A stretch of DNA of 64,000 bases from a virus, in IMG/VR virus record IMGVR_UViG_3300049726_000088, positions 1 through 64,000 of that record. One strand, written 5' to 3'. The number at the start of each line of letters is the position of its first letter. The stretch's first letter is position 1. The notes under the pieces are model-generated. The model ran no database searches. It had not been told where the DNA came from and saw only the letters and a program-made list of their open reading frames with translations. Of the stretch, positions 1 to 64,000 are shown piece after piece. Both the position numbers and the translations under genes were made by a program.

Positions 1-462
1 AAAAACTCTAGGCATAATACCCTCTCTTCTTAAAAGAGATAATAAAATACAACGTTCTTCTTTATAGTTATTAGATTGTATTTCAGGATTTTTAATTATA
101 GTTATTTTACCTTCATTTGAGACATAAAGAAGTCCCCATTTTTCAGGTAAATCATTTTCTTTTATAATTCCAATTGGACACATATAACTTCTAAATTCGC
201 CTAGTCCTAGTTCAGGATATTTTCGCCAATATTTTTTCTTATCTACAAGAAAATCAGAACGAGACATTTTAACTTCAATTAATTGTGTTGAACGACTTGA
301 AATTCCAAATGCATCTGGACATTCACCAACACGGTCTAATTCACATACAACATATTGACATTTATGAAATGAATGAATTCCAGTATATCTAAGATATTTA
401 GCAGCTTTAACACATAAATCTCTATGAGATAAATTATTAAATTTTGTTAATTTTTTCTTCAC
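1..462 (-). CDS. PD-(D/E)XK-like nuclease, C-terminus beyond window edge
   Basis: The reading frame is open from a GTG at 462 to the window edge (154 codons), so the C-terminus is missing. Residues 49-65 show PDAFG followed by IEVK, the spacing of a PD-(D/E)XK nuclease core (D50, E63, K65). An upstream in-frame TGA rules out an earlier start; the nearby ATG at 470 is in another frame and stops quickly. The family assignment is from the motif only. A DNA repair or restriction-type nuclease is plausible, but the substrate is unknown. Confidence 0.6.
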   Translation of the reverse strand, partial: MKKKLTKFNNLSHRDLCVKAAKYLRYTGIHSFHKCQYVVCELDRVGECPDAFGISSRSTQLIEVKMSRSDFLVDKKKYWRKYPELGLGEFRSYMCPIGIIKENDLPEKWGLLYVSNEGKITIIKNPEIQSNNYKEERCILLSLLRREGIMPRVF

Positions 463-487
463 TTTTCATTTGAATCTGCTTTAAAGG

Positions 488-862
488 TTATTTTTTTGTT
501 GTCATATAATTAATATATGATTCAATATAAACATATGTATTATTTTTTTTACATAATTCTAAAAATTCTAAAATAACTTCTTCATTATTAAATGATATAA
601 TATATTCATATAAATCATGAAGAAAATACATTGGATGAAAATCTTTATTAGTAAAATGAGCAGAAGAATATTCTGGTTTTGCATAACTTCCTACACCGCC
701 ATCACTTAATTCATCTGTTTTATGAATTTCAATTTTTACTCTTGCAAGTGTTATTGAAGAATGATTAGAATCTCCACAATCATCAGACCAATTTATAAAT
801 CCAAATTCTTTAAGAAGTATATCAGTTAATAATAATTCACTAAATTCAAATGGATATTTCAT
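488..862 (-). CDS. Hypothetical protein, 124 aa
   Basis: Not recognised. This is a small soluble protein with no membrane segment or clear catalytic motif; it ends in a lysine pair. It lies 25 nt upstream of the nuclease-like gene and 19 nt downstream of the zinc-ribbon gene, so it is probably cotranscribed in the minus-strand operon. The start is the first ATG. Confidence 0.7.
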   Translation of the reverse strand: MKYPFEFSELLLTDILLKEFGFINWSDDCGDSNHSSITLARVKIEIHKTDELSDGGVGSYAKPEYSSAHFTNKDFHPMYFLHDLYEYIISFNNEEVILEFLELCKKNNTYVYIESYINYMTTKK

Positions 863-881
863 AATTTTTTAAAATCTTTTT

Positions 882-1469
882 TTATTCTTTAATATATTTA
901 TCAATAAATGATTGAGAAACTTGTGGAAATCTTGATTTATCATAAATCGATTTATAATGTTGTCTTAAAACAGATAATTTTATATCAGTTCTTATCCATT
1001 TATTAAGTTCATATAGGGTTTCTGCATATGAATTTTCAAAAACCTGTATGGTTTCCATTTTCCAATCACGTTTATTTTCCGGATTATTTAAAATATCTTT
1101 TAAATATTTAAAAGCAATATATAATATATTAGTTTGAGATATTGGTTTGGTTTTATATTTTTCCCATTCATTACTACATGAATTACAATGGTTTATTTCA
1201 CGTGTATTTATTATCATAATACCTTTGATATTAATAAAACTTATTTTAATATTAATATTGCCAGTATTTTGAACACAAACAATTCGATTTATAATATTTT
1301 TTCTACTTTTACATATTGGACACTGACCATCATGAAAAAGTTTATTATCTTGCTGTTCTTCAATTTCTTTACGTGCAATAACATCACATTTCTTCAAAAC
1401 AATTTCTTTATTATTCTGAAGAAATGCTTTTTGTGTTTTATTAGGTAAATTTAAAATTTTACGTATCAT
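882..1469 (-). CDS. Zinc-ribbon hypothetical protein, 195 aa
   Basis: Function not recognised. Two Cys pairs are visible, CPIC near residue 50 and CNSC near residue 96, consistent with a four-cysteine zinc ribbon. The rest is basic and helical, with no nuclease motif. It starts 1 nt from the stop of the PTH2-like gene, which suggests translational coupling. It could bind nucleic acid or act as a small adaptor (inference). Confidence 0.65.
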   Translation of the reverse strand: MIRKILNLPNKTQKAFLQNNKEIVLKKCDVIARKEIEEQQDNKLFHDGQCPICKSRKNIINRIVCVQNTGNINIKISFINIKGIMIINTREINHCNSCSNEWEKYKTKPISQTNILYIAFKYLKDILNNPENKRDWKMETIQVFENSYAETLYELNKWIRTDIKLSVLRQHYKSIYDKSRFPQVSQSFIDKYIKE

Positions 1470-1470
1470 A

Positions 1471-2040
1471 TCATGCTAGTTTTTTATCTCTAATTAATTC
1501 ACGTAAGAATACGTTCTTAATCCCACCAATGAAGCGTACCCATTCTTTATAATATTCTGGAAACATTTCTTGTAGTTTTTCCATGCTTTGTGTTTTAAGC
1601 ATAATTATATTTTCTGCAGGTGCTGCTTCTTTTGCTTCGGGATACATTTTAATATCAAGAATATAATCCACAAAATCTGGATAATCTTTTCTGTTAAATA
1701 CTCGTTCATCTACGATAAAACACAATGCAGTAAGTGCATCATTAAGGTCTGGTTCTTGAAAATAAGAAAATTGTATATCGTTTTGTTGTAAATCATCAGC
1801 AATTTGATTTAAACTACCCATAACAATACCTTCAATATCTCTACGTTCATTTGTAGTACCACCATTTAAGATAATCCAAGTTTTCCAATTTCTTACAAAA
1901 ATGATAAATTCTTCATCACTCCCATATTTATTAGCATATTCAAGTGCTGCATGACCACATTGTATACCAGCCTGAATACCAGTAAGTTGGTAAATTGTGA
2001 AGAAATACATTTTATATTCAAGTAATTTTTCTTCTTCCAT
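1471..2040 (-). CDS. PTH2-like peptidyl-tRNA hydrolase
   Basis: Resembles the archaeal/eukaryotic PTH2 family, which hydrolyses peptidyl-tRNA to recycle tRNA. The family's N-terminal pattern is visible at residues 22-35 (GIQAGIQCGHAALEY), followed by WKTWIILNGG. The segment EPDLNDALTALCFIV near residues 95-110 corresponds to the family's strand before the conserved C-terminal glycine motif. At 189 aa it is longer than the usual core of about 120 aa, with an acidic linker and an extra C-terminal helix. It would fit the translation-repair genes downstream. The assignment is by pattern, and activity is unproven. Confidence 0.6.
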   Translation of the reverse strand: MEEEKLLEYKMYFFTIYQLTGIQAGIQCGHAALEYANKYGSDEEFIIFVRNWKTWIILNGGTTNERRDIEGIVMGSLNQIADDLQQNDIQFSYFQEPDLNDALTALCFIVDERVFNRKDYPDFVDYILDIKMYPEAKEAAPAENIIMLKTQSMEKLQEMFPEYYKEWVRFIGGIKNVFLRELIRDKKLA

Positions 2041-2065
2041 ATTATTTTTTAATTATAGCTTATTA

Positions 2066-2284
2066 TTAAAATTGCCAACACATTCCAACACCATCACACA
2101 TTTCACATAATTCTTTTTCTAAATAATTTCTTCCCGCTTTTGTTTTTCTTTCAGTTTTTATCTCCATTATATGTAATGAGATTATTCCAATATCTATTGG
2201 GTTTGGTAAATCAAAGTAATTTATTTTTTTGCCATAACCTTCACATTCAGGACATTGCTTATATATTTTACCTTTAAAACTCAT
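2066..2284 (-). CDS. DnaJ-type zinc finger protein, 72 aa
   Basis: A tiny protein with two CxxCxGxG-like motifs, CPECEGYG at about residue 11 and CEMCDGVG at about residue 60. This is the pattern of a single DnaJ central zinc-binding module (half of the usual four repeats). There is no J domain. Such modules often act as protein-folding adaptors or RNA-binding knuckles. A TATCTTTG -7-like element lies about 37 nt upstream on the minus strand (2321-2328), without a clear -33 partner. Confidence 0.65.
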   Translation of the reverse strand: MSFKGKIYKQCPECEGYGKKINYFDLPNPIDIGIISLHIMEIKTERKTKAGRNYLEKELCEMCDGVGMCWQF

Positions 2285-2379
2285 ATTATTATTTCAACTT
2301 ATTTTTTATAATTAATGATACAAAGATATACAAAAATTGTAAATAACAATGCAATATTACGAAAAAAAATTAAATTTAA

Positions 2380-2661
2380 TTAATATTTTATTGAATCTAA
2401 GAATTCATCCTCTGTAGAAGGAGTCCAAGATACTATAAAAAACCTTTCACTTTGATTATCAATATAAACCACATAATGAAATGCATAATATTCGTTATTA
2501 TTTGTTGGATAAATTACATAATCGGAATATATTTTTATATGTCCGTCTTCAATGTTATTTTCTTTTCGAATTTCTAACGCTTGTTCATGAATATAAACAG
2601 CCATTAGTTCCACTATTTTCTTTAAACTAACATTTGCAATAATTGATGATACGGCATTCAT
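2380..2661 (-). CDS. Hypothetical protein, 93 aa
   Basis: Not recognised. A small mixed alpha/beta protein rich in aromatic residues (YVIYP, YYAFHYVVYI). The motif AGTATTTATA sits 14 nt before its ATG, the same arrangement as before many structural genes, so it may be expressed late. No downstream gene shares the motif within this cluster, so it may be a separate transcription unit. Confidence 0.6.
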   Translation of the reverse strand: MNAVSSIIANVSLKKIVELMAVYIHEQALEIRKENNIEDGHIKIYSDYVIYPTNNNEYYAFHYVVYIDNQSERFFIVSWTPSTEDEFLDSIKY

Positions 2662-2675
2662 AATAAAGACTTTAT

Positions 2676-2685
2676 TATAAATACT
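2676..2685 (-). promoter_or_regulatory. Late-promoter-like motif AGTATTTATA
   Basis: Read on the minus strand, AGTATTTATA ends 14 nt before the ATG at 2661. The same decamer precedes at least ten other genes in this window. Confidence 0.45.
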
Positions 2686-2766
2686 TTTTTAAAAAGAAAG
2701 AAGTGTTAAATTTATATTAATATAAAATTTATGATGTTATTTTCCTTTAAAATTAAGGAAAATATT

Positions 2767-4692
2767 TTACAATTTTTTTAAATTTAAAAAATGTTGAACT
2801 TTTTCATCATATGAATAAATTAATTTATCATTAATTTCTTTTTGTATTAAATTTAATCCATTTTCATTACATAATTGTAAAAAATTGACAATTGAAATAT
2901 CATTATTATCAATACAATGTTTTACAATTATTTTATATAAAGTAATGTGTTTATTTAATAAATCTCTTGCTCTTTTCTTTTCTTCACCTAATATATTTTC
3001 AATAATATCATTAGTTTTTTCAACATCATAATTTGATTCGTAATATGTATCTACTTCTTTTTTTAATATATTAGAAATAGTTCCATCCATAGCATAATGT
3101 CTAACATATCTTGCTGCAATATCTGTTGCATTTATAATATCAGCAAATGCACCAGTAGATTTAAATTCCTCACCAAAAACCATTTCTTCGGCAATAAAAC
3201 CAGCTAATAATATTGCTATTTGATTTCTTAAAAATGTTCTATTATCAATTGATTCATGTTCGATAATAAAACCTTTACTAAAACCAGCAGCATTGATATT
3301 TATTTGTTTTGGCGGTGTATCAAATAGTAAACAATAAAGTATAGCATGTCCAATTTCATGTATAATATATAATATTCTTTCATCAACAGATTTATTTTTA
3401 TGAATATTGTCAATTTCTAAAACAATTTCTTTTTCATATATTTTTTTATTAATATTTACAAATAAATTATTATTTTCATATTCAATATATAACTCATTAA
3501 CGTTTTCACAAAAAGCATTATATATAAAATACGGTAAATTACTTCCAAGTATATTAAATACTGTTGAAATTGCTGGTCTTACACCTTGTGTTGGAAAAAC
3601 ACCATTTCTATATATTATATCATATATATCATTAGATAATTTAATATCTATATTATGCTCATTTTTTACTTTATCAAGAATTTTTTGACAATTCATTTTA
3701 ATGATTGTATAATATGATTTTTTATCTAAACATGGATATATTACATGATTATTTCCAAAACGAGCAATTTGTTCTGGTTTAAATTGATGTGATAATGCTT
3801 GTTTAATATTAATAATATTAACTCTTTTTGATAATTCATGATATACATCAGCATCAGTATCGCTATCATCAACTTCATCCGACATTTTGAATGCACTATC
3901 TAAGTTTCCAGAAATAAAAATTAAAAGTTTTTCATATGATTTACCTTCATTAATATTATCAGCTTTTAAACTATTTTGAACCAGAAATATTCTTTCTTCT
4001 GCATCCATTTCCATTATTTCTTCAATAGTATTATTTAAATTAAGAGTTTTCTTTATTCTACTTGCTGTCCAATGTGAGGTTTTAAATCTACGTTTTTTTA
4101 AAACTTTAATTTTATTAGATTGTTCATCTTTTTTTGATTCAATATCTTTTGGTTCTTCCTCATTATCTCTTGCATCAAGCCAATACATTTCATCAAAAAG
4201 CATTTCCATAATTTGAACTTTACGTTCAGAATTATTTTGAAACCTACCATCTGAAAGTAATGTCCAAACATCATTAAAATACTTGTTTTCAAGCATTTTT
4301 CCGTTTTCATCTAAAGTACGATAACGTTGAATTTCATCGAGTAATAATACTGCAGGTTCTTTTGTATCAATACCACCACTTTCTAAAAAACTTTCAATGT
4401 TTTTCATGTAATCGTTTTTCATATCCATTTGAATTTCAATGAACTTATCAGTAAATTTTAATAAGCTCACAAGAGTTCTAACTAAATCAGTTTTACCAAC
4501 ACCAGTTATACCCCATAATGAAATTATAAGTGGTCTGAATTGAATATTTGGCATTAAATACCAGAGGGAAATATAATCGATTATTTTGTCAATAACATTA
4601 TCGATTCCAATAAATTTTTCTTTTAATTTTATTTTAATTTCTTCGAGTTTTTCTCTTTTCTCTTTGATTTGATTAAAAAAATCTTTATTCAT
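2767..4692 (-). CDS. AAA+ ATPase fused to FtsH-type M41 metallopeptidase
   Basis: The N-terminal half is a ClpA/B-like AAA+ module: Walker A GITGVGKTD (about residues 61-69), Walker B AVLLLDEIQ (about 114-122), then a ClpB-type small domain with GVRPA near residue 370. The C-terminal half carries the M41 zinc site: HEIGH at about 445-449 and STGAFAD with the third ligand Asp at about 518, followed by NATDIAARYV as in FtsH. Unlike FtsH there is no N-terminal membrane anchor. The ATG at 4692 is preferred over that at 4716, because the latter lies inside a promoter-like -7 element. The likely role is ATP-dependent unfolding and proteolysis in the cytoplasm; targets are unknown. Confidence 0.85.
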   Translation of the reverse strand: MNKDFFNQIKEKREKLEEIKIKLKEKFIGIDNVIDKIIDYISLWYLMPNIQFRPLIISLWGITGVGKTDLVRTLVSLLKFTDKFIEIQMDMKNDYMKNIESFLESGGIDTKEPAVLLLDEIQRYRTLDENGKMLENKYFNDVWTLLSDGRFQNNSERKVQIMEMLFDEMYWLDARDNEEEPKDIESKKDEQSNKIKVLKKRRFKTSHWTASRIKKTLNLNNTIEEIMEMDAEERIFLVQNSLKADNINEGKSYEKLLIFISGNLDSAFKMSDEVDDSDTDADVYHELSKRVNIINIKQALSHQFKPEQIARFGNNHVIYPCLDKKSYYTIIKMNCQKILDKVKNEHNIDIKLSNDIYDIIYRNGVFPTQGVRPAISTVFNILGSNLPYFIYNAFCENVNELYIEYENNNLFVNINKKIYEKEIVLEIDNIHKNKSVDERILYIIHEIGHAILYCLLFDTPPKQININAAGFSKGFIIEHESIDNRTFLRNQIAILLAGFIAEEMVFGEEFKSTGAFADIINATDIAARYVRHYAMDGTISNILKKEVDTYYESNYDVEKTNDIIENILGEEKKRARDLLNKHITLYKIIVKHCIDNNDISIVNFLQLCNENGLNLIQKEINDKLIYSYDEKVQHFLNLKKL

Positions 4693-4713
4693 ATATATAA
4701 TATTTTTAATTGT

Positions 4714-4745
4714 CAAATATAAACATTATAAAAATAATAAACAAT
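4714..4745 (-). promoter_or_regulatory. Bacteroidetes-type promoter, AAA+/M41 gene
   Basis: On the minus strand: ATTG (4745-4742), 20 nt, then TATATTTG (4721-4714), 21 nt before the ATG at 4692. The -33 box deviates by one base from TTTG. Confidence 0.4.
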
Positions 4746-4762
4746 TAAAAAATATTATTATT

Positions 4763-6133
4763 TTAATCATCGTTCATATCATATATATCATTCGTTATTA
4801 TCCAATAATTTACAGCAATACTAATAAGAAATGCAATTATATATATAATAATAATTGCAGTACTTGAAGGTTCAACAGTTAAATAATCAAATTCTTTAAA
4901 TGTTCTTTTCTTAAATTGACTAAGATTTTGATTAAGATATTGATAAAGGTCATCCCAAGTTTTTTCAGTTAATACTGGATATTTTGGTGATTGAATTTTT
5001 ATTGTAGTATCTTTAAATATTGGTGGTAATTGTTTTAATTTTCCTAATTTATTTCTAAACATTTTATTATTAACTGGTGGTAATTGCATTTTAATTACGC
5101 TATCTTTATAAGTATAAAGATTTAATACTTGATGTGCTACTGCTGTAGTTAATACATTTGAATTTGCCCATGAAAATGAATGCGCCCATTGAATTTCATT
5201 TCCCTTTTTACCTATACAGAGTACAAGTTCATTTTTATTACCTTTCACCCAATAATTTTCTTGATATTCAGCAATTTTTTCTGGCTTATTTTCAAAAATA
5301 AGCACCCAAAGTCGCATTTTATTGCTAACACCAAATTTACCGTTAAGTCTTTTAAATTTTTCTTGTGTTTCTTTATTAATATTAGTACCTAAAATTGTTG
5401 GATAATCCATACCTTGTGACATAGAAAATAGTCCACCACCATTATATTCAGGATATTTAAATAATTTAAGACTATCTGCTTTCTTTTCACTTACAACTGA
5501 TATATTAAATACAGATAAATCACTGGCTTTAATTTTATTCACATAAGTATGTATACTTGTATATGCTTTTCTGGTATTGTCATTACCACTCCAAACTGTT
5601 TGATAATTGTATGAAACATTACCTACACGTTTACCTTCAAATTTAGTTCCACTACAACCAGTACCTTCATCATTTGGTGCATAATTTTTATGAGAACCAA
5701 CAATTGTTTTAGTAGTTCCAAATTGTTTTACAAGTTCATCATGTAGTTTCTCAGTAATAGTAAAACTTTCATCTATATCTGTAACAGCATACCAATGAGG
5801 TGCAACATCTTCTTGATGTGAACAATCATAATATTCTGTGCAATATGTTGTATTACCTTTACTATCACTTCCACAAGGAACTTGTCTGGAACAAGTTTCT
5901 GTTTTCCAATAATTATATGGTTCATTTTCATAAATTGCAGTAATTGTTGAACCCCAATATTCTGTGAAATGAACACTTGAATAAGAAATAATTAATTTGG
6001 ATATAATTATTGCAACAAGGACAGAACCAATTGGAATAAAAAATTCCCACCAAGTAAATTCACGTTTTTTAAAATAATAAAATATCGCAGTTACGATTAT
6101 CGGAACTAATAATGCTAAATAAAGTACTGACAT
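4763..6133 (-). CDS. Membrane protein with large cysteine-containing ectodomain
   Basis: 456 aa, family not recognised. Two hydrophobic segments lie at the N-terminus (about residues 3-20 and 30-48) and one near the C-terminus (about 427-447), enclosing a domain of about 370 residues. Near residues 78-105 is a Cys-rich stretch (four Cys within TETCSRQVPCG and YCTEYYDCS), suggesting disulfides or metal binding in an extracytoplasmic domain. It sits 46 nt beyond the AAA+/M41 gene. A function at the host envelope, such as superinfection exclusion, is possible but unsupported. Confidence 0.65.
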   Translation of the reverse strand: MSVLYLALLVPIIVTAIFYYFKKREFTWWEFFIPIGSVLVAIIISKLIISYSSVHFTEYWGSTITAIYENEPYNYWKTETCSRQVPCGSDSKGNTTYCTEYYDCSHQEDVAPHWYAVTDIDESFTITEKLHDELVKQFGTTKTIVGSHKNYAPNDEGTGCSGTKFEGKRVGNVSYNYQTVWSGNDNTRKAYTSIHTYVNKIKASDLSVFNISVVSEKKADSLKLFKYPEYNGGGLFSMSQGMDYPTILGTNINKETQEKFKRLNGKFGVSNKMRLWVLIFENKPEKIAEYQENYWVKGNKNELVLCIGKKGNEIQWAHSFSWANSNVLTTAVAHQVLNLYTYKDSVIKMQLPPVNNKMFRNKLGKLKQLPPIFKDTTIKIQSPKYPVLTEKTWDDLYQYLNQNLSQFKKRTFKEFDYLTVEPSSTAIIIIYIIAFLISIAVNYWIITNDIYDMNDD

Positions 6134-6158
6134 GATTTTATGTTTTAATTATTAATAG

Positions 6159-6995
6159 TTATTCCATATCTGGAATTAAATTATATAAAAATTCCATATC
6201 TTGAGTAAAAATTGGACATTCAGTACTTACCCAACGACTACGAATTGCTACTGCACTATTCAATTTATCTCTATCAGGTTCAATTTCAAATTCCTGTTTA
6301 ATAATAAGTCTACCTCTTTTTAACTTAGGTGCATAGTCATTCCAATTAATACCCTTTTGAAATATCATTTCTTGTTGTTCGTTTGAACTTTTATTTTCCA
6401 GTTCTTTGTGACTGTAAAGACTTTGGGCAACACTTGAAATACTATTTCTTACACAATCTTTTTGTCGCCAAACTATCATGTTAGCAACTTCAGTTTTTGA
6501 AGGAATTGTAAATACACGAGCATCAAATTCAGCAAACTTAATTCCTTTAATTAGTATTTCACTAAATACCGCACCGTTTTGCAGTGAAGTAGGAAAGTAT
6601 GAAGTATCAGGGCAAGCATTTTCAGTAACGTATCTTTTTAATCTTGCCATGTTAAATGCATTTGTTGCCATACTTGCAGCAACACTTGTCATTTTCTGTA
6701 TATTACCATCAAACCAAGCATCTGTAGCAATATCATCAAAATCAGTCAATAATATACTAATTTCATCTGACTGTACAAATGCAAATTTAGCACCTTGTAT
6801 ATTTTTACAAAGATAACAAGCGGTTTCATCCATATCATAAATTAAACCATCATCAAAAGGTCTTATTAATCCACGACAAAATTGTGAAAAACATCGACCA
6901 TCAATACGAATTATAGTATAGGTTCTACGAGGAAGACTTATACGAGTTCTATCCTCATAATATTTTTTCATTCTATCACCAAGTGCGTCTTTCAT
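6159..6995 (-). CDS. Thg1-like 3'-5' RNA polymerase
   Basis: Thg1 and Thg1-like proteins add nucleotides in the 3'-5' direction: G-1 of tRNA-His, or repair of 5'-truncated tRNAs. Here MKDALGDRMK begins the protein, RIDGRCFSQF carries the first metal ligand (D32) and QSDEISIL carries D77/E78, matching the spacing of the family's catalytic carboxylates. An upstream ATG at 7064 would overlap the preceding gene by 59 nt, so the start at 6995 is preferred; it matches the family N-terminus and leaves a 10-nt gap. The neighbouring radical SAM gene and RNA ligase suggest an RNA repair or modification cluster. Confidence 0.88.
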   Translation of the reverse strand: MKDALGDRMKKYYEDRTRISLPRRTYTIIRIDGRCFSQFCRGLIRPFDDGLIYDMDETACYLCKNIQGAKFAFVQSDEISILLTDFDDIATDAWFDGNIQKMTSVAASMATNAFNMARLKRYVTENACPDTSYFPTSLQNGAVFSEILIKGIKFAEFDARVFTIPSKTEVANMIVWRQKDCVRNSISSVAQSLYSHKELENKSSNEQQEMIFQKGINWNDYAPKLKRGRLIIKQEFEIEPDRDKLNSAVAIRSRWVSTECPIFTQDMEFLYNLIPDME

Positions 6996-7005
6996 TATTT
7001 TTATT

Positions 7006-7824
7006 TTATTTCCAATTCCACAAATAGTCTCTTTTTTCATCATCTTGATGAAAGCCATCATCATATATTCTGTATTTATTAGCTTTTATTTTAGGCGAAT
7101 CAATTTTTTTTAATTCTTCTAAATTATCTTCAGATACATCATCAATTTGTATATCAGATTTTTTTGATTTTAATGGTAATGCACCACCGCATTTTTTACA
7201 TGCCCAATCAATTTGATATTGATATTTACTTAAATCATATTTCCACCAATCTGGATGGTCATAAATATTAATACCGTCAACACCATTGAATAAATATGAT
7301 AACATGCCAGCAACTTCACAAAAGAATGCACCTTTAGGATTTATTGTTGCTGACCATTCATTTTGAATCCAACATTTGTCAATACATTTATTAATTGTAT
7401 CTTGACTTATATTATATTTATTTTTTATTGATTCTGATGATGTTAATAATGGTGTATGTTTTGATATAAAATCACCAGTATGTTCATTAATAATAATATT
7501 ATTTGTTATAAAATAATTACCAGCATATTTCATACAATCCTTATTATTTGTCCATAAACCTCTTTTATCATATGCTCTATATTTTTTAAAAAGTTCTAAT
7601 ATTTGTGGAAATTGTGGATGTAATAGTGGTTCACCACCCATAATACCAACAGTGCCTTGAAAATCTTTTAAGGTAATTAAAATATCTTCAATATATTTTA
7701 AATCCATAAAATATATTCTTTCTTTTGTGTAATGTCCACAAAATCTGGTACAATTACAACAAGATTTGTTGCATAAATTTGTAACATCAATTTGGATAAT
7801 CCACATGTCTTTAATTTGTCTCAT
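7006..7824 (-). CDS. Radical SAM protein with C-terminal Cys cluster
   Basis: The CxxxCxxC cluster that binds the 4Fe-4S for S-adenosylmethionine cleavage is visible in NLCNKSCCNC (about residues 16-25), with the SAM-binding GGEPLLHP at about 63-70. Downstream cysteines (CIDKCW near 150, CEVAG near 170, CKKCGG near 210) resemble a SPASM/twitch-type auxiliary cluster region. Substrate unknown: peptide or RNA modification are the usual options. It lies between the Thg1-like and RNA ligase genes with gaps of 10-12 nt, so coexpression is likely. Confidence 0.8.
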   Translation of the reverse strand: MRQIKDMWIIQIDVTNLCNKSCCNCTRFCGHYTKERIYFMDLKYIEDILITLKDFQGTVGIMGGEPLLHPQFPQILELFKKYRAYDKRGLWTNNKDCMKYAGNYFITNNIIINEHTGDFISKHTPLLTSSESIKNKYNISQDTINKCIDKCWIQNEWSATINPKGAFFCEVAGMLSYLFNGVDGINIYDHPDWWKYDLSKYQYQIDWACKKCGGALPLKSKKSDIQIDDVSEDNLEELKKIDSPKIKANKYRIYDDGFHQDDEKRDYLWNWK

Positions 7825-7836
7825 TTGTTTTAATAT

Positions 7837-8880
7837 TTATTCTTTATTATCAATTAAAAACTTATTTGAAATTGCTTTAAAGCTAAGTCTACCCTGATTT
7901 TTAAGTTCATGCTTTACAAATACTACTCCTTCTCTTTCAATTAAAGGATTTAATACACTTTTATTTTGTGCATAAGCAAGTATTTCATCAACACTATTTG
8001 GAAGTACATAATTCCAATCCAATATGGGAACGGTTTCTAACTTAAATTGATTAACTATAATATCAACCATTTCTTCATAAGGTAAGAATTCATATTTGTC
8101 AATATCAAACATACGAAAAAATTTAATTGTTTGACCCTTTAACTTATATCTATTCTTTTGAATACCTTCACCAATAATTTCACCTTGTAATCCAAGATTT
8201 CTTCCAAGTTCACCAAGTTTTTTTTCAAGATAATTTTGTCTTGCGAATTTCCAAAATGAATTAGTTGAACTTTCATAAAATTCATAATTTCTACTACAAA
8301 CACCAAATTCACCATTTTTCCAATAAAACGAACCACTGCTACCATCAAGTTTTTCTGTCGTTATAAACATCTGACCAACATATTCTATTGGTATATGCGG
8401 AAGTATTTGAATACGGTCTTCATCAGTTATTATCATAAATGAAGGAAATCCACCCTTTGCATCACCTGCAAGTTCAGCAGGAATTGGTGCTTCATATTTA
8501 GTGATACCAAGTTCTTCAGTAACATCAAGACCTATAGGACTAATAGCATTTTCATGTAATATAAGTTCCGATTTATCCAATTCATTAATATGCCATTGAA
8601 GTTCAATAGGAAGAATATCCAATGGAAAACAAATGCCCTGCGAAATCTGTCCACGAAATTTACAGGTTCTAATACGAAATTTGTCTTTTCTTAAAAATTC
8701 AAATTCTGAACGTTCAGATAATAATGAATCTATTTCACAATAAACACATAATTCTCCTACATGAAATTCATCTTTCTTTACAACTACTTTCCAACCCAAT
8801 ACTTGTGCAACTTCAATTGCATCAGCATCTGGAATTGGATTGATGGATAATATTTTTTGTATTGTTGCTAATTTTCTCAT
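7837..8880 (-). CDS. RNA ligase, DraRnl/Rnl5-like family
   Basis: The N-terminal segment (residues 1-90) has the pattern of the Deinococcus DraRnl family OB-like module: PIPDADAIEVAQVLGWKVVVKK, CEIDSLL, then CKFRGQISQGICFPL. The nucleotidyltransferase motif I is TEKLDGSS with K177 as the predicted adenylated lysine, followed by a motif IIIa-like region and a C-terminal EGVVFVKH (motif IV). It would seal nicked RNA. With the adjacent Thg1-like enzyme this makes a coherent RNA repair pair. Family assignment is strong; the natural substrate is unknown. Confidence 0.85.
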   Translation of the reverse strand: MRKLATIQKILSINPIPDADAIEVAQVLGWKVVVKKDEFHVGELCVYCEIDSLLSERSEFEFLRKDKFRIRTCKFRGQISQGICFPLDILPIELQWHINELDKSELILHENAISPIGLDVTEELGITKYEAPIPAELAGDAKGGFPSFMIITDEDRIQILPHIPIEYVGQMFITTEKLDGSSGSFYWKNGEFGVCSRNYEFYESSTNSFWKFARQNYLEKKLGELGRNLGLQGEIIGEGIQKNRYKLKGQTIKFFRMFDIDKYEFLPYEEMVDIIVNQFKLETVPILDWNYVLPNSVDEILAYAQNKSVLNPLIEREGVVFVKHELKNQGRLSFKAISNKFLIDNKE

Positions 8881-8895
8881 AATTTTTATTTAAAA

Positions 8896-8941
8896 CCAGT
8901 TCATTTATCTACTGGCAAAGTTAGGTTTAGTCGATAACTTT
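8896..8941. ncRNA. Candidate structured RNA, two adjacent hairpins
   Basis: In the 277-nt gap between the RNA ligase and LemA-like genes, two perfect hairpins stand side by side: CCAGT/ACTGG (8896-8915) and AAAGTTA/TAACTTT with an 11-nt loop (8917-8941). The whole stretch 8890-9030 is visibly richer in G and C than its surroundings and has no convincing reading frame. Strand is unknown. It could be the 5' leader of the RNA ligase mRNA, a processing site linked to the tRNA-like element, or a separate small RNA. Confidence 0.3.
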
Positions 8942-9027
8942 CCTTTATGTGGAGAACGTTTTTATTTTTTCCAGAGGCATATTATTCCACCCATCCATTG
9001 GCTTTGCCTAATTCCAACTCGTCTTCG

Positions 9028-9133
9028 AGCGCAGAATGAGATTCGAACTCATACTATGGGCAATTAATTCAAGTGCACTTTTGCCGAGACCATACATTTG
9101 TATATGTGCCTTACCAATTGAGACTATCTACGC
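9028..9133 (-). tRNA. Atypical tRNA-like element, possibly tRNA-Leu(CAA)-derived
   Basis: On the minus strand a 7-bp acceptor stem GCGTAGA/TCTGCGC (one G-U pair), a D arm with the consensus loop AATTGGTA, and a perfect T arm ATGAG-TTCGAAT-CTCAT are all present. The anticodon arm is irregular: stem CATAT/GTATG encloses only six bases (ACAAAT), with CAA a possible anticodon but no U33. About 38 nt then separate it from the T arm, including a GGCAA/TTGCC stem, which is too long for an ordinary type II variable arm. CCA is not encoded. It could be a degenerate tRNA, a tRNA with an insertion, or a tRNA mimic. Confidence 0.45.
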
Positions 9134-9157
9134 TTATGGGATTGCTCCCACAAATAT

Positions 9158-9733
9158 TTACTTTTTAAATAAATCAACATTATCTTCTTTACCGGATTTA
9201 TATGCATTTTCAGTCACTTCGGAAGTAATTATTGTAATACCTTCTTTAAGAACTTTACCATTAGCATCTGCTAAATAACCTATATTATGACGACTACCAA
9301 TAACAATACTGTTTGGAAATGTCTGGCACATAGTTTTATGTTGACGGTCAATATCAATAAGTTTTTCCTGTTCAACAAAGAAACCATTTCGTTCACCTTC
9401 AATAGCTGCCATCAATTTATCATACAATTTTGTATCAAAATTTGGATTACTTTCTGTTATCCATTTCATTAATGAACCATCATTTTTTGAATAACGACCT
9501 GCAATAAGGTCAGGATAAATTTTTGCAAATGCATCTTTATACTGGTCAGCAACTTGTGCATCCTGATGAATAATTTTCCACATTTTATCAAAGAATGCAG
9601 CACATACTTTTTGCTGTGCATCACCTGTTTGGTGAGTGCGTATTTCTGAGTTACTTACACTAACCACCCAGAGAAAGGCGAATAATGCGAATATTGCACA
9701 TACTCCAATTCCAATAAATAAATTTTTTTTCAT
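9158..9733 (-). CDS. LemA-like membrane-anchored protein
   Basis: One N-terminal transmembrane segment (about residues 4-27) is followed by a helical domain. The pattern AIEGERNGFFVEQEKLIDIDRQHKTMCQTFPNS near residues 110-150 resembles the LemA family, whose members are membrane-anchored helical bundles of uncertain role. Length (191 aa) fits the family. The domain would lie outside the cytoplasmic membrane if the N-terminus is cytoplasmic. Its gene follows the tRNA-like element. Confidence 0.55.
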   Translation of the reverse strand: MKKNLFIGIGVCAIFALFAFLWVVSVSNSEIRTHQTGDAQQKVCAAFFDKMWKIIHQDAQVADQYKDAFAKIYPDLIAGRYSKNDGSLMKWITESNPNFDTKLYDKLMAAIEGERNGFFVEQEKLIDIDRQHKTMCQTFPNSIVIGSRHNIGYLADANGKVLKEGITIITSEVTENAYKSGKEDNVDLFKK

Positions 9734-9801
9734 AATTTTTGTTTTAAATTAATAAAAATTTTAATTTTAAAATAAATAATACGAGCAAAGATACAAAATT
9801 G

Positions 9802-10200
9802 TTACAATAATTCAGACAAATATTTAATAGAAATTTCACTTTGTTCAATTTCTTTTTTAATGTATGTTTCTATTATATCTTTTTTTTCTTTATCTTCTTC
9901 TTTAAAATATAATTTAAGCATATTCACCAAATTATTTAGTGGACTAAGTTTGTTTCTAATATCAGCACAAATAACACCCGCTTCAATTAAATCATATTTT
10001 ATTAATTCATAATCATCTAAGTTAATTTCTTTTGGAAGTGGTGAGTGTTCTTCATAATATTTTTTTAATAAATCCATTGTTGCTGTAATATTCATTAGAA
10101 CTGGAAGTATACATGTAAATATCATATTTATACCACCAATATTGCTGATTTCAACAAATTCTTTTGGTTCTTTTTTAGTTCTAAGTGCTTTGATTTTCAT
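9802..10200 (-). CDS. Hypothetical protein, 132 aa
   Basis: Not recognised. Mainly helical, with a charged C-terminal half. The segment ADIRNKLSPLNNLVNML near residues 80-96 looks like a histidine-kinase dimerisation helix, but the phospho-accepting His is absent, so the resemblance may be structural only. The start overlaps the stop of the upstream gene by 4 nt (ATGA type), implying translational coupling in a three-gene set. Confidence 0.65.
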   Translation of the reverse strand: MKIKALRTKKEPKEFVEISNIGGINMIFTCILPVLMNITATMDLLKKYYEEHSPLPKEINLDDYELIKYDLIEAGVICADIRNKLSPLNNLVNMLKLYFKEEDKEKKDIIETYIKKEIEQSEISIKYLSELL

Positions 10201-10523
10201 ATTGAAATTATTTTAGTTTTACCTCTTTTTCTTAAAATTGGCATTATTGTATTTGCAAAAGAACTTCTAATTATTGTTACAATATATGCATAAACATTAT
10301 CACTTCTATCTGGATTAAAATTTAATACATGTTTACAACATGCATCATATGCATTAGTTTCACAAAGAATCTTATTGATTTCAATCATTATTGAATATCT
10401 TTTTTCAATTTCTTGATTAATTATTTCAAAAAACATATCTTTAATTTCAAGTGTAAGTTCATTTAATTCTTTACAAAGAATTATTTCTTTTAATAATTGT
10501 TCTTTAAATTCTTTTGTTATCAT
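10197..10523 (-). CDS. Hypothetical protein, 108 aa
   Basis: Not recognised. Helical, with three cysteines spread through the middle. It overlaps both neighbours by 4 nt and belongs to the same coupled set as the flanking small genes upstream of the LemA-like gene. Confidence 0.65.
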   Translation of the reverse strand: MITKEFKEQLLKEIILCKELNELTLEIKDMFFEIINQEIEKRYSIMIEINKILCETNAYDACCKHVLNFNPDRSDNVYAYIVTIIRSSFANTIMPILRKRGKTKIISI

Positions 10524-10810
10524 TTTATTTCTTCCCCTTTTTGTCTAAAAGTTTTACCTTCTTGTCGTAATTTTTTCTTTAATTCTTCTCTTAATTTTAA
10601 TCCAATTTCTTCTGCAGCAAATTTAGCGTTTACAGAATGAGAAATATCAATTCCATTATATATTGCACCGTTTATATAAGCAATGCCTCGATAAACATTT
10701 TGAAACTGTTTTAATGGAAATTCATTTGGTATTAATTCAACTTCAACCAATAAATTTTCTTCGTGTTTATTTGTAGTATATATTAATTTATACTTGCCTT
10801 TCATTATCAT
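10520..10810 (-). CDS. Hypothetical protein, 96 aa
   Basis: Not recognised. Begins with beta-strand-like sequence and ends in a very basic helix (KLREELKKKLRQEGKTFRQK), suggestive of nucleic-acid contact. ATGs at 10810 and 10804 are both possible. It lies 1 nt from the DNA ligase gene. Confidence 0.6.
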   Translation of the reverse strand: MIMKGKYKLIYTTNKHEENLLVEVELIPNEFPLKQFQNVYRGIAYINGAIYNGIDISHSVNAKFAAEEIGLKLREELKKKLRQEGKTFRQKGEEIK

Positions 10811-10811
10811 A

Positions 10812-11939
10812 TTAAATGTCTTCTCTAATACGCATTGCTACTGGAAATCTTGGTACATTATTTTTTGTAGTCAATCCTTGATATTTAACTGTAAGCATTT
10901 TTCCAACAATTAATTCTGGATTTTCAGCATATTTAATTAAATTATCCATATTACCAATCATTTTTGCTGCAAATTGAGTACCATTTTCAGTTTCACAAAC
11001 AAATACTGCTTTTCCTGCCATTCTACCTTTATTTCCAACCTTAACATCAACTACTTTATATTCAGAATCTTGAAATTCTTTCACCTTTTGTAAATCATAT
11101 GAACGTTTATTTACATATAATCCATCCATATTTCTTACCATACAACCTTCATAACCTTCTGCAAGGAAATGTTCAAATGCTTCCATAAGTTCATCTTCAT
11201 TATTAACTACTATTGTTTCAACAATATGAACTGCAGTATTTTCAAAAAATGGCTTAAGTGATTGTAAAAGAGTATTACGTTCACCATTAGATAGATTGGG
11301 AAGTGCAATGTCATAAATATGATATTGAACAATTTCACAACCTTCTTTTGGTTTTTCTTGCCTGATAAATGAAGTTAATTCTTCAAATCTATTATGATAT
11401 TGATGATTATAAAGTTCGCCATCAAATCTATCACTAAGTCCACATTTTTCAAGTATTTTAATAATATGTGGCATACTTGTTATTTGTTTTCTGGTTCTTG
11501 ACCAAAGAGTTACAGCACCATCATCATATTGCGAAGTTGCTCTACACCCGTCCAATTTAGGTTGACAAAGTGCAGAATATTTTATTTTATGTCCTTGTTC
11601 ACTGAATTTATGTGCAAGCATTGGAGCAATACCACCTTCAATAATATCATCAGTTTTACCTGCTTGTGCATCTTCAATATTTTGAACGTAACCTTTTTTT
11701 AATTGTTTTTCCCAATCAGATTTAGCTTGAGTTTCAGCTTGTTGTATTGGAGTAGTTTCATTTGACCTGCCAATATTTTTACCTCTAATTACTTGTTCTT
11801 TGCTTTCTTGAATTTTACCACCAACTTGACCATAATTACTTATAATTGTAGGTATATTTTCAATTTCATTAACACTAACTTGCCATTCTTGAATAGCACC
11901 AGTACTGGTTTTTTTAAATAATTTTGGAAATTCTTTCAT
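10812..11939 (-). CDS. ATP-dependent DNA ligase with N-terminal WGR-like domain
   Basis: Seals DNA nicks through a lysyl-AMP intermediate. Motif I is CQPKLDGCRA (K128 predicted); DGELYNHQY (motif III) and YEGCMVRN (motif IV, near residue 270) follow, then motif V KVKEF. Residues 1-85 resemble a WGR domain (WQVSVNEIENIPTIISNYGQVGGKIQ), a DNA-end-binding module also found in PARPs. A WGR-ligase fusion suggests targeting to DNA breaks. No BRCT or zinc finger is seen. It probably serves phage replication and repair. Confidence 0.88.
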   Translation of the reverse strand: MKEFPKLFKKTSTGAIQEWQVSVNEIENIPTIISNYGQVGGKIQESKEQVIRGKNIGRSNETTPIQQAETQAKSDWEKQLKKGYVQNIEDAQAGKTDDIIEGGIAPMLAHKFSEQGHKIKYSALCQPKLDGCRATSQYDDGAVTLWSRTRKQITSMPHIIKILEKCGLSDRFDGELYNHQYHNRFEELTSFIRQEKPKEGCEIVQYHIYDIALPNLSNGERNTLLQSLKPFFENTAVHIVETIVVNNEDELMEAFEHFLAEGYEGCMVRNMDGLYVNKRSYDLQKVKEFQDSEYKVVDVKVGNKGRMAGKAVFVCETENGTQFAAKMIGNMDNLIKYAENPELIVGKMLTVKYQGLTTKNNVPRFPVAMRIREDI

Positions 11940-11970
11940 TGTTAAAATTTTTATTTAATATATTTAAATT

Positions 11971-12723
11971 TCATTTTTCTTTTTGAATATATTCTTGAAA
12001 ACATTGATAAAACATATTTGGTAATATGGCATGGTTTACAAAACCATAAAGTCCGCAGGAGAAGAATGTGTGAATTTCGATTATGAAAGTACCATCTTTA
12101 TCATTAACACCAACATCCAATGTATATGCAATTGGTGCTGATTTATATTTCTTAATCATACTTCTAATTTTATTTATATTAGGAAATTTAGTAAATTCAC
12201 CACAATAATTTTGCAACCCAACTAATTTATTTTGATATACAAAAGCACGCCATTCACTATCAATATTAATATATTTAGAAATTTGATAATTACCTTCAGG
12301 TAATGGTTTAAATTCTTTATTTGTATTAATAATAGCTGAATATCCTTTTATTTTGTCATTACTTTTAACAAAATATTCACCGTCAAAACCATCTAATGAT
12401 GATTGATTACCATTAAAAATAATTCTTTCTGTATAACAAAATAATTCTTCTGGAACATTTATTGGCTTTGGAGTAAGATTGTAAAAATGTTGCAAAAATG
12501 CTGTTACAAATTCTACACTACCTATGGGTACATATGTAAAATGCATTGGTTTAAATATTGAAGGGTCAATAGTTTCTACATTACAATCAGTATTAAGAAA
12601 TTTGACTTTAATATTATCTTTTTCTAAATGAAGTAACCAATTCTTGAATCTAATTGATTCAAGTAGAGTAAATGAGAAATCGTGAGTAACATTTCCGTTA
12701 CATTTTTGAATAAGAAATTTCAT
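11971..12723 (-). CDS. ATP-grasp protein, R2K-like clade
   Basis: The layout matches the R2K (DUF4343-like) ATP-grasp proteins: a divergent N-terminal domain, EYFVKSNDKIKG (nucleotide-binding strand and Lys, near residues 123-134), ISKYINIDSEWRAFV (near 152-166), YTLDVGV and a metal-binding FIIEIHTFFSCGLYG near residues 215-230. ATP-grasp enzymes join a carboxylate to an amine or thiol through an acyl phosphate. R2K members occur in phages and conflict islands and are predicted to modify peptides. The substrate here is unknown. Confidence 0.65.
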   Translation of the reverse strand: MKFLIQKCNGNVTHDFSFTLLESIRFKNWLLHLEKDNIKVKFLNTDCNVETIDPSIFKPMHFTYVPIGSVEFVTAFLQHFYNLTPKPINVPEELFCYTERIIFNGNQSSLDGFDGEYFVKSNDKIKGYSAIINTNKEFKPLPEGNYQISKYINIDSEWRAFVYQNKLVGLQNYCGEFTKFPNINKIRSMIKKYKSAPIAYTLDVGVNDKDGTFIIEIHTFFSCGLYGFVNHAILPNMFYQCFQEYIQKEK

Positions 12724-12728
12724 TATTT

Positions 12729-13040
12729 TTATTTTTTAGGTGCATAATTTTTATCAAGCCAATATACTATAGGTGCAAGGTCTTCATCATCATGATACAT
12801 ATCTTTCACATATTCTTTGCGAGTTTCTATCCATTCATCGATTCCATACCACCAACCTTCTGGTAAGAATTTTTCTGCTGCAGCAACTGCTTCAAATTTA
12901 TTTTTAAAAATAAATGTTTCTTCACACATTAATATAGTAATACCTATTGGTTTAAAACCAGCATCACAAATTTCTTTTAATAGTTCACTATTTGGAGTAC
13001 CATAAGAACCATGTCCTAAGTATGTTGAATGTGGTGACAT
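12729..13040 (-). CDS. Hypothetical protein, 103 aa
   Basis: Not recognised. Contains GWWYGIDEWIETRKEYV and an acidic C-terminal region ending in a basic tail; it has no membrane segment. It directly precedes the ATP-grasp gene (5-nt gap), so it could be that enzyme's partner or substrate (inference). Confidence 0.6.
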   Translation of the reverse strand: MSPHSTYLGHGSYGTPNSELLKEICDAGFKPIGITILMCEETFIFKNKFEAVAAAEKFLPEGWWYGIDEWIETRKEYVKDMYHDDEDLAPIVYWLDKNYAPKK

Positions 13041-13060
13041 TTTTTATTTTAAATTATTGC

Positions 13061-13092
13061 CAAATATATAAAATAAATTCGAATTAATCAAT
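13061..13092 (-). promoter_or_regulatory. Bacteroidetes-type promoter upstream of 13040
   Basis: Minus strand: ATTG (13092-13089), 20 nt, TATATTTG (13068-13061), 20 nt before the ATG at 13040. One mismatch in the -33 box. Confidence 0.35.
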
Positions 13093-14241
13093 ACCTTTAT
13101 CAGAATAACTTGAAAATTGTTTGGGAATACCAATGCATGAACCAATTGCTGTTGCATCTACAGTAATTAATTTACCACCACCAATACCAGTAACTGGAAC
13201 TTTATCTGGAACTTGGTCAAGACAAGTAACTACAACATTTTTTCGAGATTTTGGATTATTATAATTGTCACAATCAAATGCATATCTTAATAATCCAATA
13301 TCAAGTATTGATTTTCTGAATACACCTTGCCATCCATCATTTACGTTGGTTTCTAATGGATTATCCTTAATATAACTAATGTCCATGCCTTCATTTGTCA
13401 TCGGACCATTTCCATGACGAGTCTGATATGCACGTGTTATATAGTATGTATCGACATTTCTTTCATTAATTGTAATTCCAAGTTTGTTTATGATTTCAAT
13501 TGCATTTTTGCTTGTTGTATTGCTTCGTGTAACATGTGGAAAAAATCCATAATCCATATCAAGCATGATGCCTTGACCACCTTCAAAAATTAAGTCAAAA
13601 TAATCAGTAGGTATTGATGAACCAAGTAAGTATATATCATATATTGTATTTACAATATCAAATCTACTTACAAGGTCATCACATGCTAATTTAAAATCAT
13701 CAATTATTTTTTGAGTTTTGGAATTGGCAAGACTAATATATTCATAATATTTTTCTTGTAAAAGTTTGAGTTTAATATCACGAATTTTTGGATATTGTAA
13801 ATCTCTGGCATATAAATGAAAAAAATCTTCATTTCTTTTAATTGTTGTACCAAAACCAACGCCAACAGTACCATGAAGATTAAGACTATCAAGTTTAATA
13901 TTTTTCAAAATATCAAAAGGTGTTGTTATCATTGCATTTGCATTAATAAATAATTGAGGATGAATTTCCATTTTTCTCAATGCATTGCCTTCTTTTAGTA
14001 TTCCCACAGGATTTACAGTACAATATTCTGACCAATATGTTGGTGCGCCTAATAGTGTACCCGAACCAAAATTTGAGAATACATGTCTTTTATCATCAAT
14101 AACTACTGTATGTCCGCATTGATGCCCGCCATTGAATCTTATAACTAATGGATTATTGGATTTACTACAAAGATAATTTACAAATGCACCCTTGCCTTCA
14201 TCTCCAAACAAAAATCCTAAACAAATTGATATTGAATTCAT
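13084..14241 (-). CDS. Adenylosuccinate synthetase-family enzyme (PurA-like)
   Basis: PurA joins IMP and aspartate using GTP. The P-loop is FGDEGKG, with the catalytic Asp (D14) present as in PurA, whereas phage PurZ enzymes of the Z-genome pathway have that Asp replaced. GGHQCGHTVV carries the catalytic His (about H44). GTVGVGFG, EGGQG, RSNTT and TRHGNGP are further family segments. At 385 aa it is about 45 residues shorter than E. coli PurA, and the second Lys of the GKGK loop is Ala. It could make AMP precursors or a modified purine. No DatZ- or MazZ-like partner was recognised in the window. Confidence 0.85.
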   Translation of the reverse strand: MNSISICLGFLFGDEGKGAFVNYLCSKSNNPLVIRFNGGHQCGHTVVIDDKRHVFSNFGSGTLLGAPTYWSEYCTVNPVGILKEGNALRKMEIHPQLFINANAMITTPFDILKNIKLDSLNLHGTVGVGFGTTIKRNEDFFHLYARDLQYPKIRDIKLKLLQEKYYEYISLANSKTQKIIDDFKLACDDLVSRFDIVNTIYDIYLLGSSIPTDYFDLIFEGGQGIMLDMDYGFFPHVTRSNTTSKNAIEIINKLGITINERNVDTYYITRAYQTRHGNGPMTNEGMDISYIKDNPLETNVNDGWQGVFRKSILDIGLLRYAFDCDNYNNPKSRKNVVVTCLDQVPDKVPVTGIGGGKLITVDATAIGSCIGIPKQFSSYSDKGID

Positions 14242-14260
14242 TATGATTAATTATTATGTT

Positions 14261-14641
14261 TTACTTTATTCTTACAACCCAACAATAACCAAACATTAAA
14301 GGACATGGATTGACTATTTCATCATCTGATTCATCCATAACATTCATAAATTCAGAATAATCTTTTTCCCATACAGACCCCGGAATTTGATTTTGCATTC
14401 TTTTTATTTGAACATCAGCTTCTTCAATTTTCCATTGTCCTATTTCCTTAGAAATTATAGTATATAATGTTTTTATTTCACGAAAAGATATCAAGGTATT
14501 TAATGGAGCAATTCTTGTTAAAAAAAATGTTTTTATTTGAGACTTCAAATCATGTCCTTCAGAAAAGTCTTGTTCGATATTTACTTTAACTTCTGTTCCA
14601 GAATTTGGAGAAACATATGTACATTCGAATTTTCTTAACAT
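14261..14641 (-). CDS. Hypothetical protein, 126 aa
   Basis: Not recognised. Mixed alpha/beta with no clear motif; the start is the first ATG. It follows a terminator hairpin and so probably begins a new transcript that also carries the PurA-like gene. Confidence 0.6.
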   Translation of the reverse strand: MLRKFECTYVSPNSGTEVKVNIEQDFSEGHDLKSQIKTFFLTRIAPLNTLISFREIKTLYTIISKEIGQWKIEEADVQIKRMQNQIPGSVWEKDYSEFMNVMDESDDEIVNPCPLMFGYCWVVRIK

Positions 14642-14689
14642 AATAATATTTTTTACAATAATACGAAAAACAATTTATATTGTTACAAA

Positions 14690-14719
14690 AAAAGGGATAT
14701 ATTTTAATATATCCCTTTT
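14690..14719 (-). terminator. Intrinsic terminator after VWA gene
   Basis: A 13-bp perfect inverted repeat AAAAGGGATATAT/ATATATCCCTTTT with a 4-nt loop lies 18 nt past the stop of the VWA gene, followed by a T run on the minus strand. Confidence 0.8.
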
Positions 14720-14737
14720 GTTTCATTTATATTTTTA

Positions 14738-15652
14738 TTAAAGTTTTAATGCTCCTTCATCACTTGTTGATACGACAGCACCACTTACAACTGTTGCAAG
14801 AGCAGTAGTAACCAAACCAGCAGTTTTTTCATCAAATTTGCTTACAACTGATTTAATATCAGCACCATGCTGAACTGCGATAAGTGTTGCAATTGTAGCA
14901 CAAATTGCATGATAATCGTCCAAAATGATAAGTCTTTCACCAAGCATTTTTTTCCAATAGCCAAGAACATCTGGGTCATTTTTGTAACTAGCTTCATTAA
15001 CGTGTATATGATATACATTATAAAGTCTTTGTGCTTCTGCAAGAAGTTGTTCATCAGTATATTCTTCATTTTCTTTATATCCAAGAATATTTTTTAAAGT
15101 ACTTGCATCAACAAAATCCCAACTTTTTTCATCACCAATTGTAAAAAGAAAACCCTTTTCATTACGTTTTTCAAAACAATCAATACTGGTATGTTTACCA
15201 GCAATTAACCATGCAAGTAAATAACTTTCCATGTCTTGACCACCACCACCACCTTGAATAGCTACGTTTTTTAACCATTTATCAAGGTCTTCAGTACTTG
15301 ATTCAAATTGACCTATCTGAATTGGAGTACTGATGCAATGGTGGTCATTAATTGCACCAAAAAGTACTTGTGGATGTTCTACGCCATTATCAATAATAGT
15401 ATTCATAAGAGTATCGAGTTCATTTTTGATAATATCTTCAGGAATTCTACCCATACTACCAGTATCATCAAGAAAAATCATTATTGCTAAAGATTTTGGA
15501 TGTTCATCACTGTCACGAGATTCTCTAACTGTAATATTTTTTGGAAGCATATCATTTATTGCAGATTTTGAAAAAATATCATCTGCACTTTTACTTGCAT
15601 AACTTGCACTTATGTGCGTATATGCATCATGTGACCATTTACCACCACCCAT
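14738..15652 (-). CDS. VWA-domain protein
   Basis: A von Willebrand factor A domain with a MIDAS metal site: FLDDTGSMG (D62, T64, S66 in the DxSxS position, with Thr in place of the first Ser). The glycine run AIQGGGGGQDMES near residues 130-142 fits the loop carrying another MIDAS residue, and FTIGDEKS the third. The C-terminus ends in a small-residue-rich helix (VTTALATVVSGAVV). VWA proteins bind partners in a Mg2+-dependent way. The J-domain/pseudokinase-like gene lies about 270 nt upstream in the same operon and may encode a partner. Confidence 0.75.
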   Translation of the reverse strand: MGGGKWSHDAYTHISASYASKSADDIFSKSAINDMLPKNITVRESRDSDEHPKSLAIMIFLDDTGSMGRIPEDIIKNELDTLMNTIIDNGVEHPQVLFGAINDHHCISTPIQIGQFESSTEDLDKWLKNVAIQGGGGGQDMESYLLAWLIAGKHTSIDCFEKRNEKGFLFTIGDEKSWDFVDASTLKNILGYKENEEYTDEQLLAEAQRLYNVYHIHVNEASYKNDPDVLGYWKKMLGERLIILDDYHAICATIATLIAVQHGADIKSVVSKFDEKTAGLVTTALATVVSGAVVSTSDEGALKL

Positions 15653-15654
15653 AA

Positions 15655-15849
15655 TTATTTAGTTTTAGTTGTTTCGTCATTGCATTCACAGTTTTCATCT
15701 GTACATTCGCAAGGTTTATCACCTGTTTCTGTTACAGGTTCTGTGGTATCAGCAACTTTAGTTGCTTCTTCTGCAGTTTTTACTTCTGCATTTTCTTGTT
15801 CTTGTGCCATATCTTCGAAAGACTTGGCATCATTTGTATTAAATCCCAT
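15655..15849 (-). CDS. Acidic Cys-tailed small protein, 64 aa
   Basis: Not recognised. Very acidic, apparently disordered, with CECTDENCEC near the C-terminus, which could bind a metal. It sits between the J-domain/kinase-like gene and the VWA gene (2-nt gap to the latter). Confidence 0.6.
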   Translation of the reverse strand: MGFNTNDAKSFEDMAQEQENAEVKTAEEATKVADTTEPVTETGDKPCECTDENCECNDETTKTK

Positions 15850-15920
15850 AATTTAAAATTTTAATTGTTAATACTATTTAATTTAAATAAAACTCATTAT
15901 ATTTATATAAAAAAATTAAG

Positions 15921-16808
15921 TTACAAATTTAATAAATAAAATTTCTTTTCAAAATTTTTTGCCAATATTTCTCTATATTGTTTATATTCATCAACATGAT
16001 TTTTATGTTTTGTTAACAAAAATGTTAAGATATTTTGATTTACATTAACTTTATCCATTTTTAATTTAGTACCTGCTGCTGACTTATCTCCTAACAAATA
16101 TAATGCAATTTTTTTACAAAGCTCCAAATCTATATCAGGAGTTGCTATTTTTTCTGAAAAAAGAGTGGTAGGATACCACATTTTATACTTTGCCGAAATT
16201 GTTTCAGCTTTCTTAAATAATGTGGTCATATGATAGAAACTAATTATTATAATTCCATGAGTTTCAGGCACTACAAAGACTGTTGTAGGATTTAATCCCA
16301 TATGAGAATAGCTAATTTGCCTTAACCATAGCACAAACTCGAACATTCTACTAAACAACCAATTAACATGAATTTGTTTTAATTTCTGTCCAGTAAGAGG
16401 AACACTACGGTTTTTTAAATTTATAGTAAGTTTATTTTTTTCTAAGACCATACTTTCTGGCAGATATCTATGAAAACTTTCTGACGCTTTGTCAGTTTTT
16501 GCCATAAGTTGTTTATAATTATTTACTGATTTCGTAATTAATTTTCTATTAGCATCAGTTACAATATATTCGATTTTTTTTTCAAATACTCTAAAATCAC
16601 CGCTTTCATCAGTAAATTTTGTACCATTTTCCAGAATATCTTTATAATTATTCATTTTCGCCATTGCTTCTGCTGCTAATGAATTTGGATGATAATCTGG
16701 ATGAATGAGTTTACAATAATCCCTATACAATTTTTTCCAATCATCTGGGAATATATCTGATGGTTTATTTGATTTAATTAGTTTATCAATTAATTCACGG
16801 TCTGTCAT
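15921..16808 (-). CDS. J-domain protein with kinase-like (pseudokinase) C-terminus
   Basis: Residues about 20-58 resemble a J domain: WKKLYRDYCKLIHPDYHPN contains the HPD tripeptide (36-38) that stimulates Hsp70 ATPase. Residues about 145-200 resemble the catalytic loop region of a protein kinase: YSHMGLNPTTVFV in the place of HxDLKPxN, followed by HGIIIISFYHM in the place of the DFG strand. The catalytic Asp and the DFG Asp are both absent, so a pseudokinase is more likely than an active one. The combination next to a VWA gene recalls kinase/VWA partnerships in stress systems. The kinase-fold reading is an inference from a short stretch. Confidence 0.5.
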   Translation of the reverse strand: MTDRELIDKLIKSNKPSDIFPDDWKKLYRDYCKLIHPDYHPNSLAAEAMAKMNNYKDILENGTKFTDESGDFRVFEKKIEYIVTDANRKLITKSVNNYKQLMAKTDKASESFHRYLPESMVLEKNKLTINLKNRSVPLTGQKLKQIHVNWLFSRMFEFVLWLRQISYSHMGLNPTTVFVVPETHGIIIISFYHMTTLFKKAETISAKYKMWYPTTLFSEKIATPDIDLELCKKIALYLLGDKSAAGTKLKMDKVNVNQNILTFLLTKHKNHVDEYKQYREILAKNFEKKFYLLNL

Positions 16809-16813
16809 AATTT

Positions 16814-17011
16814 TTAATAATTATTATTGTATTGTCTTAAAATACCTATTTCATAATCTTCCCATACTTCAATTTGTGCTCTTAAATATTTTTTAAGAAC
16901 ATCATCAGTAGCATCTGCTAAATCTACATATAATGTTTTAATAATATCACCACAACGGACATATGCTTCATTATTTCTAATCACTGAGACAATTTTAACA
17001 TTATTTCCCAT
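16814..17011 (-). CDS. Hypothetical protein, 65 aa
   Basis: Not recognised. Starts with a beta-rich half (VKIVSVIRNNEAYVRCGDI) and ends with a helix. It lies 5 nt upstream of the J-domain gene and 1 nt from the preceding one. Confidence 0.6.
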   Translation of the reverse strand: MGNNVKIVSVIRNNEAYVRCGDIIKTLYVDLADATDDVLKKYLRAQIEVWEDYEIGILRQYNNNY

Positions 17012-17012
17012 A

Positions 17013-17276
17013 TTATTTTATTTTTGAATGTAAAACACTATCAAGTTCTTTAATTTCAATTTTAATTGAATCTTTTGTGAGATAATTTTTATCGTGAAGA
17101 TATTTCACAGTTTTATTAAAACCATCCCAAAGACCTTGTTCATAAGTTTTTTGTGGATTTTGTTCTGTTAAAACTACAGTAGAGGGTTTAAAACCTTTAT
17201 GTTTTTGTACAACAACAAAAAAAATACCAATTGCAATTATCGTAATAAATAATATAAAATTTATAATCCTTTTCAT
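17013..17276 (-). CDS. Small single-pass membrane protein, 87 aa
   Basis: One N-terminal hydrophobic segment (about residues 5-24) follows a KR start, then a soluble charged tail of about 60 residues. Could be a membrane anchor or a lipid-free secreted protein. Function unknown. Confidence 0.65.
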   Translation of the reverse strand: MKRIINFILFITIIAIGIFFVVVQKHKGFKPSTVVLTEQNPQKTYEQGLWDGFNKTVKYLHDKNYLTKDSIKIEIKELDSVLHSKIK

Positions 17277-17278
17277 AA

Positions 17279-17869
17279 TTAAAATGTTTTATGTATAAAA
17301 AATCTTTTTATTCTATAACAAATATTAGGGGTTAAACCCGAATAATTATCGGTTTGAAAAAAGTTGAATTGTTGATTTAGAAGCATATCACTATCATCAT
17401 CAATTATAGCAAAACGATAAAAATCATAATAATGAATACCAAACCATTTCATACAATTTTCTTTTAACCAAAGTGATATTTCAGTTCCTCTTTCAAATCC
17501 AGTATGCTTTGTTTTATCAATAATAGTAAATGTTGCACCACAATATTTAAAAATTTCTTGAAGTCTTTCAAGGGTATGTCCATTTCTCATTGAAGCCGAC
17601 AATACTACAGCAGAATTAGTTTCTTTACAAAGATTATTTAATAAATCTATGCGCATAGGACAAATTTCATTTTTATAATAATCTAATTTTGAAATTTCAT
17701 TTGCTTTTAACATTTTGCGTAAATATTTCTTAACTGTTTTATAAAAAGGTATACCATCATATTGAGTTAAATGTTTATATCTCTCAGTATAAAACAATTG
17801 ACAATTAAGTACCCCATCTATATCAAGAAAAATTATTGAATTATATTTATTAAGTTCCGCTTCCATCAA
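17279..17869 (-). CDS. HAD phosphatase, RNA-repair (SAK) type
   Basis: HAD motif I is FLDIDGVLN (about residues 14-22), motif II SASMR near residue 92, and motif IV IIDDDSDML near residues 152-160. The layout matches the HAD domain found in 'Swiss army knife' RNA repair proteins and stand-alone phage relatives, which remove phosphates from nucleic acid ends or small molecules. A second HAD protein of similar type lies at 21411-21872. The start overlaps the upstream small gene by 20 nt; ATGs at 17869 and 17866 are both possible. Confidence 0.75.
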   Translation of the reverse strand: MMEAELNKYNSIIFLDIDGVLNCQLFYTERYKHLTQYDGIPFYKTVKKYLRKMLKANEISKLDYYKNEICPMRIDLLNNLCKETNSAVVLSASMRNGHTLERLQEIFKYCGATFTIIDKTKHTGFERGTEISLWLKENCMKWFGIHYYDFYRFAIIDDDSDMLLNQQFNFFQTDNYSGLTPNICYRIKRFFIHKTF

Positions 17870-18080
17870 TTAATTCATCTACTTCTTCAAAAGTTTTTAC
17901 TGTAACTTCACCACAATAATTTTCAAATAATGATTTTATATCTTTCCGAAAAACTTCAAGTTCTTCTTGATTATCAAAATAAAAATCATGTTGTAATTTC
18001 CATCGAACATCGTTTATACCAATAGTTGGGTCTCCTTTAGATAAAACATGAAATCCACTAACTTTAATTATATTAATCAT
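17850..18080 (-). CDS. Hypothetical protein, 76 aa
   Basis: Not recognised. Predicted alpha/beta, acidic C-terminus. First gene of the minus-strand block, facing the divergent plus-strand block across a gap of about 165 nt. A TACATTTG -7-like box on the minus strand lies about 60 nt upstream, but no -33 box is seen. Confidence 0.6.
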   Translation of the reverse strand: MINIIKVSGFHVLSKGDPTIGINDVRWKLQHDFYFDNQEELEVFRKDIKSLFENYCGEVTVKTFEEVDELIDGSGT

Positions 18081-18246
18081 AATTTTTATTTTATTAAACG
18101 AATCTTCTATCAGAAGGTTACAAACTTTTAAATATTTTTTGACAAATGTAAATAAAAAAATTAATAATACTATAATAATATTTATTTTTTATAAAAATTA
18201 TAGTAAAAAAAATTTTTTATTTAAATTATTTCATTATTTTTGCATC

Positions 18247-18807
18247 ATGATAAATTTAGAAAAAATAAAAGAATTTGCGCAAAAATCTTATGATGATGCT
18301 AATTGTAAATATAATGATGGAAATTATTTTATTCATATTAATATGGTTGTCGATACATTAAATAATCATATGAATATATTTTGTAATCATAATGATTTTA
18401 TTAATACTCTTGCAGCATGCTACACACATGATTTGTTGGAAGATGCAAAAAAATCATATAATGATATCAAAATAATATCAAATAAAGATGTTGTAGACAT
18501 TACATTAGCAGTTACTGATGTTCCAGCAGAAAATCGTTTGATGCGACATTTACTTACTATGGGTAAAACTGTAAGAGATTATCGTGCAATAATTCTTAAA
18601 ATGTGTGATATGCTTGCTAATGCTCAATATAGTAAAGAACATAATAGCTCAATGTATAAAAAATATGTTGAAGAATACGAATATCGCAAACCAATTTTTA
18701 AAAAAGCATTAACTTGGTATAAAGATAATCTCGATATGGATGAAGTTGAAAAACTTTGGGTAATATTGGATTATATTCACAATAATAAAAATATAAATAA
18801 TTTATGA
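18247..18807 (+). CDS. RSH-type HD hydrolase, (p)ppGpp hydrolase-like
   Basis: The HD motifs of the RelA/SpoT hydrolase (and MESH1) family are present: H30, THDLLEDA with H61-D62 and the E65-D66 pair typical of the HDxxED box, and LKMCDMLANA near 117-126 in the place of KLADRLHN. These enzymes remove pyrophosphate from alarmones; a phage copy could blunt the host stringent response. An upstream in-frame ATG at 18139 adds 36 unrelated residues, so the start at 18247 is preferred. TATTTTTG ends 4 nt before this ATG, suggesting a leaderless mRNA. Confidence 0.8.
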   Translation: MINLEKIKEFAQKSYDDANCKYNDGNYFIHINMVVDTLNNHMNIFCNHNDFINTLAACYTHDLLEDAKKSYNDIKIISNKDVVDITLAVTDVPAENRLMRHLLTMGKTVRDYRAIILKMCDMLANAQYSKEHNSSMYKKYVEEYEYRKPIFKKALTWYKDNLDMDEVEKLWVILDYIHNNKNINNL

Positions 18808-19349
18808 AAAATTTAGGACATCTTATGCTTGACCTTGAAACAATGGGTAATAAAAGCAATGCAGTAATTGTTTCAATTGGTGCTGTTGAATTTGACCTTG
18901 AAACAGGTGAATTAGGTAAAGAATTTTATGAAAGAATTGATTTACAATCATGTCTTGATGTTGGCTTAATAGTTAATGGTAGTACACTTTACTGGTGGTT
19001 ACAACAAAGTGAAGCAGCAAGAAATGAAATTTGTAAAAAAGGTAATGACCTCAGAAGTGCATTAGTTTTGTTCAATACTTTTATGATATTTGAAAATGAT
19101 TTTAAAGATATTCAAATTTGGGGAAATGGTGCAAGATTTGATATTGGTATATTGGAGGATGCATATACTGCACTTAAATTAGGTACTCCTTGGAATTTTA
19201 GAAATGAAAGAGATGTACGTACATTAGTTTCATTTGCTCCACAAGTTAAAGAACATTATCCTATAAGTGGTATGGTGCATTATGCGTTAGATGATTGTAA
19301 AAACCAAATTGGTTATTGTTGTGCTATTTGGCAGAAATTAAATAAATAA
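18804..19349 (+). CDS. 3'-5' exonuclease, DexA/Rv2179c-like
   Basis: DEDD-type exonuclease: MLDLETMG gives D10/E12, NGARFDIGIL the second Asp and HYALDDCKNQIGY the C-terminal His/Asp motif. The opening (DLETMGNKSNAVIVSIGAV) is typical of the family that includes T4 DexA and the Rv2179c-like enzymes, which degrade single-stranded DNA or RNA from the 3' end. Length (181 aa) fits. The start overlaps the HD gene stop by 4 nt (ATGA), indicating translational coupling. Confidence 0.82.
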   Translation: MKNLGHLMLDLETMGNKSNAVIVSIGAVEFDLETGELGKEFYERIDLQSCLDVGLIVNGSTLYWWLQQSEAARNEICKKGNDLRSALVLFNTFMIFENDFKDIQIWGNGARFDIGILEDAYTALKLGTPWNFRNERDVRTLVSFAPQVKEHYPISGMVHYALDDCKNQIGYCCAIWQKLNK

Positions 19350-19406
19350 ATTTAATTATCATCATTAATGGTACTTTTACATACATATTTGTAATGAATT
19401 AACTAA

Positions 19407-19601
19407 ATATATAAAAAAACCATTAATGTAAATATTAAATCAACTATTAGATATAAAAATATTGGTGCTGTTCGTTTAAGTGACACTAAACAAGTAATTA
19501 AATTCATGGATTGGTTATATTATGATTCAACAATTTATTTAATAAGAAAATATAATAAATTTAAAAATTTTAAATTATTATGGAATGGGAAGATGAATTA
19601 A
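19407..19601 (+). pseudogene. Remnant of a homing endonuclease C-terminus
   Basis: An open frame without a start codon encodes a segment ending in KFMDWLYYDSTIYLIRKYNKF. This closely resembles the C-terminal end of LAGLIDADG-type homing endonucleases (pattern: KFxYxDAxxYLxRKYxxF) and the intact one at 20438-21424 (KFIYCDANFKYYLKRKYNIF). The N-terminal catalytic part is missing, so this is a decayed fragment. Its end overlaps the start of the next gene in another frame. Confidence 0.6.
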
Positions 19602-19966
19602 AAAAACATATTCTTAAATGGATTAAAGAAGAATTTGACCCAGAAGCCAATATGAATAATTTATGTTTTATTGATATTGGATTACCAGAGGATATTGATT
19701 TTAATGAATTTTCTATTCCAAATTTAGGTAAATTTTATGCTTATTCTATAATGAAAGAAAATTATGAACAAGCAGAAAAAATTAAAGAAATGCTTGCTAA
19801 AAAAGGTAGTAACGTTAATTTAGATATTAATGAAAAAACCAGAGAAGGTATTCTTGAAATATCTTTTGTTCCTGAAAAAGGTGTGGAAAAAATTGAAATA
19901 AATATGAAAGTATTAAAAAATGGTTTAAGTATTGATTGGGATAAGGAATTAAAAGATAAATTATAA
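19580..19966 (+). CDS. Hypothetical protein, 128 aa
   Basis: Not recognised. Acidic; the middle helix (YSIMKENYEQAEKIKEMLAKKG) resembles a UVR-type helical hairpin, a common interaction element. It lies 11 nt upstream of the thioredoxin gene, which suggests a shared transcript. Confidence 0.6.
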   Translation: MEWEDELKKHILKWIKEEFDPEANMNNLCFIDIGLPEDIDFNEFSIPNLGKFYAYSIMKENYEQAEKIKEMLAKKGSNVNLDINEKTREGILEISFVPEKGVEKIEINMKVLKNGLSIDWDKELKDKL

Positions 19967-19977
19967 TAATTAATTAT

Positions 19978-20328
19978 ATGAAAAATTTAACAGCAGAAAC
20001 ATTTAAAGAAAAAATATTTGACTTTTCAAAAGAAACTGAATGGTCATTTAAAAGTAGTAAACCTGCAATTATTGATTTTTATGCTGATTGGTGTTCACCT
20101 TGCAAAGCAATTGCTCCAGTTCTTGATGAACTTAATAAGGAATATCAAAATATTGATTTTTATAAAGTAGATACTGATGCAGAAAATGAAATAGCATCTG
20201 CTTTTAATATTAAAAATATACCTTCAATACTTTTTATACCTCTTACAGGTATGCCACAAATGTCTTTAGGTGCAATGCCTAAAGAAATATTTAAGAAAAT
20301 AATTAAAGAAGTATTAGGTATTGAATAA
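19978..20328 (+). CDS. Thioredoxin
   Basis: Thioredoxin fold with the redox motif WCSPCK (about residues 39-44) in DFYADWCSPCK, and a cis-Pro segment NIPSILFIP near residue 80. Length of 116 aa is normal. It could reduce phage ribonucleotide reductase or act as a polymerase processivity factor, as host thioredoxin does for T7. Neither partner lies in this window, so the role is inferred. Confidence 0.9.
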   Translation: MKNLTAETFKEKIFDFSKETEWSFKSSKPAIIDFYADWCSPCKAIAPVLDELNKEYQNIDFYKVDTDAENEIASAFNIKNIPSILFIPLTGMPQMSLGAMPKEIFKKIIKEVLGIE

Positions 20329-20413
20329 AAAATATTCGTAATTTTGTAACCTATTAATTTTTTATTAGTATAAGTAAAAAAATGGACAACAATAATATTT
20401 TTGGATATGGAGA

Positions 20414-20423
20414 AGTATTTATA
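20414..20423 (+). promoter_or_regulatory. Late-promoter-like motif AGTATTTATA
   Basis: The exact decamer lies 14 nt before the ATG of the homing endonuclease at 20438, now on the plus strand. It lies inside a 17-codon open frame (20382-20435) of doubtful meaning. Confidence 0.4.
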
Positions 20424-20437
20424 ACTAAAATATAATT

Positions 20438-21424
20438 ATGGATACAATACAAACATTTGAAAAAGAAATTATTGAATTATCGAAAATTAAATCGCAAAAA
20501 GAAATTGCATTACTATATAACAGTACTCAGCCAAAAATTAGTAATATTTTAAGGAAAAATAAAATTATAAATAAAAAGAGTAGATTAAATATGAGTCATC
20601 TTGCACTTAATATTGACTATTTTAAAGAAATTAATTCTAATGATAAAGCATATTGGCTTGGATTTATATGTGCTGATGGTAATATTAAAAAAACAAACAA
20701 TAAGGTTAGTTTAATATCTAAAGATTTAGAAGTAATTGTAGGATTTAAAGAAGCAATTGGCGCAGAACATAAAATTAGTAAAAGGGAAATTTTTGATAAA
20801 CGAACAAATAAAACATATACTGGATATAGTATTCAGATTGGCAATGAAATATTTACCCAGCATTTAATTAATTTAGGTATTACTAATAATAAAACAAATG
20901 TATTGGAATTTCCAAATATTGAAGAGAAATACTATTCATATTTTATTGCTGGATTATTTGATGGTGATGGGTCAATTTCATTGAAAGGGATAAATAAAAA
21001 TAGATTAGTAATTAATTTAATTTCTACAAATGAAATGTTATTATATATTAAAGAATATATTTTAAATAAATTAAATATTAAACCAAAATATTGTTGTGAT
21101 GTTAGTAAAAATAAACAAAATGTTTGGAAAATGTATTTGTATTCAGATGCACATAGATTTTTAAAATTTATATATTGTGATGCTAATTTCAAATATTATT
21201 TAAAAAGAAAATATAATATATTTCTAAAAAATATTAATTATCGAAATAATATTCGTCATTTAAAAAAAGTAATACAATGTGATAAAAATATGAATATAAT
21301 TAAAATATGGAATACAATTAGAGAAGCAAGTATTGAAATGAATTGTCACGAAAACACGTTAAATTATAATATAAAGAAAGAAAGATTATTTAAAAATTAT
21401 CATTGGAAACATGAAAATGAATAA
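20438..21424 (+). CDS. LAGLIDADG homing endonuclease with NUMOD-like tail
   Basis: Two LAGLIDADG motifs are visible: LGFICADGNI (about residue 73) and IAGLFDGDGSI (about 169), so a single chain forms both halves of the active site. The N-terminal 40 residues look like a helix-turn-helix (SQKEIALLYNSTQPKISNIL). The C-terminal tail from about residue 278 (VIQCDKNMNIIKIWNTIREA) resembles a NUMOD1-type DNA-binding repeat. It is a free-standing selfish element rather than an intron product, as no flanking exon was recognised. The last 14 nt overlap the HAD gene. Confidence 0.88.
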   Translation: MDTIQTFEKEIIELSKIKSQKEIALLYNSTQPKISNILRKNKIINKKSRLNMSHLALNIDYFKEINSNDKAYWLGFICADGNIKKTNNKVSLISKDLEVIVGFKEAIGAEHKISKREIFDKRTNKTYTGYSIQIGNEIFTQHLINLGITNNKTNVLEFPNIEEKYYSYFIAGLFDGDGSISLKGINKNRLVINLISTNEMLLYIKEYILNKLNIKPKYCCDVSKNKQNVWKMYLYSDAHRFLKFIYCDANFKYYLKRKYNIFLKNINYRNNIRHLKKVIQCDKNMNIIKIWNTIREASIEMNCHENTLNYNIKKERLFKNYHWKHENE

Positions 21425-21872
21425 TAATGTGGTTTTATTTTTAGATTTAGATGGTGTTATGTGTACCACCACTCAATATTATACTAATAAAGATAAATGG
21501 AATTCCGAATATCATCGTTATAAATTCGATGAAAAATGCGTGAAAGTGTTTAATCAAATTATTGAAAAAACAAAACCAATTATTATATTGTCAAGCGATT
21601 GGAAAGATAGTTATACTATTGAACAACTTAATCGTATTTTTGAAATAAATAAGGTCGATGTAAAAATTTTTGATATTACACCGCAATTATGGGGTATTAA
21701 ATATTTTAAATTAACTGAATTAGAAGAATGTCGTGCAAATGAAATATTAAAATATGTTGAAGGCCATAAGATAAAAAAATTTATTGCAATTGATGACCTT
21801 GATTTATCGAAATGGCTTCCTAACAATTTCATTAGAACACCAATGGCAAATGAAGGTATTAAAACAAAGTAA
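21411..21872 (+). CDS. HAD-superfamily phosphatase-like protein
   Basis: Motif I FLDLDGVMC (about residues 10-18), motif II LSSDWK near residue 60 and a motif IV-like AIDDLDLS near residue 132 identify the HAD fold. It is about 40 residues shorter than the HAD protein at 17279-17869 and shares its organisation. Probably a nucleotide or nucleic-acid-end phosphatase, but the substrate is unknown. ATGs at 21411 and 21417 are both possible; both overlap the homing endonuclease stop. Confidence 0.75.
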   Translation: MKMNNNVVLFLDLDGVMCTTTQYYTNKDKWNSEYHRYKFDEKCVKVFNQIIEKTKPIIILSSDWKDSYTIEQLNRIFEINKVDVKIFDITPQLWGIKYFKLTELEECRANEILKYVEGHKIKKFIAIDDLDLSKWLPNNFIRTPMANEGIKTK

Positions 21873-21913
21873 TGTTAAAGATAAGATTTTTAAATTAATT
21901 AATTTATTATAAA

Positions 21914-23311
21914 ATGAAAAACGAAAAATTAGAATTATTATTGAACAAGGTGGTTGAATATAATCGACCAGATATTGCTCACTATAGAGGATTTCTCTAT
22001 AAAAATGGTGTTGACGACTACTATATTAAAATCGTTGAAGTTGATAGTGGTAATATTACTATTGATGAAAAAGTATATCTGCAAGAAAGTGATGCACAAT
22101 TTATCACTTTATCTGAAAAACCTAAATTAATGCGAGTTAGTATGAAATCATGGCATTATCGTTTGATTAAATTCGTACTTCGCAGTAATGCACCTACCCC
22201 TAAAACAATGCAAAATGGTTGTCCTTATTTTTGGTTATTATTGTTTTCATTATTTATGGTAATATTTGTATTACTTAGACATTTAATTAAATTTATATTT
22301 TTATTAATCCCTAAAACATTGCTTTGGGGATTGAAAAAACTTACTGATGGTTGGATAATGAATATCGATGAACGACAAGTATATGGCATGTATTGGAATA
22401 ATGATACAAAAATGCCAATAACTGCAAAAATATATTTTGATAAATCCGATGAGAATTTTTTGGATTATTTTTTGCTTGAAAAATATCATCTTGATGGTAA
22501 AATAAATCCAGAAGAATATGAAAAAAAGAAGCAAGAACTTTTAGTAAAATGGGAAAAATGGCGTGAAGAATTAGCAAAATCTCGTCAATTTTTTAGAGAA
22601 GAAGCACAGAAAAGAGAAGAAGAAATTGAACGTAGAAAAGCTGAACGTGAACGTCTTCAAGCAATAAAAAAAGCTAAATGGGATGCCAGAATGAAACCAA
22701 TTAATGATGGTTTTAAAAAAATATCTACATCAATTTCAAATGCATTTACTTTTAATCCTGCTAATTTAAAAAACATTATTAAAAGAACAAAACAATTTGT
22801 TGGTGCATTAATTACATTGTTTTTACTTGCAGTAACATATTTTGCAGTTAATGGTCTTACATATTGTATAATTGCTGCTATTGATTGGTGTATTGTAAAT
22901 TGGGTAATTTTTGTATGTATTGGTTTAGGTGCTGTTGCTGTCGGTATTATCTATATACTTTATGTACTTATTGGCGGTTGGTTACAAAATATAGTTAATA
23001 AATATCAAATTGGTAAAAAAGTATGGTATATTGAACCATTGATTTATTTAATTTGGTATCCAGTGAAATATGCAGTACATGGAATAGTATATGGATTTTT
23101 TTACATAGTATGTATACCAATTAAATTCGTATTTTATAATTTAATATTTAAATTCATACTTATACCATTAAGTATTCTTATTTGGAAATTATTGAAAGCA
23201 TTAGGTAACGGTCTTAAAAATAGTAGTGGCGTATTTGGTGAATATTTCAATGCAAGTTACAGTGATTATTGTCCGGGAATTGAATGGGTTGATACTGAGG
23301 AAGAAAAATAG
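21914..23311 (+). CDS. Polytopic membrane protein with central coiled coil
   Basis: 465 aa, not recognised. Soluble N-terminus (1-100), a hydrophobic stretch at about 105-143, a highly charged coiled coil (about 190-255, dense E/K/R with REEAQKREEEIERRKAERER), then a block of several hydrophobic segments (about 292-440) that could form four or more helices. Its size and topology suggest a host-membrane remodelling or channel-like protein. It heads a run of three membrane genes. Confidence 0.65.
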   Translation: MKNEKLELLLNKVVEYNRPDIAHYRGFLYKNGVDDYYIKIVEVDSGNITIDEKVYLQESDAQFITLSEKPKLMRVSMKSWHYRLIKFVLRSNAPTPKTMQNGCPYFWLLLFSLFMVIFVLLRHLIKFIFLLIPKTLLWGLKKLTDGWIMNIDERQVYGMYWNNDTKMPITAKIYFDKSDENFLDYFLLEKYHLDGKINPEEYEKKKQELLVKWEKWREELAKSRQFFREEAQKREEEIERRKAERERLQAIKKAKWDARMKPINDGFKKISTSISNAFTFNPANLKNIIKRTKQFVGALITLFLLAVTYFAVNGLTYCIIAAIDWCIVNWVIFVCIGLGAVAVGIIYILYVLIGGWLQNIVNKYQIGKKVWYIEPLIYLIWYPVKYAVHGIVYGFFYIVCIPIKFVFYNLIFKFILIPLSILIWKLLKALGNGLKNSSGVFGEYFNASYSDYCPGIEWVDTEEEK

Positions 23312-23340
23312 TAATTTTTTAACACTTAAAACTTAAAGTT

Positions 23341-23958
23341 ATGTTAACGTTTATATTATCAGTTATAATAGTTTCCTTTATTTGTCTTTGTTTTTTCAAA
23401 GGTAATTTTTGGGAAAATAGATACTTAGTACTTTTAATTAGTGGTGGTGTGGCATTAGTTGTCACACTTACTACTAATTTAATTATTCGTGGACATTTGC
23501 AGACCAAAACAGAAATTGTATCTACAAGTCCATTACATACCTTTTTTGTACAAAAGAGTCTTTTTAAAAATAAAACTCATTTTATTAAAGATTATGATTA
23601 TTTTAATAATCATTATGCTACCGAATTTTTTTATAATAAAAAAGATAGTTTGCATAAACAAAAACCTGTTACTATTCTTCTTTATACTCAAAATAAAGAT
23701 GATAATAATATTATTGTTGGAACATTTTATAAATCATATAAACAAGATTATGATGATTTAAATGATGTATATCTTGCTCCAAGTAATGCTGATAGTATTG
23801 CATATAGATGTAAGAAAAAATTAATCTATGATGTACCTAAAAGTAATTGGTTAACTGGTTTTAGTTTACCACGTATTAAAACAATTACTATTCTCTATAT
23901 TCCACCAAAGGAATATAAGTTAATACCAGATTCATTAATTCGTAAAATACCATTCTAA
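23341..23958 (+). CDS. Membrane-anchored protein, 205 aa
   Basis: Not recognised. Two N-terminal hydrophobic segments (about residues 3-20 and 28-50) precede a soluble domain of about 150 residues that would probably lie in the cytoplasm if both segments span. The soluble part is basic. It follows the polytopic membrane gene by 29 nt and the next membrane gene by 2 nt, so a common complex is possible. Confidence 0.65.
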   Translation: MLTFILSVIIVSFICLCFFKGNFWENRYLVLLISGGVALVVTLTTNLIIRGHLQTKTEIVSTSPLHTFFVQKSLFKNKTHFIKDYDYFNNHYATEFFYNKKDSLHKQKPVTILLYTQNKDDNNIIVGTFYKSYKQDYDDLNDVYLAPSNADSIAYRCKKKLIYDVPKSNWLTGFSLPRIKTITILYIPPKEYKLIPDSLIRKIPF

Positions 23959-23960
23959 TT

Positions 23961-24206
23961 ATGAAAACAAATTTATTTATAATTCTTTGGAAAAAAGAAA
24001 AAATCCATTGGAAACGAATTGTAATATTATTCAATCGTTTTAATGGTTGGATGTATAAATTAACTTTTGGTTTAATTGTTGCTTTACTTGTAACAATATT
24101 TCATTATGCTTTTGCATTAATGCATACACTTTATGAAATATTTTTATTTATTTTTGCAAGGCAAGCATTTAAAGCAAATTTACAAAAAATGGCATTAAAA
24201 GTATGA
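23961..24206 (+). CDS. Small membrane protein, 81 aa
   Basis: A hydrophobic hairpin (about residues 33-68) follows a very basic N-terminus. Not recognised. Overlaps the next gene by 4 nt (ATGA). Confidence 0.6.
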   Translation: MKTNLFIILWKKEKIHWKRIVILFNRFNGWMYKLTFGLIVALLVTIFHYAFALMHTLYEIFLFIFARQAFKANLQKMALKV

Positions 24207-24730
24207 ATAAAAATAAATTAATATGTGTCGATGTTGAAAGTGATGGTGGATATATGCCAGATTATTCAATAGTTTGTTTTGCTGCAATAATTGTTGAACC
24301 ATCACTTTCTAAAACATTTTATGGACAAATGCGACCAATTTCTGATAAATGGAATCCTGATGCATTAGCTATAAGTGGTTTTAGTAGAGAAGAACATCTT
24401 AAATTTGATGAACCTTATATAGTAATGAAAAGATTTGCAGATTGGTTAAAAGAAAATGTAAATGGTCAACCAATAGGTATTTCAGATAATAATGGTTATG
24501 ATTTTGGTGTATGTTTAAATTATTATTTTCATAAATTTTATGGTAGTAATCCATTTTCTTGGAGTTCAAGAAGGATTGGGGATTTGTTTTGCGGTGTTGA
24601 ACACGATATGTGGTATAAATGGAAAAAACATAGAATAACATCCCATAATCATAACCCCAAATTTGATGTAAAAGGAAATGCTGAAGCATTATTGTATTTA
24701 TCTAAAACATATAATATTAAATTACCATAG
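24203..24730 (+). CDS. DEDDh 3'-5' exonuclease-like protein
   Basis: DVESDG gives the DxE pair (D10/E12) and HNHNPKFDVKGNAEAL near residues 150-165 gives the HxxxxD motif of DEDDh exonucleases (RNase T/oligoribonuclease fold). ISDNNGYDFG carries the middle Asp. Length 175 aa is typical. It is the second exonuclease of this plus-strand block and is distinct in sequence from the DexA-like one. RNA or DNA could be the substrate. Confidence 0.7.
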   Translation: MNKNKLICVDVESDGGYMPDYSIVCFAAIIVEPSLSKTFYGQMRPISDKWNPDALAISGFSREEHLKFDEPYIVMKRFADWLKENVNGQPIGISDNNGYDFGVCLNYYFHKFYGSNPFSWSSRRIGDLFCGVEHDMWYKWKKHRITSHNHNPKFDVKGNAEALLYLSKTYNIKLP

Positions 24731-24734
24731 TGTT

Positions 24735-24830
24735 ATGATAATCCATCAAGAATTTTTAATGAAATTAATTGAAAATAATATTCATTATAAAAATAAAAAA
24801 TTTAAAGTAATTGGTGAATATAAAAAATGA
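24735..24830 (+). CDS. Small open frame, 31 aa, coupled to homing endonuclease
   Basis: An ATG-initiated frame of 31 codons ends in a TGA that overlaps the next gene's ATG (ATGA). Its end, FKVIGEYKK, resembles the start of the zinc-finger repeats that follow, so it could be a separated N-terminal piece of the endonuclease or a short leader. Confidence 0.35.
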   Translation: MIIHQEFLMKLIENNIHYKNKKFKVIGEYKK

Positions 24831-25615
24831 GAGACCATATTTTAATTGAAGATAAATTTGGATTATTAAAAAGTACACCAGATAAACTTTTACATGGAAA
24901 TAAACCTACAGTACAATCTGCATTAAATAAATATGAATATATTGTAAATAAATTTAATTATATTCATTTCAACAAATATGTTTATAAAAAATTTCTTTAT
25001 TTAAAAGAAACTACAGAATTTGAATTTATTTGCCCCAAACATGGTATAATGAAAACATTAGTTAATTATCATTTAAAGCATGGGTGTTCAAAATGTGGAA
25101 TGGAATTAGCAAAAAATAGACGACCTAAATCTTTAAATAATTTTATAAACCAATCTAATGCAGTACATAATAATAAATATAATTATTTTAATGCCAAATA
25201 TATTAATACTTCAACCAAATTAATTATAACATGTTCAATACATGGTGATTTTTTACAAACACCCAATAAACATTTACAAGGTAGGGGTTGTAAAAAATGT
25301 AGTAGAGAAAATAATAATTTTAAAAAATTGGACTGGATTTCCAAAAAAGGTATTGCAACCTTTTATATTTTAAATTGTTGGAATGAAAATGAAAAATTTT
25401 ATAAATATGGAATTTGCACTGGAGAAATAAAAAATAGGTTTAATTCAAAAACAAAAATGCCATATAATTATACAATAGAAATTAAATTACAAAATCTTAA
25501 CAGGTCAATAATTTGGGAAATGGAAGAAAAATATAAAAAGAATAATTTATTAATTCATTATAAACCTAAAATTTATTTTAAGGGTTCATCTGAATGTATT
25601 ATTAATATAAACTAA
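24827..25615 (+). CDS. Putative homing endonuclease: zinc-finger repeats plus GIY-YIG-like end
   Basis: Two treble-clef-like repeats (pattern CxxHG, about 20 residues, GCxKC) at about 65-92 and 135-160 match those of the endonucleases at 34153 and 51947. The C-terminal 85 residues differ: FYILNCWNENEKFYKYGICTGEIKNRF then IIWEMEEKY and FKGSSECI, which fits a GIY-YIG-like nuclease with Arg and Glu in place. This is therefore a shuffled family: a shared DNA-binding array with swapped catalytic ends. Confidence 0.65.
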   Translation: MRDHILIEDKFGLLKSTPDKLLHGNKPTVQSALNKYEYIVNKFNYIHFNKYVYKKFLYLKETTEFEFICPKHGIMKTLVNYHLKHGCSKCGMELAKNRRPKSLNNFINQSNAVHNNKYNYFNAKYINTSTKLIITCSIHGDFLQTPNKHLQGRGCKKCSRENNNFKKLDWISKKGIATFYILNCWNENEKFYKYGICTGEIKNRFNSKTKMPYNYTIEIKLQNLNRSIIWEMEEKYKKNNLLIHYKPKIYFKGSSECIININ

Positions 25616-25687
25616 ATAAGTTATGTTAAGAAATATCAGGAATTATTAAAAATTTAATTAATTTTACACTAAATAATTAAGAGTATT

Positions 25688-25948
25688 ATGGATAATTTTA
25701 AAAACATATGGTTTATTTTTCCAGTAATGGTATATTACTTTTTAGAATCTATTGTTATTGCGATTTTTATTTCCGTTATATGGAAATTAGTATTACAATC
25801 ACTTACTACAATTAATATTACATATTTTCAATGGGTATGTATAATTTGGATTATTAAAGTGATATTTTTTGATGTATTTAAGTTATTATCTGGATTATCT
25901 ACAATGAATAATCAAAATAAAGAAACCGAAGAAAAACAAATATTATGA
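25688..25948 (+). CDS. Small membrane protein, 86 aa
   Basis: Two hydrophobic segments (about residues 8-32 and 48-66) and a hydrophilic tail. Not recognised. Overlaps the next gene by 4 nt. Confidence 0.6.
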   Translation: MDNFKNIWFIFPVMVYYFLESIVIAIFISVIWKLVLQSLTTINITYFQWVCIIWIIKVIFFDVFKLLSGLSTMNNQNKETEEKQIL

Positions 25949-26160
25949 AATATGCGAAAGAAACTCCAAGACTAACCGTTAAATTTATTAATGCTGATAC
26001 AGAAAAAACACTTTTTGAAATAAATGACAGGACATGGTTAAATATAGGTGAAATTTTTTCTGATTATTACATTGATGCAGTAATGAAAACTGAGATGAAA
26101 GACAAAAAAATGCCTACCAATCTTATGGTATTGGCAGTCGGTGAATATAAGTTAAAATAA
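25945..26160 (+). CDS. Hypothetical protein, 71 aa
   Basis: Not recognised. Beta-rich and small; last gene before a strong terminator. Coupled to the preceding membrane gene by a 4-nt overlap. Confidence 0.6.
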   Translation: MKYAKETPRLTVKFINADTEKTLFEINDRTWLNIGEIFSDYYIDAVMKTEMKDKKMPTNLMVLAVGEYKLK

Positions 26161-26182
26161 GACCATTTTTTATTTAAAATAC

Positions 26183-26210
26183 AAAAACACGTACAAAAAT
26201 ACGTGTTTTT
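26183..26210 (+). terminator. Intrinsic terminator
   Basis: An 11-bp perfect inverted repeat AAAAACACGTA/TACGTGTTTTT with a 6-nt loop and a T tract follows the stop at 26160 by 22 nt. The symmetric A/T tracts could also stop transcription from the other side. Confidence 0.85.
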
Positions 26211-26263
26211 TGTAACATTTATGCTTGTTTTTCGTATATTCAAGTAAACAAATAAATAAAAAG

Positions 26264-26866
26264 ATGAAAAAGTTTATTGGATTATTAATAATTGTTCTGT
26301 TTACTGCCAATTTGTTTGGGCAAAAACAACATCTACAACTAAGTCGATTTAGAACATACCCATCATATATTGATGTTGATGAAACAAGAGTTTGGTGCGC
26401 ACAAAAGGGTGGAGATTTAAATGAATATTTAAAAACAAGAACATATTCATTTTATGGTGAAAATGGCAAATTGTATTTGATTTCATATGCAGATACACTT
26501 AATATTCAGAATTTTCCTGTTTTACATTATGGAGAAAAAATAGAAAGGAATCTTTATTTACTTCGTTATGATAATGGTAAATGGAATGTTGCCTCAGATA
26601 TTATTCAAACTGATTATAATGGTTGTACTTCTAATGGTGAAGCATCATATAGTTATACATATTTAAGTAAAACTGACCTTAAAGATTTACTTTATGTTAA
26701 AAATGGTGTTAGCAATGGATATGTAAAAAAATTGGATAATGGTAATGTAGAAATACGCTTATTGATAATTATCAGTGATAATGGACATGATGATGATTAT
26801 TATTGGAAAACTTGGCGTTTTACACCAAAAAGTGATGGAACATATGATATTAAAGAAATAAAATAA
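26264..26866 (+). CDS. Secreted protein of unknown function
   Basis: An N-terminal signal peptide is clear: MKKFIGLLIIVLFTANLFGQ, with cleavage expected after LFG or just past it. The mature part (about 180 aa) is beta-rich. Function not recognised. A longer frame begins at 26225, but the signal peptide places the start at 26264. The protein would be exported to the periplasm of the infected cell. Confidence 0.7.
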   Translation: MKKFIGLLIIVLFTANLFGQKQHLQLSRFRTYPSYIDVDETRVWCAQKGGDLNEYLKTRTYSFYGENGKLYLISYADTLNIQNFPVLHYGEKIERNLYLLRYDNGKWNVASDIIQTDYNGCTSNGEASYSYTYLSKTDLKDLLYVKNGVSNGYVKKLDNGNVEIRLLIIISDNGHDDDYYWKTWRFTPKSDGTYDIKEIK

Positions 26867-26901
26867 ATGATAAAGGTAGTTCCATTTATACAAACAACAG
26901 G

Positions 26902-26930
26902 GAGCGAGAAGTTCAAACAATTTCTCGCTC
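26902..26930 (+). terminator. Intrinsic terminator
   Basis: A 9-bp perfect stem GAGCGAGAA/TTCTCGCTC with an 11-nt loop, followed by TTTCTTT. It lies 35 nt after the secreted-protein gene, inside a longer reading of the next frame. Confidence 0.75.
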
Positions 26931-26947
26931 TTTCTTTCACTATTGAT

Positions 26948-27301
26948 ATGCTATATCCAGTATTTAATGAAAAATCTTGTGAAACTCTTTTTGAGGGTTG
27001 GCATTGTAAGAATATGATGAATTGGTATAGATTCACGAATGATGATAAAATTATTCTTGAATTTTATCCAAAACATTATGTTATTTATAAAAATGTTTCA
27101 AATACTGTAAAATATATATTATCAATACCAGTTACCATTAATGATTTTATTAATGATATAGAAAGATTCGGTATTCAACTTTATTGGATGGATTGGATTG
27201 ATAAGAATTTTGAACCTAAAGAATATTTACATGTTAATGAAATAAAGAATTATTATATTGATTTACTTACCAAGATGGGAAAATCAAATGAATTACAATG
27301 A
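26948..27301 (+). CDS. Hypothetical protein, about 117 aa
   Basis: Not recognised. The frame is open from an ATG at 26867, but that start would place a GC-rich terminator hairpin inside the coding region, so the ATG at 26948 is preferred. Aromatic-rich (WYRF, LYWMDWIDKNF) with no catalytic motif. Confidence 0.55.
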   Translation: MLYPVFNEKSCETLFEGWHCKNMMNWYRFTNDDKIILEFYPKHYVIYKNVSNTVKYILSIPVTINDFINDIERFGIQLYWMDWIDKNFEPKEYLHVNEIKNYYIDLLTKMGKSNELQ

Positions 27302-27302
27302 A

Positions 27303-27334
27303 TTTGCATATTAAAATAATTTTACATATATTTG
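27303..27334 (+). promoter_or_regulatory. Bacteroidetes-type promoter, GNAT gene
   Basis: TTTG (27303-27306), 20 nt, TATATTTG (27327-27334), an exact match to the Bacteroidetes sigma-A consensus. The ATG at 27339 follows after 4 nt, which would make the mRNA leaderless. Confidence 0.5.
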
Positions 27335-27338
27335 CATA

Positions 27339-28073
27339 ATGAATGATAGTGATTGGAGATTATGGAGTAATATCACATTCAAAACACAGGGTTATCGTAA
27401 AAATTTTGACCTTGTAAATGATGATGAAAATATTATTACCGAATATGAAGGATGTGTATCAGAAATTAAAATAGCTAATCAAGAACCACCACTTATTATT
27501 GGTGAATATGGATTTTCAGTGTGGAATATTGAATTAGGAATAAAATTTGACGTGAATTTGAATAAATTAATTACAGAACGTATTGTTGAAAATACTTTTT
27601 CTGAATTAATAAATGTTATTCAAGATAAAGAAATTGAAATAAAAGATTTTAAAAAAATTGTTTTTATTTATTCTTTTATTTTACGTAAAGATTATCGTAA
27701 ACGTGGAATAACTGAAGAGTTCATTGAAATGATTTATAGGGATTTTTATGATAAAAACACTGCAATTATTGCATTAATTAAACCATTTCAAGATAATTCT
27801 ATTGATGCTGATTATTATTATAATCGTAAATCAGTACAAGTTAGAGAAAATTTAAAATTATTTGAAATTATTAAAGTTCCAGCACATGAATATTATTTAC
27901 TTGATGAATTAGTTAAGAAAAAAGATACTGAAATAAATGAATATAAATTATTTGCAATCGCTAATAAATGTGGTTTTAATAGAATTAACAATTCTTATTT
28001 ATTTCTATATTCACCAGAAAAAACAATCGAAAGAATGTTGGAAAAACGTCAATATGTAAAAATAATTGAATAA
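27339..28073 (+). CDS. GNAT-family N-acetyltransferase-like protein
   Basis: The acetyl-CoA-binding motif A of GNAT enzymes is recognisable as IYSFILRKDYRKRGITEEFIEMIYRD (about residues 107-132, with RKRGI in place of R/QxxGxG/A). Strands on either side fit the fold. 244 aa. The acceptor is unknown; a protein, tRNA or small molecule are all possible. The next gene starts 5 nt after its stop. Confidence 0.6.
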   Translation: MNDSDWRLWSNITFKTQGYRKNFDLVNDDENIITEYEGCVSEIKIANQEPPLIIGEYGFSVWNIELGIKFDVNLNKLITERIVENTFSELINVIQDKEIEIKDFKKIVFIYSFILRKDYRKRGITEEFIEMIYRDFYDKNTAIIALIKPFQDNSIDADYYYNRKSVQVRENLKLFEIIKVPAHEYYLLDELVKKKDTEINEYKLFAIANKCGFNRINNSYLFLYSPEKTIERMLEKRQYVKIIE

Positions 28074-28078
28074 AATTA

Positions 28079-28288
28079 ATGGCAAAGAAAAAAAATAAAT
28101 TATCTAAATTTTATTATCATGAAGCACTTGATAGGTCTCATGTAGTTAGTATGATTATTGAAACTCATTTAATTGAACATCCTGTTTTTATAAAACATAA
28201 AAAATTAAGAAAAAAGATTGAAAAAGTACAAGATATTTTATATGATGTATATCAAATAGTTGGTAATTTAGAATTTAAAAAACGTTGA
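28079..28288 (+). CDS. Hypothetical protein, 69 aa
   Basis: Not named. A small basic, helical protein (YHEALDRSHVVSMIIETHLIEHP) of a kind often seen in large phages; no function is established. Confidence 0.65.
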   Translation: MAKKKNKLSKFYYHEALDRSHVVSMIIETHLIEHPVFIKHKKLRKKIEKVQDILYDVYQIVGNLEFKKR

Positions 28289-28320
28289 AAATCAATTGTT
28301 TAATAAATTAAAAATATCAC

Positions 28321-28330
28321 AGTATTTATA
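28321..28330 (+). promoter_or_regulatory. Late-promoter-like motif AGTATTTATA
   Basis: Exact copy of the decamer, 33 nt before a TTG that opens a 48-codon frame and upstream of a terminator-like hairpin. Confidence 0.35.
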
Positions 28331-28363
28331 TCTGCTTATAAATTTAAATTAAAACAATAAAAT

Positions 28364-28510
28364 TTGAAACAATTAAAAAAAACATATAAATTTGCCGATT
28401 CTACTGAAAGTACAGGTCAAATTTCTCCAATATATAAGGCAATACCCGAAAAAATAGTGTTTTTCGGGCATTTTAGTTTAAAAATGCCACTAATTTGTGG
28501 TAATATTTAA
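28364..28510 (+). CDS. Possible small protein, 48 aa, TTG start
   Basis: An open frame starting at TTG encodes a plausible polar protein (KQLKKTYKFADSTESTG). A strong hairpin (28445-28468) lies inside the frame, which argues against its second half being coding. It could be a short gene, the 5' remnant of a structural gene, or a small RNA read as protein. Confidence 0.3.
   Translation: MKQLKKTYKFADSTESTGQISPIYKAIPEKIVFFGHFSLKMPLICGNI
28445..28468 (+). terminator. Hairpin, probable terminator
   Basis: A 9-bp perfect stem CCCGAAAAA/TTTTTCGGG with a 6-nt loop. The T-rich tail is short (CATTTTAG). Together with the upstream promoter-like boxes (TTTG 28363-28366, TAAATTTG 28387-28394) it could bound a small RNA of about 75 nt. 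Confidence 0.55.
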
Positions 28511-28572
28511 AATTTTTATAGTTAGCAACTAATTGATTTTCAATAAATAACATTATTATTAAAAATTAAATT

Positions 28573-29253
28573 ATGAAAAAAATATTATTTATGACTGTAA
28601 TTCTCTTTACTTGTATTATGAGTGCTACAAATATTGGTAATCCTAATATGATGAGAACTCATGGTAGTGATAATGAAAGAGTAAAACTTAATCAAATTAA
28701 ACAACAAAAGAGATTAGAAAAAATACATAAAATGATTGATACTATTGAGTTTCAGGCAGAGATTAAAATTCCAAATTATGTAGATACTAATGATATAGAA
28801 TTTATATATGATAAAACAATGGAATTTCAATTACCAATAAGAACGATTTTTAGATTAGTATTTAATGAATCAAAATTTATTGATACTATTGTTTCACCTG
28901 TAGGTGCAAAAGGTTTTTTTCAACTTATGCCGGAAACAGAAGATGCATATTCGTTAATGCTTAATATTGACACATTTAATTTTACTTATAATCAAAAAAA
29001 TATATATATTGGATTAACAATGGTAAAAGATTTATATGATTATTGGCGTGGTAAAGGTTGTACTGATAAATATTCATGGAAATTAACTCTTGCATCATAT
29101 AATGCAGGTATTAAAAAAGTATTTAAATTTCGTGGTATTCCACCAATTCAAGAAACAATTAATTATATAGATTATATATTAAGAAGGCATTCAAATTCTA
29201 AATTTTATACTAATATAAAGAAAAATGAGAACAAAACTAAAATCGGCACATGA
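28573..29253 (+). CDS. Secreted lytic transglycosylase (SLT fold)
   Basis: A signal peptide (residues 1 to about 18) precedes a linker and an SLT-type domain: NESKF carries the catalytic Glu (E99), then SPVGAKGFFQLMPET (about 108-122) and ASYNAGIKKV (near 180), the hallmark motifs of goose-lysozyme-like transglycosylases. It cleaves peptidoglycan glycan strands. Export by the signal peptide would place it in the periplasm, so it may serve lysis without a holin or remodel the wall. Confidence 0.88.
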   Translation: MKKILFMTVILFTCIMSATNIGNPNMMRTHGSDNERVKLNQIKQQKRLEKIHKMIDTIEFQAEIKIPNYVDTNDIEFIYDKTMEFQLPIRTIFRLVFNESKFIDTIVSPVGAKGFFQLMPETEDAYSLMLNIDTFNFTYNQKNIYIGLTMVKDLYDYWRGKGCTDKYSWKLTLASYNAGIKKVFKFRGIPPIQETINYIDYILRRHSNSKFYTNIKKNENKTKIGT

Positions 29254-29530
29254 AGAACAATATTCTGATGGTAGTAAAACATTAGGAATTATATTTAATT
29301 ATTCTCTCGAAGTTGAAAATGATGGATGGAAAGAAAGTTTCGCATTTATTTTTAATCATGAAAATAATATGTATATTTTCTTTGATACAATGTTCGATAT
29401 GTTTAACTATTTACTTAATGGAGTTTATAATATAAGATGTGCTTATATGGAAGAAGATGAATATGATAGTTATTATGATGCACCATATATTGAAGATAAA
29501 TTTGCTAATATATTGAAATGGATTAATTAA
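29225..29530 (+). CDS. Hypothetical protein, 101 aa
   Basis: Not recognised. Acidic and aromatic-rich with a YMEEDEYDSYYDAPY stretch. It overlaps the transglycosylase end by 29 nt in another frame; a later start would remove the overlap, but no alternative ATG is near the beginning. Confidence 0.55.
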   Translation: MRTKLKSAHEEQYSDGSKTLGIIFNYSLEVENDGWKESFAFIFNHENNMYIFFDTMFDMFNYLLNGVYNIRCAYMEEDEYDSYYDAPYIEDKFANILKWIN

Positions 29531-29553
29531 ATCTATTTCAGTATTTATTATTA

Positions 29554-29724
29554 ATGATAAGTATAAAAAACGATATTGAAGCATATAATCTTTGGAACAA
29601 ACTATCTTATGATGATAAGGTCAAATTACTATCAGAATGGAATTTTTGGGTAGGATTTAGCCAATATATATATGGATACTTACCTGAAGACCTTAAAGAA
29701 AAATTAAGGCTTAAAATCGATTAA
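29554..29724 (+). CDS. Small protein, 56 aa
   Basis: An ATG-initiated frame encodes a compact helical protein (YNLWNKLSYDDKVKLLSEWNFW, then LPEDLKEKLRLKID). Codon use matches the neighbours. It ends 14 nt inside the 3' end of the convergent patatin gene. Not recognised. Confidence 0.6.
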   Translation: MISIKNDIEAYNLWNKLSYDDKVKLLSEWNFWVGFSQYIYGYLPEDLKEKLRLKID

Positions 29725-30667
29725 AATATTGTTTTTTAGTAATTGGCTGGAAAACCTCAATTCTTTTTGGGTCTAATGCCGTATTATATCCTTCTTCCCA
29801 CCAAGCAAGCATTTCTTCTTGATTAAATATCATACTATTTGAACTTAATTTTCTTGGTAACCAATAGATTGTAACTTTTGTACCTTGTCGATTTAATTTT
29901 TTTATTCTATCATAAAAATATTCAAATTCAATATCATATCTCATAGCATTAATACTGGTGGTTACATTTTCCATAAGACTATTAATTTTTTTACCTTCAT
30001 AAACGTCAGTATTTTTTGTTCTATGCAAAATAATATCAATTTCATTAAATCCTTTATTTATTAATTGATTAATACCAACCAAATCTGTTAAACCACCATC
30101 ACTCCATAAACCGACATGAAAACTTCCAGTTTCATTATTCCAACTTTTTTTAACTAAAGAAGTAAAAAATGGAACATTGGTACTACACCACATCCAATCT
30201 TTCATATCTTCATAATCTTCATTTAATGAACTAAAATAATGTATTTTTGAAGGTACTTGTGCAAAATTTTGTGTACCAACTAATATTTCTTTATTTTGTT
30301 TTCTTAATTCATTAAAATATTGTTTGGGAAAAAATTTATCAATTGTTTTTCTTAAAACATTTGATGTGCAAATAGTTTTTTGTTTTAATAATAATGATAT
30401 TATTATTGGTAATATTCTAATATTACCTGTTTTTGAAATAGGATATGGTTTATACCAATATGTATCAAAAATATTTTTATTTGTAACTGTTGTGTATCCT
30501 GCTTTAAGTAATTCCCATTCTTTTAATGCAGCAAGTGGTGCTAATAAACTTCCAGTTGATACTCCAACAATGGTGTTATAATCTTTATTAATTCTTGCTA
30601 AAGTACCACCACCGAATGCACCCCAAGCACCACCACTTGAAATGACACACCCCTTTTTTATTTCCAT
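29711..30667 (-). CDS. Patatin-like phospholipase
   Basis: All patatin landmarks are present: the oxyanion loop SSGGAWGAFGGG (about residues 10-21), nucleophile elbow GVSTGS with S37, and the catalytic dyad Asp in SDGGLTD (D190). Patatins hydrolyse acyl esters of membrane phospholipids. The protein lacks a signal peptide, so it would act on the inner face of the host membrane, perhaps in lysis or signalling. 318 aa, full length. Patatins also serve in bacterial anti-phage systems, so a phage copy is notable. Confidence 0.85.
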   Translation of the reverse strand: MEIKKGCVISSGGAWGAFGGGTLARINKDYNTIVGVSTGSLLAPLAALKEWELLKAGYTTVTNKNIFDTYWYKPYPISKTGNIRILPIIISLLLKQKTICTSNVLRKTIDKFFPKQYFNELRKQNKEILVGTQNFAQVPSKIHYFSSLNEDYEDMKDWMWCSTNVPFFTSLVKKSWNNETGSFHVGLWSDGGLTDLVGINQLINKGFNEIDIILHRTKNTDVYEGKKINSLMENVTTSINAMRYDIEFEYFYDRIKKLNRQGTKVTIYWLPRKLSSNSMIFNQEEMLAWWEEGYNTALDPKRIEVFQPITKKQYFNRF

Positions 30668-30731
30668 AATTATCTTACTTTTTTAATTTATTAATTTCTT
30701 GTTTTAGATAATTAATTTCTTTATGTTGTTA

Positions 30732-31544
30732 TTATAATTGTCTTAATTCATTCATGAGTTGAATGACAAGGTTTGTTTGTGTAGCTGATTGTAATGATAT
30801 AAATTCAAGAGTTTCTTCTGGGTTTTCTACGACATTATTCCAATAATATTTTGATAATTCATTATTTGGTAATAAATCTACCGTTCTTTTAAGATTCATA
30901 AAATCAGAAATTAGCATTAATGGCATATAATCATAACCATTGAATTTCCAGACATTAATAGTATCAATAATACCAGATTCCCAAGGTTTCATAATTAAAC
31001 TTTTTTTCAAAATTAATGGTAATTCTTTATTTGTTTTAAATTTATTTTTGTTAATTATAAATCTTTTAATTAAAAGGGGAATATCATGACTTATGATATT
31101 ATGTCCACAAAGCATTGGAAAATTCTTAGGGGTTGATAATTCACCATCACTTGATAATTGATGTAAAATATCCATAAATTGTTCAATTATATTATGTTCA
31201 TTTTCTCCTGTAAATTTTTTTAAACTTCTTTTCAATGTACCATTTTCCATATATAACATTGCATATGTTATAGTAATAATTCTACTATATTCAGGATAGT
31301 TTGGTGCATTATTTTGATACATGGATTCTTCAAATTGGCGAAGTTCATCACCTACAAGGTCTTTATATATTTTATCTGGATAATGTTTATTAAACGCTAA
31401 ATCTTTCCAACTATCAAATAAAGATTTGTTTTTTTCTTCAAGGTCTTTAAGTGTAGAATAAATAAGAACTGATTTTACATTAAAGAAAAGCATTTCATAA
31501 ATGCTTGCTTTGTTAAATACATCTTCAAATAATTGATTTGCCAT
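30732..31544 (-). CDS. PolB-type 3'-5' exonuclease-like protein, first catalytic motif lost
   Basis: The body resembles the predicted PolB-like 3'-5' exonucleases: YSRIITITYAMLY, a glutamate-rich helix, then LCGHNIISHDIPLLIKRF (about residues 145-162) with the second Asp. The first motif (usually LDIET) reads LIYST near residue 27, so the two metal-binding carboxylates are missing. It is probably inactive or a structural homologue. After the stop, two TAA codons interrupt a frame that continues as a leucine-zipper-like sequence (EINYLKQEINKLKK), suggesting a truncated C-terminus. Confidence 0.6.
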   Translation of the reverse strand: MANQLFEDVFNKASIYEMLFFNVKSVLIYSTLKDLEEKNKSLFDSWKDLAFNKHYPDKIYKDLVGDELRQFEESMYQNNAPNYPEYSRIITITYAMLYMENGTLKRSLKKFTGENEHNIIEQFMDILHQLSSDGELSTPKNFPMLCGHNIISHDIPLLIKRFIINKNKFKTNKELPLILKKSLIMKPWESGIIDTINVWKFNGYDYMPLMLISDFMNLKRTVDLLPNNELSKYYWNNVVENPEETLEFISLQSATQTNLVIQLMNELRQL

Positions 31545-31585
31545 ATACGATTGTTTTTATATTATAATACAAATGTAATTAATCT

Positions 31586-31948
31586 TTAATTAATATTAAA
31601 GAGAAAATGTAAATATTTTGAAATTGTTGAACGATTTTCTTTTTTTATTTGATTATAAATATCTTGAATATCTTCGAAACTATATGAATTTAATTCCTCA
31701 ATATCATCAACATCATATTTACCTTTTGAATGTTTTATGATATATGGAATTAGTTTAGTTTTTTTAAGTTCTTTTTGTTTCTTTTTTTTATTAATTTCTT
31801 TTAGATAAAAATTACCCATTTTTTCAATTTCAGAAATTGTTTGATTTTTCTTTCGTACAGTATCTGTTTCAAGATATTCATTAAATGCTGTAATATCTTT
31901 ATCATCATCATTATAATCAATTGATAATATTTTTTTATCAATAGTCAT
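31586..31948 (-). CDS. Hypothetical protein, 120 aa
   Basis: Not recognised. Highly charged and helical, with a lysine run (KEINKKKKQKELKKTK) in the middle. It follows the gene at 31953 by 4 nt and could be a scaffold- or core-type protein (inference). Confidence 0.6.
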   Translation of the reverse strand: MTIDKKILSIDYNDDDKDITAFNEYLETDTVRKKNQTISEIEKMGNFYLKEINKKKKQKELKKTKLIPYIIKHSKGKYDVDDIEELNSYSFEDIQDIYNQIKKENRSTISKYLHFLFNIN

Positions 31949-31952
31949 AAAA

Positions 31953-32480
31953 TTATTCTTTATCGATTTCTAATAGTTCTGTGGTTGTTTTTGTTGTACT
32001 TGTTTCACCAGTAGATAAAATTACTTTAGGTTGTCTGGTTTTTTTTAATTTCTTTTCATCATTATTGTCTTTATGTATGTTTTTAACGAAATTATCATTA
32101 ATTTTCTTAAATGAATTTTCTTTTAATTCATCTAATTCTTTAAAGAATGCACTTGCTTTTTTTTCAAGACCCTTTTTCATTTCTTCCATTTGCAATTTAA
32201 ATTCTTCTTCTTTTTCGGCAATTTTCTTATTGGTGTTAATAATAATTTCAAAAAATGCAATTAGGTCATCAATAACAATATTTTGATTTTTAGGTGATAT
32301 TTTTATCATTTTACCTGATTTATCTTCAGCTAAAATTTCACATTTAATTTCATCATTTTCGTCAAAAACCCAATTATTCGGTATTCCAATTTCTATTTCA
32401 TACCAACCATTGACAGTATTTCGAGTTATTGAAATTAAGTAACCTTCTACTAGCTGTAGTGCTAATTCAATTGTTTTCAT
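31953..32480 (-). CDS. Coiled-coil protein, 175 aa
   Basis: Beta-rich N-terminal half (about 1-80), then a long charged coiled coil (about 85-150) and a Thr-rich acidic tail. Not recognised. Directly follows a small membrane protein gene with no gap. Confidence 0.6.
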   Translation of the reverse strand: MKTIELALQLVEGYLISITRNTVNGWYEIEIGIPNNWVFDENDEIKCEILAEDKSGKMIKISPKNQNIVIDDLIAFFEIIINTNKKIAEKEEEFKLQMEEMKKGLEKKASAFFKELDELKENSFKKINDNFVKNIHKDNNDEKKLKKTRQPKVILSTGETSTTKTTTELLEIDKE

Positions 32481-32675
32481 TTAAAATAAATATGTAAAAA
32501 ATATTCCTAAAGAAATCCATAATATGATTTTTTCAGAAATTGTTAAAACAAATTGTGTTTCTTTGTCTAATTTAAACCTCCCATACATTTTTATAACTAA
32601 ATCACCAAAGATATATATCATAAAAATGATGGAAGATATAAATAAAAATTGATATATTTCAGTTAATATATTCAT
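32481..32675 (-). CDS. Small membrane protein, 64 aa
   Basis: Two hydrophobic segments (about residues 8-27 and 44-62) joined by a short basic loop, the layout of a class II holin. Given the nearby endolysin (33459-34145) this is a holin candidate, but by topology alone. Confidence 0.5.
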   Translation of the reverse strand: MNILTEIYQFLFISSIIFMIYIFGDLVIKMYGRFKLDKETQFVLTISEKIILWISLGIFFTYLF

Positions 32676-32956
32676 TATTCACCGTGACTCTGACCTTGAT
32701 GTACTTGTCCTTTAGGTATTACTTGTTGCTGAGTATTTGTTTCGGCAGCAGGTACGGGTGCTGGTTCTTGAAAATATTGGGCAACTAAACCAATTTGTGC
32801 ATTCAAAATTGAAATGCTTCGAAGTCTACAAGCCATGTTATCAATTTTTTCTTTATAATTTGTATTTGGGTCTGATGCAAGACGAACTAATTCAAGTTCT
32901 TCATAATACTTGTTGTTGTTTAAATAATTTAATAAATCAAGTTTCAAATTTGCCAT
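32675..32956 (-). CDS. Hypothetical protein, 93 aa
   Basis: Not recognised. A helical N-terminal part and a proline/glutamine-rich disordered tail (PAPVPAAETNTQQQVIPKG). It shares one base with the next gene's start (32675). Upstream is a promoter with the CCTTG box. Confidence 0.6.
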   Translation of the reverse strand: MANLKLDLLNYLNNNKYYEELELVRLASDPNTNYKEKIDNMACRLRSISILNAQIGLVAQYFQEPAPVPAAETNTQQQVIPKGQVHQGQSHGE

Positions 32957-32996
32957 AATTCTTTTTGGTTTTAAAATAATATTATTTTTATGTTCG

Positions 32997-33028
32997 TAAA
33001 TTTAATTATAATAAATACAATATGCAAG
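32997..33028 (-). promoter_or_regulatory. Phage promoter, CCTTG class
   Basis: Minus strand: CTTG (33028-33025) within AAAATCCTTGCAT, 20 nt, TAAATTTA (33004-32997). The 13-nt -33 region is identical to that before the SbcDC-like gene. Confidence 0.45.
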
Positions 33029-33033
33029 GATTT

Positions 33034-33459
33034 TTAGACAATCTCTAAAACATTTTTTTCTTGATTAATTGATTTGTCATAAATATTATATATTTCAATT
33101 AAGATATTAATTATATTTTTGTTCTTTTGATTATCAATTTCGAATATATTTCTCCAAAATTTTTCATAATATCCTATTGATGTATCCTGATTATTATTAA
33201 CTTTATAAAATTGATGGTAATAATATGCATAAAAATATTCTTTTAACTCTTTATTTTGACTAAAATCAATACTTTCTTGTTTAAATTCATCACAAACTTT
33301 ATTAAAACACCATATATAGTGATTACGAATATCTTCATCAGCACTTAAACTTTCTCTATCAATATAATAATTAAAAATATAATATAATAAATTCATAGCA
33401 AAATCTTTATAGATTTCAACTCTATCTTTAACTATAATATATTTTTGAACACTACTCAT
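33034..33459 (-). CDS. Hypothetical protein, 141 aa
   Basis: Not recognised. Helical, rich in Tyr and acidic residues, no cysteine cluster or membrane segment. It shares one base with the stop of the endolysin gene, so the two are translated together; an accessory lysis role is possible. Confidence 0.55.
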   Translation of the reverse strand: MSSVQKYIIVKDRVEIYKDFAMNLLYYIFNYYIDRESLSADEDIRNHYIWCFNKVCDEFKQESIDFSQNKELKEYFYAYYYHQFYKVNNNQDTSIGYYEKFWRNIFEIDNQKNKNIINILIEIYNIYDKSINQEKNVLEIV

Positions 33460-34145
33460 TAAAATTTATTAAAAAAATCTTTTTTCATTATATTTAAGTC
33501 AATATCACCAACATAACCATCAATTAGTCCTTTTTCAGTAAATTGCCAAATTTTCCATTCTGACCATCCTTGTGGTACTGCTGGTTGATAATTTTCTGGG
33601 TCGTCTAAATAAGCTGCCTCCCAAAGCGGATTTGAGCCAAAACTATGATTAGTATTTGTATTAATAAAACTTCTATATGAATAAATAATAACTGAAATAT
33701 TGCGTTGTTTTAATCCACTAATAAATGCCGTAATAAATTTATTCATATGGTCAATTTTTTCTGTATCACTCCAAATAATATTGTTTGCATATGCTTCAAC
33801 ATCTAAAACTAATGGAAAATTAGGTTTTGGTAATATATTATAATGATTAATAATATTAGTTATTTCAGCATTAGCATCATCTTCGGGATTATTGATATCT
33901 CCGGGGCGACAAAAATGATAATAAGATATTTTAACATTATTTTTTTGTGCTTCAAGAACTCTATTCCTTACATTATAAATGCTATCTTCATGTCCTGTAG
34001 TTCCTTCGGTTATTTTTACAAATGCAAAATCAATTCCTGCTGCTTTTGCTTTACTCCAAGTAATATCTGCTTGATATTTACTACAATCAAGTCCTAAAAC
34101 ACAATTTAATGCTGCCAATCTTTCCTTACTTATCGTACTTACCAT
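33459..34145 (-). CDS. Endolysin, glycoside hydrolase family 25 lysozyme
   Basis: A GH25 muramidase: LGLDCSKYQADI with the N-terminal Asp (D20), FAFVKITEGT, SYYHFCRP, and the catalytic pair in LVLDVEA (D115, E117), then WQFTEKGLIDGYVGDIDLN at the end of the barrel. It cleaves the MurNAc-GlcNAc bond. No signal peptide and no separate cell-wall-binding domain, so export would need a holin. Length 228 aa is typical for the catalytic domain alone. Confidence 0.92.
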   Translation of the reverse strand: MVSTISKERLAALNCVLGLDCSKYQADITWSKAKAAGIDFAFVKITEGTTGHEDSIYNVRNRVLEAQKNNVKISYYHFCRPGDINNPEDDANAEITNIINHYNILPKPNFPLVLDVEAYANNIIWSDTEKIDHMNKFITAFISGLKQRNISVIIYSYRSFINTNTNHSFGSNPLWEAAYLDDPENYQPAVPQGWSEWKIWQFTEKGLIDGYVGDIDLNIMKKDFFNKF

Positions 34146-34152
34146 AATTTAA

Positions 34153-35049
34153 TTATATTAATAAATTCAATTTATTTTTTATATTTTCATCATATTTAAT
34201 TCTAGTGAGATTTATATTGTTATTTTTACAATATTCTTCTTTCATTTTATCTCTTTTCTGTTGTACATCAAATCCAATTTCACCTCCAAAAAACTTAATT
34301 GATTTAAAATGTTGTATTCCATCATATTCAATACATGTACCATATTTAGGTAAATAAAAATCAAAAAATAAATATGACTTATATTTACAATTATTGAATT
34401 TCTTTTGATATTCGAAATTAATATTATTTTCTTTTAAAAAATTCATAACATGAATTTCTCCTTTACTTTGTTTACATTTAGAACAACCAATACCACATAA
34501 ATGATTATTTGCTCTTTGTTCAAATATACCATGAATGGGACAAATAATTTTTATTTTAGTTTTATTATCTTTATATTCAACTAATGAATAATTATATTTA
34601 TTATTATGAATTTTATTTGACTTTTCTTTAAAATATTTATTATCCATATAATTTCCAGCACATTTAGAACAACCCTTATTACTTAAGTGGTCATTTGGTG
34701 TTTGTTCAAATATACCATGAATAGGACAAATTATTTTAATATTTGTTTTTGAATCAACATACTCAACCAATGAATAATCATACTTATCACCATGAATAAC
34801 TTTTGTTTTTTCAATAAATTCAATATTTGTTAGTATGATAGATAAATGATTTTTTATTTTTCCACATTTAGGACAACCCTGACCATTTAAATGATTATGA
34901 GGTGTTTGCTCAAAAACTCCATGTTTTTTACATGTTATTTTTACTTTAGTATAATTATTAGCATATTGAACTAATGAATAATCATATTCATTATTATGAA
35001 TAATATTTGCCTTTTCAATAAAAGTAATATTTGTTAATCTCCTTGCCAT
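34153..35049 (-). CDS. Homing endonuclease: zinc-finger repeats plus VSR-like nuclease
   Basis: Three treble-clef-like repeats of about 60 residues (each with NxYDYS or NKYNYS, CxxHGxFEQ, and GCxKC) are followed by a VSR/EDxHD-type PD-(D/E)XK nuclease domain from about residue 200: FFDFYLPKYGTCIEYDGIQHF and later NLTRIKYDE. It is a paralogue of the protein at 51947-53065. The repeats presumably read DNA. It lies between the endolysin and a membrane protein gene as an intergenic selfish element. Confidence 0.82.
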   Translation of the reverse strand: MARRLTNITFIEKANIIHNNEYDYSLVQYANNYTKVKITCKKHGVFEQTPHNHLNGQGCPKCGKIKNHLSIILTNIEFIEKTKVIHGDKYDYSLVEYVDSKTNIKIICPIHGIFEQTPNDHLSNKGCSKCAGNYMDNKYFKEKSNKIHNNKYNYSLVEYKDNKTKIKIICPIHGIFEQRANNHLCGIGCSKCKQSKGEIHVMNFLKENNINFEYQKKFNNCKYKSYLFFDFYLPKYGTCIEYDGIQHFKSIKFFGGEIGFDVQQKRDKMKEEYCKNNNINLTRIKYDENIKNKLNLLI

Positions 35050-35063
35050 TATTATATTTTTCT

Positions 35064-35073
35064 CATAAATACT
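35064..35073 (-). promoter_or_regulatory. Late-promoter-like motif AGTATTTATG
   Basis: One mismatch to the decamer, 14 nt before the ATG at 35049. Confidence 0.4.
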
Positions 35074-35084
35074 TATAAATGTAA

Positions 35085-35110
35085 AAGGGTATTAAATACA
35101 TAATACCCTT
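35085..35110 (-). terminator. Intrinsic terminator
   Basis: A 10-bp perfect stem AAGGGTATTA/TAATACCCTT with a 6-nt loop, followed by T's on the minus strand; it closes the transcript of the membrane gene ending at 35136. Confidence 0.8.
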
Positions 35111-35135
35111 ACAAATTTAAGAAATTAATCTCAAA

Positions 35136-35504
35136 TTAGCTATAAATTTTTGTAACTAAAGTATTATATTCTTCTTTAGTTATATTGAGTTTTTCACAAA
35201 TTTTATTTATTCTAAGATTGTTAAGAAACACTGCACTGAATAAATAAAATACAAGTACTACAAGTAAAATACTATATATAATTGTAATAGTAACTATTAT
35301 TGGTTTTGATAAACCAAAAATAGTACATATAAATCCAACACCAAATAATCCAAATAAAACATATAAAATAGTATTTTTTAATGACATGTTTTTCTTTTCA
35401 GTTTCATTTGAAAAATATTTGTAAGCGAATTTAATCCATTTATTTGGCAGATACTTATTATATGCGGTATCAAATTGTTCTTTAGTTATTTTATTAACAT
35501 CCAT
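35136..35504 (-). CDS. Two-TM membrane protein, 122 aa
   Basis: A soluble N-terminus (about 1-38) is followed by two hydrophobic segments (about residues 42-62 and 68-92) and a short C-terminal helical region. Not recognised. It starts 3 nt after the stop of the 1044-residue putative structural gene, so it is probably a late gene; a holin or virion membrane role cannot be told apart. Confidence 0.65.
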   Translation of the reverse strand: MDVNKITKEQFDTAYNKYLPNKWIKFAYKYFSNETEKKNMSLKNTILYVLFGLFGVGFICTIFGLSKPIIVTITIIYSILLVVLVFYLFSAVFLNNLRINKICEKLNITKEEYNTLVTKIYS

Positions 35505-35507
35505 ATA

Positions 35508-38500
35508 TTAAAATCCTCTATTTTTCTTTACATTATTCGTATTTGTAAATGTTTCGGGATTGTAGCCAAGTAAATGTTTCATTTTATCCATTTGTTCATT
35601 TATTACTGGTTTTTCTACTTTTTGTTCATTTTCATTTAATTTCTGAACAGGATTTTTAATCGCAAATACTATCTTACCATCTGTATAAAATTTATGTTCT
35701 GACATTGCTTTAACAACTGCTTCATTAACGATTACTTTATTATCAATTGTTTTACTATTATATGTATTACCTAATCCAGTAAAATCTAGTTCAAACAAAC
35801 CTGTTTGTCTTGCAGTTCCAGATGGAGTAATTAAATTTTTTACTTCATTTAATTTAAAATCAATTAAACGTCTTTTGTCTAAAGCATCAATATATCTACC
35901 AGTAACCATTGATTCATTAAGACCCTTACCATCATTAAATCCAGATTTTTCTTTATTAAATTGTGTTTTATCAATACCTTTTTCAATTGGTTGTGGGTCT
36001 TTATTATACATGGGTGCTTTACCTTTAAATTTAAGTTGTTTTTGTCTTATATTATATACTTTATCACCCATGTCTTTTTTCATGCGGTCTTCAAAACGTT
36101 TTCCCGGTTCATTATCATAAACCAAACTATGTTGACCATTACGATACAAATTAACTTCATCTTGTTCCTCAGTTGTCATATTACGTTTTGGAATTTCATC
36201 ACCTTTATTATTTGTACTATCGCCAACATTTTTTAAAGATTCATCACCTTTAGCATCTGTTGTTTTAATTTCTTTTTCTTCAATATCCTGACCTAATTTT
36301 TGTGGGTCTTTGCCAACATCAGTTTGTTGGTCTTTCCATTGAAGTTCTTTTTCAACATCAATGATTTCTTTAGTACCACTATGTTGTAAGTCTTTCTTAA
36401 AATTGACTGGATTTTCACCAGTAACACGGTCTTTTAAAACCAATGCAGATGGTTTTCTATCTTCACTCATTTTTATTAATTTTTGATGATGAATTGAATA
36501 AGCATTCAATTCGTTATTTAATTCTTCTAATAATTTAAAATCTTCGTTCATACCACCACTTGTTTGTTGCATACCAACAGGCATTGTAGTATTATCCATT
36601 TTGTTTGACATTGAATCTTCTTTAGGTTGCATTTTTGATGCATTTGCCATTGTTGTAGAATCTTCATCTACCTTGTCAGGTAATTTATCATGTTTAGTTG
36701 AAGCGAAATCTTCAACATCTTTTTTACTAACATTTTTTGCAATTTTATTAACTTTATCACTAACTTTATTTGGAGATAATTCGCCCTTTTGTACTGCATG
36801 TGCCATACCAAAAAGACGTTGTTGTGATGCTGACTTAGCTTTTTCTTCGATTTTTTTTGATTCTTCCATTGTATTAAGATTTGGTTTGTCTGGGTCGCCA
36901 GTTTTTATTGTATTTAATTCAATACCAGTGTCTTTATTATTCCAATGTTTAACTGCATCACTGGTGAATGCATTTGTTTTATCTATAATAAAATTATCTT
37001 CTTTTTCTTTGTTTGTTCCAAAAGGTTTACTTATTTCTTTACCTTGTTGATTAATACCTGAAATACCATCATCAGGTAAATTTGGATTATCTGGATGCGG
37101 AAAATATGAATGTTTTTGTGTCATATCATTATGTAAAATTTTTACATCGTCATCTCTCATTTTATCGACATCCTGACCAATATATAATGATGTATTATCA
37201 TCAATTCCTTTTTTACTTTTTTCACGTTCTGATGTTTGTGGTATTTCACTAACGCCTAATCCTTTATTACTTCCAGTATGAGATTGTTTATATTCTTGAC
37301 CTAATTTTGTTTGATATGAAAGGTCTTCTTCATTTAATATTTTAATAAAATTTTCAAAACCACTTGGGTCAACAAGATAATTTTTATTTTCTTGAATTAT
37401 TGTACCACCGGGAAACATTGGTTTAGTTTTTACTTTTGATTTACCCTTTACTTTCATTAAATCACCACTACCCCATACTGAAGGTCCAACATATGCCCCT
37501 GAACCACTTACATTACTTCCAGTATCACCTGCACCACCTGCAGCACCAGTACCAGTCATTTCATTAAGAATATTACCATTATCATCAACTAAAGAATAAT
37601 TTCCGTGGTCTGAAATGAACCATGTATTAGGATACCATTTATTAGAATCCTTCCAAGTTTTTACTGCATCAAATGCGTCTTGGTCTTCAACAAATTCACC
37701 AATAAATTTTCCACCACAACTAACTGAAAGTTTATAACCATTTGATGAAATAAAACAATCTTCTTCATTTGGTTCGTCAATTTCATTTTCTTCACTAATC
37801 GTATTCTTCTTATATCCTAATGCTGGAGCGAATGCACCAGAACCACCTGCAGCACCCGTACTTTCATTTGTAGAATTTAATACATCAAAATTATAACCAA
37901 TACTTTCAAGTTCGGTTTTAAGATTTTGATATTCTTCAGGAGTTGCAAGTCTACTTTCTTTTGCATACCTTGGGTCTACTCCACCGTGTTGACCAACATG
38001 AGAATATCCCACTTTTAAATTTCCTTTATTGTCATAATTTTCTTCAGGAAAATATGCAAATAAATCAGGATTTTTGGGGTCTTTTTCATTAACTAAAAAT
38101 AATACTTTAGTTAATGGTTCACTAGTTTCATCAACTTCAGATTTAACTTTGGGTTCAACTAATTTAGTTCCTGTACTGTCAGTCTTTTTCATTTTTTCTT
38201 CTCCTGCTTGTTTTAATTGATTAATGCCGCTTTGGTCCCTGCGTTCTTTTTTTACAGGTATTGCCATTTTATATTTTTGTAAATATTTTGGGCTATTAAG
38301 CACATAATCATTGAACAATATATTTTGAACGGTTTCGTTTGCGTGGTATCCATAACGATTTGTTCCAGTATTATCATCTTTACCATCGCCCATCATTTTA
38401 TTATATTCTGCACTTAATTTTGGGTCAGAAAAAACTAATGCTTCCATTTTCGGCAATGAAAATATTTTTTTCTTAAGTTTAAAATCTTCTTCATTTAAAT

Positions 38501-38642
38501 ATGAATCAATTTCATTCATTACAATACTTTCACTTAACTTAACATCAGGTGCAGTGTTATGCATAGTTTTATTAAAATTACTTTCATATTTCTTTGACTG
38601 TACACTTATCGGTTTTGCTAATGTTGGTTTAAATGTTGCCAT
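35508..38642 (-). CDS. Large putative structural protein, 1044 aa
   Basis: Very hydrophilic, rich in Lys, Asp, Asn and Gly, with repeated glycine-rich linkers of the form GTGAAGGAG/GSGAY (near residues 260-390) between short folded segments. There is no enzyme motif or membrane segment. A late-type promoter motif lies 17 nt before its ATG. It could be a virion-internal or prohead core protein, or a decoration protein; the composition argues for an extended, partly disordered protein. Function not recognised. Confidence 0.6.
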   Translation of the reverse strand: MATFKPTLAKPISVQSKKYESNFNKTMHNTAPDVKLSESIVMNEIDSYLNEEDFKLKKKIFSLPKMEALVFSDPKLSAEYNKMMGDGKDDNTGTNRYGYHANETVQNILFNDYVLNSPKYLQKYKMAIPVKKERRDQSGINQLKQAGEEKMKKTDSTGTKLVEPKVKSEVDETSEPLTKVLFLVNEKDPKNPDLFAYFPEENYDNKGNLKVGYSHVGQHGGVDPRYAKESRLATPEEYQNLKTELESIGYNFDVLNSTNESTGAAGGSGAFAPALGYKKNTISEENEIDEPNEEDCFISSNGYKLSVSCGGKFIGEFVEDQDAFDAVKTWKDSNKWYPNTWFISDHGNYSLVDDNGNILNEMTGTGAAGGAGDTGSNVSGSGAYVGPSVWGSGDLMKVKGKSKVKTKPMFPGGTIIQENKNYLVDPSGFENFIKILNEEDLSYQTKLGQEYKQSHTGSNKGLGVSEIPQTSEREKSKKGIDDNTSLYIGQDVDKMRDDDVKILHNDMTQKHSYFPHPDNPNLPDDGISGINQQGKEISKPFGTNKEKEDNFIIDKTNAFTSDAVKHWNNKDTGIELNTIKTGDPDKPNLNTMEESKKIEEKAKSASQQRLFGMAHAVQKGELSPNKVSDKVNKIAKNVSKKDVEDFASTKHDKLPDKVDEDSTTMANASKMQPKEDSMSNKMDNTTMPVGMQQTSGGMNEDFKLLEELNNELNAYSIHHQKLIKMSEDRKPSALVLKDRVTGENPVNFKKDLQHSGTKEIIDVEKELQWKDQQTDVGKDPQKLGQDIEEKEIKTTDAKGDESLKNVGDSTNNKGDEIPKRNMTTEEQDEVNLYRNGQHSLVYDNEPGKRFEDRMKKDMGDKVYNIRQKQLKFKGKAPMYNKDPQPIEKGIDKTQFNKEKSGFNDGKGLNESMVTGRYIDALDKRRLIDFKLNEVKNLITPSGTARQTGLFELDFTGLGNTYNSKTIDNKVIVNEAVVKAMSEHKFYTDGKIVFAIKNPVQKLNENEQKVEKPVINEQMDKMKHLLGYNPETFTNTNNVKKNRGF

Positions 38643-38659
38643 TATTTGTTCTTTTTTAG

Positions 38660-38669
38660 TATAAATACT
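38660..38669 (-). promoter_or_regulatory. Late-promoter-like motif AGTATTTATA
   Basis: Exact decamer, 17 nt before the ATG of the 1044-residue gene. Confidence 0.5.
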
Positions 38670-38678
38670 TGAATATTA

Positions 38679-39581
38679 TCAATTGTTTATAGTAATAATA
38701 TTTCCCGATTTAATATGTCTATTGGTGTATGAACAAAGCGGTTGAAAATTGGTATAATGATTTAACTTTAAAACATCTTTTTCGGTTTTTGCTGTTGACA
38801 TTGGTACTATATGGTCAATATCCCATGCAGTATTTATTTCTTTGGGATATCCATTCCAATTCCCATAATTATTCCAATTCATCCAAGGTTCAAATTTTGA
38901 TTCTAAATGTTTTTTAAATTCTTCAAACGTACAACCGAGAATATCTTGTGTTTTTGACGATTTTTTATTGCCTTTTAATTTTATGGAACAACGAATTAAA
39001 CTTCTAATATTAGTCGTTAGTTTATATAAAGCATCATTAGAATTTCTATTCTTTTTATATATATAATTATAATTTTTTATCCATTCTTTACGTTTTATGT
39101 TATATTCCTTAATTTTCTCACCATTTTTTTCTCTATATTCTTTATTTTTTTTATTTCGTTCTTCTTTATTTCTAAAATAATTTTCAGACCTTTGCTTTAC
39201 AATTTTTTCTTTATTAATTTTATTATAATTTTTTAAATATTTTGAAATTTTGTCTTTATGTTTTTCACGATATTTTAAAATAATATTTGAAATTTTTTCT
39301 TTATTCTTTTTATAATATTCTTTTTGTTTTAATCGAATTTTATTATTTTGATTTAAATAACGTTCAGAACTACGTTTTTTTATTATATTAGAATTATTTT
39401 GATAATATTCAGATAATCGATTTTTAATTTTTTCTTTATTTATTAACGACCATCTTTTTTGACGTTGTGAAATTTTTTCTTTATTCTTTTGAACATATTC
39501 TTTAGCATATTGTGATATCTTTTCTTTATTTCTTAGATAATAATTTCTTTTACTTTTTGCAATTGCTTCTTTACTTCTCAT
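38679..39581 (-). CDS. HNH homing endonuclease with KEK-repeat N-terminus
   Basis: Residues about 10-165 consist of a dozen degenerate repeats of roughly 12-14 residues with the core KNKEKISQ(Y/R), a basic array probably contacting DNA. The C-terminal domain is an HNH nuclease: GCTFEEFKKHLESKF, then WDIDHIVPMSTA with the catalytic His, and NHYTNFQPLCSYTNRHKSG-type ending. It is an intergenic selfish element between the structural gene and a small conserved gene. Confidence 0.85.
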   Translation of the reverse strand: MRSKEAIAKSKRNYYLRNKEKISQYAKEYVQKNKEKISQRQKRWSLINKEKIKNRLSEYYQNNSNIIKKRSSERYLNQNNKIRLKQKEYYKKNKEKISNIILKYREKHKDKISKYLKNYNKINKEKIVKQRSENYFRNKEERNKKNKEYREKNGEKIKEYNIKRKEWIKNYNYIYKKNRNSNDALYKLTTNIRSLIRCSIKLKGNKKSSKTQDILGCTFEEFKKHLESKFEPWMNWNNYGNWNGYPKEINTAWDIDHIVPMSTAKTEKDVLKLNHYTNFQPLCSYTNRHIKSGNIITINN

Positions 39582-39602
39582 AACTCATTAATAATCAATC
39601 GA

Positions 39603-39809
39603 TTACTTAATTCCTGTCTTCCAAAAATCCTTTTTAACCCATAATGTCTTAAACACCATTTCCATACTATCTTTTATTGTTGAAATCATTTCATTTCTTG
39701 TTTGACTTCCAGATTTTTTAAGTATTTTCTTAACTTCCCTATCTAAAGCATCATTAACAAACTTATTAATTTCATCATTAACGATTTTTTTTACATCATC
39801 ATTATTCAT
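39603..39809 (-). CDS. Hypothetical protein, 68 aa
   Basis: Basic helical protein ending in LWVKKDFWKTGIK; of a type that recurs in large myoviruses near structural genes, but without an established function. Preceded by a late-type motif. Confidence 0.6.
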   Translation of the reverse strand: MNNDDVKKIVNDEINKFVNDALDREVKKILKKSGSQTRNEMISTIKDSMEMVFKTLWVKKDFWKTGIK

Positions 39810-39822
39810 ATAATAATTTTAT

Positions 39823-39832
39823 TATAAATACT
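39823..39832 (-). promoter_or_regulatory. Late-promoter-like motif AGTATTTATA
   Basis: Exact decamer, 13 nt before the ATG at 39809. Confidence 0.5.
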
Positions 39833-39852
39833 TAATCGGCATTAAAAATAAA

Positions 39853-39906
39853 AAGAACGCATATTAATAAAACATGTGTTCTTGAATATGTTTGCTTAAA
39901 CATATT
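39853..39906 (-). terminator. Tandem terminator hairpins
   Basis: Two hairpins follow the gene ending at 39908: AATATGTTT/AAACATATT (39885-39906, 4-nt loop) and AAGAACACAT paired with ATGCGTTCTT (39853-39883, one mismatch) with a T-rich tail on the minus strand. Confidence 0.75.
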
Positions 39907-39907
39907 T

Positions 39908-40693
39908 TTATTTTATAAGAAAATGTCCTACTGCAACACCAGCACCACCAATTAATACATATTTACTATTTTTTCCAATCCAATCAGTAAATTTTTTCCA
40001 ATCAGATTTATCTATCTTATCTTTATTAATTGCAGGAATTGCATAACTATCAATATTTACTGTTTTAAAATAATCATTACTATTACTTACACTAAATGAT
40101 ACGGGATAATCAGTTTTTGCTTTTTTATCCCAATGAAATTCAATAAATTGTTTATTTGGTAGTAAAAATTCTTTAAATGTTAATAATGGTTTAACATTTT
40201 TTAATGCGGGAATTGCATGACTAATTAATAAATCATATTTAATATTTTTTGTTGAATCTTTAAAAGTAATGCTACTATCTTTTTCATTGATACTAACTTT
40301 TCCACCTTTTAGTGAATCAAGATTTACATTGGTTTGAATTAATGCTGCTGCAATAATATCATTCTTTTTATTAATATCTTTTACTCTATCCATCAATTCT
40401 TGTTGAGAAGCAGTTAATTGACCATACATTTTGCTAAGATTTTTTACTGTTTCTTGCATTGTCAATTTTTCAGCAACCATTTCGCCTTGTTTATTTTTAT
40501 AAACATGAACAGTATCCAGCAAAGCATCTTTTAATTTAACTTCTGTATCATATTTATCTTTCAGTCCTACAATTTTCTTATGTTGAAAATAATCGACTAT
40601 AGACAAAAACAAAATGATAGCAATTACAATTGCAATTAACATATTGTTTTTTTGTTTTAAAAACGTCCAAAATTTTAATAATATTGCGTTCAT
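39908..40693 (-). CDS. Rz-like (i-spanin-like) membrane protein
   Basis: An N-terminal transmembrane segment (about residues 17-33) is followed by a long coiled coil (about 35-115) and a beta-rich C-terminal region, ending in a glycine-rich hydrophobic tail (YVLIGGAGVAVGHFLIK). The first half has the inner-membrane spanin layout (short N-in tail, TM, periplasmic coiled coil). Its position near an amidase-like gene supports a lysis role. Spanin identity is inferred from topology. Confidence 0.5.
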   Translation of the reverse strand: MNAILLKFWTFLKQKNNMLIAIVIAIILFLSIVDYFQHKKIVGLKDKYDTEVKLKDALLDTVHVYKNKQGEMVAEKLTMQETVKNLSKMYGQLTASQQELMDRVKDINKKNDIIAAALIQTNVNLDSLKGGKVSINEKDSSITFKDSTKNIKYDLLISHAIPALKNVKPLLTFKEFLLPNKQFIEFHWDKKAKTDYPVSFSVSNSNDYFKTVNIDSYAIPAINKDKIDKSDWKKFTDWIGKNSKYVLIGGAGVAVGHFLIK

Positions 40694-40704
40694 AAATTTA
40701 ATTA

Positions 40705-41211
40705 TTATTGTTGTAACATGTTATTTCTCCAGTATTTAAAAAATGTATCATAATATGATTCAATTCTACCTACAATTTCATCATTTTCGGGATTATCTGG
40801 TGAAAAATCTTCCAAATAATTAAATTCAACTCCTGATGTTTTTTCATCGGGTGTTACTTTATAAATAAATTGAATTACACCATCAATTGTACCACCCCAG
40901 AAAACCAAATTATCATAAATTTCTAAATCAATGAATTTAATATTAACATTCATATCTCTAAAAAAATCATTAAATTTTTCTTCTTCTCTGCTTTGGTCAT
41001 AGACGGTTTTTTTATTCTGTGCTATTTTTTGTTCATCATCACCAATACCCTCATTAATTTTACGTGTAATTTTAAGCATATCACGTATAGATAAATCCTT
41101 CTTCATTTCTTTTGGTGATTCACTTGCTTCATATTTTCCTTCACGTATTCTTTTCATAAGAATACGCATTTGATTCGGTGTACTTTTGTTGTTTATATTT
41201 TTATTATCCAT
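40705..41211 (-). CDS. Hypothetical protein, 168 aa
   Basis: Not recognised. A basic, disordered-looking N-terminus (about 1-75) precedes a folded acidic domain with FWGGTIDGVIQFIYKVTPDE. A late-type motif lies 11 nt before the ATG, and the gene heads a pair with the Rz-like gene (11-nt gap). Confidence 0.6.
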   Translation of the reverse strand: MDNKNINNKSTPNQMRILMKRIREGKYEASESPKEMKKDLSIRDMLKITRKINEGIGDDEQKIAQNKKTVYDQSREEEKFNDFFRDMNVNIKFIDLEIYDNLVFWGGTIDGVIQFIYKVTPDEKTSGVEFNYLEDFSPDNPENDEIVGRIESYYDTFFKYWRNNMLQQ

Positions 41212-41222
41212 ATAAATTTTAT

Positions 41223-41232
41223 TATAAATACT
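41223..41232 (-). promoter_or_regulatory. Late-promoter-like motif AGTATTTATA
   Basis: Exact decamer, 11 nt before the ATG at 41211. It touches the stop codon of the small upstream gene. Confidence 0.5.
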
Positions 41233-41360
41233 TAATCAACATCAGTATATATTAAAACAATTGAATTCTTTTTAACATATTTCTCTAATTTATGCATGTA
41301 ATGATGAAAACCAACATTTAACCACCACCAATCTCCAATTTTTCTTATAATTTTTTTCAT
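41232..41360 (-). CDS. Small protein, 42 aa, coupled to amidase-like gene
   Basis: A 42-codon frame whose ATG overlaps the TGA of the amidase-like gene (ATGA). The product is basic and aromatic (GDWWWLNVGFHHYMHKL). The tight coupling and normal codon use support it. Not recognised. Confidence 0.6.
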   Translation of the reverse strand: MKKIIRKIGDWWWLNVGFHHYMHKLEKYVKKNSIVLIYTDVD

Positions 41361-41971
41361 ACAAGTTCTTTATGTAACATTTCATTGAATTTGGAAATAT
41401 CAAATAATGGATTTATATCACTACTATCTTCGATATAATTACTTCTAAATACAATACCTCTAAATTTAATAGTATCTTTATGATAATGATGAAATTCAAT
41501 GCAAACTTTTGGAATATTGAATTGTTCACATAATTCCTCACAAAGTAATACTAAACTTTCTAATTGTGTATCTGAAAATTTTTCCCAATAATTATATCCA
41601 TACCATTGTTTTTCAATTACATTTTGTTCATCACAAACTTCATTTATCCAATTAATATGTTTTCCTTCAGTTGTTTGAAATAAACTTCCCATGTTTTCCA
41701 TTATAATTGAAACAGATTGTTTATCTACTTCTTTAATGCCAAGAAAATCTGAATGATATTTATTATCGTAATGTTGAAAAATAGTTCCATCTCTACTAAT
41801 AGTATATGTGTTCCATTTTTTTGTTTTACCAAAATCTTTATGTAATAATCTAGTAATATAATAACTATCTTTTCTCAAACTTGATGCCAATACAATTTGT
41901 GTTTTAACTGTTTGAGTTTTATGACGATTTACTTCATTTATTTTATATGTTTCATTATCTATGTGCATCAT
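41357..41971 (-). CDS. Amidase_2/PGRP-like protein, zinc ligands unclear
   Basis: The layout follows N-acetylmuramoyl-L-alanine amidases of the PGRP fold: WNTYTISRDGTIFQHYDNKYHSDFLG (near 55-80), SVSIIMENMG, a helix QLESLVLLCEELCEQFNIP, then an H-rich segment EFHHYHKDTIKFRGIVFRSNY and PLFDISKF. The first zinc His of the family is not obvious (the strand reads QIVLASSL). It may be a divergent amidase or a cell-wall-binding homologue. ATGs at 41971 and 41968 both overlap the deaminase gene. Confidence 0.6.
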   Translation of the reverse strand: MMHIDNETYKINEVNRHKTQTVKTQIVLASSLRKDSYYITRLLHKDFGKTKKWNTYTISRDGTIFQHYDNKYHSDFLGIKEVDKQSVSIIMENMGSLFQTTEGKHINWINEVCDEQNVIEKQWYGYNYWEKFSDTQLESLVLLCEELCEQFNIPKVCIEFHHYHKDTIKFRGIVFRSNYIEDSSDINPLFDISKFNEMLHKELV

Positions 41972-42416
41972 AATTCATGTATATAACTTCTACACTTCCT
42001 TCAGATAAAATTATCAATGCCCTTTTAAATCCTTCACCAAATTTAGGGTCATTAAAATCAGGTTCTTTATCACAGAAAACTTTTTTTATTCCTGCTTGAA
42101 CAATAAATCCAGCGCATGTATCACAAGGAAATAAATTAACATATATATCAGCACCTAATGTACTTTTACCTTGTCGTGCTGCATTAATTATTGCATTGGA
42201 TTCTGCGTGGATAAACCAATGATATTTTTCGGGTTTTTCATGACGGGCATCAACATCATCATTAACACCTCGTGGCATTCCATTAAAACCAGTTGTAACT
42301 ATTTCTCTGTCTTTAATAATTACTGCACCAATTTTTCTCGAACGGTCTTTACTCCATTGAGCCACCTCTAAATCAGCCATTCTCATAAATCTTAAATTCC
42401 AGTCTGTTTTACTCAT
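41955..42416 (-). CDS. Deoxycytidylate (dCMP) deaminase
   Basis: Zinc-dependent cytidine deaminase fold: HAE at residues 70-72 (Zn His, proton-shuttle Glu) and PCDTC at 97-101 (two Zn Cys). IGAVIIKDREIVTTGFNGMPRGVNDD matches the dCMP deaminase/ComEB family. It turns dCMP into dUMP for thymidylate synthesis. 153 aa, full length. It would help shift the nucleotide pool toward T, fitting the AT-rich genome. Confidence 0.92.
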   Translation of the reverse strand: MSKTDWNLRFMRMADLEVAQWSKDRSRKIGAVIIKDREIVTTGFNGMPRGVNDDVDARHEKPEKYHWFIHAESNAIINAARQGKSTLGADIYVNLFPCDTCAGFIVQAGIKKVFCDKEPDFNDPKFGEGFKRALIILSEGSVEVIYMNYDAHR

Positions 42417-42428
42417 AATTATTTTAAT

Positions 42429-42608
42429 TTAATCTAAATACACATCTTTAGCTGCTTGCCAAGAATTAATTTCTTTTATTCTAAATTCTTCTTTAATTTT
42501 CACCATTTGTTTCATCCATTCAGATATTTGTTCAGAAGTCATAATTACTTCAGTCACTTTGCCTTCTTTTCGTAAGCGTTTAATTATATTTTCACTTTGA
42601 CTAATCAT
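42429..42608 (-). CDS. Small protein, 59 aa
   Basis: An ATG-started frame encoding a helical, charged protein (IIKRLRKEGKVTEVIMTSEQISEWM). It fills the space between the deaminase gene and the next small gene with a gap of 3 nt to the latter, as expected in this compact operon. Not recognised. Confidence 0.65.
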   Translation of the reverse strand: MISQSENIIKRLRKEGKVTEVIMTSEQISEWMKQMVKIKEEFRIKEINSWQAAKDVYLD

Positions 42609-42611
42609 ATT

Positions 42612-42806
42612 TTAAAATAATTTCCACCATTGATTTTTCTTTAATGAACGAGATTTTATTATTAAATCTTGTAAACTTCCATAATCAAAATCATCATTTG
42701 TAAATTTACCGTCTATATCTGCCAAATCTGATTTAGCAAGTTTATCTACAATTTTTAATGCCTCTTTAATGAGTCTACCTTTTTCTAATGCTTCAATATT
42801 TTTCAT
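42612..42806 (-). CDS. Hypothetical protein, 64 aa
   Basis: Not recognised. A short, mostly helical protein with an acidic centre (DLADIDGKFTNDDFD) and a basic C-terminus. It follows the large membrane gene by 2 nt. Confidence 0.6.
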   Translation of the reverse strand: MKNIEALEKGRLIKEALKIVDKLAKSDLADIDGKFTNDDFDYGSLQDLIIKSRSLKKNQWWKLF

Positions 42807-42808
42807 AA

Positions 42809-43960
42809 TTATTTCATATTTTCTAATATTCTCAATGTATCATCAAAACTTTCAATTATATTCATTGCTTCATGATATGTTACAGCAATAAATCTTCTTT
42901 TACCAACAGTATTAAACACTCCAAGTCTATCCATATCAAATAAAAATCCTTCAACCATTTTATTAGAATTTCCTATATTTGTTTTCTCAGCAACCAATTC
43001 TTTTAATTCTAAACCACTTATTACTTTATCGCCATTTGTTAATTTACCATCATTATATACAAATGTTAATAGTGAACGATATCTATCTTTTTTCGTATAT
43101 ATTTTTTCAAATTTTTGTTGATGTATAATAAATAAATTATATTCAAACCATTCTCTAAAATATACACCAGCAAAAATGATAATTTCACAAAAACATGCAA
43201 CAATTACAAATAAAATAATGTTTTGTACATCTTCTGTCTTATTAACATTTTTTACTTCACTAAGATTTGTTTTTAAATCAACAACATTTTGAGATAATTT
43301 ATCTTCGATTTTATCCACTTCATTTTGATTAATTTCAATAATTTTTACATTTTTATCAATATTTGCTTGATATTGATTTCTAATTGTTATATAAGTAACT
43401 GGAGTTTCTGTTAATTTTTGACGTAAATCATTATTAATCATTCTTAAAGTTGTATTATCATCCTCATATGTTTTCTTTTTCTTTTCATATAATATTGATA
43501 AACTATCGGTAATATTTGTTGTTTTATTTTCAATAACATTATCTTTATAAGTGCTTGTTGATGCCAAATTTTTTGAACCAATTATTGATAAGTAAAAGCT
43601 CAAAAGAATTATTGAAACTGATATTGTTAACCAACCAACAATACTTGCTTTTATTTTCTTTTTATTTGAAACAAAATCTGTTGAAAAACTCCTAATTAAA
43701 TATCGTTTAATTACTTCAAAAATAACAAGAAATATTATTGTGAAAGTAAATGCAAAAATACTTGCCCAAATACCACCGATTAAATTAATTGTAATTGCTT
43801 TTAATAAACCCGGATATACAAGAAAGTATGAAAAGAAAATAGAACCAGCATTTCCAATAAAAGAGAATAAATATAACCACTTATCAAGACCCTTATTATT
43901 ACCCTCAAAGTCTTTAGTGTTAATCTTTTTTCTTAATTCATCATATTTTTTTAAATCCAT
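42809..43960 (-). CDS. Membrane protein with long coiled-coil loop
   Basis: 383 aa, not recognised. Hydrophobic segments at about 28-50, 58-85, 105-126 and 246-268 suggest four transmembrane helices. Between the third and fourth is an extracytoplasmic loop of about 120 residues rich in coiled-coil heptads. The C-terminal 110 residues look like a soluble winged-helix-like domain (LTFVYNDGKLTNGDKVISGLELKELVAEK). It might sense the envelope and signal inside (inference). Confidence 0.6.
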   Translation of the reverse strand: MDLKKYDELRKKINTKDFEGNNKGLDKWLYLFSFIGNAGSIFFSYFLVYPGLLKAITINLIGGIWASIFAFTFTIIFLVIFEVIKRYLIRSFSTDFVSNKKKIKASIVGWLTISVSIILLSFYLSIIGSKNLASTSTYKDNVIENKTTNITDSLSILYEKKKKTYEDDNTTLRMINNDLRQKLTETPVTYITIRNQYQANIDKNVKIIEINQNEVDKIEDKLSQNVVDLKTNLSEVKNVNKTEDVQNIILFVIVACFCEIIIFAGVYFREWFEYNLFIIHQQKFEKIYTKKDRYRSLLTFVYNDGKLTNGDKVISGLELKELVAEKTNIGNSNKMVEGFLFDMDRLGVFNTVGKRRFIAVTYHEAMNIIESFDDTLRILENMK

Positions 43961-43974
43961 ATCTACAGTTTATC

Positions 43975-43984
43975 CATAAATAGT
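43975..43984 (-). promoter_or_regulatory. Late-promoter-like motif ACTATTTATG (two mismatches)
   Basis: A variant of the decamer 14 nt before the ATG at 43960. Confidence 0.35.
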
Positions 43985-43998
43985 TTTAGAATACGTTT

Positions 43999-46900
43999 TT
44001 ATTCTAATATAAGTGATGATATTCCATCTTCATTTAATTCGACATTAATTAAATAATCAGGATTAATATTTGCATTATGTTCAACAACCAATACTTTCTT
44101 CATATTATTTTTTATTAATTGTAATATTTCAATAAATTCTTCAATACTATCCTCATCTAATTTACCCATTACTTCATCAAGTAAAAATATTGTTGGTTTT
44201 GCTTTTACATTAATTTGATTTAATGCAAATTTCAATACTACACTAGAAAATGTTCTTTCCTTACCACTAGCACTAATACAATCAATAATTGCAGGTCTGT
44301 CATTATATTTTAATTTGGGTCTAAGTTCATCTAAATCAAGCCATACTTTAAATTGTGCAACAGATAATATATTTTCCAGAGTTAAATTAATTTTTGGTAT
44401 AATATAATTACTTAACATTTGTCTTGGTATACCATCCCGATGAACGCATTTTTTATAAAGATTCATAACCGTATCTCTATATTCTTGTGCTTTAAAATCT
44501 ATAATTAATACTTCATTATTTTTAATTTTTAATTGTTTTTCACCAATATTTGTTTTTCTAATATATACATTTTCATTCTCATTGGTTTTTTCAGTTTCAA
44601 GTTCGTTTAATTTTAATTTAGCTGTAGCAATACCCTTTTCAATCTTTTGATTTTCTTCAATTTGAAGTAAACTATTCTCATGGCTTGTTATCTTTTGTTC
44701 AAGAATACCAATTTTTAGTTCTTCATTTTGAATTTTTATTGGAACTTGGTCTAATTCTATTTGTAATTCTTTACGTTTTTCAACATCATTTTTTTCATTG
44801 GTGAGTGTTCCTATTTCTTTAAGAATCTCTTCCATTTCTAATGCAGATTGTTTTATACTTTCATTTATTTTTTCAATTTCATTAATCTTTACATTAATTA
44901 TTATTTGATGTTCATGTATATCAATTGCTTGTTTTACATTAATTTTATCAGCAATAATATACATTTCCTTTTCCTTTTCTTTAACAGCATTTTCAATATG
45001 GTCTTTATGTTCTTGTTTTTCAATAACTTGTCCACATTGACTACAAATTTTACTATTTTTGAGGTCAGCAATTTCTTTTTTTAATTTAATACCGTCTTGT
45101 TTTAATTTAAAAATATCACCATTAATTATTTCAATTTTATGTTCTTCTTCAGATTTTAGCCGTTCAAGATTTTTAATTTCTAATTTTTTATTATATTCAG
45201 TAGTTTTATGTGTATCTTTTTGTTCAAGAAGAATTTTTAATTTTTCAATATCATATGTTTCTTTCAATGGTATTATACTTTGCTTTAAAACCATTTCTTG
45301 TGCCTTTATTTCAATGATATTCTTTTTATTGGCACTTATGTCCTCTCGTGCTTTATCTACGTCCAGATTGTAAATTTCTGAGTCTATTTTATATAATTTC
45401 TTTGAAAGGTCTTCCACATATTTTCTACCAATTTCAATTCGATTTTGAATGTCAGGAAGTTTTACTGTTTCAATTTGAGTTATTTCTCCTTCAAGTGCAA
45501 TAATTTCCTGTTGTAACCTTGCATTCTCCATATTTGTAAATTCTACATTACATAAAACTCTAGGTTTTTCATTAACCCGTTTTTGATAAACTTTAAGACC
45601 TTCAAGTTTTTTATCAAATATATCCAATCCGCTATCATAGAGCAAACTGTCGATAAATGTAGACATATCGTTACTGAGTATGCGATTGAGTGAATCGGAA
45701 GTTGTCATTACAATTCGCATAAAATTATCATAACTGCCGATAATTGATTCTACTTTCTTTTGAGTTTTTACTCTATGGTTTTCATCAAGTTTTTCTATTG
45801 ATGTTTCGTCATTCATTTCATCATCTGGCGTTGCCAGCATATAATAACTCAATGTTGTTGGTGCACCAGTAATTTCTCCACATTTGTTTTTATTAATTTC
45901 TGTTTTCTTTTTAATACCAAAATATTCACCATTAGCTTCAATAATCATATATACCTCACATGATGTTGCACCATTTCTATTATTAATAAATCGTATGTCA
46001 CCGTATTTCATACGAGTTTCAGTTTCCAAAGTTTTACCAAAAAGCGCATAACTAATTGATTTTAAAATAGTTGTCTTGCCGAAAGTATTTTTTCCGATTA
46101 TTTGATATAGACCATCTTCATTTCTCCAGTCAATATCAAATTGACCATATGACATAAAATTTTTACCACCAAATTTGACAACATTCCATTCTATACTTTG
46201 GTCTTCAACTATATCAATTTCTGTAAGTATTTCTTCATCTAATGCAATTACATCATTAACAAGTTGTTCATCACTACCTATTTTAGTTAAAAATTCTTTA
46301 AAAATTTCATGTTGAACTTCTTTTGTGGTTACATTTTGTAATGAAACATTTTCATTTACATCAATTTTTTCATTTTCAAGAAATTCATTTTTATGTGAAA
46401 TTGTGACATTTTTATGTTTAGATTTTAAATATTCAATTACTTTTCTCTCATTTTCTTTAGTACGTGTTTGTGGTAATGTGCCCCAAATGAATCTAATTTT
46501 CATATATTTGGTTGGATTTTCAATTTCGAAATCCAAATCATCAAAATCAACATATTGTGTAATTCTAATATTTTTAAATGAATAATCATCATATATGGGA
46601 ATTTCTTGAACTGTTTTATTTAAAATATTCCACAGAAGATATCCGTGAAAACAAGAATCTCCTTCTGTAACATCCTGACTTACAAGGCTTCCACAATATC
46701 CTTTAGTTTTATTTTTATCTAAGTATTGTTGGATATGAATATCAGCAAAAAAACCAAAGTCTGATTTGAAGTCTGAAAGTTTATAATATGATTTACTTTT
46801 CATTTCAAAACCTGTTGTGGTTTTACAACCATTTATTGGGTCATGGAAAAGGTCAATATAAACCCTCTTATTAGTTTTTCTATCAATTTCAATTTGCTTG

Positions 46901-47325
46901 CCTTGTTTGGTTTTCCAAGAATTGTTGTTCTTATCACCATGATGCCAAACCACCCATGTTACATTTTCATCATCATAAAATCCGGTCTTATTATAATAAA
47001 TAATATTAGGATTGTTTAATATTTTTGTTATAGCTTCAATGCTATCAGTTCTTTTATTATTTTTACGAAGAAAATCATGATTACCACGAGTTATTCTAAC
47101 AGGAGCAATATTTGCTAATGTATTTAAAAAATTTGAAGCTAGAACTAATTGTTCGCTTTCGAGATTTAAATAATCATGAACGAGGTCTCCTACAATTACT
47201 ATCCTATCAGGTTTTTGTTCTTCTAAACTTTTATATAAGGTTTCAAATACTTTTTGATATTCTTCATTACGAGATGGTGATTTGCGTATATGAATATCCC
47301 CAAGATGGGCAATTTTTTGAATCAT
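43999..47325 (-). CDS. Fused SbcD-SbcC (Mre11-Rad50, T4 gp47-gp46 type) recombination nuclease
   Basis: One chain carries both subunits. N-terminal metallophosphoesterase: LGDIHIR (8-14), VGDLVHD (45-51), RGNHDF (80-85). ABC-type ATPase: Walker A GKNTFGKTT (411-419), a long two-way coiled coil with the zinc-hook CSQC near 763, and the C-terminal lobe with a signature-like SASGKE and Walker B TIFLLDEV near 1043-1050. In T4 and bacteria these are separate proteins that resect DNA ends for recombination. No frameshift site is needed: the frame is continuous. Head of the minus-strand block with its own promoter. Confidence 0.92.
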   Translation of the reverse strand: MIQKIAHLGDIHIRKSPSRNEEYQKVFETLYKSLEEQKPDRIVIVGDLVHDYLNLESEQLVLASNFLNTLANIAPVRITRGNHDFLRKNNKRTDSIEAITKILNNPNIIYYNKTGFYDDENVTWVVWHHGDKNNNSWKTKQGKQIEIDRKTNKRVYIDLFHDPINGCKTTTGFEMKSKSYYKLSDFKSDFGFFADIHIQQYLDKNKTKGYCGSLVSQDVTEGDSCFHGYLLWNILNKTVQEIPIYDDYSFKNIRITQYVDFDDLDFEIENPTKYMKIRFIWGTLPQTRTKENERKVIEYLKSKHKNVTISHKNEFLENEKIDVNENVSLQNVTTKEVQHEIFKEFLTKIGSDEQLVNDVIALDEEILTEIDIVEDQSIEWNVVKFGGKNFMSYGQFDIDWRNEDGLYQIIGKNTFGKTTILKSISYALFGKTLETETRMKYGDIRFINNRNGATSCEVYMIIEANGEYFGIKKKTEINKNKCGEITGAPTTLSYYMLATPDDEMNDETSIEKLDENHRVKTQKKVESIIGSYDNFMRIVMTTSDSLNRILSNDMSTFIDSLLYDSGLDIFDKKLEGLKVYQKRVNEKPRVLCNVEFTNMENARLQQEIIALEGEITQIETVKLPDIQNRIEIGRKYVEDLSKKLYKIDSEIYNLDVDKAREDISANKKNIIEIKAQEMVLKQSIIPLKETYDIEKLKILLEQKDTHKTTEYNKKLEIKNLERLKSEEEHKIEIINGDIFKLKQDGIKLKKEIADLKNSKICSQCGQVIEKQEHKDHIENAVKEKEKEMYIIADKINVKQAIDIHEHQIIINVKINEIEKINESIKQSALEMEEILKEIGTLTNEKNDVEKRKELQIELDQVPIKIQNEELKIGILEQKITSHENSLLQIEENQKIEKGIATAKLKLNELETEKTNENENVYIRKTNIGEKQLKIKNNEVLIIDFKAQEYRDTVMNLYKKCVHRDGIPRQMLSNYIIPKINLTLENILSVAQFKVWLDLDELRPKLKYNDRPAIIDCISASGKERTFSSVVLKFALNQINVKAKPTIFLLDEVMGKLDEDSIEEFIEILQLIKNNMKKVLVVEHNANINPDYLINVELNEDGISSLILE

Positions 47326-47356
47326 TTCATAATCAAATTACATAAAATTATTTTTA

Positions 47357-47388
47357 CAAATATATTGAAAAGCCACGTATAATGCAAG
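47357..47388 (-). promoter_or_regulatory. Phage promoter, CCTTG class, SbcDC-like gene
   Basis: Minus strand: CTTG (47388-47385) inside AAAATCCTTGCAT, 20 nt, TATATTTG (47364-47357), 31 nt before the ATG at 47325. Confidence 0.55.
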
Positions 47389-47402
47389 GATTTTAAAAAT
47401 TT

Positions 47403-47433
47403 GTCAACGTGTCTATTTTAGTGTCAAGATGTC
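47403..47433 (+). promoter_or_regulatory. Candidate operator: paired GTCAAnnTGTC repeats
   Basis: GTCAACGTGTC (47403-47413) and GTCAAGATGTC (47423-47433) are direct repeats with a 20-bp period, directly before the -7-like box TATATTTG (47435-47442). They lie between the SbcDC-like and Hsp20 promoters and could control either. Confidence 0.4.
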
Positions 47434-47506
47434 ATATATTTGTTTATGGTATAACATTTGATTAATTCTAATTAAAAATAATTTTATATTTAAAAATTTA
47501 TATAAT

Positions 47507-47914
47507 ATGTTAATAAAAAGATTTCACTATGACCCATTCATAAGTTTGTTTGATGACATGATGAATGATGCATCAACAAGTACTACAACAGCAAGAATAC
47601 CCAAACATAATGTCATTGAAAATGATAAAGAATTTCAAATAGAAATATCATTAGCTGGTGTAAAAAAAGATGATATGAATATTAATATTGACAAAGATGT
47701 TATGACAATTAAAGCTGAACGTAAAGAAATAAAAGATGTAAAATATAATCGTAAACAAACTTATTTTGGTAAATACGAAAGAATGTTTGTGCTTCCAGAC
47801 GAAATTGATAAAGAAAATATTAGTGCTTCATTAGTTGATGGAATACTTAGAGTAATTGTTCCTAAACTCGTGGGTGATACAAAGTTAACTAAAAAAACAA
47901 TTGAGATTAAGTAA
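47507..47914 (+). CDS. Small heat-shock protein, Hsp20/alpha-crystallin family
   Basis: An alpha-crystallin domain fills residues about 28-120: VIENDKEFQIEISLAGVKKDDMNINIDKDVMTIKAERKE, then YGKYERMF-type strand and SLVDGILRVIVPK. The short N-terminal arm starts with FHYDPFISLFDDM, typical of class A bacterial sHsps. It holds unfolding proteins, and in phages may protect virion assembly. It is an isolated plus-strand gene flanked by minus-strand genes, with its own regulatory region and a terminator. The ATG at 47507 leaves a 5' UTR of about 60 nt. Confidence 0.92.
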   Translation: MLIKRFHYDPFISLFDDMMNDASTSTTTARIPKHNVIENDKEFQIEISLAGVKKDDMNINIDKDVMTIKAERKEIKDVKYNRKQTYFGKYERMFVLPDEIDKENISASLVDGILRVIVPKLVGDTKLTKKTIEIK

Positions 47915-47940
47915 ATATATTAAGAGTCCCAAAAATAAAA

Positions 47941-47962
47941 AAGGCATCGAATATGATGCTTT
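47941..47962. terminator. Bidirectional terminator
   Basis: A hairpin AAGGCATC/GATGCTTT (one G-U pair, 6-nt loop) between A and T tracts, in the 50-nt gap between convergent genes; it can end both the Hsp20 and ArdC-like transcripts. Confidence 0.75.
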
Positions 47963-47964
47963 TT

Positions 47965-49329
47965 TTATTGTTCTGGTTGCATTTGTTGTTGCATACTTGT
48001 TCTTGCAGCTTCAAATTCATCTTTATATACATCAATTTGACCAATTATAAAGTTTGATACATCAGTAATTGTTGTAATATTTTCTTTAATTAATTGTTTG
48101 CTACTTAATTTACCCTGTGCTTGCCATAAAGCCATATATGTTGGGTGATGTTCTACTGATAATCCATAATGCTTACAAAGAACTGCAGATACTGTTTCTG
48201 CTTGAATTTCTTTAATTTGTTTTATCATTGCAAAATTTAAATCACCTTTTTTCTGAAAATAATCTAATGCTTTATTATAAAATTTACCACCTGATTGATG
48301 TAATAAATCGTGTGCCCATTCATGAAATATTGTTGATGCAGCACCACTACCAGTCGCATTCTGACTAACATTTATTTGTCCTTTTCTACTCCAGCCAGCT
48401 TCACCTGCAGTTGCAGGGTCTTGTGTTACTCTCATGCCCATCTTTTCCAAACTTTTTTTTGCAATTGTAAATAATGCTTTTGCATCGGCACGGTCATCAT
48501 ATTCACCTTCCCATTCCGGTTTATCTTGAATTGGTTCACCTTCTGTATTTGCAACATCATAAACAACACATGGGTCGAATTTTACATGAACAATATTTCT
48601 TCTTGTTTTAATTGCATTCATTTTAGTATTATCAATTTGTTCAATACCTGCTTCAACTTTTGTAACATATTCATTATCTCTATTTTGCTGGTCTAAAGTA
48701 TATTGAGAAAGTTTTCCATCTGCAGTTTTAAAAAATTTATTTGCACACCAAATTGAAATTGCTTTCTTTTTATCAATGACTTTTCTATGAAATTTTTTAT
48801 TCCATTTACCTTCACCTGCAACCTGTGTTGCATTTGGGTCTTGTAAATAGATTAACATGATATTACTGAAACTATATTTATGAAATTTATGAGAAAAATC
48901 TAAAAATTTTTGAAATTCTGCACTTGCTGCTCTTTCATCAGTAGCATTTGCAATATCTTCAATATATTGTTCTATTTTTGTTTCAAGTTCTGATTTTGTT
49001 TTTGCTGGCATACTTGAATTTTGAACTTCGGATTTAAGATTTTCTAATTGTGACATAAAATCTTCAAGATTACCAGTTTGACCACCTTGTGTTTCTAATT
49101 CAGCATTAATTGTTTTTAATCCATCAAGAACTGCAGTACTTAATTTATTTCCGAACATCCACCATTCTTTACCATTCCATTGAAAACCAAGTGCAGATAA
49201 TTTTTCTTTTACTTTTTTTGTTTCTAAATTTACATCAGAAACTACAATATATCTCACATAAGATTTTCCTTCTTTACTGGTAAGATTTTGCTTTTGTAGA
49301 TTAACATACTCGAAAATACCTTTTTTCAT
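47965..49329 (-). CDS. ArdC-like protein with M-type metallopeptidase site
   Basis: The C-terminal two-thirds resembles ArdC antirestriction proteins: FLDFSHKFHKYSFSNIMLIYLQDPNATQVAG (about 165-195), then the zinc-peptidase motif HEWAH (about 336-340) and a downstream Glu ligand in IQAETV (near 374). ArdC proteins bind single-stranded DNA and protect incoming DNA from restriction. Residues 1-70 form an extra N-terminal domain (VRYIVVSDVNLETKK, WNGKEWWMFG) that may bind DNA. A late-type motif 16 nt upstream would allow packaging for injection with the DNA (inference). Confidence 0.78.
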   Translation of the reverse strand: MKKGIFEYVNLQKQNLTSKEGKSYVRYIVVSDVNLETKKVKEKLSALGFQWNGKEWWMFGNKLSTAVLDGLKTINAELETQGGQTGNLEDFMSQLENLKSEVQNSSMPAKTKSELETKIEQYIEDIANATDERAASAEFQKFLDFSHKFHKYSFSNIMLIYLQDPNATQVAGEGKWNKKFHRKVIDKKKAISIWCANKFFKTADGKLSQYTLDQQNRDNEYVTKVEAGIEQIDNTKMNAIKTRRNIVHVKFDPCVVYDVANTEGEPIQDKPEWEGEYDDRADAKALFTIAKKSLEKMGMRVTQDPATAGEAGWSRKGQINVSQNATGSGAASTIFHEWAHDLLHQSGGKFYNKALDYFQKKGDLNFAMIKQIKEIQAETVSAVLCKHYGLSVEHHPTYMALWQAQGKLSSKQLIKENITTITDVSNFIIGQIDVYKDEFEAARTSMQQQMQPEQ

Positions 49330-49345
49330 AGTATCAAATATTTTT

Positions 49346-49355
49346 TATAAATACT
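49346..49355 (-). promoter_or_regulatory. Late-promoter-like motif AGTATTTATA
   Basis: Exact decamer, 16 nt before the ATG of the ArdC-like gene and just beyond the stop of the sigma gene. Confidence 0.5.
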
Positions 49356-49359
49356 TGAT

Positions 49360-49977
49360 TTAATTGTAAATTATCTCTGGGTTATTTTTTTTGAGTTTGG
49401 TTTTTATATAATTAACTCTATTACTAATTGTAGAACTTGTAACATTAAATTCTTTTCCAATTTCGCAATAATCGTATCCTTGAACGTATTTCATATCAAG
49501 CAATGTAAAATCTTGTGGTGATATTTGTGTTGAAATATAACTTATTGAACTATTATTTTCGAATTCCATATTATTTGTAGTACATATTCCATTTGCCATA
49601 AATGTTAAACTGCATGTATTATTGGATGTCGTGGTGAATGAATTACTAATATCTGCTGATGATGTAAATGATATATTACCAGTTATTGATGTAGCGGTAC
49701 AAGAATTATTTCTCCATTTATCAATCATATAATTTTTAGCAATACTAAAAACCCATGACCTAAATTTTGATTTTGTACAATCAAATGATTTTAAATTTAA
49801 AAAAACTTTAATCATTATTTCAGATACATCATCTTCAAGGTCGTAATAAATAGAATATTTACTTTTTAAAAAATTTTTAACAGATTTTTTATATTTGTTA
49901 TATAGTTTTTCTTGTGCTTGTTGATTTCCATTCAAAATATTTTGAATAAGTATCGTATCTTCCTGTTCTATTATCAT
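49360..49977 (-). CDS. ECF-type RNA polymerase sigma factor
   Basis: Region 2 is visible in ILNGNQQAQEKLYNKYKKSVKNFL, DLEDDVSEIMIKVFLNLKSF and FRSWVFSIAKNYMIDKWR (about residues 12-95); region 4 in DFTLLDMKYVQGYDYCEIGKEFNVTSSTISNRVNYIKTKL (about 160-200) with its helix-turn-helix. The linker between them is Ser/Thr/Asn-rich and unusually long. A start at 49977 keeps all of region 2; an ATG at 50010 also exists. Either start overlaps the end of the primase gene, by 80 nt or more, in another frame. It probably directs host RNA polymerase to phage promoters. Confidence 0.85.
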   Translation of the reverse strand: MIIEQEDTILIQNILNGNQQAQEKLYNKYKKSVKNFLKSKYSIYYDLEDDVSEIMIKVFLNLKSFDCTKSKFRSWVFSIAKNYMIDKWRNNSCTATSITGNISFTSSADISNSFTTTSNNTCSLTFMANGICTTNNMEFENNSSISYISTQISPQDFTLLDMKYVQGYDYCEIGKEFNVTSSTISNRVNYIKTKLKKNNPEIIYN

Positions 49978-50968
49978 ATGGTTTTTGTAACTTATTAATA
50001 AAATAATCATCTATAGTTAAACCTCTTGCAGTATAAAGACTTTTAATTACTTCATCAATTCCTTTATTTTTACGAAGTTCATCTAAATCTTTTTCATTTG
50101 GAATTTTAACTAATTTAACCCTTTCTTCACAGCCAACATAAATAGTATGTAACATATAATATAGTTCTATAGCATTTTTATAGGCATCAGGGTCTAACAA
50201 AATAACGACATCAGGTTTTAATTCTTGCAGTTTCAAAAACAATGTGGCTGATAATGTTTTTCCTAATATTGGTATAATATTGACGGGAAATGATAACATT
50301 TCAAACGCACCTTCAACAAGGTATACAGTAGAATCCCAATTTACAAAACCTTCATTAAAAATGATTTTATCTTTATCCGCAAATGGATTTAAATATTTTT
50401 TTCTTTTTTCTTTCGGGTCATAACTTCTACCAACAAAATAATTTATTTCACCGTTCTTATCATAAGATGGAATAATTATTCTTTTAGCATATTTTCCAGT
50501 AGTACAAAAACCAAGCCGATATTTTAAAATAATATCTCGACTTATTTTTCTTTCATTAATGATATAATTATATGCTTCAAAATGTTCAGGATTTCCTTCT
50601 TCTAATTGAGAAAACGATATCATTTCATTAGGAAGTTTAATTTGTACAAATTCTTTTTCATCTTCATTATTACTATAATCAATTAAAATGTTAGCATATG
50701 ACTTATATATATCATAATCCATATGACTACCAAACATTCTAATTAACCTACCCAAAGAACCAGAAAATTTAGGTTCATCACATTTCCAACAACGAAACAT
50801 TCGTTTGGCAGTATTTATTTCCAAATTAAATTTTTCATCTGGATAAGATAAACCTTCTCTTTCTTGACAACGAGGACAATTTACTTGCAATTGTTCGCTT
50901 TGCAAATAACCATTAACATCACCAAAAATATTTTGAATGATAGCGTGAAATTCTTGTCCTCTAACCAT
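49898..50968 (-). CDS. DNA primase (DnaG-type, zinc finger plus TOPRIM)
   Basis: An N-terminal CHC2-like zinc ribbon (CPRC near residue 31, FRCWKC near 58) is followed by the RNA polymerase basic region (FCTTGKYAKRIIIPSYDKNGEINYFVGRSY) and a TOPRIM domain: VYLVEGAFEML (catalytic Glu) and PDVVILLDPDAY (DxD), residues about 215-265. It makes RNA primers for lagging-strand synthesis. No helicase domain is attached. The -7 box lies 4 nt before the ATG, so the mRNA may be leaderless. Confidence 0.9.
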   Translation of the reverse strand: MVRGQEFHAIIQNIFGDVNGYLQSEQLQVNCPRCQEREGLSYPDEKFNLEINTAKRMFRCWKCDEPKFSGSLGRLIRMFGSHMDYDIYKSYANILIDYSNNEDEKEFVQIKLPNEMISFSQLEEGNPEHFEAYNYIINERKISRDIILKYRLGFCTTGKYAKRIIIPSYDKNGEINYFVGRSYDPKEKRKKYLNPFADKDKIIFNEGFVNWDSTVYLVEGAFEMLSFPVNIIPILGKTLSATLFLKLQELKPDVVILLDPDAYKNAIELYYMLHTIYVGCEERVKLVKIPNEKDLDELRKNKGIDEVIKSLYTARGLTIDDYFINKLQKPYDNRTGRYDTYSKYFEWKSTSTRKTI

Positions 50969-50972
50969 TATA

Positions 50973-51003
50973 CAAATATAAAAAAAAAATGCCCTAAATC
51001 AAA
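50973..51003 (-). promoter_or_regulatory. Bacteroidetes-type promoter, primase gene
   Basis: Minus strand: TTTG (51003-51000), 19 nt, TATATTTG (50980-50973); the ATG at 50968 follows after 4 nt. It overlaps the upstream terminator hairpin. Confidence 0.5.
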
Positions 51004-51015
51004 GGAATTTAAGGC
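50991..51015 (-). terminator. Intrinsic terminator
   Basis: Stem GCCTTAAAT/ATTTAGGGC (one G-U pair) with a 7-nt loop and a run of nine T's on the minus strand, 24 nt after the gene ending at 51039. Confidence 0.8.
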
Positions 51016-51038
51016 AAATCATATAAATATTTTTAATT

Positions 51039-51389
51039 TTATTTTTTCATTTCATTAATTTTCTTTTCAGAAAATTCAGTACAAAAAGCTAGTTCTTTAT
51101 CGTTTTCATATAATTCTTCATCAAAAGTATTATATTCATAATATTGTTCTTTAATTTCTTGAACAATATTTTCTATATCATCAGTGGTAATATCAACAAC
51201 TGCACCAATTCGTCTTATTATTGGAAATGAGAGTGATTCAATATCTCCATTATTAGATATATCATTTTCTACTAAATAATTTAATAAGAATTCAAATGAT
51301 GTTGCAACCATTTCTTTTCTATCTTCAGGAAGACCATCTAACATTCCAGTTTTAGACCATCTTTCAATAATTTGTTCATTTGTTTTCAT
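51039..51389 (-). CDS. Hypothetical protein, 116 aa
   Basis: Not recognised. Acidic, helical; begins MKTNEQIIERWSKTGMLDGLPEDRKE and continues with VATSFEFLLNYLVENDIS, a pattern seen in several large phages without known function. It is the last gene before a terminator. Confidence 0.6.
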   Translation of the reverse strand: MKTNEQIIERWSKTGMLDGLPEDRKEMVATSFEFLLNYLVENDISNNGDIESLSFPIIRRIGAVVDITTDDIENIVQEIKEQYYEYNTFDEELYENDKELAFCTEFSEKKINEMKK

Positions 51390-51429
51390 AAATATTATAT
51401 TTAAAAATTCATTTATTTATATCAATAAT

Positions 51430-51942
51430 TTAAAACCTTCTAATATTTTCCAAGAAAGGAAAGAATAATATTAAACGATTTAAGAAACCCGGACAATAAA
51501 TTCTAAAATTACCAATACCTGATATAGGGTCAGTACCTAATTGATTATGATTATTTTGTAATTCATTAAACAACTCAATTATTTTTAATTTTATTGCACC
51601 ATCTCCAACACCATCTTTAAGATGTTGATTTTCTTCGAAAATTCTTACATAATCATCTTTTGCAAGGGTTAATTCTGATTTAAGATTTTCATTTGCATTA
51701 GAAAGTAATTGAATTTGTTCTTCAAGCCATTCAATTCCTTTTGGTTCTTCATCAACTTCAAGCAATTCTTCTTCTTTTTTTTCTGATGTTAATTGTACAT
51801 CTTGTAATAGTTCTTCAACTTTTTGTTTTGCCTTTAAGTCACGTTCTTCTGCAGGACTAATTATTTTTTCTTCTTCTTTTTCTGGTGTAGATATTTTATT
51901 ATCTTTTGCCAATTTTATTAAATTATTATCTTTTTTTGCCAT
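51430..51942 (-). CDS. Coiled-coil acidic protein, 170 aa
   Basis: Highly acidic with a coiled-coil centre (about residues 65-110, LEEQIQLLSNANENLKSELTLAKDDYVRIFEENQHL). The C-terminal 50 residues look folded and include a hydrophobic end (FLNRLILFFPFLENIRRF). Not recognised. Confidence 0.6.
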   Translation of the reverse strand: MAKKDNNLIKLAKDNKISTPEKEEEKIISPAEERDLKAKQKVEELLQDVQLTSEKKEEELLEVDEEPKGIEWLEEQIQLLSNANENLKSELTLAKDDYVRIFEENQHLKDGVGDGAIKLKIIELFNELQNNHNQLGTDPISGIGNFRIYCPGFLNRLILFFPFLENIRRF

Positions 51943-51946
51943 ATTA

Positions 51947-53065
51947 TTAAATTATTTGAGGTTTTAAAATATTTATTAATTTATTATTTAGAAATTCATT
52001 AATGTTTTTTTCTTTATATGAAATTCTTATTAATTGAATATTATTATTCGAACAATATTCATTTTTTATTATATCATTTTGTTTTAAATTTAAAAATTCA
52101 ATCAATGCCTCATTATCTGATAATAATTTATTAAATTTTACTATTTCAAAATGTTGTTTTCCATCAAATTCAATTAATATATTATGATTTGGTAAATAAA
52201 AATCAAAAGGAAGTTTAAATATTTTTCCAATACAATCGTCAAATTTTTTTTGATGTTCAAATTTAATATTATTATTTTTTAGATAATTAATTATTTGTTG
52301 TTCACCTTTACTACTTTTACATATAGGACAACCACTACCAACTAAATGATTACTTGTTTTTTGAATAAAAGAACCATGAATAGGACAAATAATTTCAATT
52401 TTACTTCTATTTGAAATATAGATACTATTGGAATAATCATATTTATTACCATGAATCTTTTTTGCTTTTTCAATAAAAACATCTTTATTACATTTATGAC
52501 CACAACAATATGAACAACCTGAACCACCTAAATGGTAATTTGGTTTTTGCTCAAACTCACCATGTTTGGGACATATTATTTTTACTTTACTAATATTATC
52601 GACATAAACTACTTTAGAATAATCATATTTATTGCTATGAATTTTATTTGCTTTCTCAATAAAATATTCAGTATTCATAAATAGACCAGCACATTTAGCA
52701 CATCCCTTACCAATTAAATGCGATTTTGGTTCTTGAAAAAATTCTCCATGTTTAGGACAAATTATAGAAATTGGAGAAGTATTATTAATATAAACTGATT
52801 TAGAATAATCATATTTATTATTGTGTATAATTTTTACTTTATTGATAAATTCATTTATGTTAGATTTTAATTTTCCATAACAAATAGGACAACCCCGACC
52901 ACGTAAATGTGAATCTGGTTGTTGTTCAAATATACCATGCGTCAAACATATAATTTTAATTTTTGTTCTATTATTAAGATAATTAACTAAAGAATAATCA
53001 TATTCATTGTGATGAATATGATTAGCTTTCATTATAAATTCTTTAGTTGTTAATCTTTTTGACAT
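51947..53065 (-). CDS. Homing endonuclease: five zinc-finger repeats plus VSR-like nuclease
   Basis: About five treble-clef-like repeats (NKYDYS, CxxHGxFxQ, GCxxC) are followed by the same VSR/EDxHD-type nuclease as the protein at 34153-35049: FDFYLPNHNILIEFDGKQHFE, then IQLIRISYKE. An ATG at 53089 would overlap the upstream gene; the start at 53065 gives MSKRLTTKEF, which lines up with MARRLTNITF of the paralogue. It sits just downstream of the metallophosphoesterase gene. Confidence 0.82.
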   Translation of the reverse strand: MSKRLTTKEFIMKANHIHHNEYDYSLVNYLNNRTKIKIICLTHGIFEQQPDSHLRGRGCPICYGKLKSNINEFINKVKIIHNNKYDYSKSVYINNTSPISIICPKHGEFFQEPKSHLIGKGCAKCAGLFMNTEYFIEKANKIHSNKYDYSKVVYVDNISKVKIICPKHGEFEQKPNYHLGGSGCSYCCGHKCNKDVFIEKAKKIHGNKYDYSNSIYISNRSKIEIICPIHGSFIQKTSNHLVGSGCPICKSSKGEQQIINYLKNNNIKFEHQKKFDDCIGKIFKLPFDFYLPNHNILIEFDGKQHFEIVKFNKLLSDNEALIEFLNLKQNDIIKNEYCSNNNIQLIRISYKEKNINEFLNNKLINILKPQII

Positions 53066-53081
53066 TAATGTTTTAATTATA

Positions 53082-54509
53082 TTAATCAATATTTAAATTA
53101 GCGTTTAAATGCGCCAATAATCCTGTCTTATCGTTCCAGATAAAACCATCTGCAGCTTTTATAGCACCTATAAAACCTTTCGAAAAATGCCATTGGTCAG
53201 TACCTGTCAAACTTGATAAATATCTAACAGTAACACCAAGGTCTTCGCTTAATACTTTTGCTTTATCTAAAACTGTGAATTTAATATCTTTTTTACGATG
53301 AATGTGCCCAATATGAAATTCATGATATAAAGTATTACTCCAATATGGTTTAGATTCAATATCACTTGCCATTAATAATGGTAATGAATTTTCTTTTTCT
53401 TCACTACCATGAGTAAATCCAAGTAAAACATTACCGTGTTTATAATATTTTCGTGGTAAAGCATCGTTATTAACACATACTTGTTCATCACCATTAAACC
53501 ATGCTTCTAAATATGAACCCATATAATAACTACGTTCAAAATCATGATTGCCGGGAATTACAATTATATCAATTGGTACACCAATTTGTTTTAATATATT
53601 AATGCCATCAACCAAAAGTTTAACACCCACTGTAAATGTTTTTTGCCATCTAACATCTTCATCTTGACTAGTTTGATGACTTGTCGTATCAAACATATTA
53701 TCTGAATTAAAAAAATCATTTCCAACTGGAAATAATATTCGGGTAATAGGAAATCCACTTGCATGTCTTAATAATGTTTCAATTGCATTAATAAATCTTT
53801 TACTTGCGATTTTTATGTCATAATCCTCACCAGTTTCGCCATGCCATGCTAATTTACCAAAATGTAAATCAAATATGCTAATTTCGAGTAAATTATTCTC
53901 TTCAGATTTTTTTTGTAATTTTGGAGTAACATTTAAAATAGGTGGTTTATACGTTTGTGCCATGTCAGCAAATATCTTTTGAATATCTATTGCTTCACTA
54001 AGTTGAACATCTTTTTCAAGACGTGCTTTAACTTGAAAGTTTTGAATTGTTTCAGGATTTTCTTTTTTCCATGAAGTAACATCCCATTTATTAATTACAA
54101 AATCTTTTACTTTCCAAATATCTAAATCAACATCAGCTACTTCAAGTAATTCATCAAGAGTTTTTATGTGATTTACCGGATAATTTGAACCAGTTTTCCA
54201 TTCAACTTCCATTTCATTTCCTTTACCAGTAATAGTTGTTTTTCCATCTGATTTTTCTTTATTTATAATATTATCTTCTTTTATACTAAAACCACGATAA
54301 TATTTATATTCTTCATATGCTTGATTAAATAATTCAAATAGTTCATCTTCAAGAATTCCATTATAATATTCATCATATGCCAATGCTTTGATGTTTTTTA
54401 CATATGTATCTGAATACCCACATTTTACTGAGGCTTCTTTAACCGATATTTGATTTTTTGTTGCGTAATTAAGGATTTCTACTGCTTTTTCTATTCGTTC
54501 TTTTTTCAT
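53082..54509 (-). CDS. Metallophosphoesterase with N-terminal HTH
   Basis: The N-terminus carries a helix-turn-helix (ILNYATKNQISVKEASVKCGYSDTYVKNIKAL). The C-terminal half is a calcineurin-like phosphoesterase: SIFDLHFGK (D/H ligands), PVGNDFF (GNDx), VIPGNHDFERS (GNHD) and FHIGHIH (GHxH). This layout of DNA-binding plus Mn/Mg phosphoesterase is common in large phages; substrates may be DNA ends. The start at 54509 is favoured over 54551 because a promoter-like pair (CTTG-N20-TAAGTTTG) lies across 54549-54580, past the longer start. Confidence 0.8.
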   Translation of the reverse strand: MKKERIEKAVEILNYATKNQISVKEASVKCGYSDTYVKNIKALAYDEYYNGILEDELFELFNQAYEEYKYYRGFSIKEDNIINKEKSDGKTTITGKGNEMEVEWKTGSNYPVNHIKTLDELLEVADVDLDIWKVKDFVINKWDVTSWKKENPETIQNFQVKARLEKDVQLSEAIDIQKIFADMAQTYKPPILNVTPKLQKKSEENNLLEISIFDLHFGKLAWHGETGEDYDIKIASKRFINAIETLLRHASGFPITRILFPVGNDFFNSDNMFDTTSHQTSQDEDVRWQKTFTVGVKLLVDGINILKQIGVPIDIIVIPGNHDFERSYYMGSYLEAWFNGDEQVCVNNDALPRKYYKHGNVLLGFTHGSEEKENSLPLLMASDIESKPYWSNTLYHEFHIGHIHRKKDIKFTVLDKAKVLSEDLGVTVRYLSSLTGTDQWHFSKGFIGAIKAADGFIWNDKTGLLAHLNANLNID

Positions 54510-54548
54510 GTATATATAATTAGATAAAATTATTTTTTGATGTTTTGT

Positions 54549-54580
54549 CAAACTTAATACAAATATACCAAAAACACAAG
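54549..54580 (-). promoter_or_regulatory. Phage promoter, CCTTG class, metallophosphoesterase gene
   Basis: Minus strand: CTTG (54580-54577) inside AAAAACCTTG, 20 nt, TAAGTTTG (54556-54549), 39 nt before the ATG at 54509. It lies at the end of the GIY-YIG gene. Confidence 0.5.
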
Positions 54581-54892
54581 GTTTTTTATAAATACATTTC
54601 CACTTTTTTTCAAAAATACTAGATTTTCCTCAATTTTTTGACATTCTTTATTGAAAGTGGTTTCATTAATTACAGATAAATCAAACCATTCACCTTCTTT
54701 TTTTAAGTGTGAATATCTTCGTTGTAATGTTCTTTCGATTTGATGTGCAAATTCTGATTGATATGAATCAATTAATTTTAATTCAGAAGAGTTTCCCGTT
54801 TGCAATTCTTTTAGACGTTTATTTGGATGCTTAGATACTCCAATTTTATAATAACTATTTTCTAATGATTGAATTAAATATATGTATTTCAT
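54554..54892 (-). CDS. GIY-YIG nuclease, T5orf172/MUG113 type
   Basis: A stand-alone GIY-YIG domain: YIYLIQSLENSYYKIGVSKHPNKRLKELQTGN (about residues 3-36) has the GIY/YIG-like strands and Arg, IERTLQRRYSHLKKEGEWFDL (about 72-92) the catalytic Glu helix and the GEWF hallmark of the MUG113/T5orf172 family. Such proteins are often mobile. The ATG overlaps the RuvC-like stop by 4 nt. The C-terminal 25 residues (FLKKSGNVFIKNLVFLVYLY) are T-rich in DNA and may be an extension created by insertion. Confidence 0.75.
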   Translation of the reverse strand: MKYIYLIQSLENSYYKIGVSKHPNKRLKELQTGNSSELKLIDSYQSEFAHQIERTLQRRYSHLKKEGEWFDLSVINETTFNKECQKIEENLVFLKKSGNVFIKNLVFLVYLY

Positions 54893-55500
54893 TTAATTAT
54901 TTTCAATTGTTTTAATCCAGCAAATCCAACAGCATAACTATCAGACATATCAAAACACATATCTTTTGGTTCTTTACTATCTTTTTTATAAAACCATTCA
55001 ATTTGGGGTTCTAATTTACAAACTTTTTCCCAGATATACAACTTTTTCTTATCACGATATTCAGGTGGAAATGAAAGCGTTTCAACTTTTTCTCCCTTTT
55101 TAAATGTAACTTTAACTAATTCAGAACAAAATATTTTACGTGAGTCATATACACTTATTTTCTTAGGATATAAACCAAATATAGTAAATAAAATATATCT
55201 ACAAATACCATTGAATCCATATAATAATGATACTGTGTTCGCATTATTGCTTCCACCAAGTGGTTCTTCTACAATAATATGTATTATTTCACCGTTAAGT
55301 TCATGTAATATACGTTCTTTATATTCATTTACATATTTTCTAAAAATTTCTGCTTTATGAATATCTCTAATTTCAACAGGAATATTTTTATCAGTCTTTA
55401 ATTCAAGATGTTTTAGTTCAATAAGTTTTCCTTTATCAGACCATAAAGCACTTCCAATATTAGTTGTACTTATATCTAATGACCATATGTATTTTTCCAT
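54889..55500 (-). CDS. RuvC-like Holliday junction resolvase
   Basis: RNase H fold with the catalytic acids of the RuvC family: WSLDISTTNIG (D9), HIIVEEPLGG (E78 or E79) and DMSDSYAVG near residue 188. 203 aa, close to the usual length. It would cut branched DNA made during phage replication and recombination, clearing junctions before packaging. Family assignment is by motif spacing. Confidence 0.8.
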   Translation of the reverse strand: MEKYIWSLDISTTNIGSALWSDKGKLIELKHLELKTDKNIPVEIRDIHKAEIFRKYVNEYKERILHELNGEIIHIIVEEPLGGSNNANTVSLLYGFNGICRYILFTIFGLYPKKISVYDSRKIFCSELVKVTFKKGEKVETLSFPPEYRDKKKLYIWEKVCKLEPQIEWFYKKDSKEPKDMCFDMSDSYAVGFAGLKQLKIIK

Positions 55501-55517
55501 AATAGCATCTTTATATA

Positions 55518-55751
55518 TTATACGTAATTTAAATGTTTTTCTTTAAATTCGTCAATCATTTTTTGAATTGCTTTGGGGTTATCCAAATACAATTGTATAA
55601 GGTCTTCGATAACACCACCAATTTTTAAACTTTTTCCTTTACATAATAACTTAAATCTATTATGTAAATCACCTTCAATTATAATAGATTTTGGTTTTGT
55701 ATTACTGAGCGTAAGTAAATCTTTCATATTTTTATTATAAATTTTATCCAT
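55518..55751 (-). CDS. Ribbon-helix-helix-like DNA-binding protein, 77 aa
   Basis: The strand KSIIIEGDLHNRFKLLCKGKSLKIGGVIEDLIQLYLDN fits a ribbon-helix-helix (CopG/Arc type) fold: a beta strand, then two helices with a glycine turn. It would bind DNA as a dimer, probably as a regulator. A late-type motif (one mismatch) lies 7 nt upstream. Confidence 0.6.
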   Translation of the reverse strand: MDKIYNKNMKDLLTLSNTKPKSIIIEGDLHNRFKLLCKGKSLKIGGVIEDLIQLYLDNPKAIQKMIDEFKEKHLNYV

Positions 55752-55758
55752 AATTTAT

Positions 55759-55768
55759 AATAAATACT
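55759..55768 (-). promoter_or_regulatory. Late-promoter-like motif AGTATTTATT
   Basis: One mismatch to the decamer, 7 nt before the ATG at 55751. Confidence 0.4.
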
Positions 55769-55805
55769 AAGAAACTATAAAAAAATATAAAATTTTATGA
55801 TTATT

Positions 55806-56549
55806 TTAAAAATCAATTGCAAAAAGAAGTGTTCTGGAAATTGTTTCATCTTTTGGCACAGGGTCATTCAGTTTACCAATAGCAACTAAATTTTTATTAC
55901 TATCAAATAATGCAACTTCACTAATATAAACTTTAGAAAAACCACCTTCCCAAGATAAATTAGTACTTGAATTAAATTCATTTAAATTTACATTGATTGA
56001 CATGTCTGTAGTATAAACATCTGCTTTAATTTCGGTAGTTACATTTCCAAAAAAATATTCTTCATCACCAAAACATAATTGACCTGTTTGACTTGCTGAT
56101 GGATAATTAAGATAGTCTAAATCATAAGTTAAATAATGAGTATAATTTATGAATGGTATTTTAAAAACAATACTTGTTAAATCTTTTGCAGTTAATGGAT
56201 TATGATGTCCAATAATTTGGTCGGTAACATCTAAATATTTCCAATCAGTTGATACTGGTTTTGGTATTGGTTGTCCGGGTTGATTAAAAATTCTTTGAAA
56301 TATTACATATATTCTATTAACAGTATATCCTGTTGCAAGTGTAATAGCAGTATATCCTGTTGCACTACTTAAGAATTTAAAATCACTATTGTTTACAAAA
56401 TTAATGCGAAGTTCTTCTACATTAATATTAGTAGTAATAAGTTGTGTGCTATTAATATAATTACAATGAATTGCTCGTCTATATCCTGCTGCTGTATTTC
56501 CAGTTGGAACTAATGCGTATGTTGCATAAATTGTATAAGTAGATGCCAT
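55806..56549 (-). CDS. Baseplate/tail-fibre-associated structural protein
   Basis: Beta-rich 247-aa protein. The C-terminus FSKVYISEVALFDSNKNLVAIGKLNDPVPKD has the pattern of phage tail-collar and baseplate proteins (ISExxLYD...LVAIGK...PI.K), typical of trimeric short-fibre or wedge proteins. It lies in a structural operon 5 nt after the next gene. The exact role is inferred. Confidence 0.65.
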   Translation of the reverse strand: MASTYTIYATYALVPTGNTAAGYRRAIHCNYINSTQLITTNINVEELRINFVNNSDFKFLSSATGYTAITLATGYTVNRIYVIFQRIFNQPGQPIPKPVSTDWKYLDVTDQIIGHHNPLTAKDLTSIVFKIPFINYTHYLTYDLDYLNYPSASQTGQLCFGDEEYFFGNVTTEIKADVYTTDMSINVNLNEFNSSTNLSWEGGFSKVYISEVALFDSNKNLVAIGKLNDPVPKDETISRTLLFAIDF

Positions 56550-56554
56550 ATTAT

Positions 56555-57868
56555 TTATGTATTAATTGTATAATTAGGAAGAGTCCAAGACCTATTTGAT
56601 TTATATGACATTGCATATAATAGTTCTTGGTCTTCTATAACAAATATTTTTAATTCAAGAAATACTTTACCAACAGAATATGGCGTTGATGATGTATCAT
56701 TAACATCAACAAGATAATAATAAGCAGTTCTTAATCCATGATTAACATTTTTATCTGCAATATCATACATAGGATTTCCATCTGCTGAATATGCTTTTAA
56801 TTTAAGTCCTAATTCTGTTTTTTTTGATTTATGCCACATTATTGTAGGAATTTCTAATACTGGTGAATCTAATAAAAATCCTTCCCCATAAACATTAGCT
56901 GGACTTGAATTTGTATAATGAATAACCCCCAATTTTTTATAAATAGGTGCTTGATTTTGAATATATGATACAAAACTACCAAATGCTTTGTTTTTAAATT
57001 GTGTATATTTTATATTTGCTGCTTTTACTCCTGCAATTTCTTCTGTAAATATAATTGACATATTCCAAAAAGGAAATATAATTGTTGGACATTGACTATT
57101 TTGTAAAAAAGATAAAACACTTTCATCAAGATATTCAGTAGAAGACATATTTGCTATAGTATCACCAGTATAATGAATTGTATTATAATAAATCATTGCA
57201 CCTACAGTAATTCCTGAAGAAAGTCCCAACATACTAAAATCAGGTAATTCTCTATCAACAGTAATATGACGACCATTTTTTGCTAAAGTACCTGATTTTA
57301 TAGTAATAATTTTATACCATAAATAAGGTGAGGGATGATTTTTATAAACATAATATCCTGTATGGGGTGTCCATTTTATAAGTAATAAATCACCAGCTTT
57401 GGGTTCATTTCCACTTTTGCCATATGTTGGTGCTTTATATAATACAAGGTCTAAACCACCCACAATTTCATTTACTCGAACCATTGCATCTGGTTGTTTT
57501 ACGTGATTACTATCTACAATAAAATAATCACCATCATTTGTAAAAAATCCTATAGAATCTACTTTATTTTCAACACTATATGAACTAACTGGTATGCTTG
57601 ATATTACATTATATGGGTCACCACTTAAATTTCTTGGAATGAAACTTAATACATTCGGATTCTTATCAACGGGTTTTAATATATTTGTATTAAATGCAGT
57701 ATATCCAGTAGAAACAGCATTAACTGCATCTGTATATGCATAATCTACTTCACTATCACCAATAGTATAATATTTAAAATTTAATTTACCTTGAGATAAT
57801 AATTCTCTACCTTTTGATGTTAATTTTATGTCTATAACAATAGGGTCTTTTTTTTCAATAAATGCCAT
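56555..57868 (-). CDS. Tail/baseplate structural protein, 437 aa
   Basis: The start MAFIEKKDPIVIDIKLTSKGRELLSQGKLNFKYYTIGDSEVDY is a pattern seen at the N-terminus of baseplate-associated structural proteins of large phages. The rest is a beta-rich protein with no enzyme motif. It lies in the tail operon between two putative adhesins and the tail-collar-like gene. A late-type motif lies 16 nt upstream. The role is inferred from position and composition. Confidence 0.65.
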   Translation of the reverse strand: MAFIEKKDPIVIDIKLTSKGRELLSQGKLNFKYYTIGDSEVDYAYTDAVNAVSTGYTAFNTNILKPVDKNPNVLSFIPRNLSGDPYNVISSIPVSSYSVENKVDSIGFFTNDGDYFIVDSNHVKQPDAMVRVNEIVGGLDLVLYKAPTYGKSGNEPKAGDLLLIKWTPHTGYYVYKNHPSPYLWYKIITIKSGTLAKNGRHITVDRELPDFSMLGLSSGITVGAMIYYNTIHYTGDTIANMSSTEYLDESVLSFLQNSQCPTIIFPFWNMSIIFTEEIAGVKAANIKYTQFKNKAFGSFVSYIQNQAPIYKKLGVIHYTNSSPANVYGEGFLLDSPVLEIPTIMWHKSKKTELGLKLKAYSADGNPMYDIADKNVNHGLRTAYYYLVDVNDTSSTPYSVGKVFLELKIFVIEDQELLYAMSYKSNRSWTLPNYTINT

Positions 57869-57884
57869 TTAATTATTATTTAGA

Positions 57885-57894
57885 TATAAATACA
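57885..57894 (-). promoter_or_regulatory. Late-promoter-like motif TGTATTTATA
   Basis: One mismatch to the decamer, 16 nt before the ATG at 57868. Confidence 0.45.
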
Positions 57895-57907
57895 GAATAA
57901 TTATTTT

Positions 57908-58861
57908 TTATATTATCTTGTATCTTGTATCTGCAAAAATACTATATGGTGAACCAACAGTATAATGACCAATACAATTACATATACTACTAATATTTGC
58001 TGATGCAGTAGTATATGATGAACCATCAGTATTTGCTTCAGCACATAATACAATAACATCATTTGAATCAACGAGAAATGGTGCGAATGAACCACTACAT
58101 GAAAATGCTAATCTACTAACTCTTCCACCACCACGAATACAAGCACCATTACAATAAACACTAACTGTACCACCTTCTGGGTCTGATGTTGCTCCTTTTA
58201 CTACTGTCCAATTAATTGTTGGATAGAAACAATCGCCAGCAGTTCTTGTTATTGAATATATAAAACATGCACTTGATTCTACACTATCACCACTTCCAGA
58301 TGTATCACAAAGACTACAAAGTGAAACTGTATTAACTAATGTTTGTTTACATTGAACACTGCCATATCCAATACCAACAGCACTTTTTGCAAATGCTCGA
58401 AAATATGTCATAGTATTTGATGCAAGACCACATGCTAAATTACTAAAAGGAACTCCTGCACCAATTACAGAACAAGTTGAATTTATTTTCAAATAAGTTG
58501 GATAATTTGAGTAAATTAAATTAGAATCTGTTCCCCATGCACTAAGTTGGGTATATAATATTCCATATTCCATAATTGGAGCATCACCTATAGTATTTAC
58601 CTCACTATTATTTACAGGAAATTCTGTTGGTAAAGCAGCACCTGCAGTACCAGTACTTACTGTCGGTGAAGCAAGTGTTGCTGGTAATGTTGTACCAGTA
58701 AGTATATTACCATAATATGCAGTACCATTAACAATAAAATATGCTCTATATTCATATATAGTACTTGCTGACAAATTTGGAATTGACATAGTATATGAAT
58801 TACTTGCGAGAGGTCCTGCAGTCAGAGTTGTTGTTGTCCAAGTTGGTGTTGGTGTTGGCAT
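57908..58861 (-). CDS. Tail adhesin with FN3-like domains and Cys-rich end
   Basis: Residues 1-65 form most of a fibronectin III-like domain (IPNLSASTIYEYRAYFIVNGTAYYG), followed by a second one (about 66-180, MEYGILYTQLSAWG, ASNTMTYFRAFAKSAVG). The C-terminal third is Cys-rich (CSLCDTSG, CFYP, CNGACIRGGG, CSGSFAPF) and ends in HYTVGSPYSIFADTRYK, which also closes the neighbouring large protein. Likely a receptor-binding appendage; the multiple cysteines suggest disulfides or metal binding. Confidence 0.65.
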   Translation of the reverse strand: MPTPTPTWTTTTLTAGPLASNSYTMSIPNLSASTIYEYRAYFIVNGTAYYGNILTGTTLPATLASPTVSTGTAGAALPTEFPVNNSEVNTIGDAPIMEYGILYTQLSAWGTDSNLIYSNYPTYLKINSTCSVIGAGVPFSNLACGLASNTMTYFRAFAKSAVGIGYGSVQCKQTLVNTVSLCSLCDTSGSGDSVESSACFIYSITRTAGDCFYPTINWTVVKGATSDPEGGTVSVYCNGACIRGGGRVSRLAFSCSGSFAPFLVDSNDVIVLCAEANTDGSSYTTASANISSICNCIGHYTVGSPYSIFADTRYKII

Positions 58862-58885
58862 ATTATATTATTTTATTATATTATT

Positions 58886-58895
58886 TATAAATACT
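58886..58895 (-). promoter_or_regulatory. Late-promoter-like motif AGTATTTATA
   Basis: Exact decamer, 24 nt before the ATG at 58861. Confidence 0.45.
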
Positions 58896-58905
58896 CATTA
58901 TTTTA

Positions 58906-61900
58906 TTATTCTGGTGTTGGCTTACCACCACAACAGCAACAGCAAGAAATATTTGATGTTGTTTCACTTATTAAATATGGAGAACCAACAGTATATGTTC
59001 CAACACTATTTGTAATACCACCAATCCAAAGTTCAGCAATATCTGATGCGCATTTTGTATTATCGCTTATAGCACATGTAAATAATTGTAAATTATCACT
59101 ATGACATATAAGTTTAGTACCAAAACTACCATCATAATATCCACTACCTTTACCAAGATTAGCAACACTACAATTCCATCCACTAATTGTAGTACCATTA
59201 CATTTTACACAAACACAAGTAATATGATTTGCTGCACTTGTACCTTTACATATATAATAACAAATATTTACATAGTAACAATCACCAGCATTTGGTGGAG
59301 TAATAGTACCCGGTTGATATACATTGGTAGGATAACAATATCCACCAGTACAAGTAATTACATTTACTACATGTGTTTGTGGTACACCATTTTGTTCAAA
59401 TACAACAATTTTAGGTATTCCAACTGTTGGCGTATATATTGTACAGCCAGTTCTTGCAACTGTAGTTGATTGTATTGTAACACTTTGTGTTATACCTGCT
59501 GGAGTTGGTGGGGCAGGTGTTTGTGGTGTTAACCAAGTAATTGGTGTTACTCCACATACAGCAGATACTGTAAAAGTATTACTTATTTCACCAACAATAG
59601 TTACATTACATACTTGAGATGTTGCTGGAATATTTGTAAATAATGTTGGTGTTACATTAAATGTTGCAGTACTTCCAATTGGTCTGTATTGCATACCATA
59701 CCATTGAACATCAGCATAACGTTGAATTGCATAACCACCAGTATAATAAAGTGCTGATGAAGAACTTGATGTACTTTGTTTTGTTTTACCTGATGGTGGT
59801 GTTGGGGGTGGTGTTGATAACGTTTTTAATGATAATGTATTACCAGTATCCGCAAGAACATCTGAATGAACAACTGCTTTATAATTATATACAGTACCTT
59901 CTAATAAACCATTTATTGTAAAACTAAATGAATTAGTTGAAGGTTTACCTGATACAAAATGTTTTGTCCATGTTGTAGATGTTGATTTCTTATACATAAC
60001 ACCATATTCTCTTATAAGACTTAATCCGGTAATATTTTTACCACCAATATTTATCATCGAGCCAATACCAGCAGTACCTGCTTTAGTTTCAACATATAAA
60101 TCAATAGGTGATGGTTCTGGATTTTGTTTTATAATAAACATAGCACCATCATCGCCCAAATATTGTACTGTTCCTCTATATGTTAAATTACCAACACCAA
60201 TAGGTGGAATAGAATTTCCATAATCATAAGGATTTGGTTCTGGATTATAATAATATGTTGTTCCAGATGGAGAGACGTTTACACCTCTCTTATACATGAA
60301 TTTTTGTTTAGTAAATACAGTATTACGAATTAATAATCCACCCTTTTTTAATATAATTGTAGCTGACAATAATTGGTCTACAAATTTTTGAAAGAATGCA
60401 TTATATTTACTTAAAAACGAATATAAGTTTTCAAAAGTATATCCATTTGAATGCAAAGTATCTCCTGTTGGAAGCAATGCTCTTTGTAAATACATTTCAT
60501 AAATTCTTAATAATGCAGGATACCAACCGCCTTTAAAATCTGATATAGTTTTTCTATTTCTTGCATTAATCATTTTTCTTTGAATTAATTCAATAAATTC
60601 TAAAAATGATAATTTACTTATATCCCCAATTCCAAAACTATCTGAAACAACTGGTGTGAATGCAGCATTTCCACCAACAAGATAATAAGCACTAAGAACA
60701 TTCCCATATCTAAGACCATTTGGTAAATATACTTCGTATGGATTCATTACGTTAATATCATAATCTCTATATGGTTCTAATGCAATACCATCTACTAAAA
60801 ATTTAATATCAGATGCTTTATTTGCCTTATAATTTAATTTATAAACATACTTATTTGCACTAAGATTAAAATATATTTTACTATTATTAAAACTATCAAT
60901 TCTTACCACTTCACTTCTTGCATTAATATCATTACTACCATGAACTTCAACATATGCTACTTGAACTTCTGGATTAATTGCTAAAAATGAAATTACATCT
61001 GTATTTTGTAAAATAATTTGACTATGACCAGTAGTATTATTTGGGTCAATAATATAATCTGCAGTAAATTGTGATGTGCCTTTTGTTAGTGCAATACCAT
61101 TTATTGTTACTTGAACATCACCACGTGGAAAACTTGGTAATGGAATATATGTATATGGAAATTGTGGTTTAATACGTGTTACAATATATTGAATCGTAAT
61201 ACCTGTAACTGGTCGTGTTCCACCACTATAAATAAAAGTTGCTTCAATAACATCTCTACGATTATTTGAATTTGTTGCATAATTACCATTTAAAATTGTA
61301 AAACTATTTCCAGAAACACTATAATCAGCACTTAAATATTCTGGGTCTAATACTTCTTCAGCAGTTAAATTACCCATACCAATAGGTGGAATATCACTAC
61401 CATAACCATATGGGGGATTAAAAATACGTGGTGCGTTTAATAATATACCATTATAACGAACTTCAAAATAACCTTGAGTTTTATCATATGGTGTTGGAAG
61501 TTGAAATGTATTTGAAGTTCCAGTATAATCTAATGATATATTAACATATGAATATGGTAATGTATATCCACTATTATTTGCTGGAAAATCTACATTTTTA
61601 ATATAATCATAAACATCATATTCTATACCACGTGCCATATCTAATGCAATATCAACTTCTTTGGTATTAATTACAAGTTTACTATCTTTTTGATAATATT
61701 GTGGAGTATCATAATGAATTCTTGTTGTTGCACCCGTTTGAATCCAAGATTTTTTATTATCGACAGTTGAAGAAAGATTAAATCCTGCCATACGAAATAC
61801 ATCAAGATATGCTTGACCACTATCTGTATCTCCTGAAATTTGAAAATAAAAATCATTAGTTTCTAATGGTGCAACAGGATAACCACTTGTATCATAAGGT

Positions 61901-63435
61901 AATGAATTTGAAGGAAAATCTTGTTGAGCAATATTAACACTATTTGGATTAATTTTACCATCAACAGTATAAACGTATTCTGTAATATTAATGAATGGTT
62001 CAGGTATACCAATCAATAAAAACATTGATTTAATTGCTTCACGAGTTCCTTTTGATTTCCAAAAATAGTTCGTATTGTTTAATATTCTTCTCCATAATTC
62101 AATATCAATTTCTGCTGGTAAAAGATTTTCATTTAAATTTCTTTCTTCATCATTAACAGTTAAAAATCCTTGAACCAATTCATTTTCATTAACTAATGAA
62201 AAATAATCCCATCCAAATGTTCTGGACATATTTTTTATTAATTGGTCAGGTATATTATTTAATTTGTCATATGTAACTTTATTAATATAAACTAAAGAAT
62301 CAATAAATTGTCTTAATTGGTCAAATTCTCTACCATAAATTCGTAGTAGTTTAGTTATTTTACCTTCTTCTGTTTGGTCATATGTTTTTAGTGAAGAAGG
62401 TGTTAAAAATCTTGCAATTAAATCCGTTTTAATTTTATCATATTTTGCACCAATTGTTAATACAATTTGTAAAAATTTTTGATAATTTGGGGTGTTTATA
62501 TCTATATTATATTTATCAGATGTTGTCCAAAGCATTATTGCATCTGAATATATAATTGTACCATCATCAAGTAATGTGGGGTCTTTTAATACGAATTGAA
62601 ATCCATCAGTTCCATTTCTTTGTGAAACGATATATTTTTCATAATCATTAAGTAATGCTCGATACTCTTCAAATATAATATTGTTTGGTTTTATATGAAA
62701 ATCAACATTACCTGTTTTAATTTTATAATTAGGTGTATTACCTGTTTTCATGAAAGAAAATGGGTCACCAGTAACTTGCACTTTCAAATAATATTTTGAA
62801 AGAGTATACATACTATTTGTAGAATTTCCTGTAAATCCAACTATAGGATAAAAAGATTCTGGAGTAAATGGTAACCAAACAACGTAATTATTATATGAAA
62901 TATTTAAATTTTTAATATCAACATCACTTGATGTAGTTGTATTTCCTGAATTAAAGACTAATCCAAAAATATTTGTTGTAAATGCTGTTGGTATATAAAA
63001 TGTAGCAGTATTTCCAGTTGCATTATATGAATAGCCAGAAAATGTTATATTACCACCACGAACTTTTTGAGAATTTGCAAAAAGACTTCCCGGATATGCA
63101 AGAATAATATTTTGTATTGATACTCTTAAAAATTCATAAGCAGAACCAAATCTAATAAATGTATTTAAATCTGATTTATCAAGATTCAATACAGCATTTG
63201 TTGTATATGTTTGTAATATTTGTGACTGAACATCAGTAACACCCATTGTTTCTAATGTAACTGGACGAACAAATGAACTAAGTGTATTGGTATAGTCTAT
63301 GGTTAATTTACCATCAAAATTAGATGTAACATTAAAACTTCCAAACGTAAATATTGTTTTTGAAGGAAAGTCATTAAAAAAAGTTCCATTTAAATTTTGG
63401 TCGAGATTTGTGTTTATTACTTTTACTTTTGCCAC
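58906..63435 (-). CDS. Large baseplate/tail protein with C-terminal adhesin domains, 1509 aa
   Basis: An N-terminal beta-rich region (about 1-320) is followed by a helical, baseplate-type segment (about 330-480): LLRIYGREFDQLRQFIDSL, DQLIKNMSRTFGWDYF, then LWRRILNNTNYFWKSKGTREAIKSMFLLIGIPEPF, a pattern seen in baseplate proteins of large phages. More beta domains follow, then an FN3-like domain (about 1170-1240) and a proline-rich Ig-like stretch. The last 250 residues are Cys-rich and end in TVGSPYLISETTSN and five consecutive Cys before GGKPTPE. The start is GTG (63435), with a late-type motif 16 nt upstream. Confidence 0.7.
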   Translation of the reverse strand: MAKVKVINTNLDQNLNGTFFNDFPSKTIFTFGSFNVTSNFDGKLTIDYTNTLSSFVRPVTLETMGVTDVQSQILQTYTTNAVLNLDKSDLNTFIRFGSAYEFLRVSIQNIILAYPGSLFANSQKVRGGNITFSGYSYNATGNTATFYIPTAFTTNIFGLVFNSGNTTTSSDVDIKNLNISYNNYVVWLPFTPESFYPIVGFTGNSTNSMYTLSKYYLKVQVTGDPFSFMKTGNTPNYKIKTGNVDFHIKPNNIIFEEYRALLNDYEKYIVSQRNGTDGFQFVLKDPTLLDDGTIIYSDAIMLWTTSDKYNIDINTPNYQKFLQIVLTIGAKYDKIKTDLIARFLTPSSLKTYDQTEEGKITKLLRIYGREFDQLRQFIDSLVYINKVTYDKLNNIPDQLIKNMSRTFGWDYFSLVNENELVQGFLTVNDEERNLNENLLPAEIDIELWRRILNNTNYFWKSKGTREAIKSMFLLIGIPEPFINITEYVYTVDGKINPNSVNIAQQDFPSNSLPYDTSGYPVAPLETNDFYFQISGDTDSGQAYLDVFRMAGFNLSSTVDNKKSWIQTGATTRIHYDTPQYYQKDSKLVINTKEVDIALDMARGIEYDVYDYIKNVDFPANNSGYTLPYSYVNISLDYTGTSNTFQLPTPYDKTQGYFEVRYNGILLNAPRIFNPPYGYGSDIPPIGMGNLTAEEVLDPEYLSADYSVSGNSFTILNGNYATNSNNRRDVIEATFIYSGGTRPVTGITIQYIVTRIKPQFPYTYIPLPSFPRGDVQVTINGIALTKGTSQFTADYIIDPNNTTGHSQIILQNTDVISFLAINPEVQVAYVEVHGSNDINARSEVVRIDSFNNSKIYFNLSANKYVYKLNYKANKASDIKFLVDGIALEPYRDYDINVMNPYEVYLPNGLRYGNVLSAYYLVGGNAAFTPVVSDSFGIGDISKLSFLEFIELIQRKMINARNRKTISDFKGGWYPALLRIYEMYLQRALLPTGDTLHSNGYTFENLYSFLSKYNAFFQKFVDQLLSATIILKKGGLLIRNTVFTKQKFMYKRGVNVSPSGTTYYYNPEPNPYDYGNSIPPIGVGNLTYRGTVQYLGDDGAMFIIKQNPEPSPIDLYVETKAGTAGIGSMINIGGKNITGLSLIREYGVMYKKSTSTTWTKHFVSGKPSTNSFSFTINGLLEGTVYNYKAVVHSDVLADTGNTLSLKTLSTPPPTPPSGKTKQSTSSSSSALYYTGGYAIQRYADVQWYGMQYRPIGSTATFNVTPTLFTNIPATSQVCNVTIVGEISNTFTVSAVCGVTPITWLTPQTPAPPTPAGITQSVTIQSTTVARTGCTIYTPTVGIPKIVVFEQNGVPQTHVVNVITCTGGYCYPTNVYQPGTITPPNAGDCYYVNICYYICKGTSAANHITCVCVKCNGTTISGWNCSVANLGKGSGYYDGSFGTKLICHSDNLQLFTCAISDNTKCASDIAELWIGGITNSVGTYTVGSPYLISETTSNISCCCCCGGKPTPE

Positions 63436-63451
63436 AGTCTTTACAATTTAA

Positions 63452-63461
63452 TATAAATACA
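63452..63461 (-). promoter_or_regulatory. Late-promoter-like motif TGTATTTATA
   Basis: One mismatch to the decamer, 16 nt before the GTG at 63435. Confidence 0.45.
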
Positions 63462-63470
63462 ATAAAAAGA

Positions 63471-63498
63471 AAAATCCCAAATCTAAGATTGGGATTTT
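63471..63498 (-). terminator. Intrinsic terminator
   Basis: Stem AAAATCCCAA/TTGGGATTTT with an 8-nt loop, T-rich on the minus strand. It ends the transcript of the upstream structural gene just before the late-type motif of the next one. Confidence 0.8.
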
Positions 63499-63523
63499 TT
63501 TGAAATTTAATTAAATTCGTTTA

Positions 63524-64000
63524 TTATAAACCATTTGTAACTGAATTAAAGTTTTGTGTTTCGTCTAGATTCACACGTTTTTCTTTGACTTCATATAATG
63601 GCACATTACCAACATCATCTTTTATTTCATAAATATTAAATTGTTTTGTAATAACCCTATTTTCATCGTAATATGTTAATATTCCATTGTCAACATCTTT
63701 AATTTGTTCACCAGCAACAATATTAGAAAGAGTATCAATTGTATTTGCAACTAAATCGACTTCAATTACAAGTGGTGAAAAAAATGTATTTGAAATAATA
63801 ATTGTTTGATTTGGATTACCAATAAATGGTGAAATATTTGGTTTTACGTCTGAAGAACTACTTGGTGTTAATTGTAAAAATAATAAAGAACCACTATCAT
63901 CAAAACGATATCTAATAGCTTTTTGACTGGTATTTCCAACATTTTCACTAACAGGAACTACTTTATTTGAGGTTACTACATAACGAACAACATTTCTTAT
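63524..64000 (-). CDS. Structural protein, C-terminal part only
   Basis: The frame is open from the window edge to a TAA at 63524-63526 (a second TAA follows), giving the last 158 residues of a longer protein. It is beta-rich with SNTFFSPLVIEVDLVANTIDTLSN and an acidic end, no enzyme motif. Its place upstream of the large baseplate gene and its composition suggest another tail or baseplate component (inference). Confidence 0.6.
   Translation of the reverse strand: MRNVVRYVVTSNKVVPVSENVGNTSQKAIRYRFDDSGSLLFLQLTPSSSSDVKPNISPFIGNPNQTIIISNTFFSPLVIEVDLVANTIDTLSNIVAGEQIKDVDNGILTYYDENRVITKQFNIYEIKDDVGNVPLYEVKEKRVNLDETQNFNSVTNGL

Follow-up and report, generated by a model that had tools for sequence, protein, structure and literature searches.

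A candidate −10-only late promoter in an uncultured lineage of jumbo phages probably infecting Bacteroidota

Introduction

The late promoter of bacteriophage T4 is a single AT-rich −10 octamer, TATAAATA, which stands before structural genes without a −35 box and is served by gp55 with gp33 and the gp45 clamp; the exact T4 late consensus extends beyond TATAAATA, and T4 late RNA depends on gp45 according to a note in the T4 record. Among bacterial promoters, the Bacteroidota housekeeping box is TAnnTTTG at −7 with a TTG box, and the SigW-type ECF consensus of Bacillus subtilis is TGAAAC-N16-CGTA.

Several late promoters of other phages have been described. Excerpts of PMC2984593 report NATAAATA for cyanophage S-PM2 and TATAAATA for T4 and KVP40, while those of PMC8948821 give tAATGTAtA for gp36 of phiEco32, with the start 6–8 bp downstream and the missing −35 box ascribed to a missing region 4, and a two-box promoter, GTAAtg-16-aCTA, for gp47 of phage 7-11. 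For jumbo phages without an RNA polymerase, encoded sigma factors likely start transcription at phage promoters (excerpts of PMC7824862 and PMC13282480); no promoter sequence from jumbo phages of Bacteroidota appears in those excerpts. The moraphages are jumbo phages whose genomes reach 307 kb and whose predicted hosts are mostly Bacteroidota; a sigma factor is among their shared genes, and no RNA polymerase was found in them (excerpts of PMC12619734). By this description they resemble the lineage studied here in size class, predicted host, possession of a sigma factor and lack of a polymerase match, and the parts of that paper covered contain no promoter analysis. Our literature search, mostly outside subscription journals, returned no report of a TATTTATA phage late promoter and no described late promoter for Bacteroidota phages. 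Here we describe a motif, in short form AGTATTTAT with AAA three letters later, that precedes many structural genes of an uncultured phage lineage.

Results

Motif sites in the window

The window is a stretch of 64,000 nucleotides (26% G+C), positions 1 to 64,000 of IMG/VR record IMGVR_UViG_3300049726_000088 (68.9 kb). An earlier note had proposed a phage late promoter from a decamer before 12 of its genes, and all 12 sites are present in the orientation claimed, with start-codon gaps of 7–24 nt. The exact decamer, AGTATTTATA, stands before the starts at 2661, 20438 (plus strand), 38642, 39809, 41211, 49329 and 58861, sites with one mismatch before 35049, 55751, 57868 and 63435, and a site with two mismatches before 43960. 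These sites, with one further exact copy, are:

2676–2685, minus strand: exact AGTATTTATA, candidate late promoter element, 14 nt before ORF 2380–2661
20414–20423, plus strand: exact AGTATTTATA, candidate late promoter element, 14 nt before the LAGLIDADG endonuclease gene 20438–21424
28321–28330, plus strand: exact AGTATTTATA, the next called gene being about 240 nt on, at 28573
35064–35073, minus strand: AGTATTTATG, candidate late promoter element, 14 nt before 34153–35049
38660–38669, minus strand: exact AGTATTTATA, candidate late promoter element, 17 nt before the 1044-aa gene 35508–38642
39823–39832, minus strand: AGTATTTATA followed by ATAAA, candidate late promoter element, 13 nt before 39603–39809
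41223–41232, minus strand: AGTATTTATA followed by ATAAA, candidate late promoter element, 11 nt before 40705–41211
43975–43984, minus strand: variant ACTATTTATG, two mismatches, C-type, 14 nt before 42809–43960
49346–49355, minus strand: exact AGTATTTATA, candidate late promoter element, 16 nt before 47965–49329
55759–55768, minus strand: AGTATTTATT followed by ATAAA, candidate late promoter element, before 55518–55751, whose true start, judging from relatives, is probably further downstream than 55751
57885–57894, minus strand: TGTATTTATA, candidate late promoter element, 16 nt before 56555–57868
58886–58895, minus strand: exact AGTATTTATA, candidate late promoter element, 24 nt before 57908–58861
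63452–63461, minus strand: TGTATTTATA, candidate late promoter element, 16 nt before 58906–63435 and, by eye, after a terminator-like hairpin

Counted with one mismatch over the whole window against shuffled sequence, the motif is not enriched (38 occurrences vs 29.4 expected, with 11 of 100 shuffles reaching 38), whereas its placement in sense orientation upstream of genes is. Within 50 nt upstream of 80 window genes, picked by eye from 124 listed ORFs and with mechanically assigned starts, the exact decamer occurs before 7 genes in sense and none in antisense (0.04 expected), and decamers with at most one mismatch number 13 in sense and 3 in antisense (1.8 expected), the expectations coming from 500 dinucleotide shuffles of those upstream sequences. 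In the same zone, decamers with at most two mismatches are not specific (27 sense, 25 antisense, 18 expected). The top-scoring 8-mer upstream of window genes is GTATTTAT, present before 12 genes vs 0.5 expected.

The motif in related contigs

The window matches a contig of 348,923 bases (G001) in register at eight of eight sampled points, from position 13,180 of that contig; as G001 includes the window, its counts are not independent of those given above. The ECF sigma factor of the window led to thirty-seven related loci, the longest of their contigs measuring 349 kb. Upstream of genes, GTATTTAT is more frequent in sense than in antisense in all 37 loci, some of which are near-identical, and AGTATTTATNNNAAA is present in all 11 of the records behind these loci that were searched (in G001, 38 occurrences vs 4 of the reversed-pattern controls). 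Across G001 and four relatives, 305 of the 551 occurrences of GTATTTAT lie in sense within 60 nt upstream of genes and 13 in antisense, this upstream zone making up 3.7–4.8% of the sequence of the five contigs. The result by which the earlier note would have been refuted, a motif as dense within genes as ahead of them, is not what whole genomes show. The motif accompanies 8–18% of called ORFs, the calls being mechanical (457 in G001, most of them without annotation).

Comparison of orthologues indicates that the motif is kept while its surroundings change. Among 201 reciprocal best pairs between G001 and G005, it precedes both members in 31, one only in 23 and neither in 147 (p = 1e-17), and the non-coding letters around it are mostly diverged. 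The G005 orthologues of the LAGLIDADG endonuclease gene and of genes 40705–41211 and 56555–57868 are likewise preceded by it, and the block holding the element at 55759–55768 is present in 29 of 32 loci examined, with the near-identical loci L002–L004, L018 and L035 left out of this comparison and of the 143-site alignment below. Only 6 of the 551 sites fall within terminator hairpins (about 2 expected), and such a placement was rejected as a general design.

Shape of the element

Alignment of sites upstream of genes yields AGTATTTATWNNAAA, in which the G is less often a C. For occurrences followed by AAA, the share lying upstream of genes is 197/263 with G as first base, 22/29 with C, 5/52 with A and 10/43 with T. 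A mild T-rich stretch is seen at −13 to −16 of the alignment. There is no −35 block, as columns −45 to −2 do not exceed 0.21 bits in 143 sites aligned from −45 to +39, nor columns −25 to −2 0.20 bits in 326 sites aligned from −25 to +25, a flexible T-rich stretch being possible. Upstream T-runs are enriched without a fixed position (CTTTTT 40 vs 8.9 expected), and are perhaps terminators or part of the promoter. Having no −35 block, the AGTATTTATA motif does not show the two boxes at near-fixed spacing that define an ECF-type promoter; it does show the single −10 element without −35 box of a T4-type promoter.

Whatever the distance to the start codon, the AAA accompanies the motif. The frequencies of A at positions 12 and 13 are 0.95 and 0.90 in 176 sites 10–20 nt before the start codon and 0.81 and 0.78 in 32 sites 61–150 nt before it, with 0.44 and 0.37 in 163 sites inside genes. 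The AAA is therefore part of the element, which counts against a translation signal, and it would most likely be the natural transcription start.

Genes preceded by the motif

In G001, GTATTTAT or CTATTTAT occurs within 75 nt upstream of 9 of 13 structural genes but of only 1 of 13 replication and nucleotide genes, namely NrdA (p = 0.004), both sets having been picked by annotation from the 457 called ORFs. The genes carrying it encode the portal, a terminase part, the sheath, the baseplate hub, the tail completion/tube protein and a gp25-like baseplate protein; the prohead protease gene is preceded by the C variant, and two further homologues of structural-region genes of Flavobacterium phage immuto are also preceded by the motif. 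Four genes, those of the major capsid, the baseplate wedge and two other homologues, have no such motif within 75 nt, and no GTATTTAT is found within 400 nt before the major capsid gene, the baseplate-wedge gene and one more structural-region gene. The capsid gene sits two genes downstream of the protease gene.

The position and sense orientation of the motif, its presence before orthologues, the fixed AAA and the structural genes that follow it all speak for the late-promoter reading advanced in the earlier note, and GTATTTAT/AGTATTTATWNNAAA is well supported as a putative −10-only late promoter of jumbo phages.

Other promoter classes

The same phages appear to carry two further kinds of promoter. 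TGTAAC-N16-CGTA (N17 in G005) precedes 27 genes in G001, 32 in G005, 42 in G004 and 22 in G010; 123 of the 193 sites in these four contigs lie upstream in sense and 3 in antisense, the spacer is 16 or 17 in 186 of 193, and two reversed-box controls gave 0 upstream in sense. G006 has instead AAAC-N15/17-CGTATAAT, before 14 genes and with 3 antisense. This two-box class clusters in parts of the genome other than those of the GTATTTAT class, and is represented in the window by three sites:

9780–9806, minus strand: TGTAAC-N17-CGTA, putative two-box ECF-type promoter before 9158–9733
14662–14687, minus strand: TGTAAC-N16-CGTA, putative two-box ECF-type promoter before 14261–14641
26211–26236, plus strand: TGTAAC-N16-CGTA, putative two-box ECF-type promoter ahead of an ATG near 26264 within ORF 26225–26866

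Host-type TTG-N17-23-TAnnTTTG occurs 22 times in sense vs 2 in antisense in G001 and 17–23 vs 4–5 times in four relatives; in immuto it shows no orientation (0 sense vs 4 antisense). A host-type match upstream of the primase gene (50973–51002) was dropped, as only 4 nt separate it from the called start. The late motif differs in sequence from the TAnnTTTG box, and the host-type class exists separately, and oriented, in the five jumbo contigs, so the earlier distinction between the two is borne out. With 15 shared genes across all five contigs, the three classes are nearly non-overlapping, and the lineage seems, from the placement of these sites, to use all three.

A candidate late sigma factor

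Gene 192 of G001 (175942–176706), unannotated and outside the window, is the candidate reader that we prefer. Its family, which includes immuto26A_153 of immuto, comprises proteins of about 230–290 aa and was found in 8 of 8 records searched; relatives occur in 146 IMG/VR stretches, of which 80, at 66–100% identity, were kept. Two alignments were made, one of 28 of these 80 loci plus immuto and a second of 27 sequences, over which mean column identity is 74%. Gene 192 is more conserved than the ECF sigma factor in G004 (80% vs 57%) and in G010 (83% vs 54%).

An AlphaFold2 model of the protein (pLDDT 70, pTM 0.42) matches region 2 of SigB, SigE and SigW in its N-terminal half with Z of about 8–9 over 91–97 residues, values often reached by helical models in general. 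About 47 of the 50 structural matches listed are titled sigma factors or polymerase holoenzymes, and Foldseek with the same model gave no significant match (best E 0.12). Profile comparison with hhalign matched an ECF sigma profile (E 6e-6) and, weakly, T4 gp55 (E 0.0065). PHROGs and Pfam searches do not call gene 192 a sigma factor: phrog_234 (gp55) has no match at E ≤ 1 to gene 192 in G001 and reaches only E 0.008 and 0.5 with the immuto homologue, and PF04542 matches, below cut-off, the homologue in LR756508 only (E 0.006).

The single element of phiEco32 has been explained by a missing region 4, and an ECF sigma factor and a two-box class are both present in the lineage; the gene-192 protein is probably a better candidate reader than the ECF sigma factor. 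LR756508 encodes a gene-192 protein (E 8e-34), yet has 0 TATTTATNNNAAA in 484 kb and, over 80 kb, no bias of TATTTAT to either strand; with the protein present without the motif, the assignment of the motif to gene 192 is one that we infer. Gene 192, unlike the ECF gene, is not near a gp46/47-like gene, a point of synteny that counts against it as reader.

Cultured relatives and host

Immuto carries TATTTAT upstream of genes, with a first base other than G (almost always A or C), 35 times in sense vs 15 in antisense, and in its late half 19 of 75 genes have the motif vs 17 of 139 elsewhere, a modest excess (p = 0.02). In Microcystis phage Mel-JY01, ATATTTAT precedes 11 of 44 late-region genes vs 1 in antisense; AAA is not enriched there (14 vs 12 in the control), and TATTTAT is equally frequent on both strands of the late region (29/29), so that the bias lies in upstream placement only. 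Both phages encode a gene-192 homologue annotated as hypothetical, and neither has a PF04542 match at E ≤ 1.

Among the cultured relatives of gene 192 are Flavobacterium phages. The gene also occurs, at 76% identity, on a contig whose bin is called Bacteroidota, and the jumbo contigs carry host-type boxes in a preferred orientation; from these sequence comparisons the host of the lineage is probably Bacteroidota.

Alternative readers and readings

Two open reading frames of the window match sigma-factor families:

49360–50010, minus strand: ECF sigma factor gene, Sigma70 regions 2 and 4, start possibly at 49977
10197–10523, minus strand: 108-aa ORF, part of which resembles T4 gp55 (phrog_234, E 7.5e-6), seen in few contigs

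The first of these, whose gene overlaps the 3′ end of the primase gene 49898–50968, had been named in the earlier note as the natural reader of the motif. It matches PF04542 and Sigma70_ECF above cut-off and region 4 models just below, and its best solved relatives are the ECF factors SigW and RpoE/SigE, which places it in the ECF class. Recognition of the late promoter by this protein, through a −10-only element, now appears unlikely. Two boxes at near-fixed spacing are the expected target of an ECF sigma factor with regions 2 and 4, as this one has, and such promoters occur elsewhere in the same phages, although a phage sigma factor with a single-element promoter has a precedent in phiEco32 gp36 (excerpts of PMC8948821). 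Synteny is in its favour, the gene lying about 2 kb from a gp46/47-like gene much as about 3 kb separate genes 55 and 47 in T4, as is its co-occurrence with the motif in the records searched, which holds by construction since it was the ECF sigma factor itself that led to these records. Identity to the window copy is only 45–75% over 25 aligned relatives (alignment of 26 of the 37 loci), with a hypervariable linker. The lowest similarity among the 37 loci (45%) is that of the G006 copy, and in that contig the two-box sites have AAAC at −35, yet GTATTTAT is unchanged. Immuto and Mel-JY01 carry TATTTAT motifs without a PF04542 match, and it was this, together with the two-box class, that led us to demote the ECF reader; the protein would more likely read the two-box promoters than the late motif.

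A still smaller probability, which we regard as slight, attaches to reading by a second ECF sigma factor (292628–293194 in G001) or by the gp55-like ORF 10197–10523, both of which have sigma-family matches. Two ECF-like sigma factors are encoded in each of the five longest among eight records searched, and the second differs strongly between contigs, with 33% identity between its G001 and G005 copies; the short ORF was found only, in a search reaching close relatives, as four identical copies and, diverged, in G010, against a motif present in 11 of 11 records. A phage RNA polymerase as reader was rejected, PF00623 having no match in any of five genomes with the control positive in 14 of 14, diverged polymerases being possible.

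The least probable reading, and in our view a very improbable one, is that the motif works at the RNA level within the 5′ leader, as a site for the ribosome or a regulator in hosts without Shine-Dalgarno sequences, for although its distance to the start codon is most often 13–17 nt, that distance ranges over 0–54 nt within the 60 nt scanned and reaches 67 for the sheath, 65 for tail completion/tube and 40 for the hub in G001, the AAA is fixed relative to the motif throughout, some sites follow terminator-like hairpins (by eye), and only the 8–18% of called ORFs noted above carry the motif.

Discussion

We consider it likely that one scheme accounts for these observations, with AGTATTTATWNNAAA as late promoter, the gene-192 sigma factor as its reader and an ECF sigma factor serving the two-box sites. 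In this uncultured jumbo phage lineage, whose host is probably Bacteroidota, the GTATTTAT core would be a −10 element lacking a −35 counterpart, and the start of transcription would fall in or just after the AAA, 11–13 nt downstream of the first base of the core. A phage sigma factor would bring the host core RNA polymerase to these sites. It is putatively the gene-192 protein, which is predicted to fold like sigma region 2 and would play the part that gp55 has in T4. The TGTAAC-N16/17-CGTA promoters may be served by the window ECF sigma factor or the second one, and the TTG-N-TAnnTTTG promoters by the host sigma factor. We infer timing, transcription start and sigma–promoter pairing from sequence, and the sigma-like fold is a prediction. 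A broader cascade on host polymerase, passing from host-type to ECF two-box promoters and then to a gp55-like sigma factor on AGTATTTATWNNAAA, with the TATTTAT variant in Flavobacterium and Microcystis phages and the whole sister to T4, is in our estimate slightly favoured.

The capsid, portal, terminase and sheath proteins are T4-related, and the element, like TATAAATA with gp55, is a single AT-rich −10 octamer before structural genes, without a −35 box. It differs in that TATTTATA and TATAAATA diverge at two central positions and that here the octamer is preceded by G/C and followed by AAA. The earlier note held that the orientation is opposite to that of T4; TATTTATA is indeed the reverse complement of TATAAATA, but as only two central bases differ, a sense-strand TATTTATA can equally be a diverged T4-type −10 element, and reading of the sense strand by a diverged late sigma factor is simpler than a reversed T4 promoter. 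TATAAATA itself has no sense-upstream bias in G001 (22 sense, 61 antisense, part of the antisense excess being the reverse complement of the motif), and the T4-type clamp PF02916 has no match in the five genomes, with a weak control positive in 1 of 14. Because TATAAATA is not sense-enriched and the clamp was not found with this weak control, the motif is not classed as a T4 late promoter.

As for phiEco32 gp36 and 7-11 gp47 (excerpts of PMC8948821), a phage sigma factor is proposed to direct host polymerase to late genes, but the sequences are other and one- and two-box promoters seem to coexist in one phage. The late promoter of the AR9 nvRNAP is likewise a single short element upstream of the late genes of a large phage (excerpts of PMC9209446); there, however, the template strand is read by a phage RNA polymerase, whereas PF00623 is found in none of the five genomes here.

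These results provide a sequence-only transcription map of uncultured phages, in which probable late, host-type and ECF-driven genes can be told apart, and propose an unannotated protein family as late sigma factor. As immuto26A_153, a 'hypothetical protein', is encoded by a cultured phage, the late-sigma question is directly testable. If the proposal is true, T4-style late transcription would extend to the phages of Bacteroidota.

A second promoter class

Judged from its sequence, TGTAAC-N16/17-CGTA is a putative second promoter class of the phage, of the ECF type, and it overlaps almost nowhere with the TATTTAT-type late motif. Its sites reach their highest density at 280–320 kb of G001, the contig to which the window belongs, and three lie within the window:

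9780–9806, minus strand: TGTAAC-N16/17-CGTA, predicted ECF-type promoter
14662–14687, minus strand: TGTAAC-N16/17-CGTA, predicted ECF-type promoter
26211–26236, plus strand: TGTAAC-N16/17-CGTA, predicted ECF-type promoter

Settings of the late motif

A block of ~40 nt at 55752–55800 (minus strand), lying before a conserved gene of small size, combines a T-rich stretch with the late motif and is almost invariant in 29 of the 32 loci examined, the window's phage included; it is perhaps an especially strong promoter. The loops of terminator-like hairpins hold late motifs at G001 150631 (minus) and 305352 (plus) and, in the related contig G010, at 238210 (minus) and 5539 (plus), with six of the 551 sites in the five contigs placed in such loops against ~2 expected. 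In this arrangement read-through would be halted, while a transcript initiated at the motif would form no stem.

The LAGLIDADG endonuclease gene (20438–21424, plus) and the DUF723-type protein gene (34153–35049, minus) each have their own late motif, resembling in this the homing endonucleases of T4, which have their own promoters. The terminase large subunit is matched by two ORFs, genes 244 and 246 (G001 225209–228878, minus), separated by a distinct ORF, gene 245; genes 245 and 246 are each preceded by a late motif.

Sigma-like proteins

A T4 gp55-like stretch (phrog_234, E 7.5e-6) occurs in a 108-aa ORF (10197–10523, minus); four identical copies of this ORF were detected, plus a diverged one in G010. 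The product of gene 192, the predicted sigma-like protein, varies in length among relatives (loci L143, L150, L151, L152, L177 and L182, and forms of 840–880 nt, e.g. L147 and L186): some homologues have 35–40 additional residues within the region-2 stretch, and in further ones the match spans ~1.1 kb, which looks like an interruption.

Nucleotide and RNA metabolism

The window encodes a tRNA-His guanylyltransferase (6159–7064, minus; phrog_4717, E 9e-79) with an RNA ligase nearby (7837–8880), and no tRNA genes were found within its 64,000 nt. The product of 13084–14241 (minus) matches phrog_1211 (E 8e-50), described in PHROG as 2-aminooxy adenylosuccinate synthetase; it may be PurZ-like, in which case the phage DNA might contain a modified adenine.
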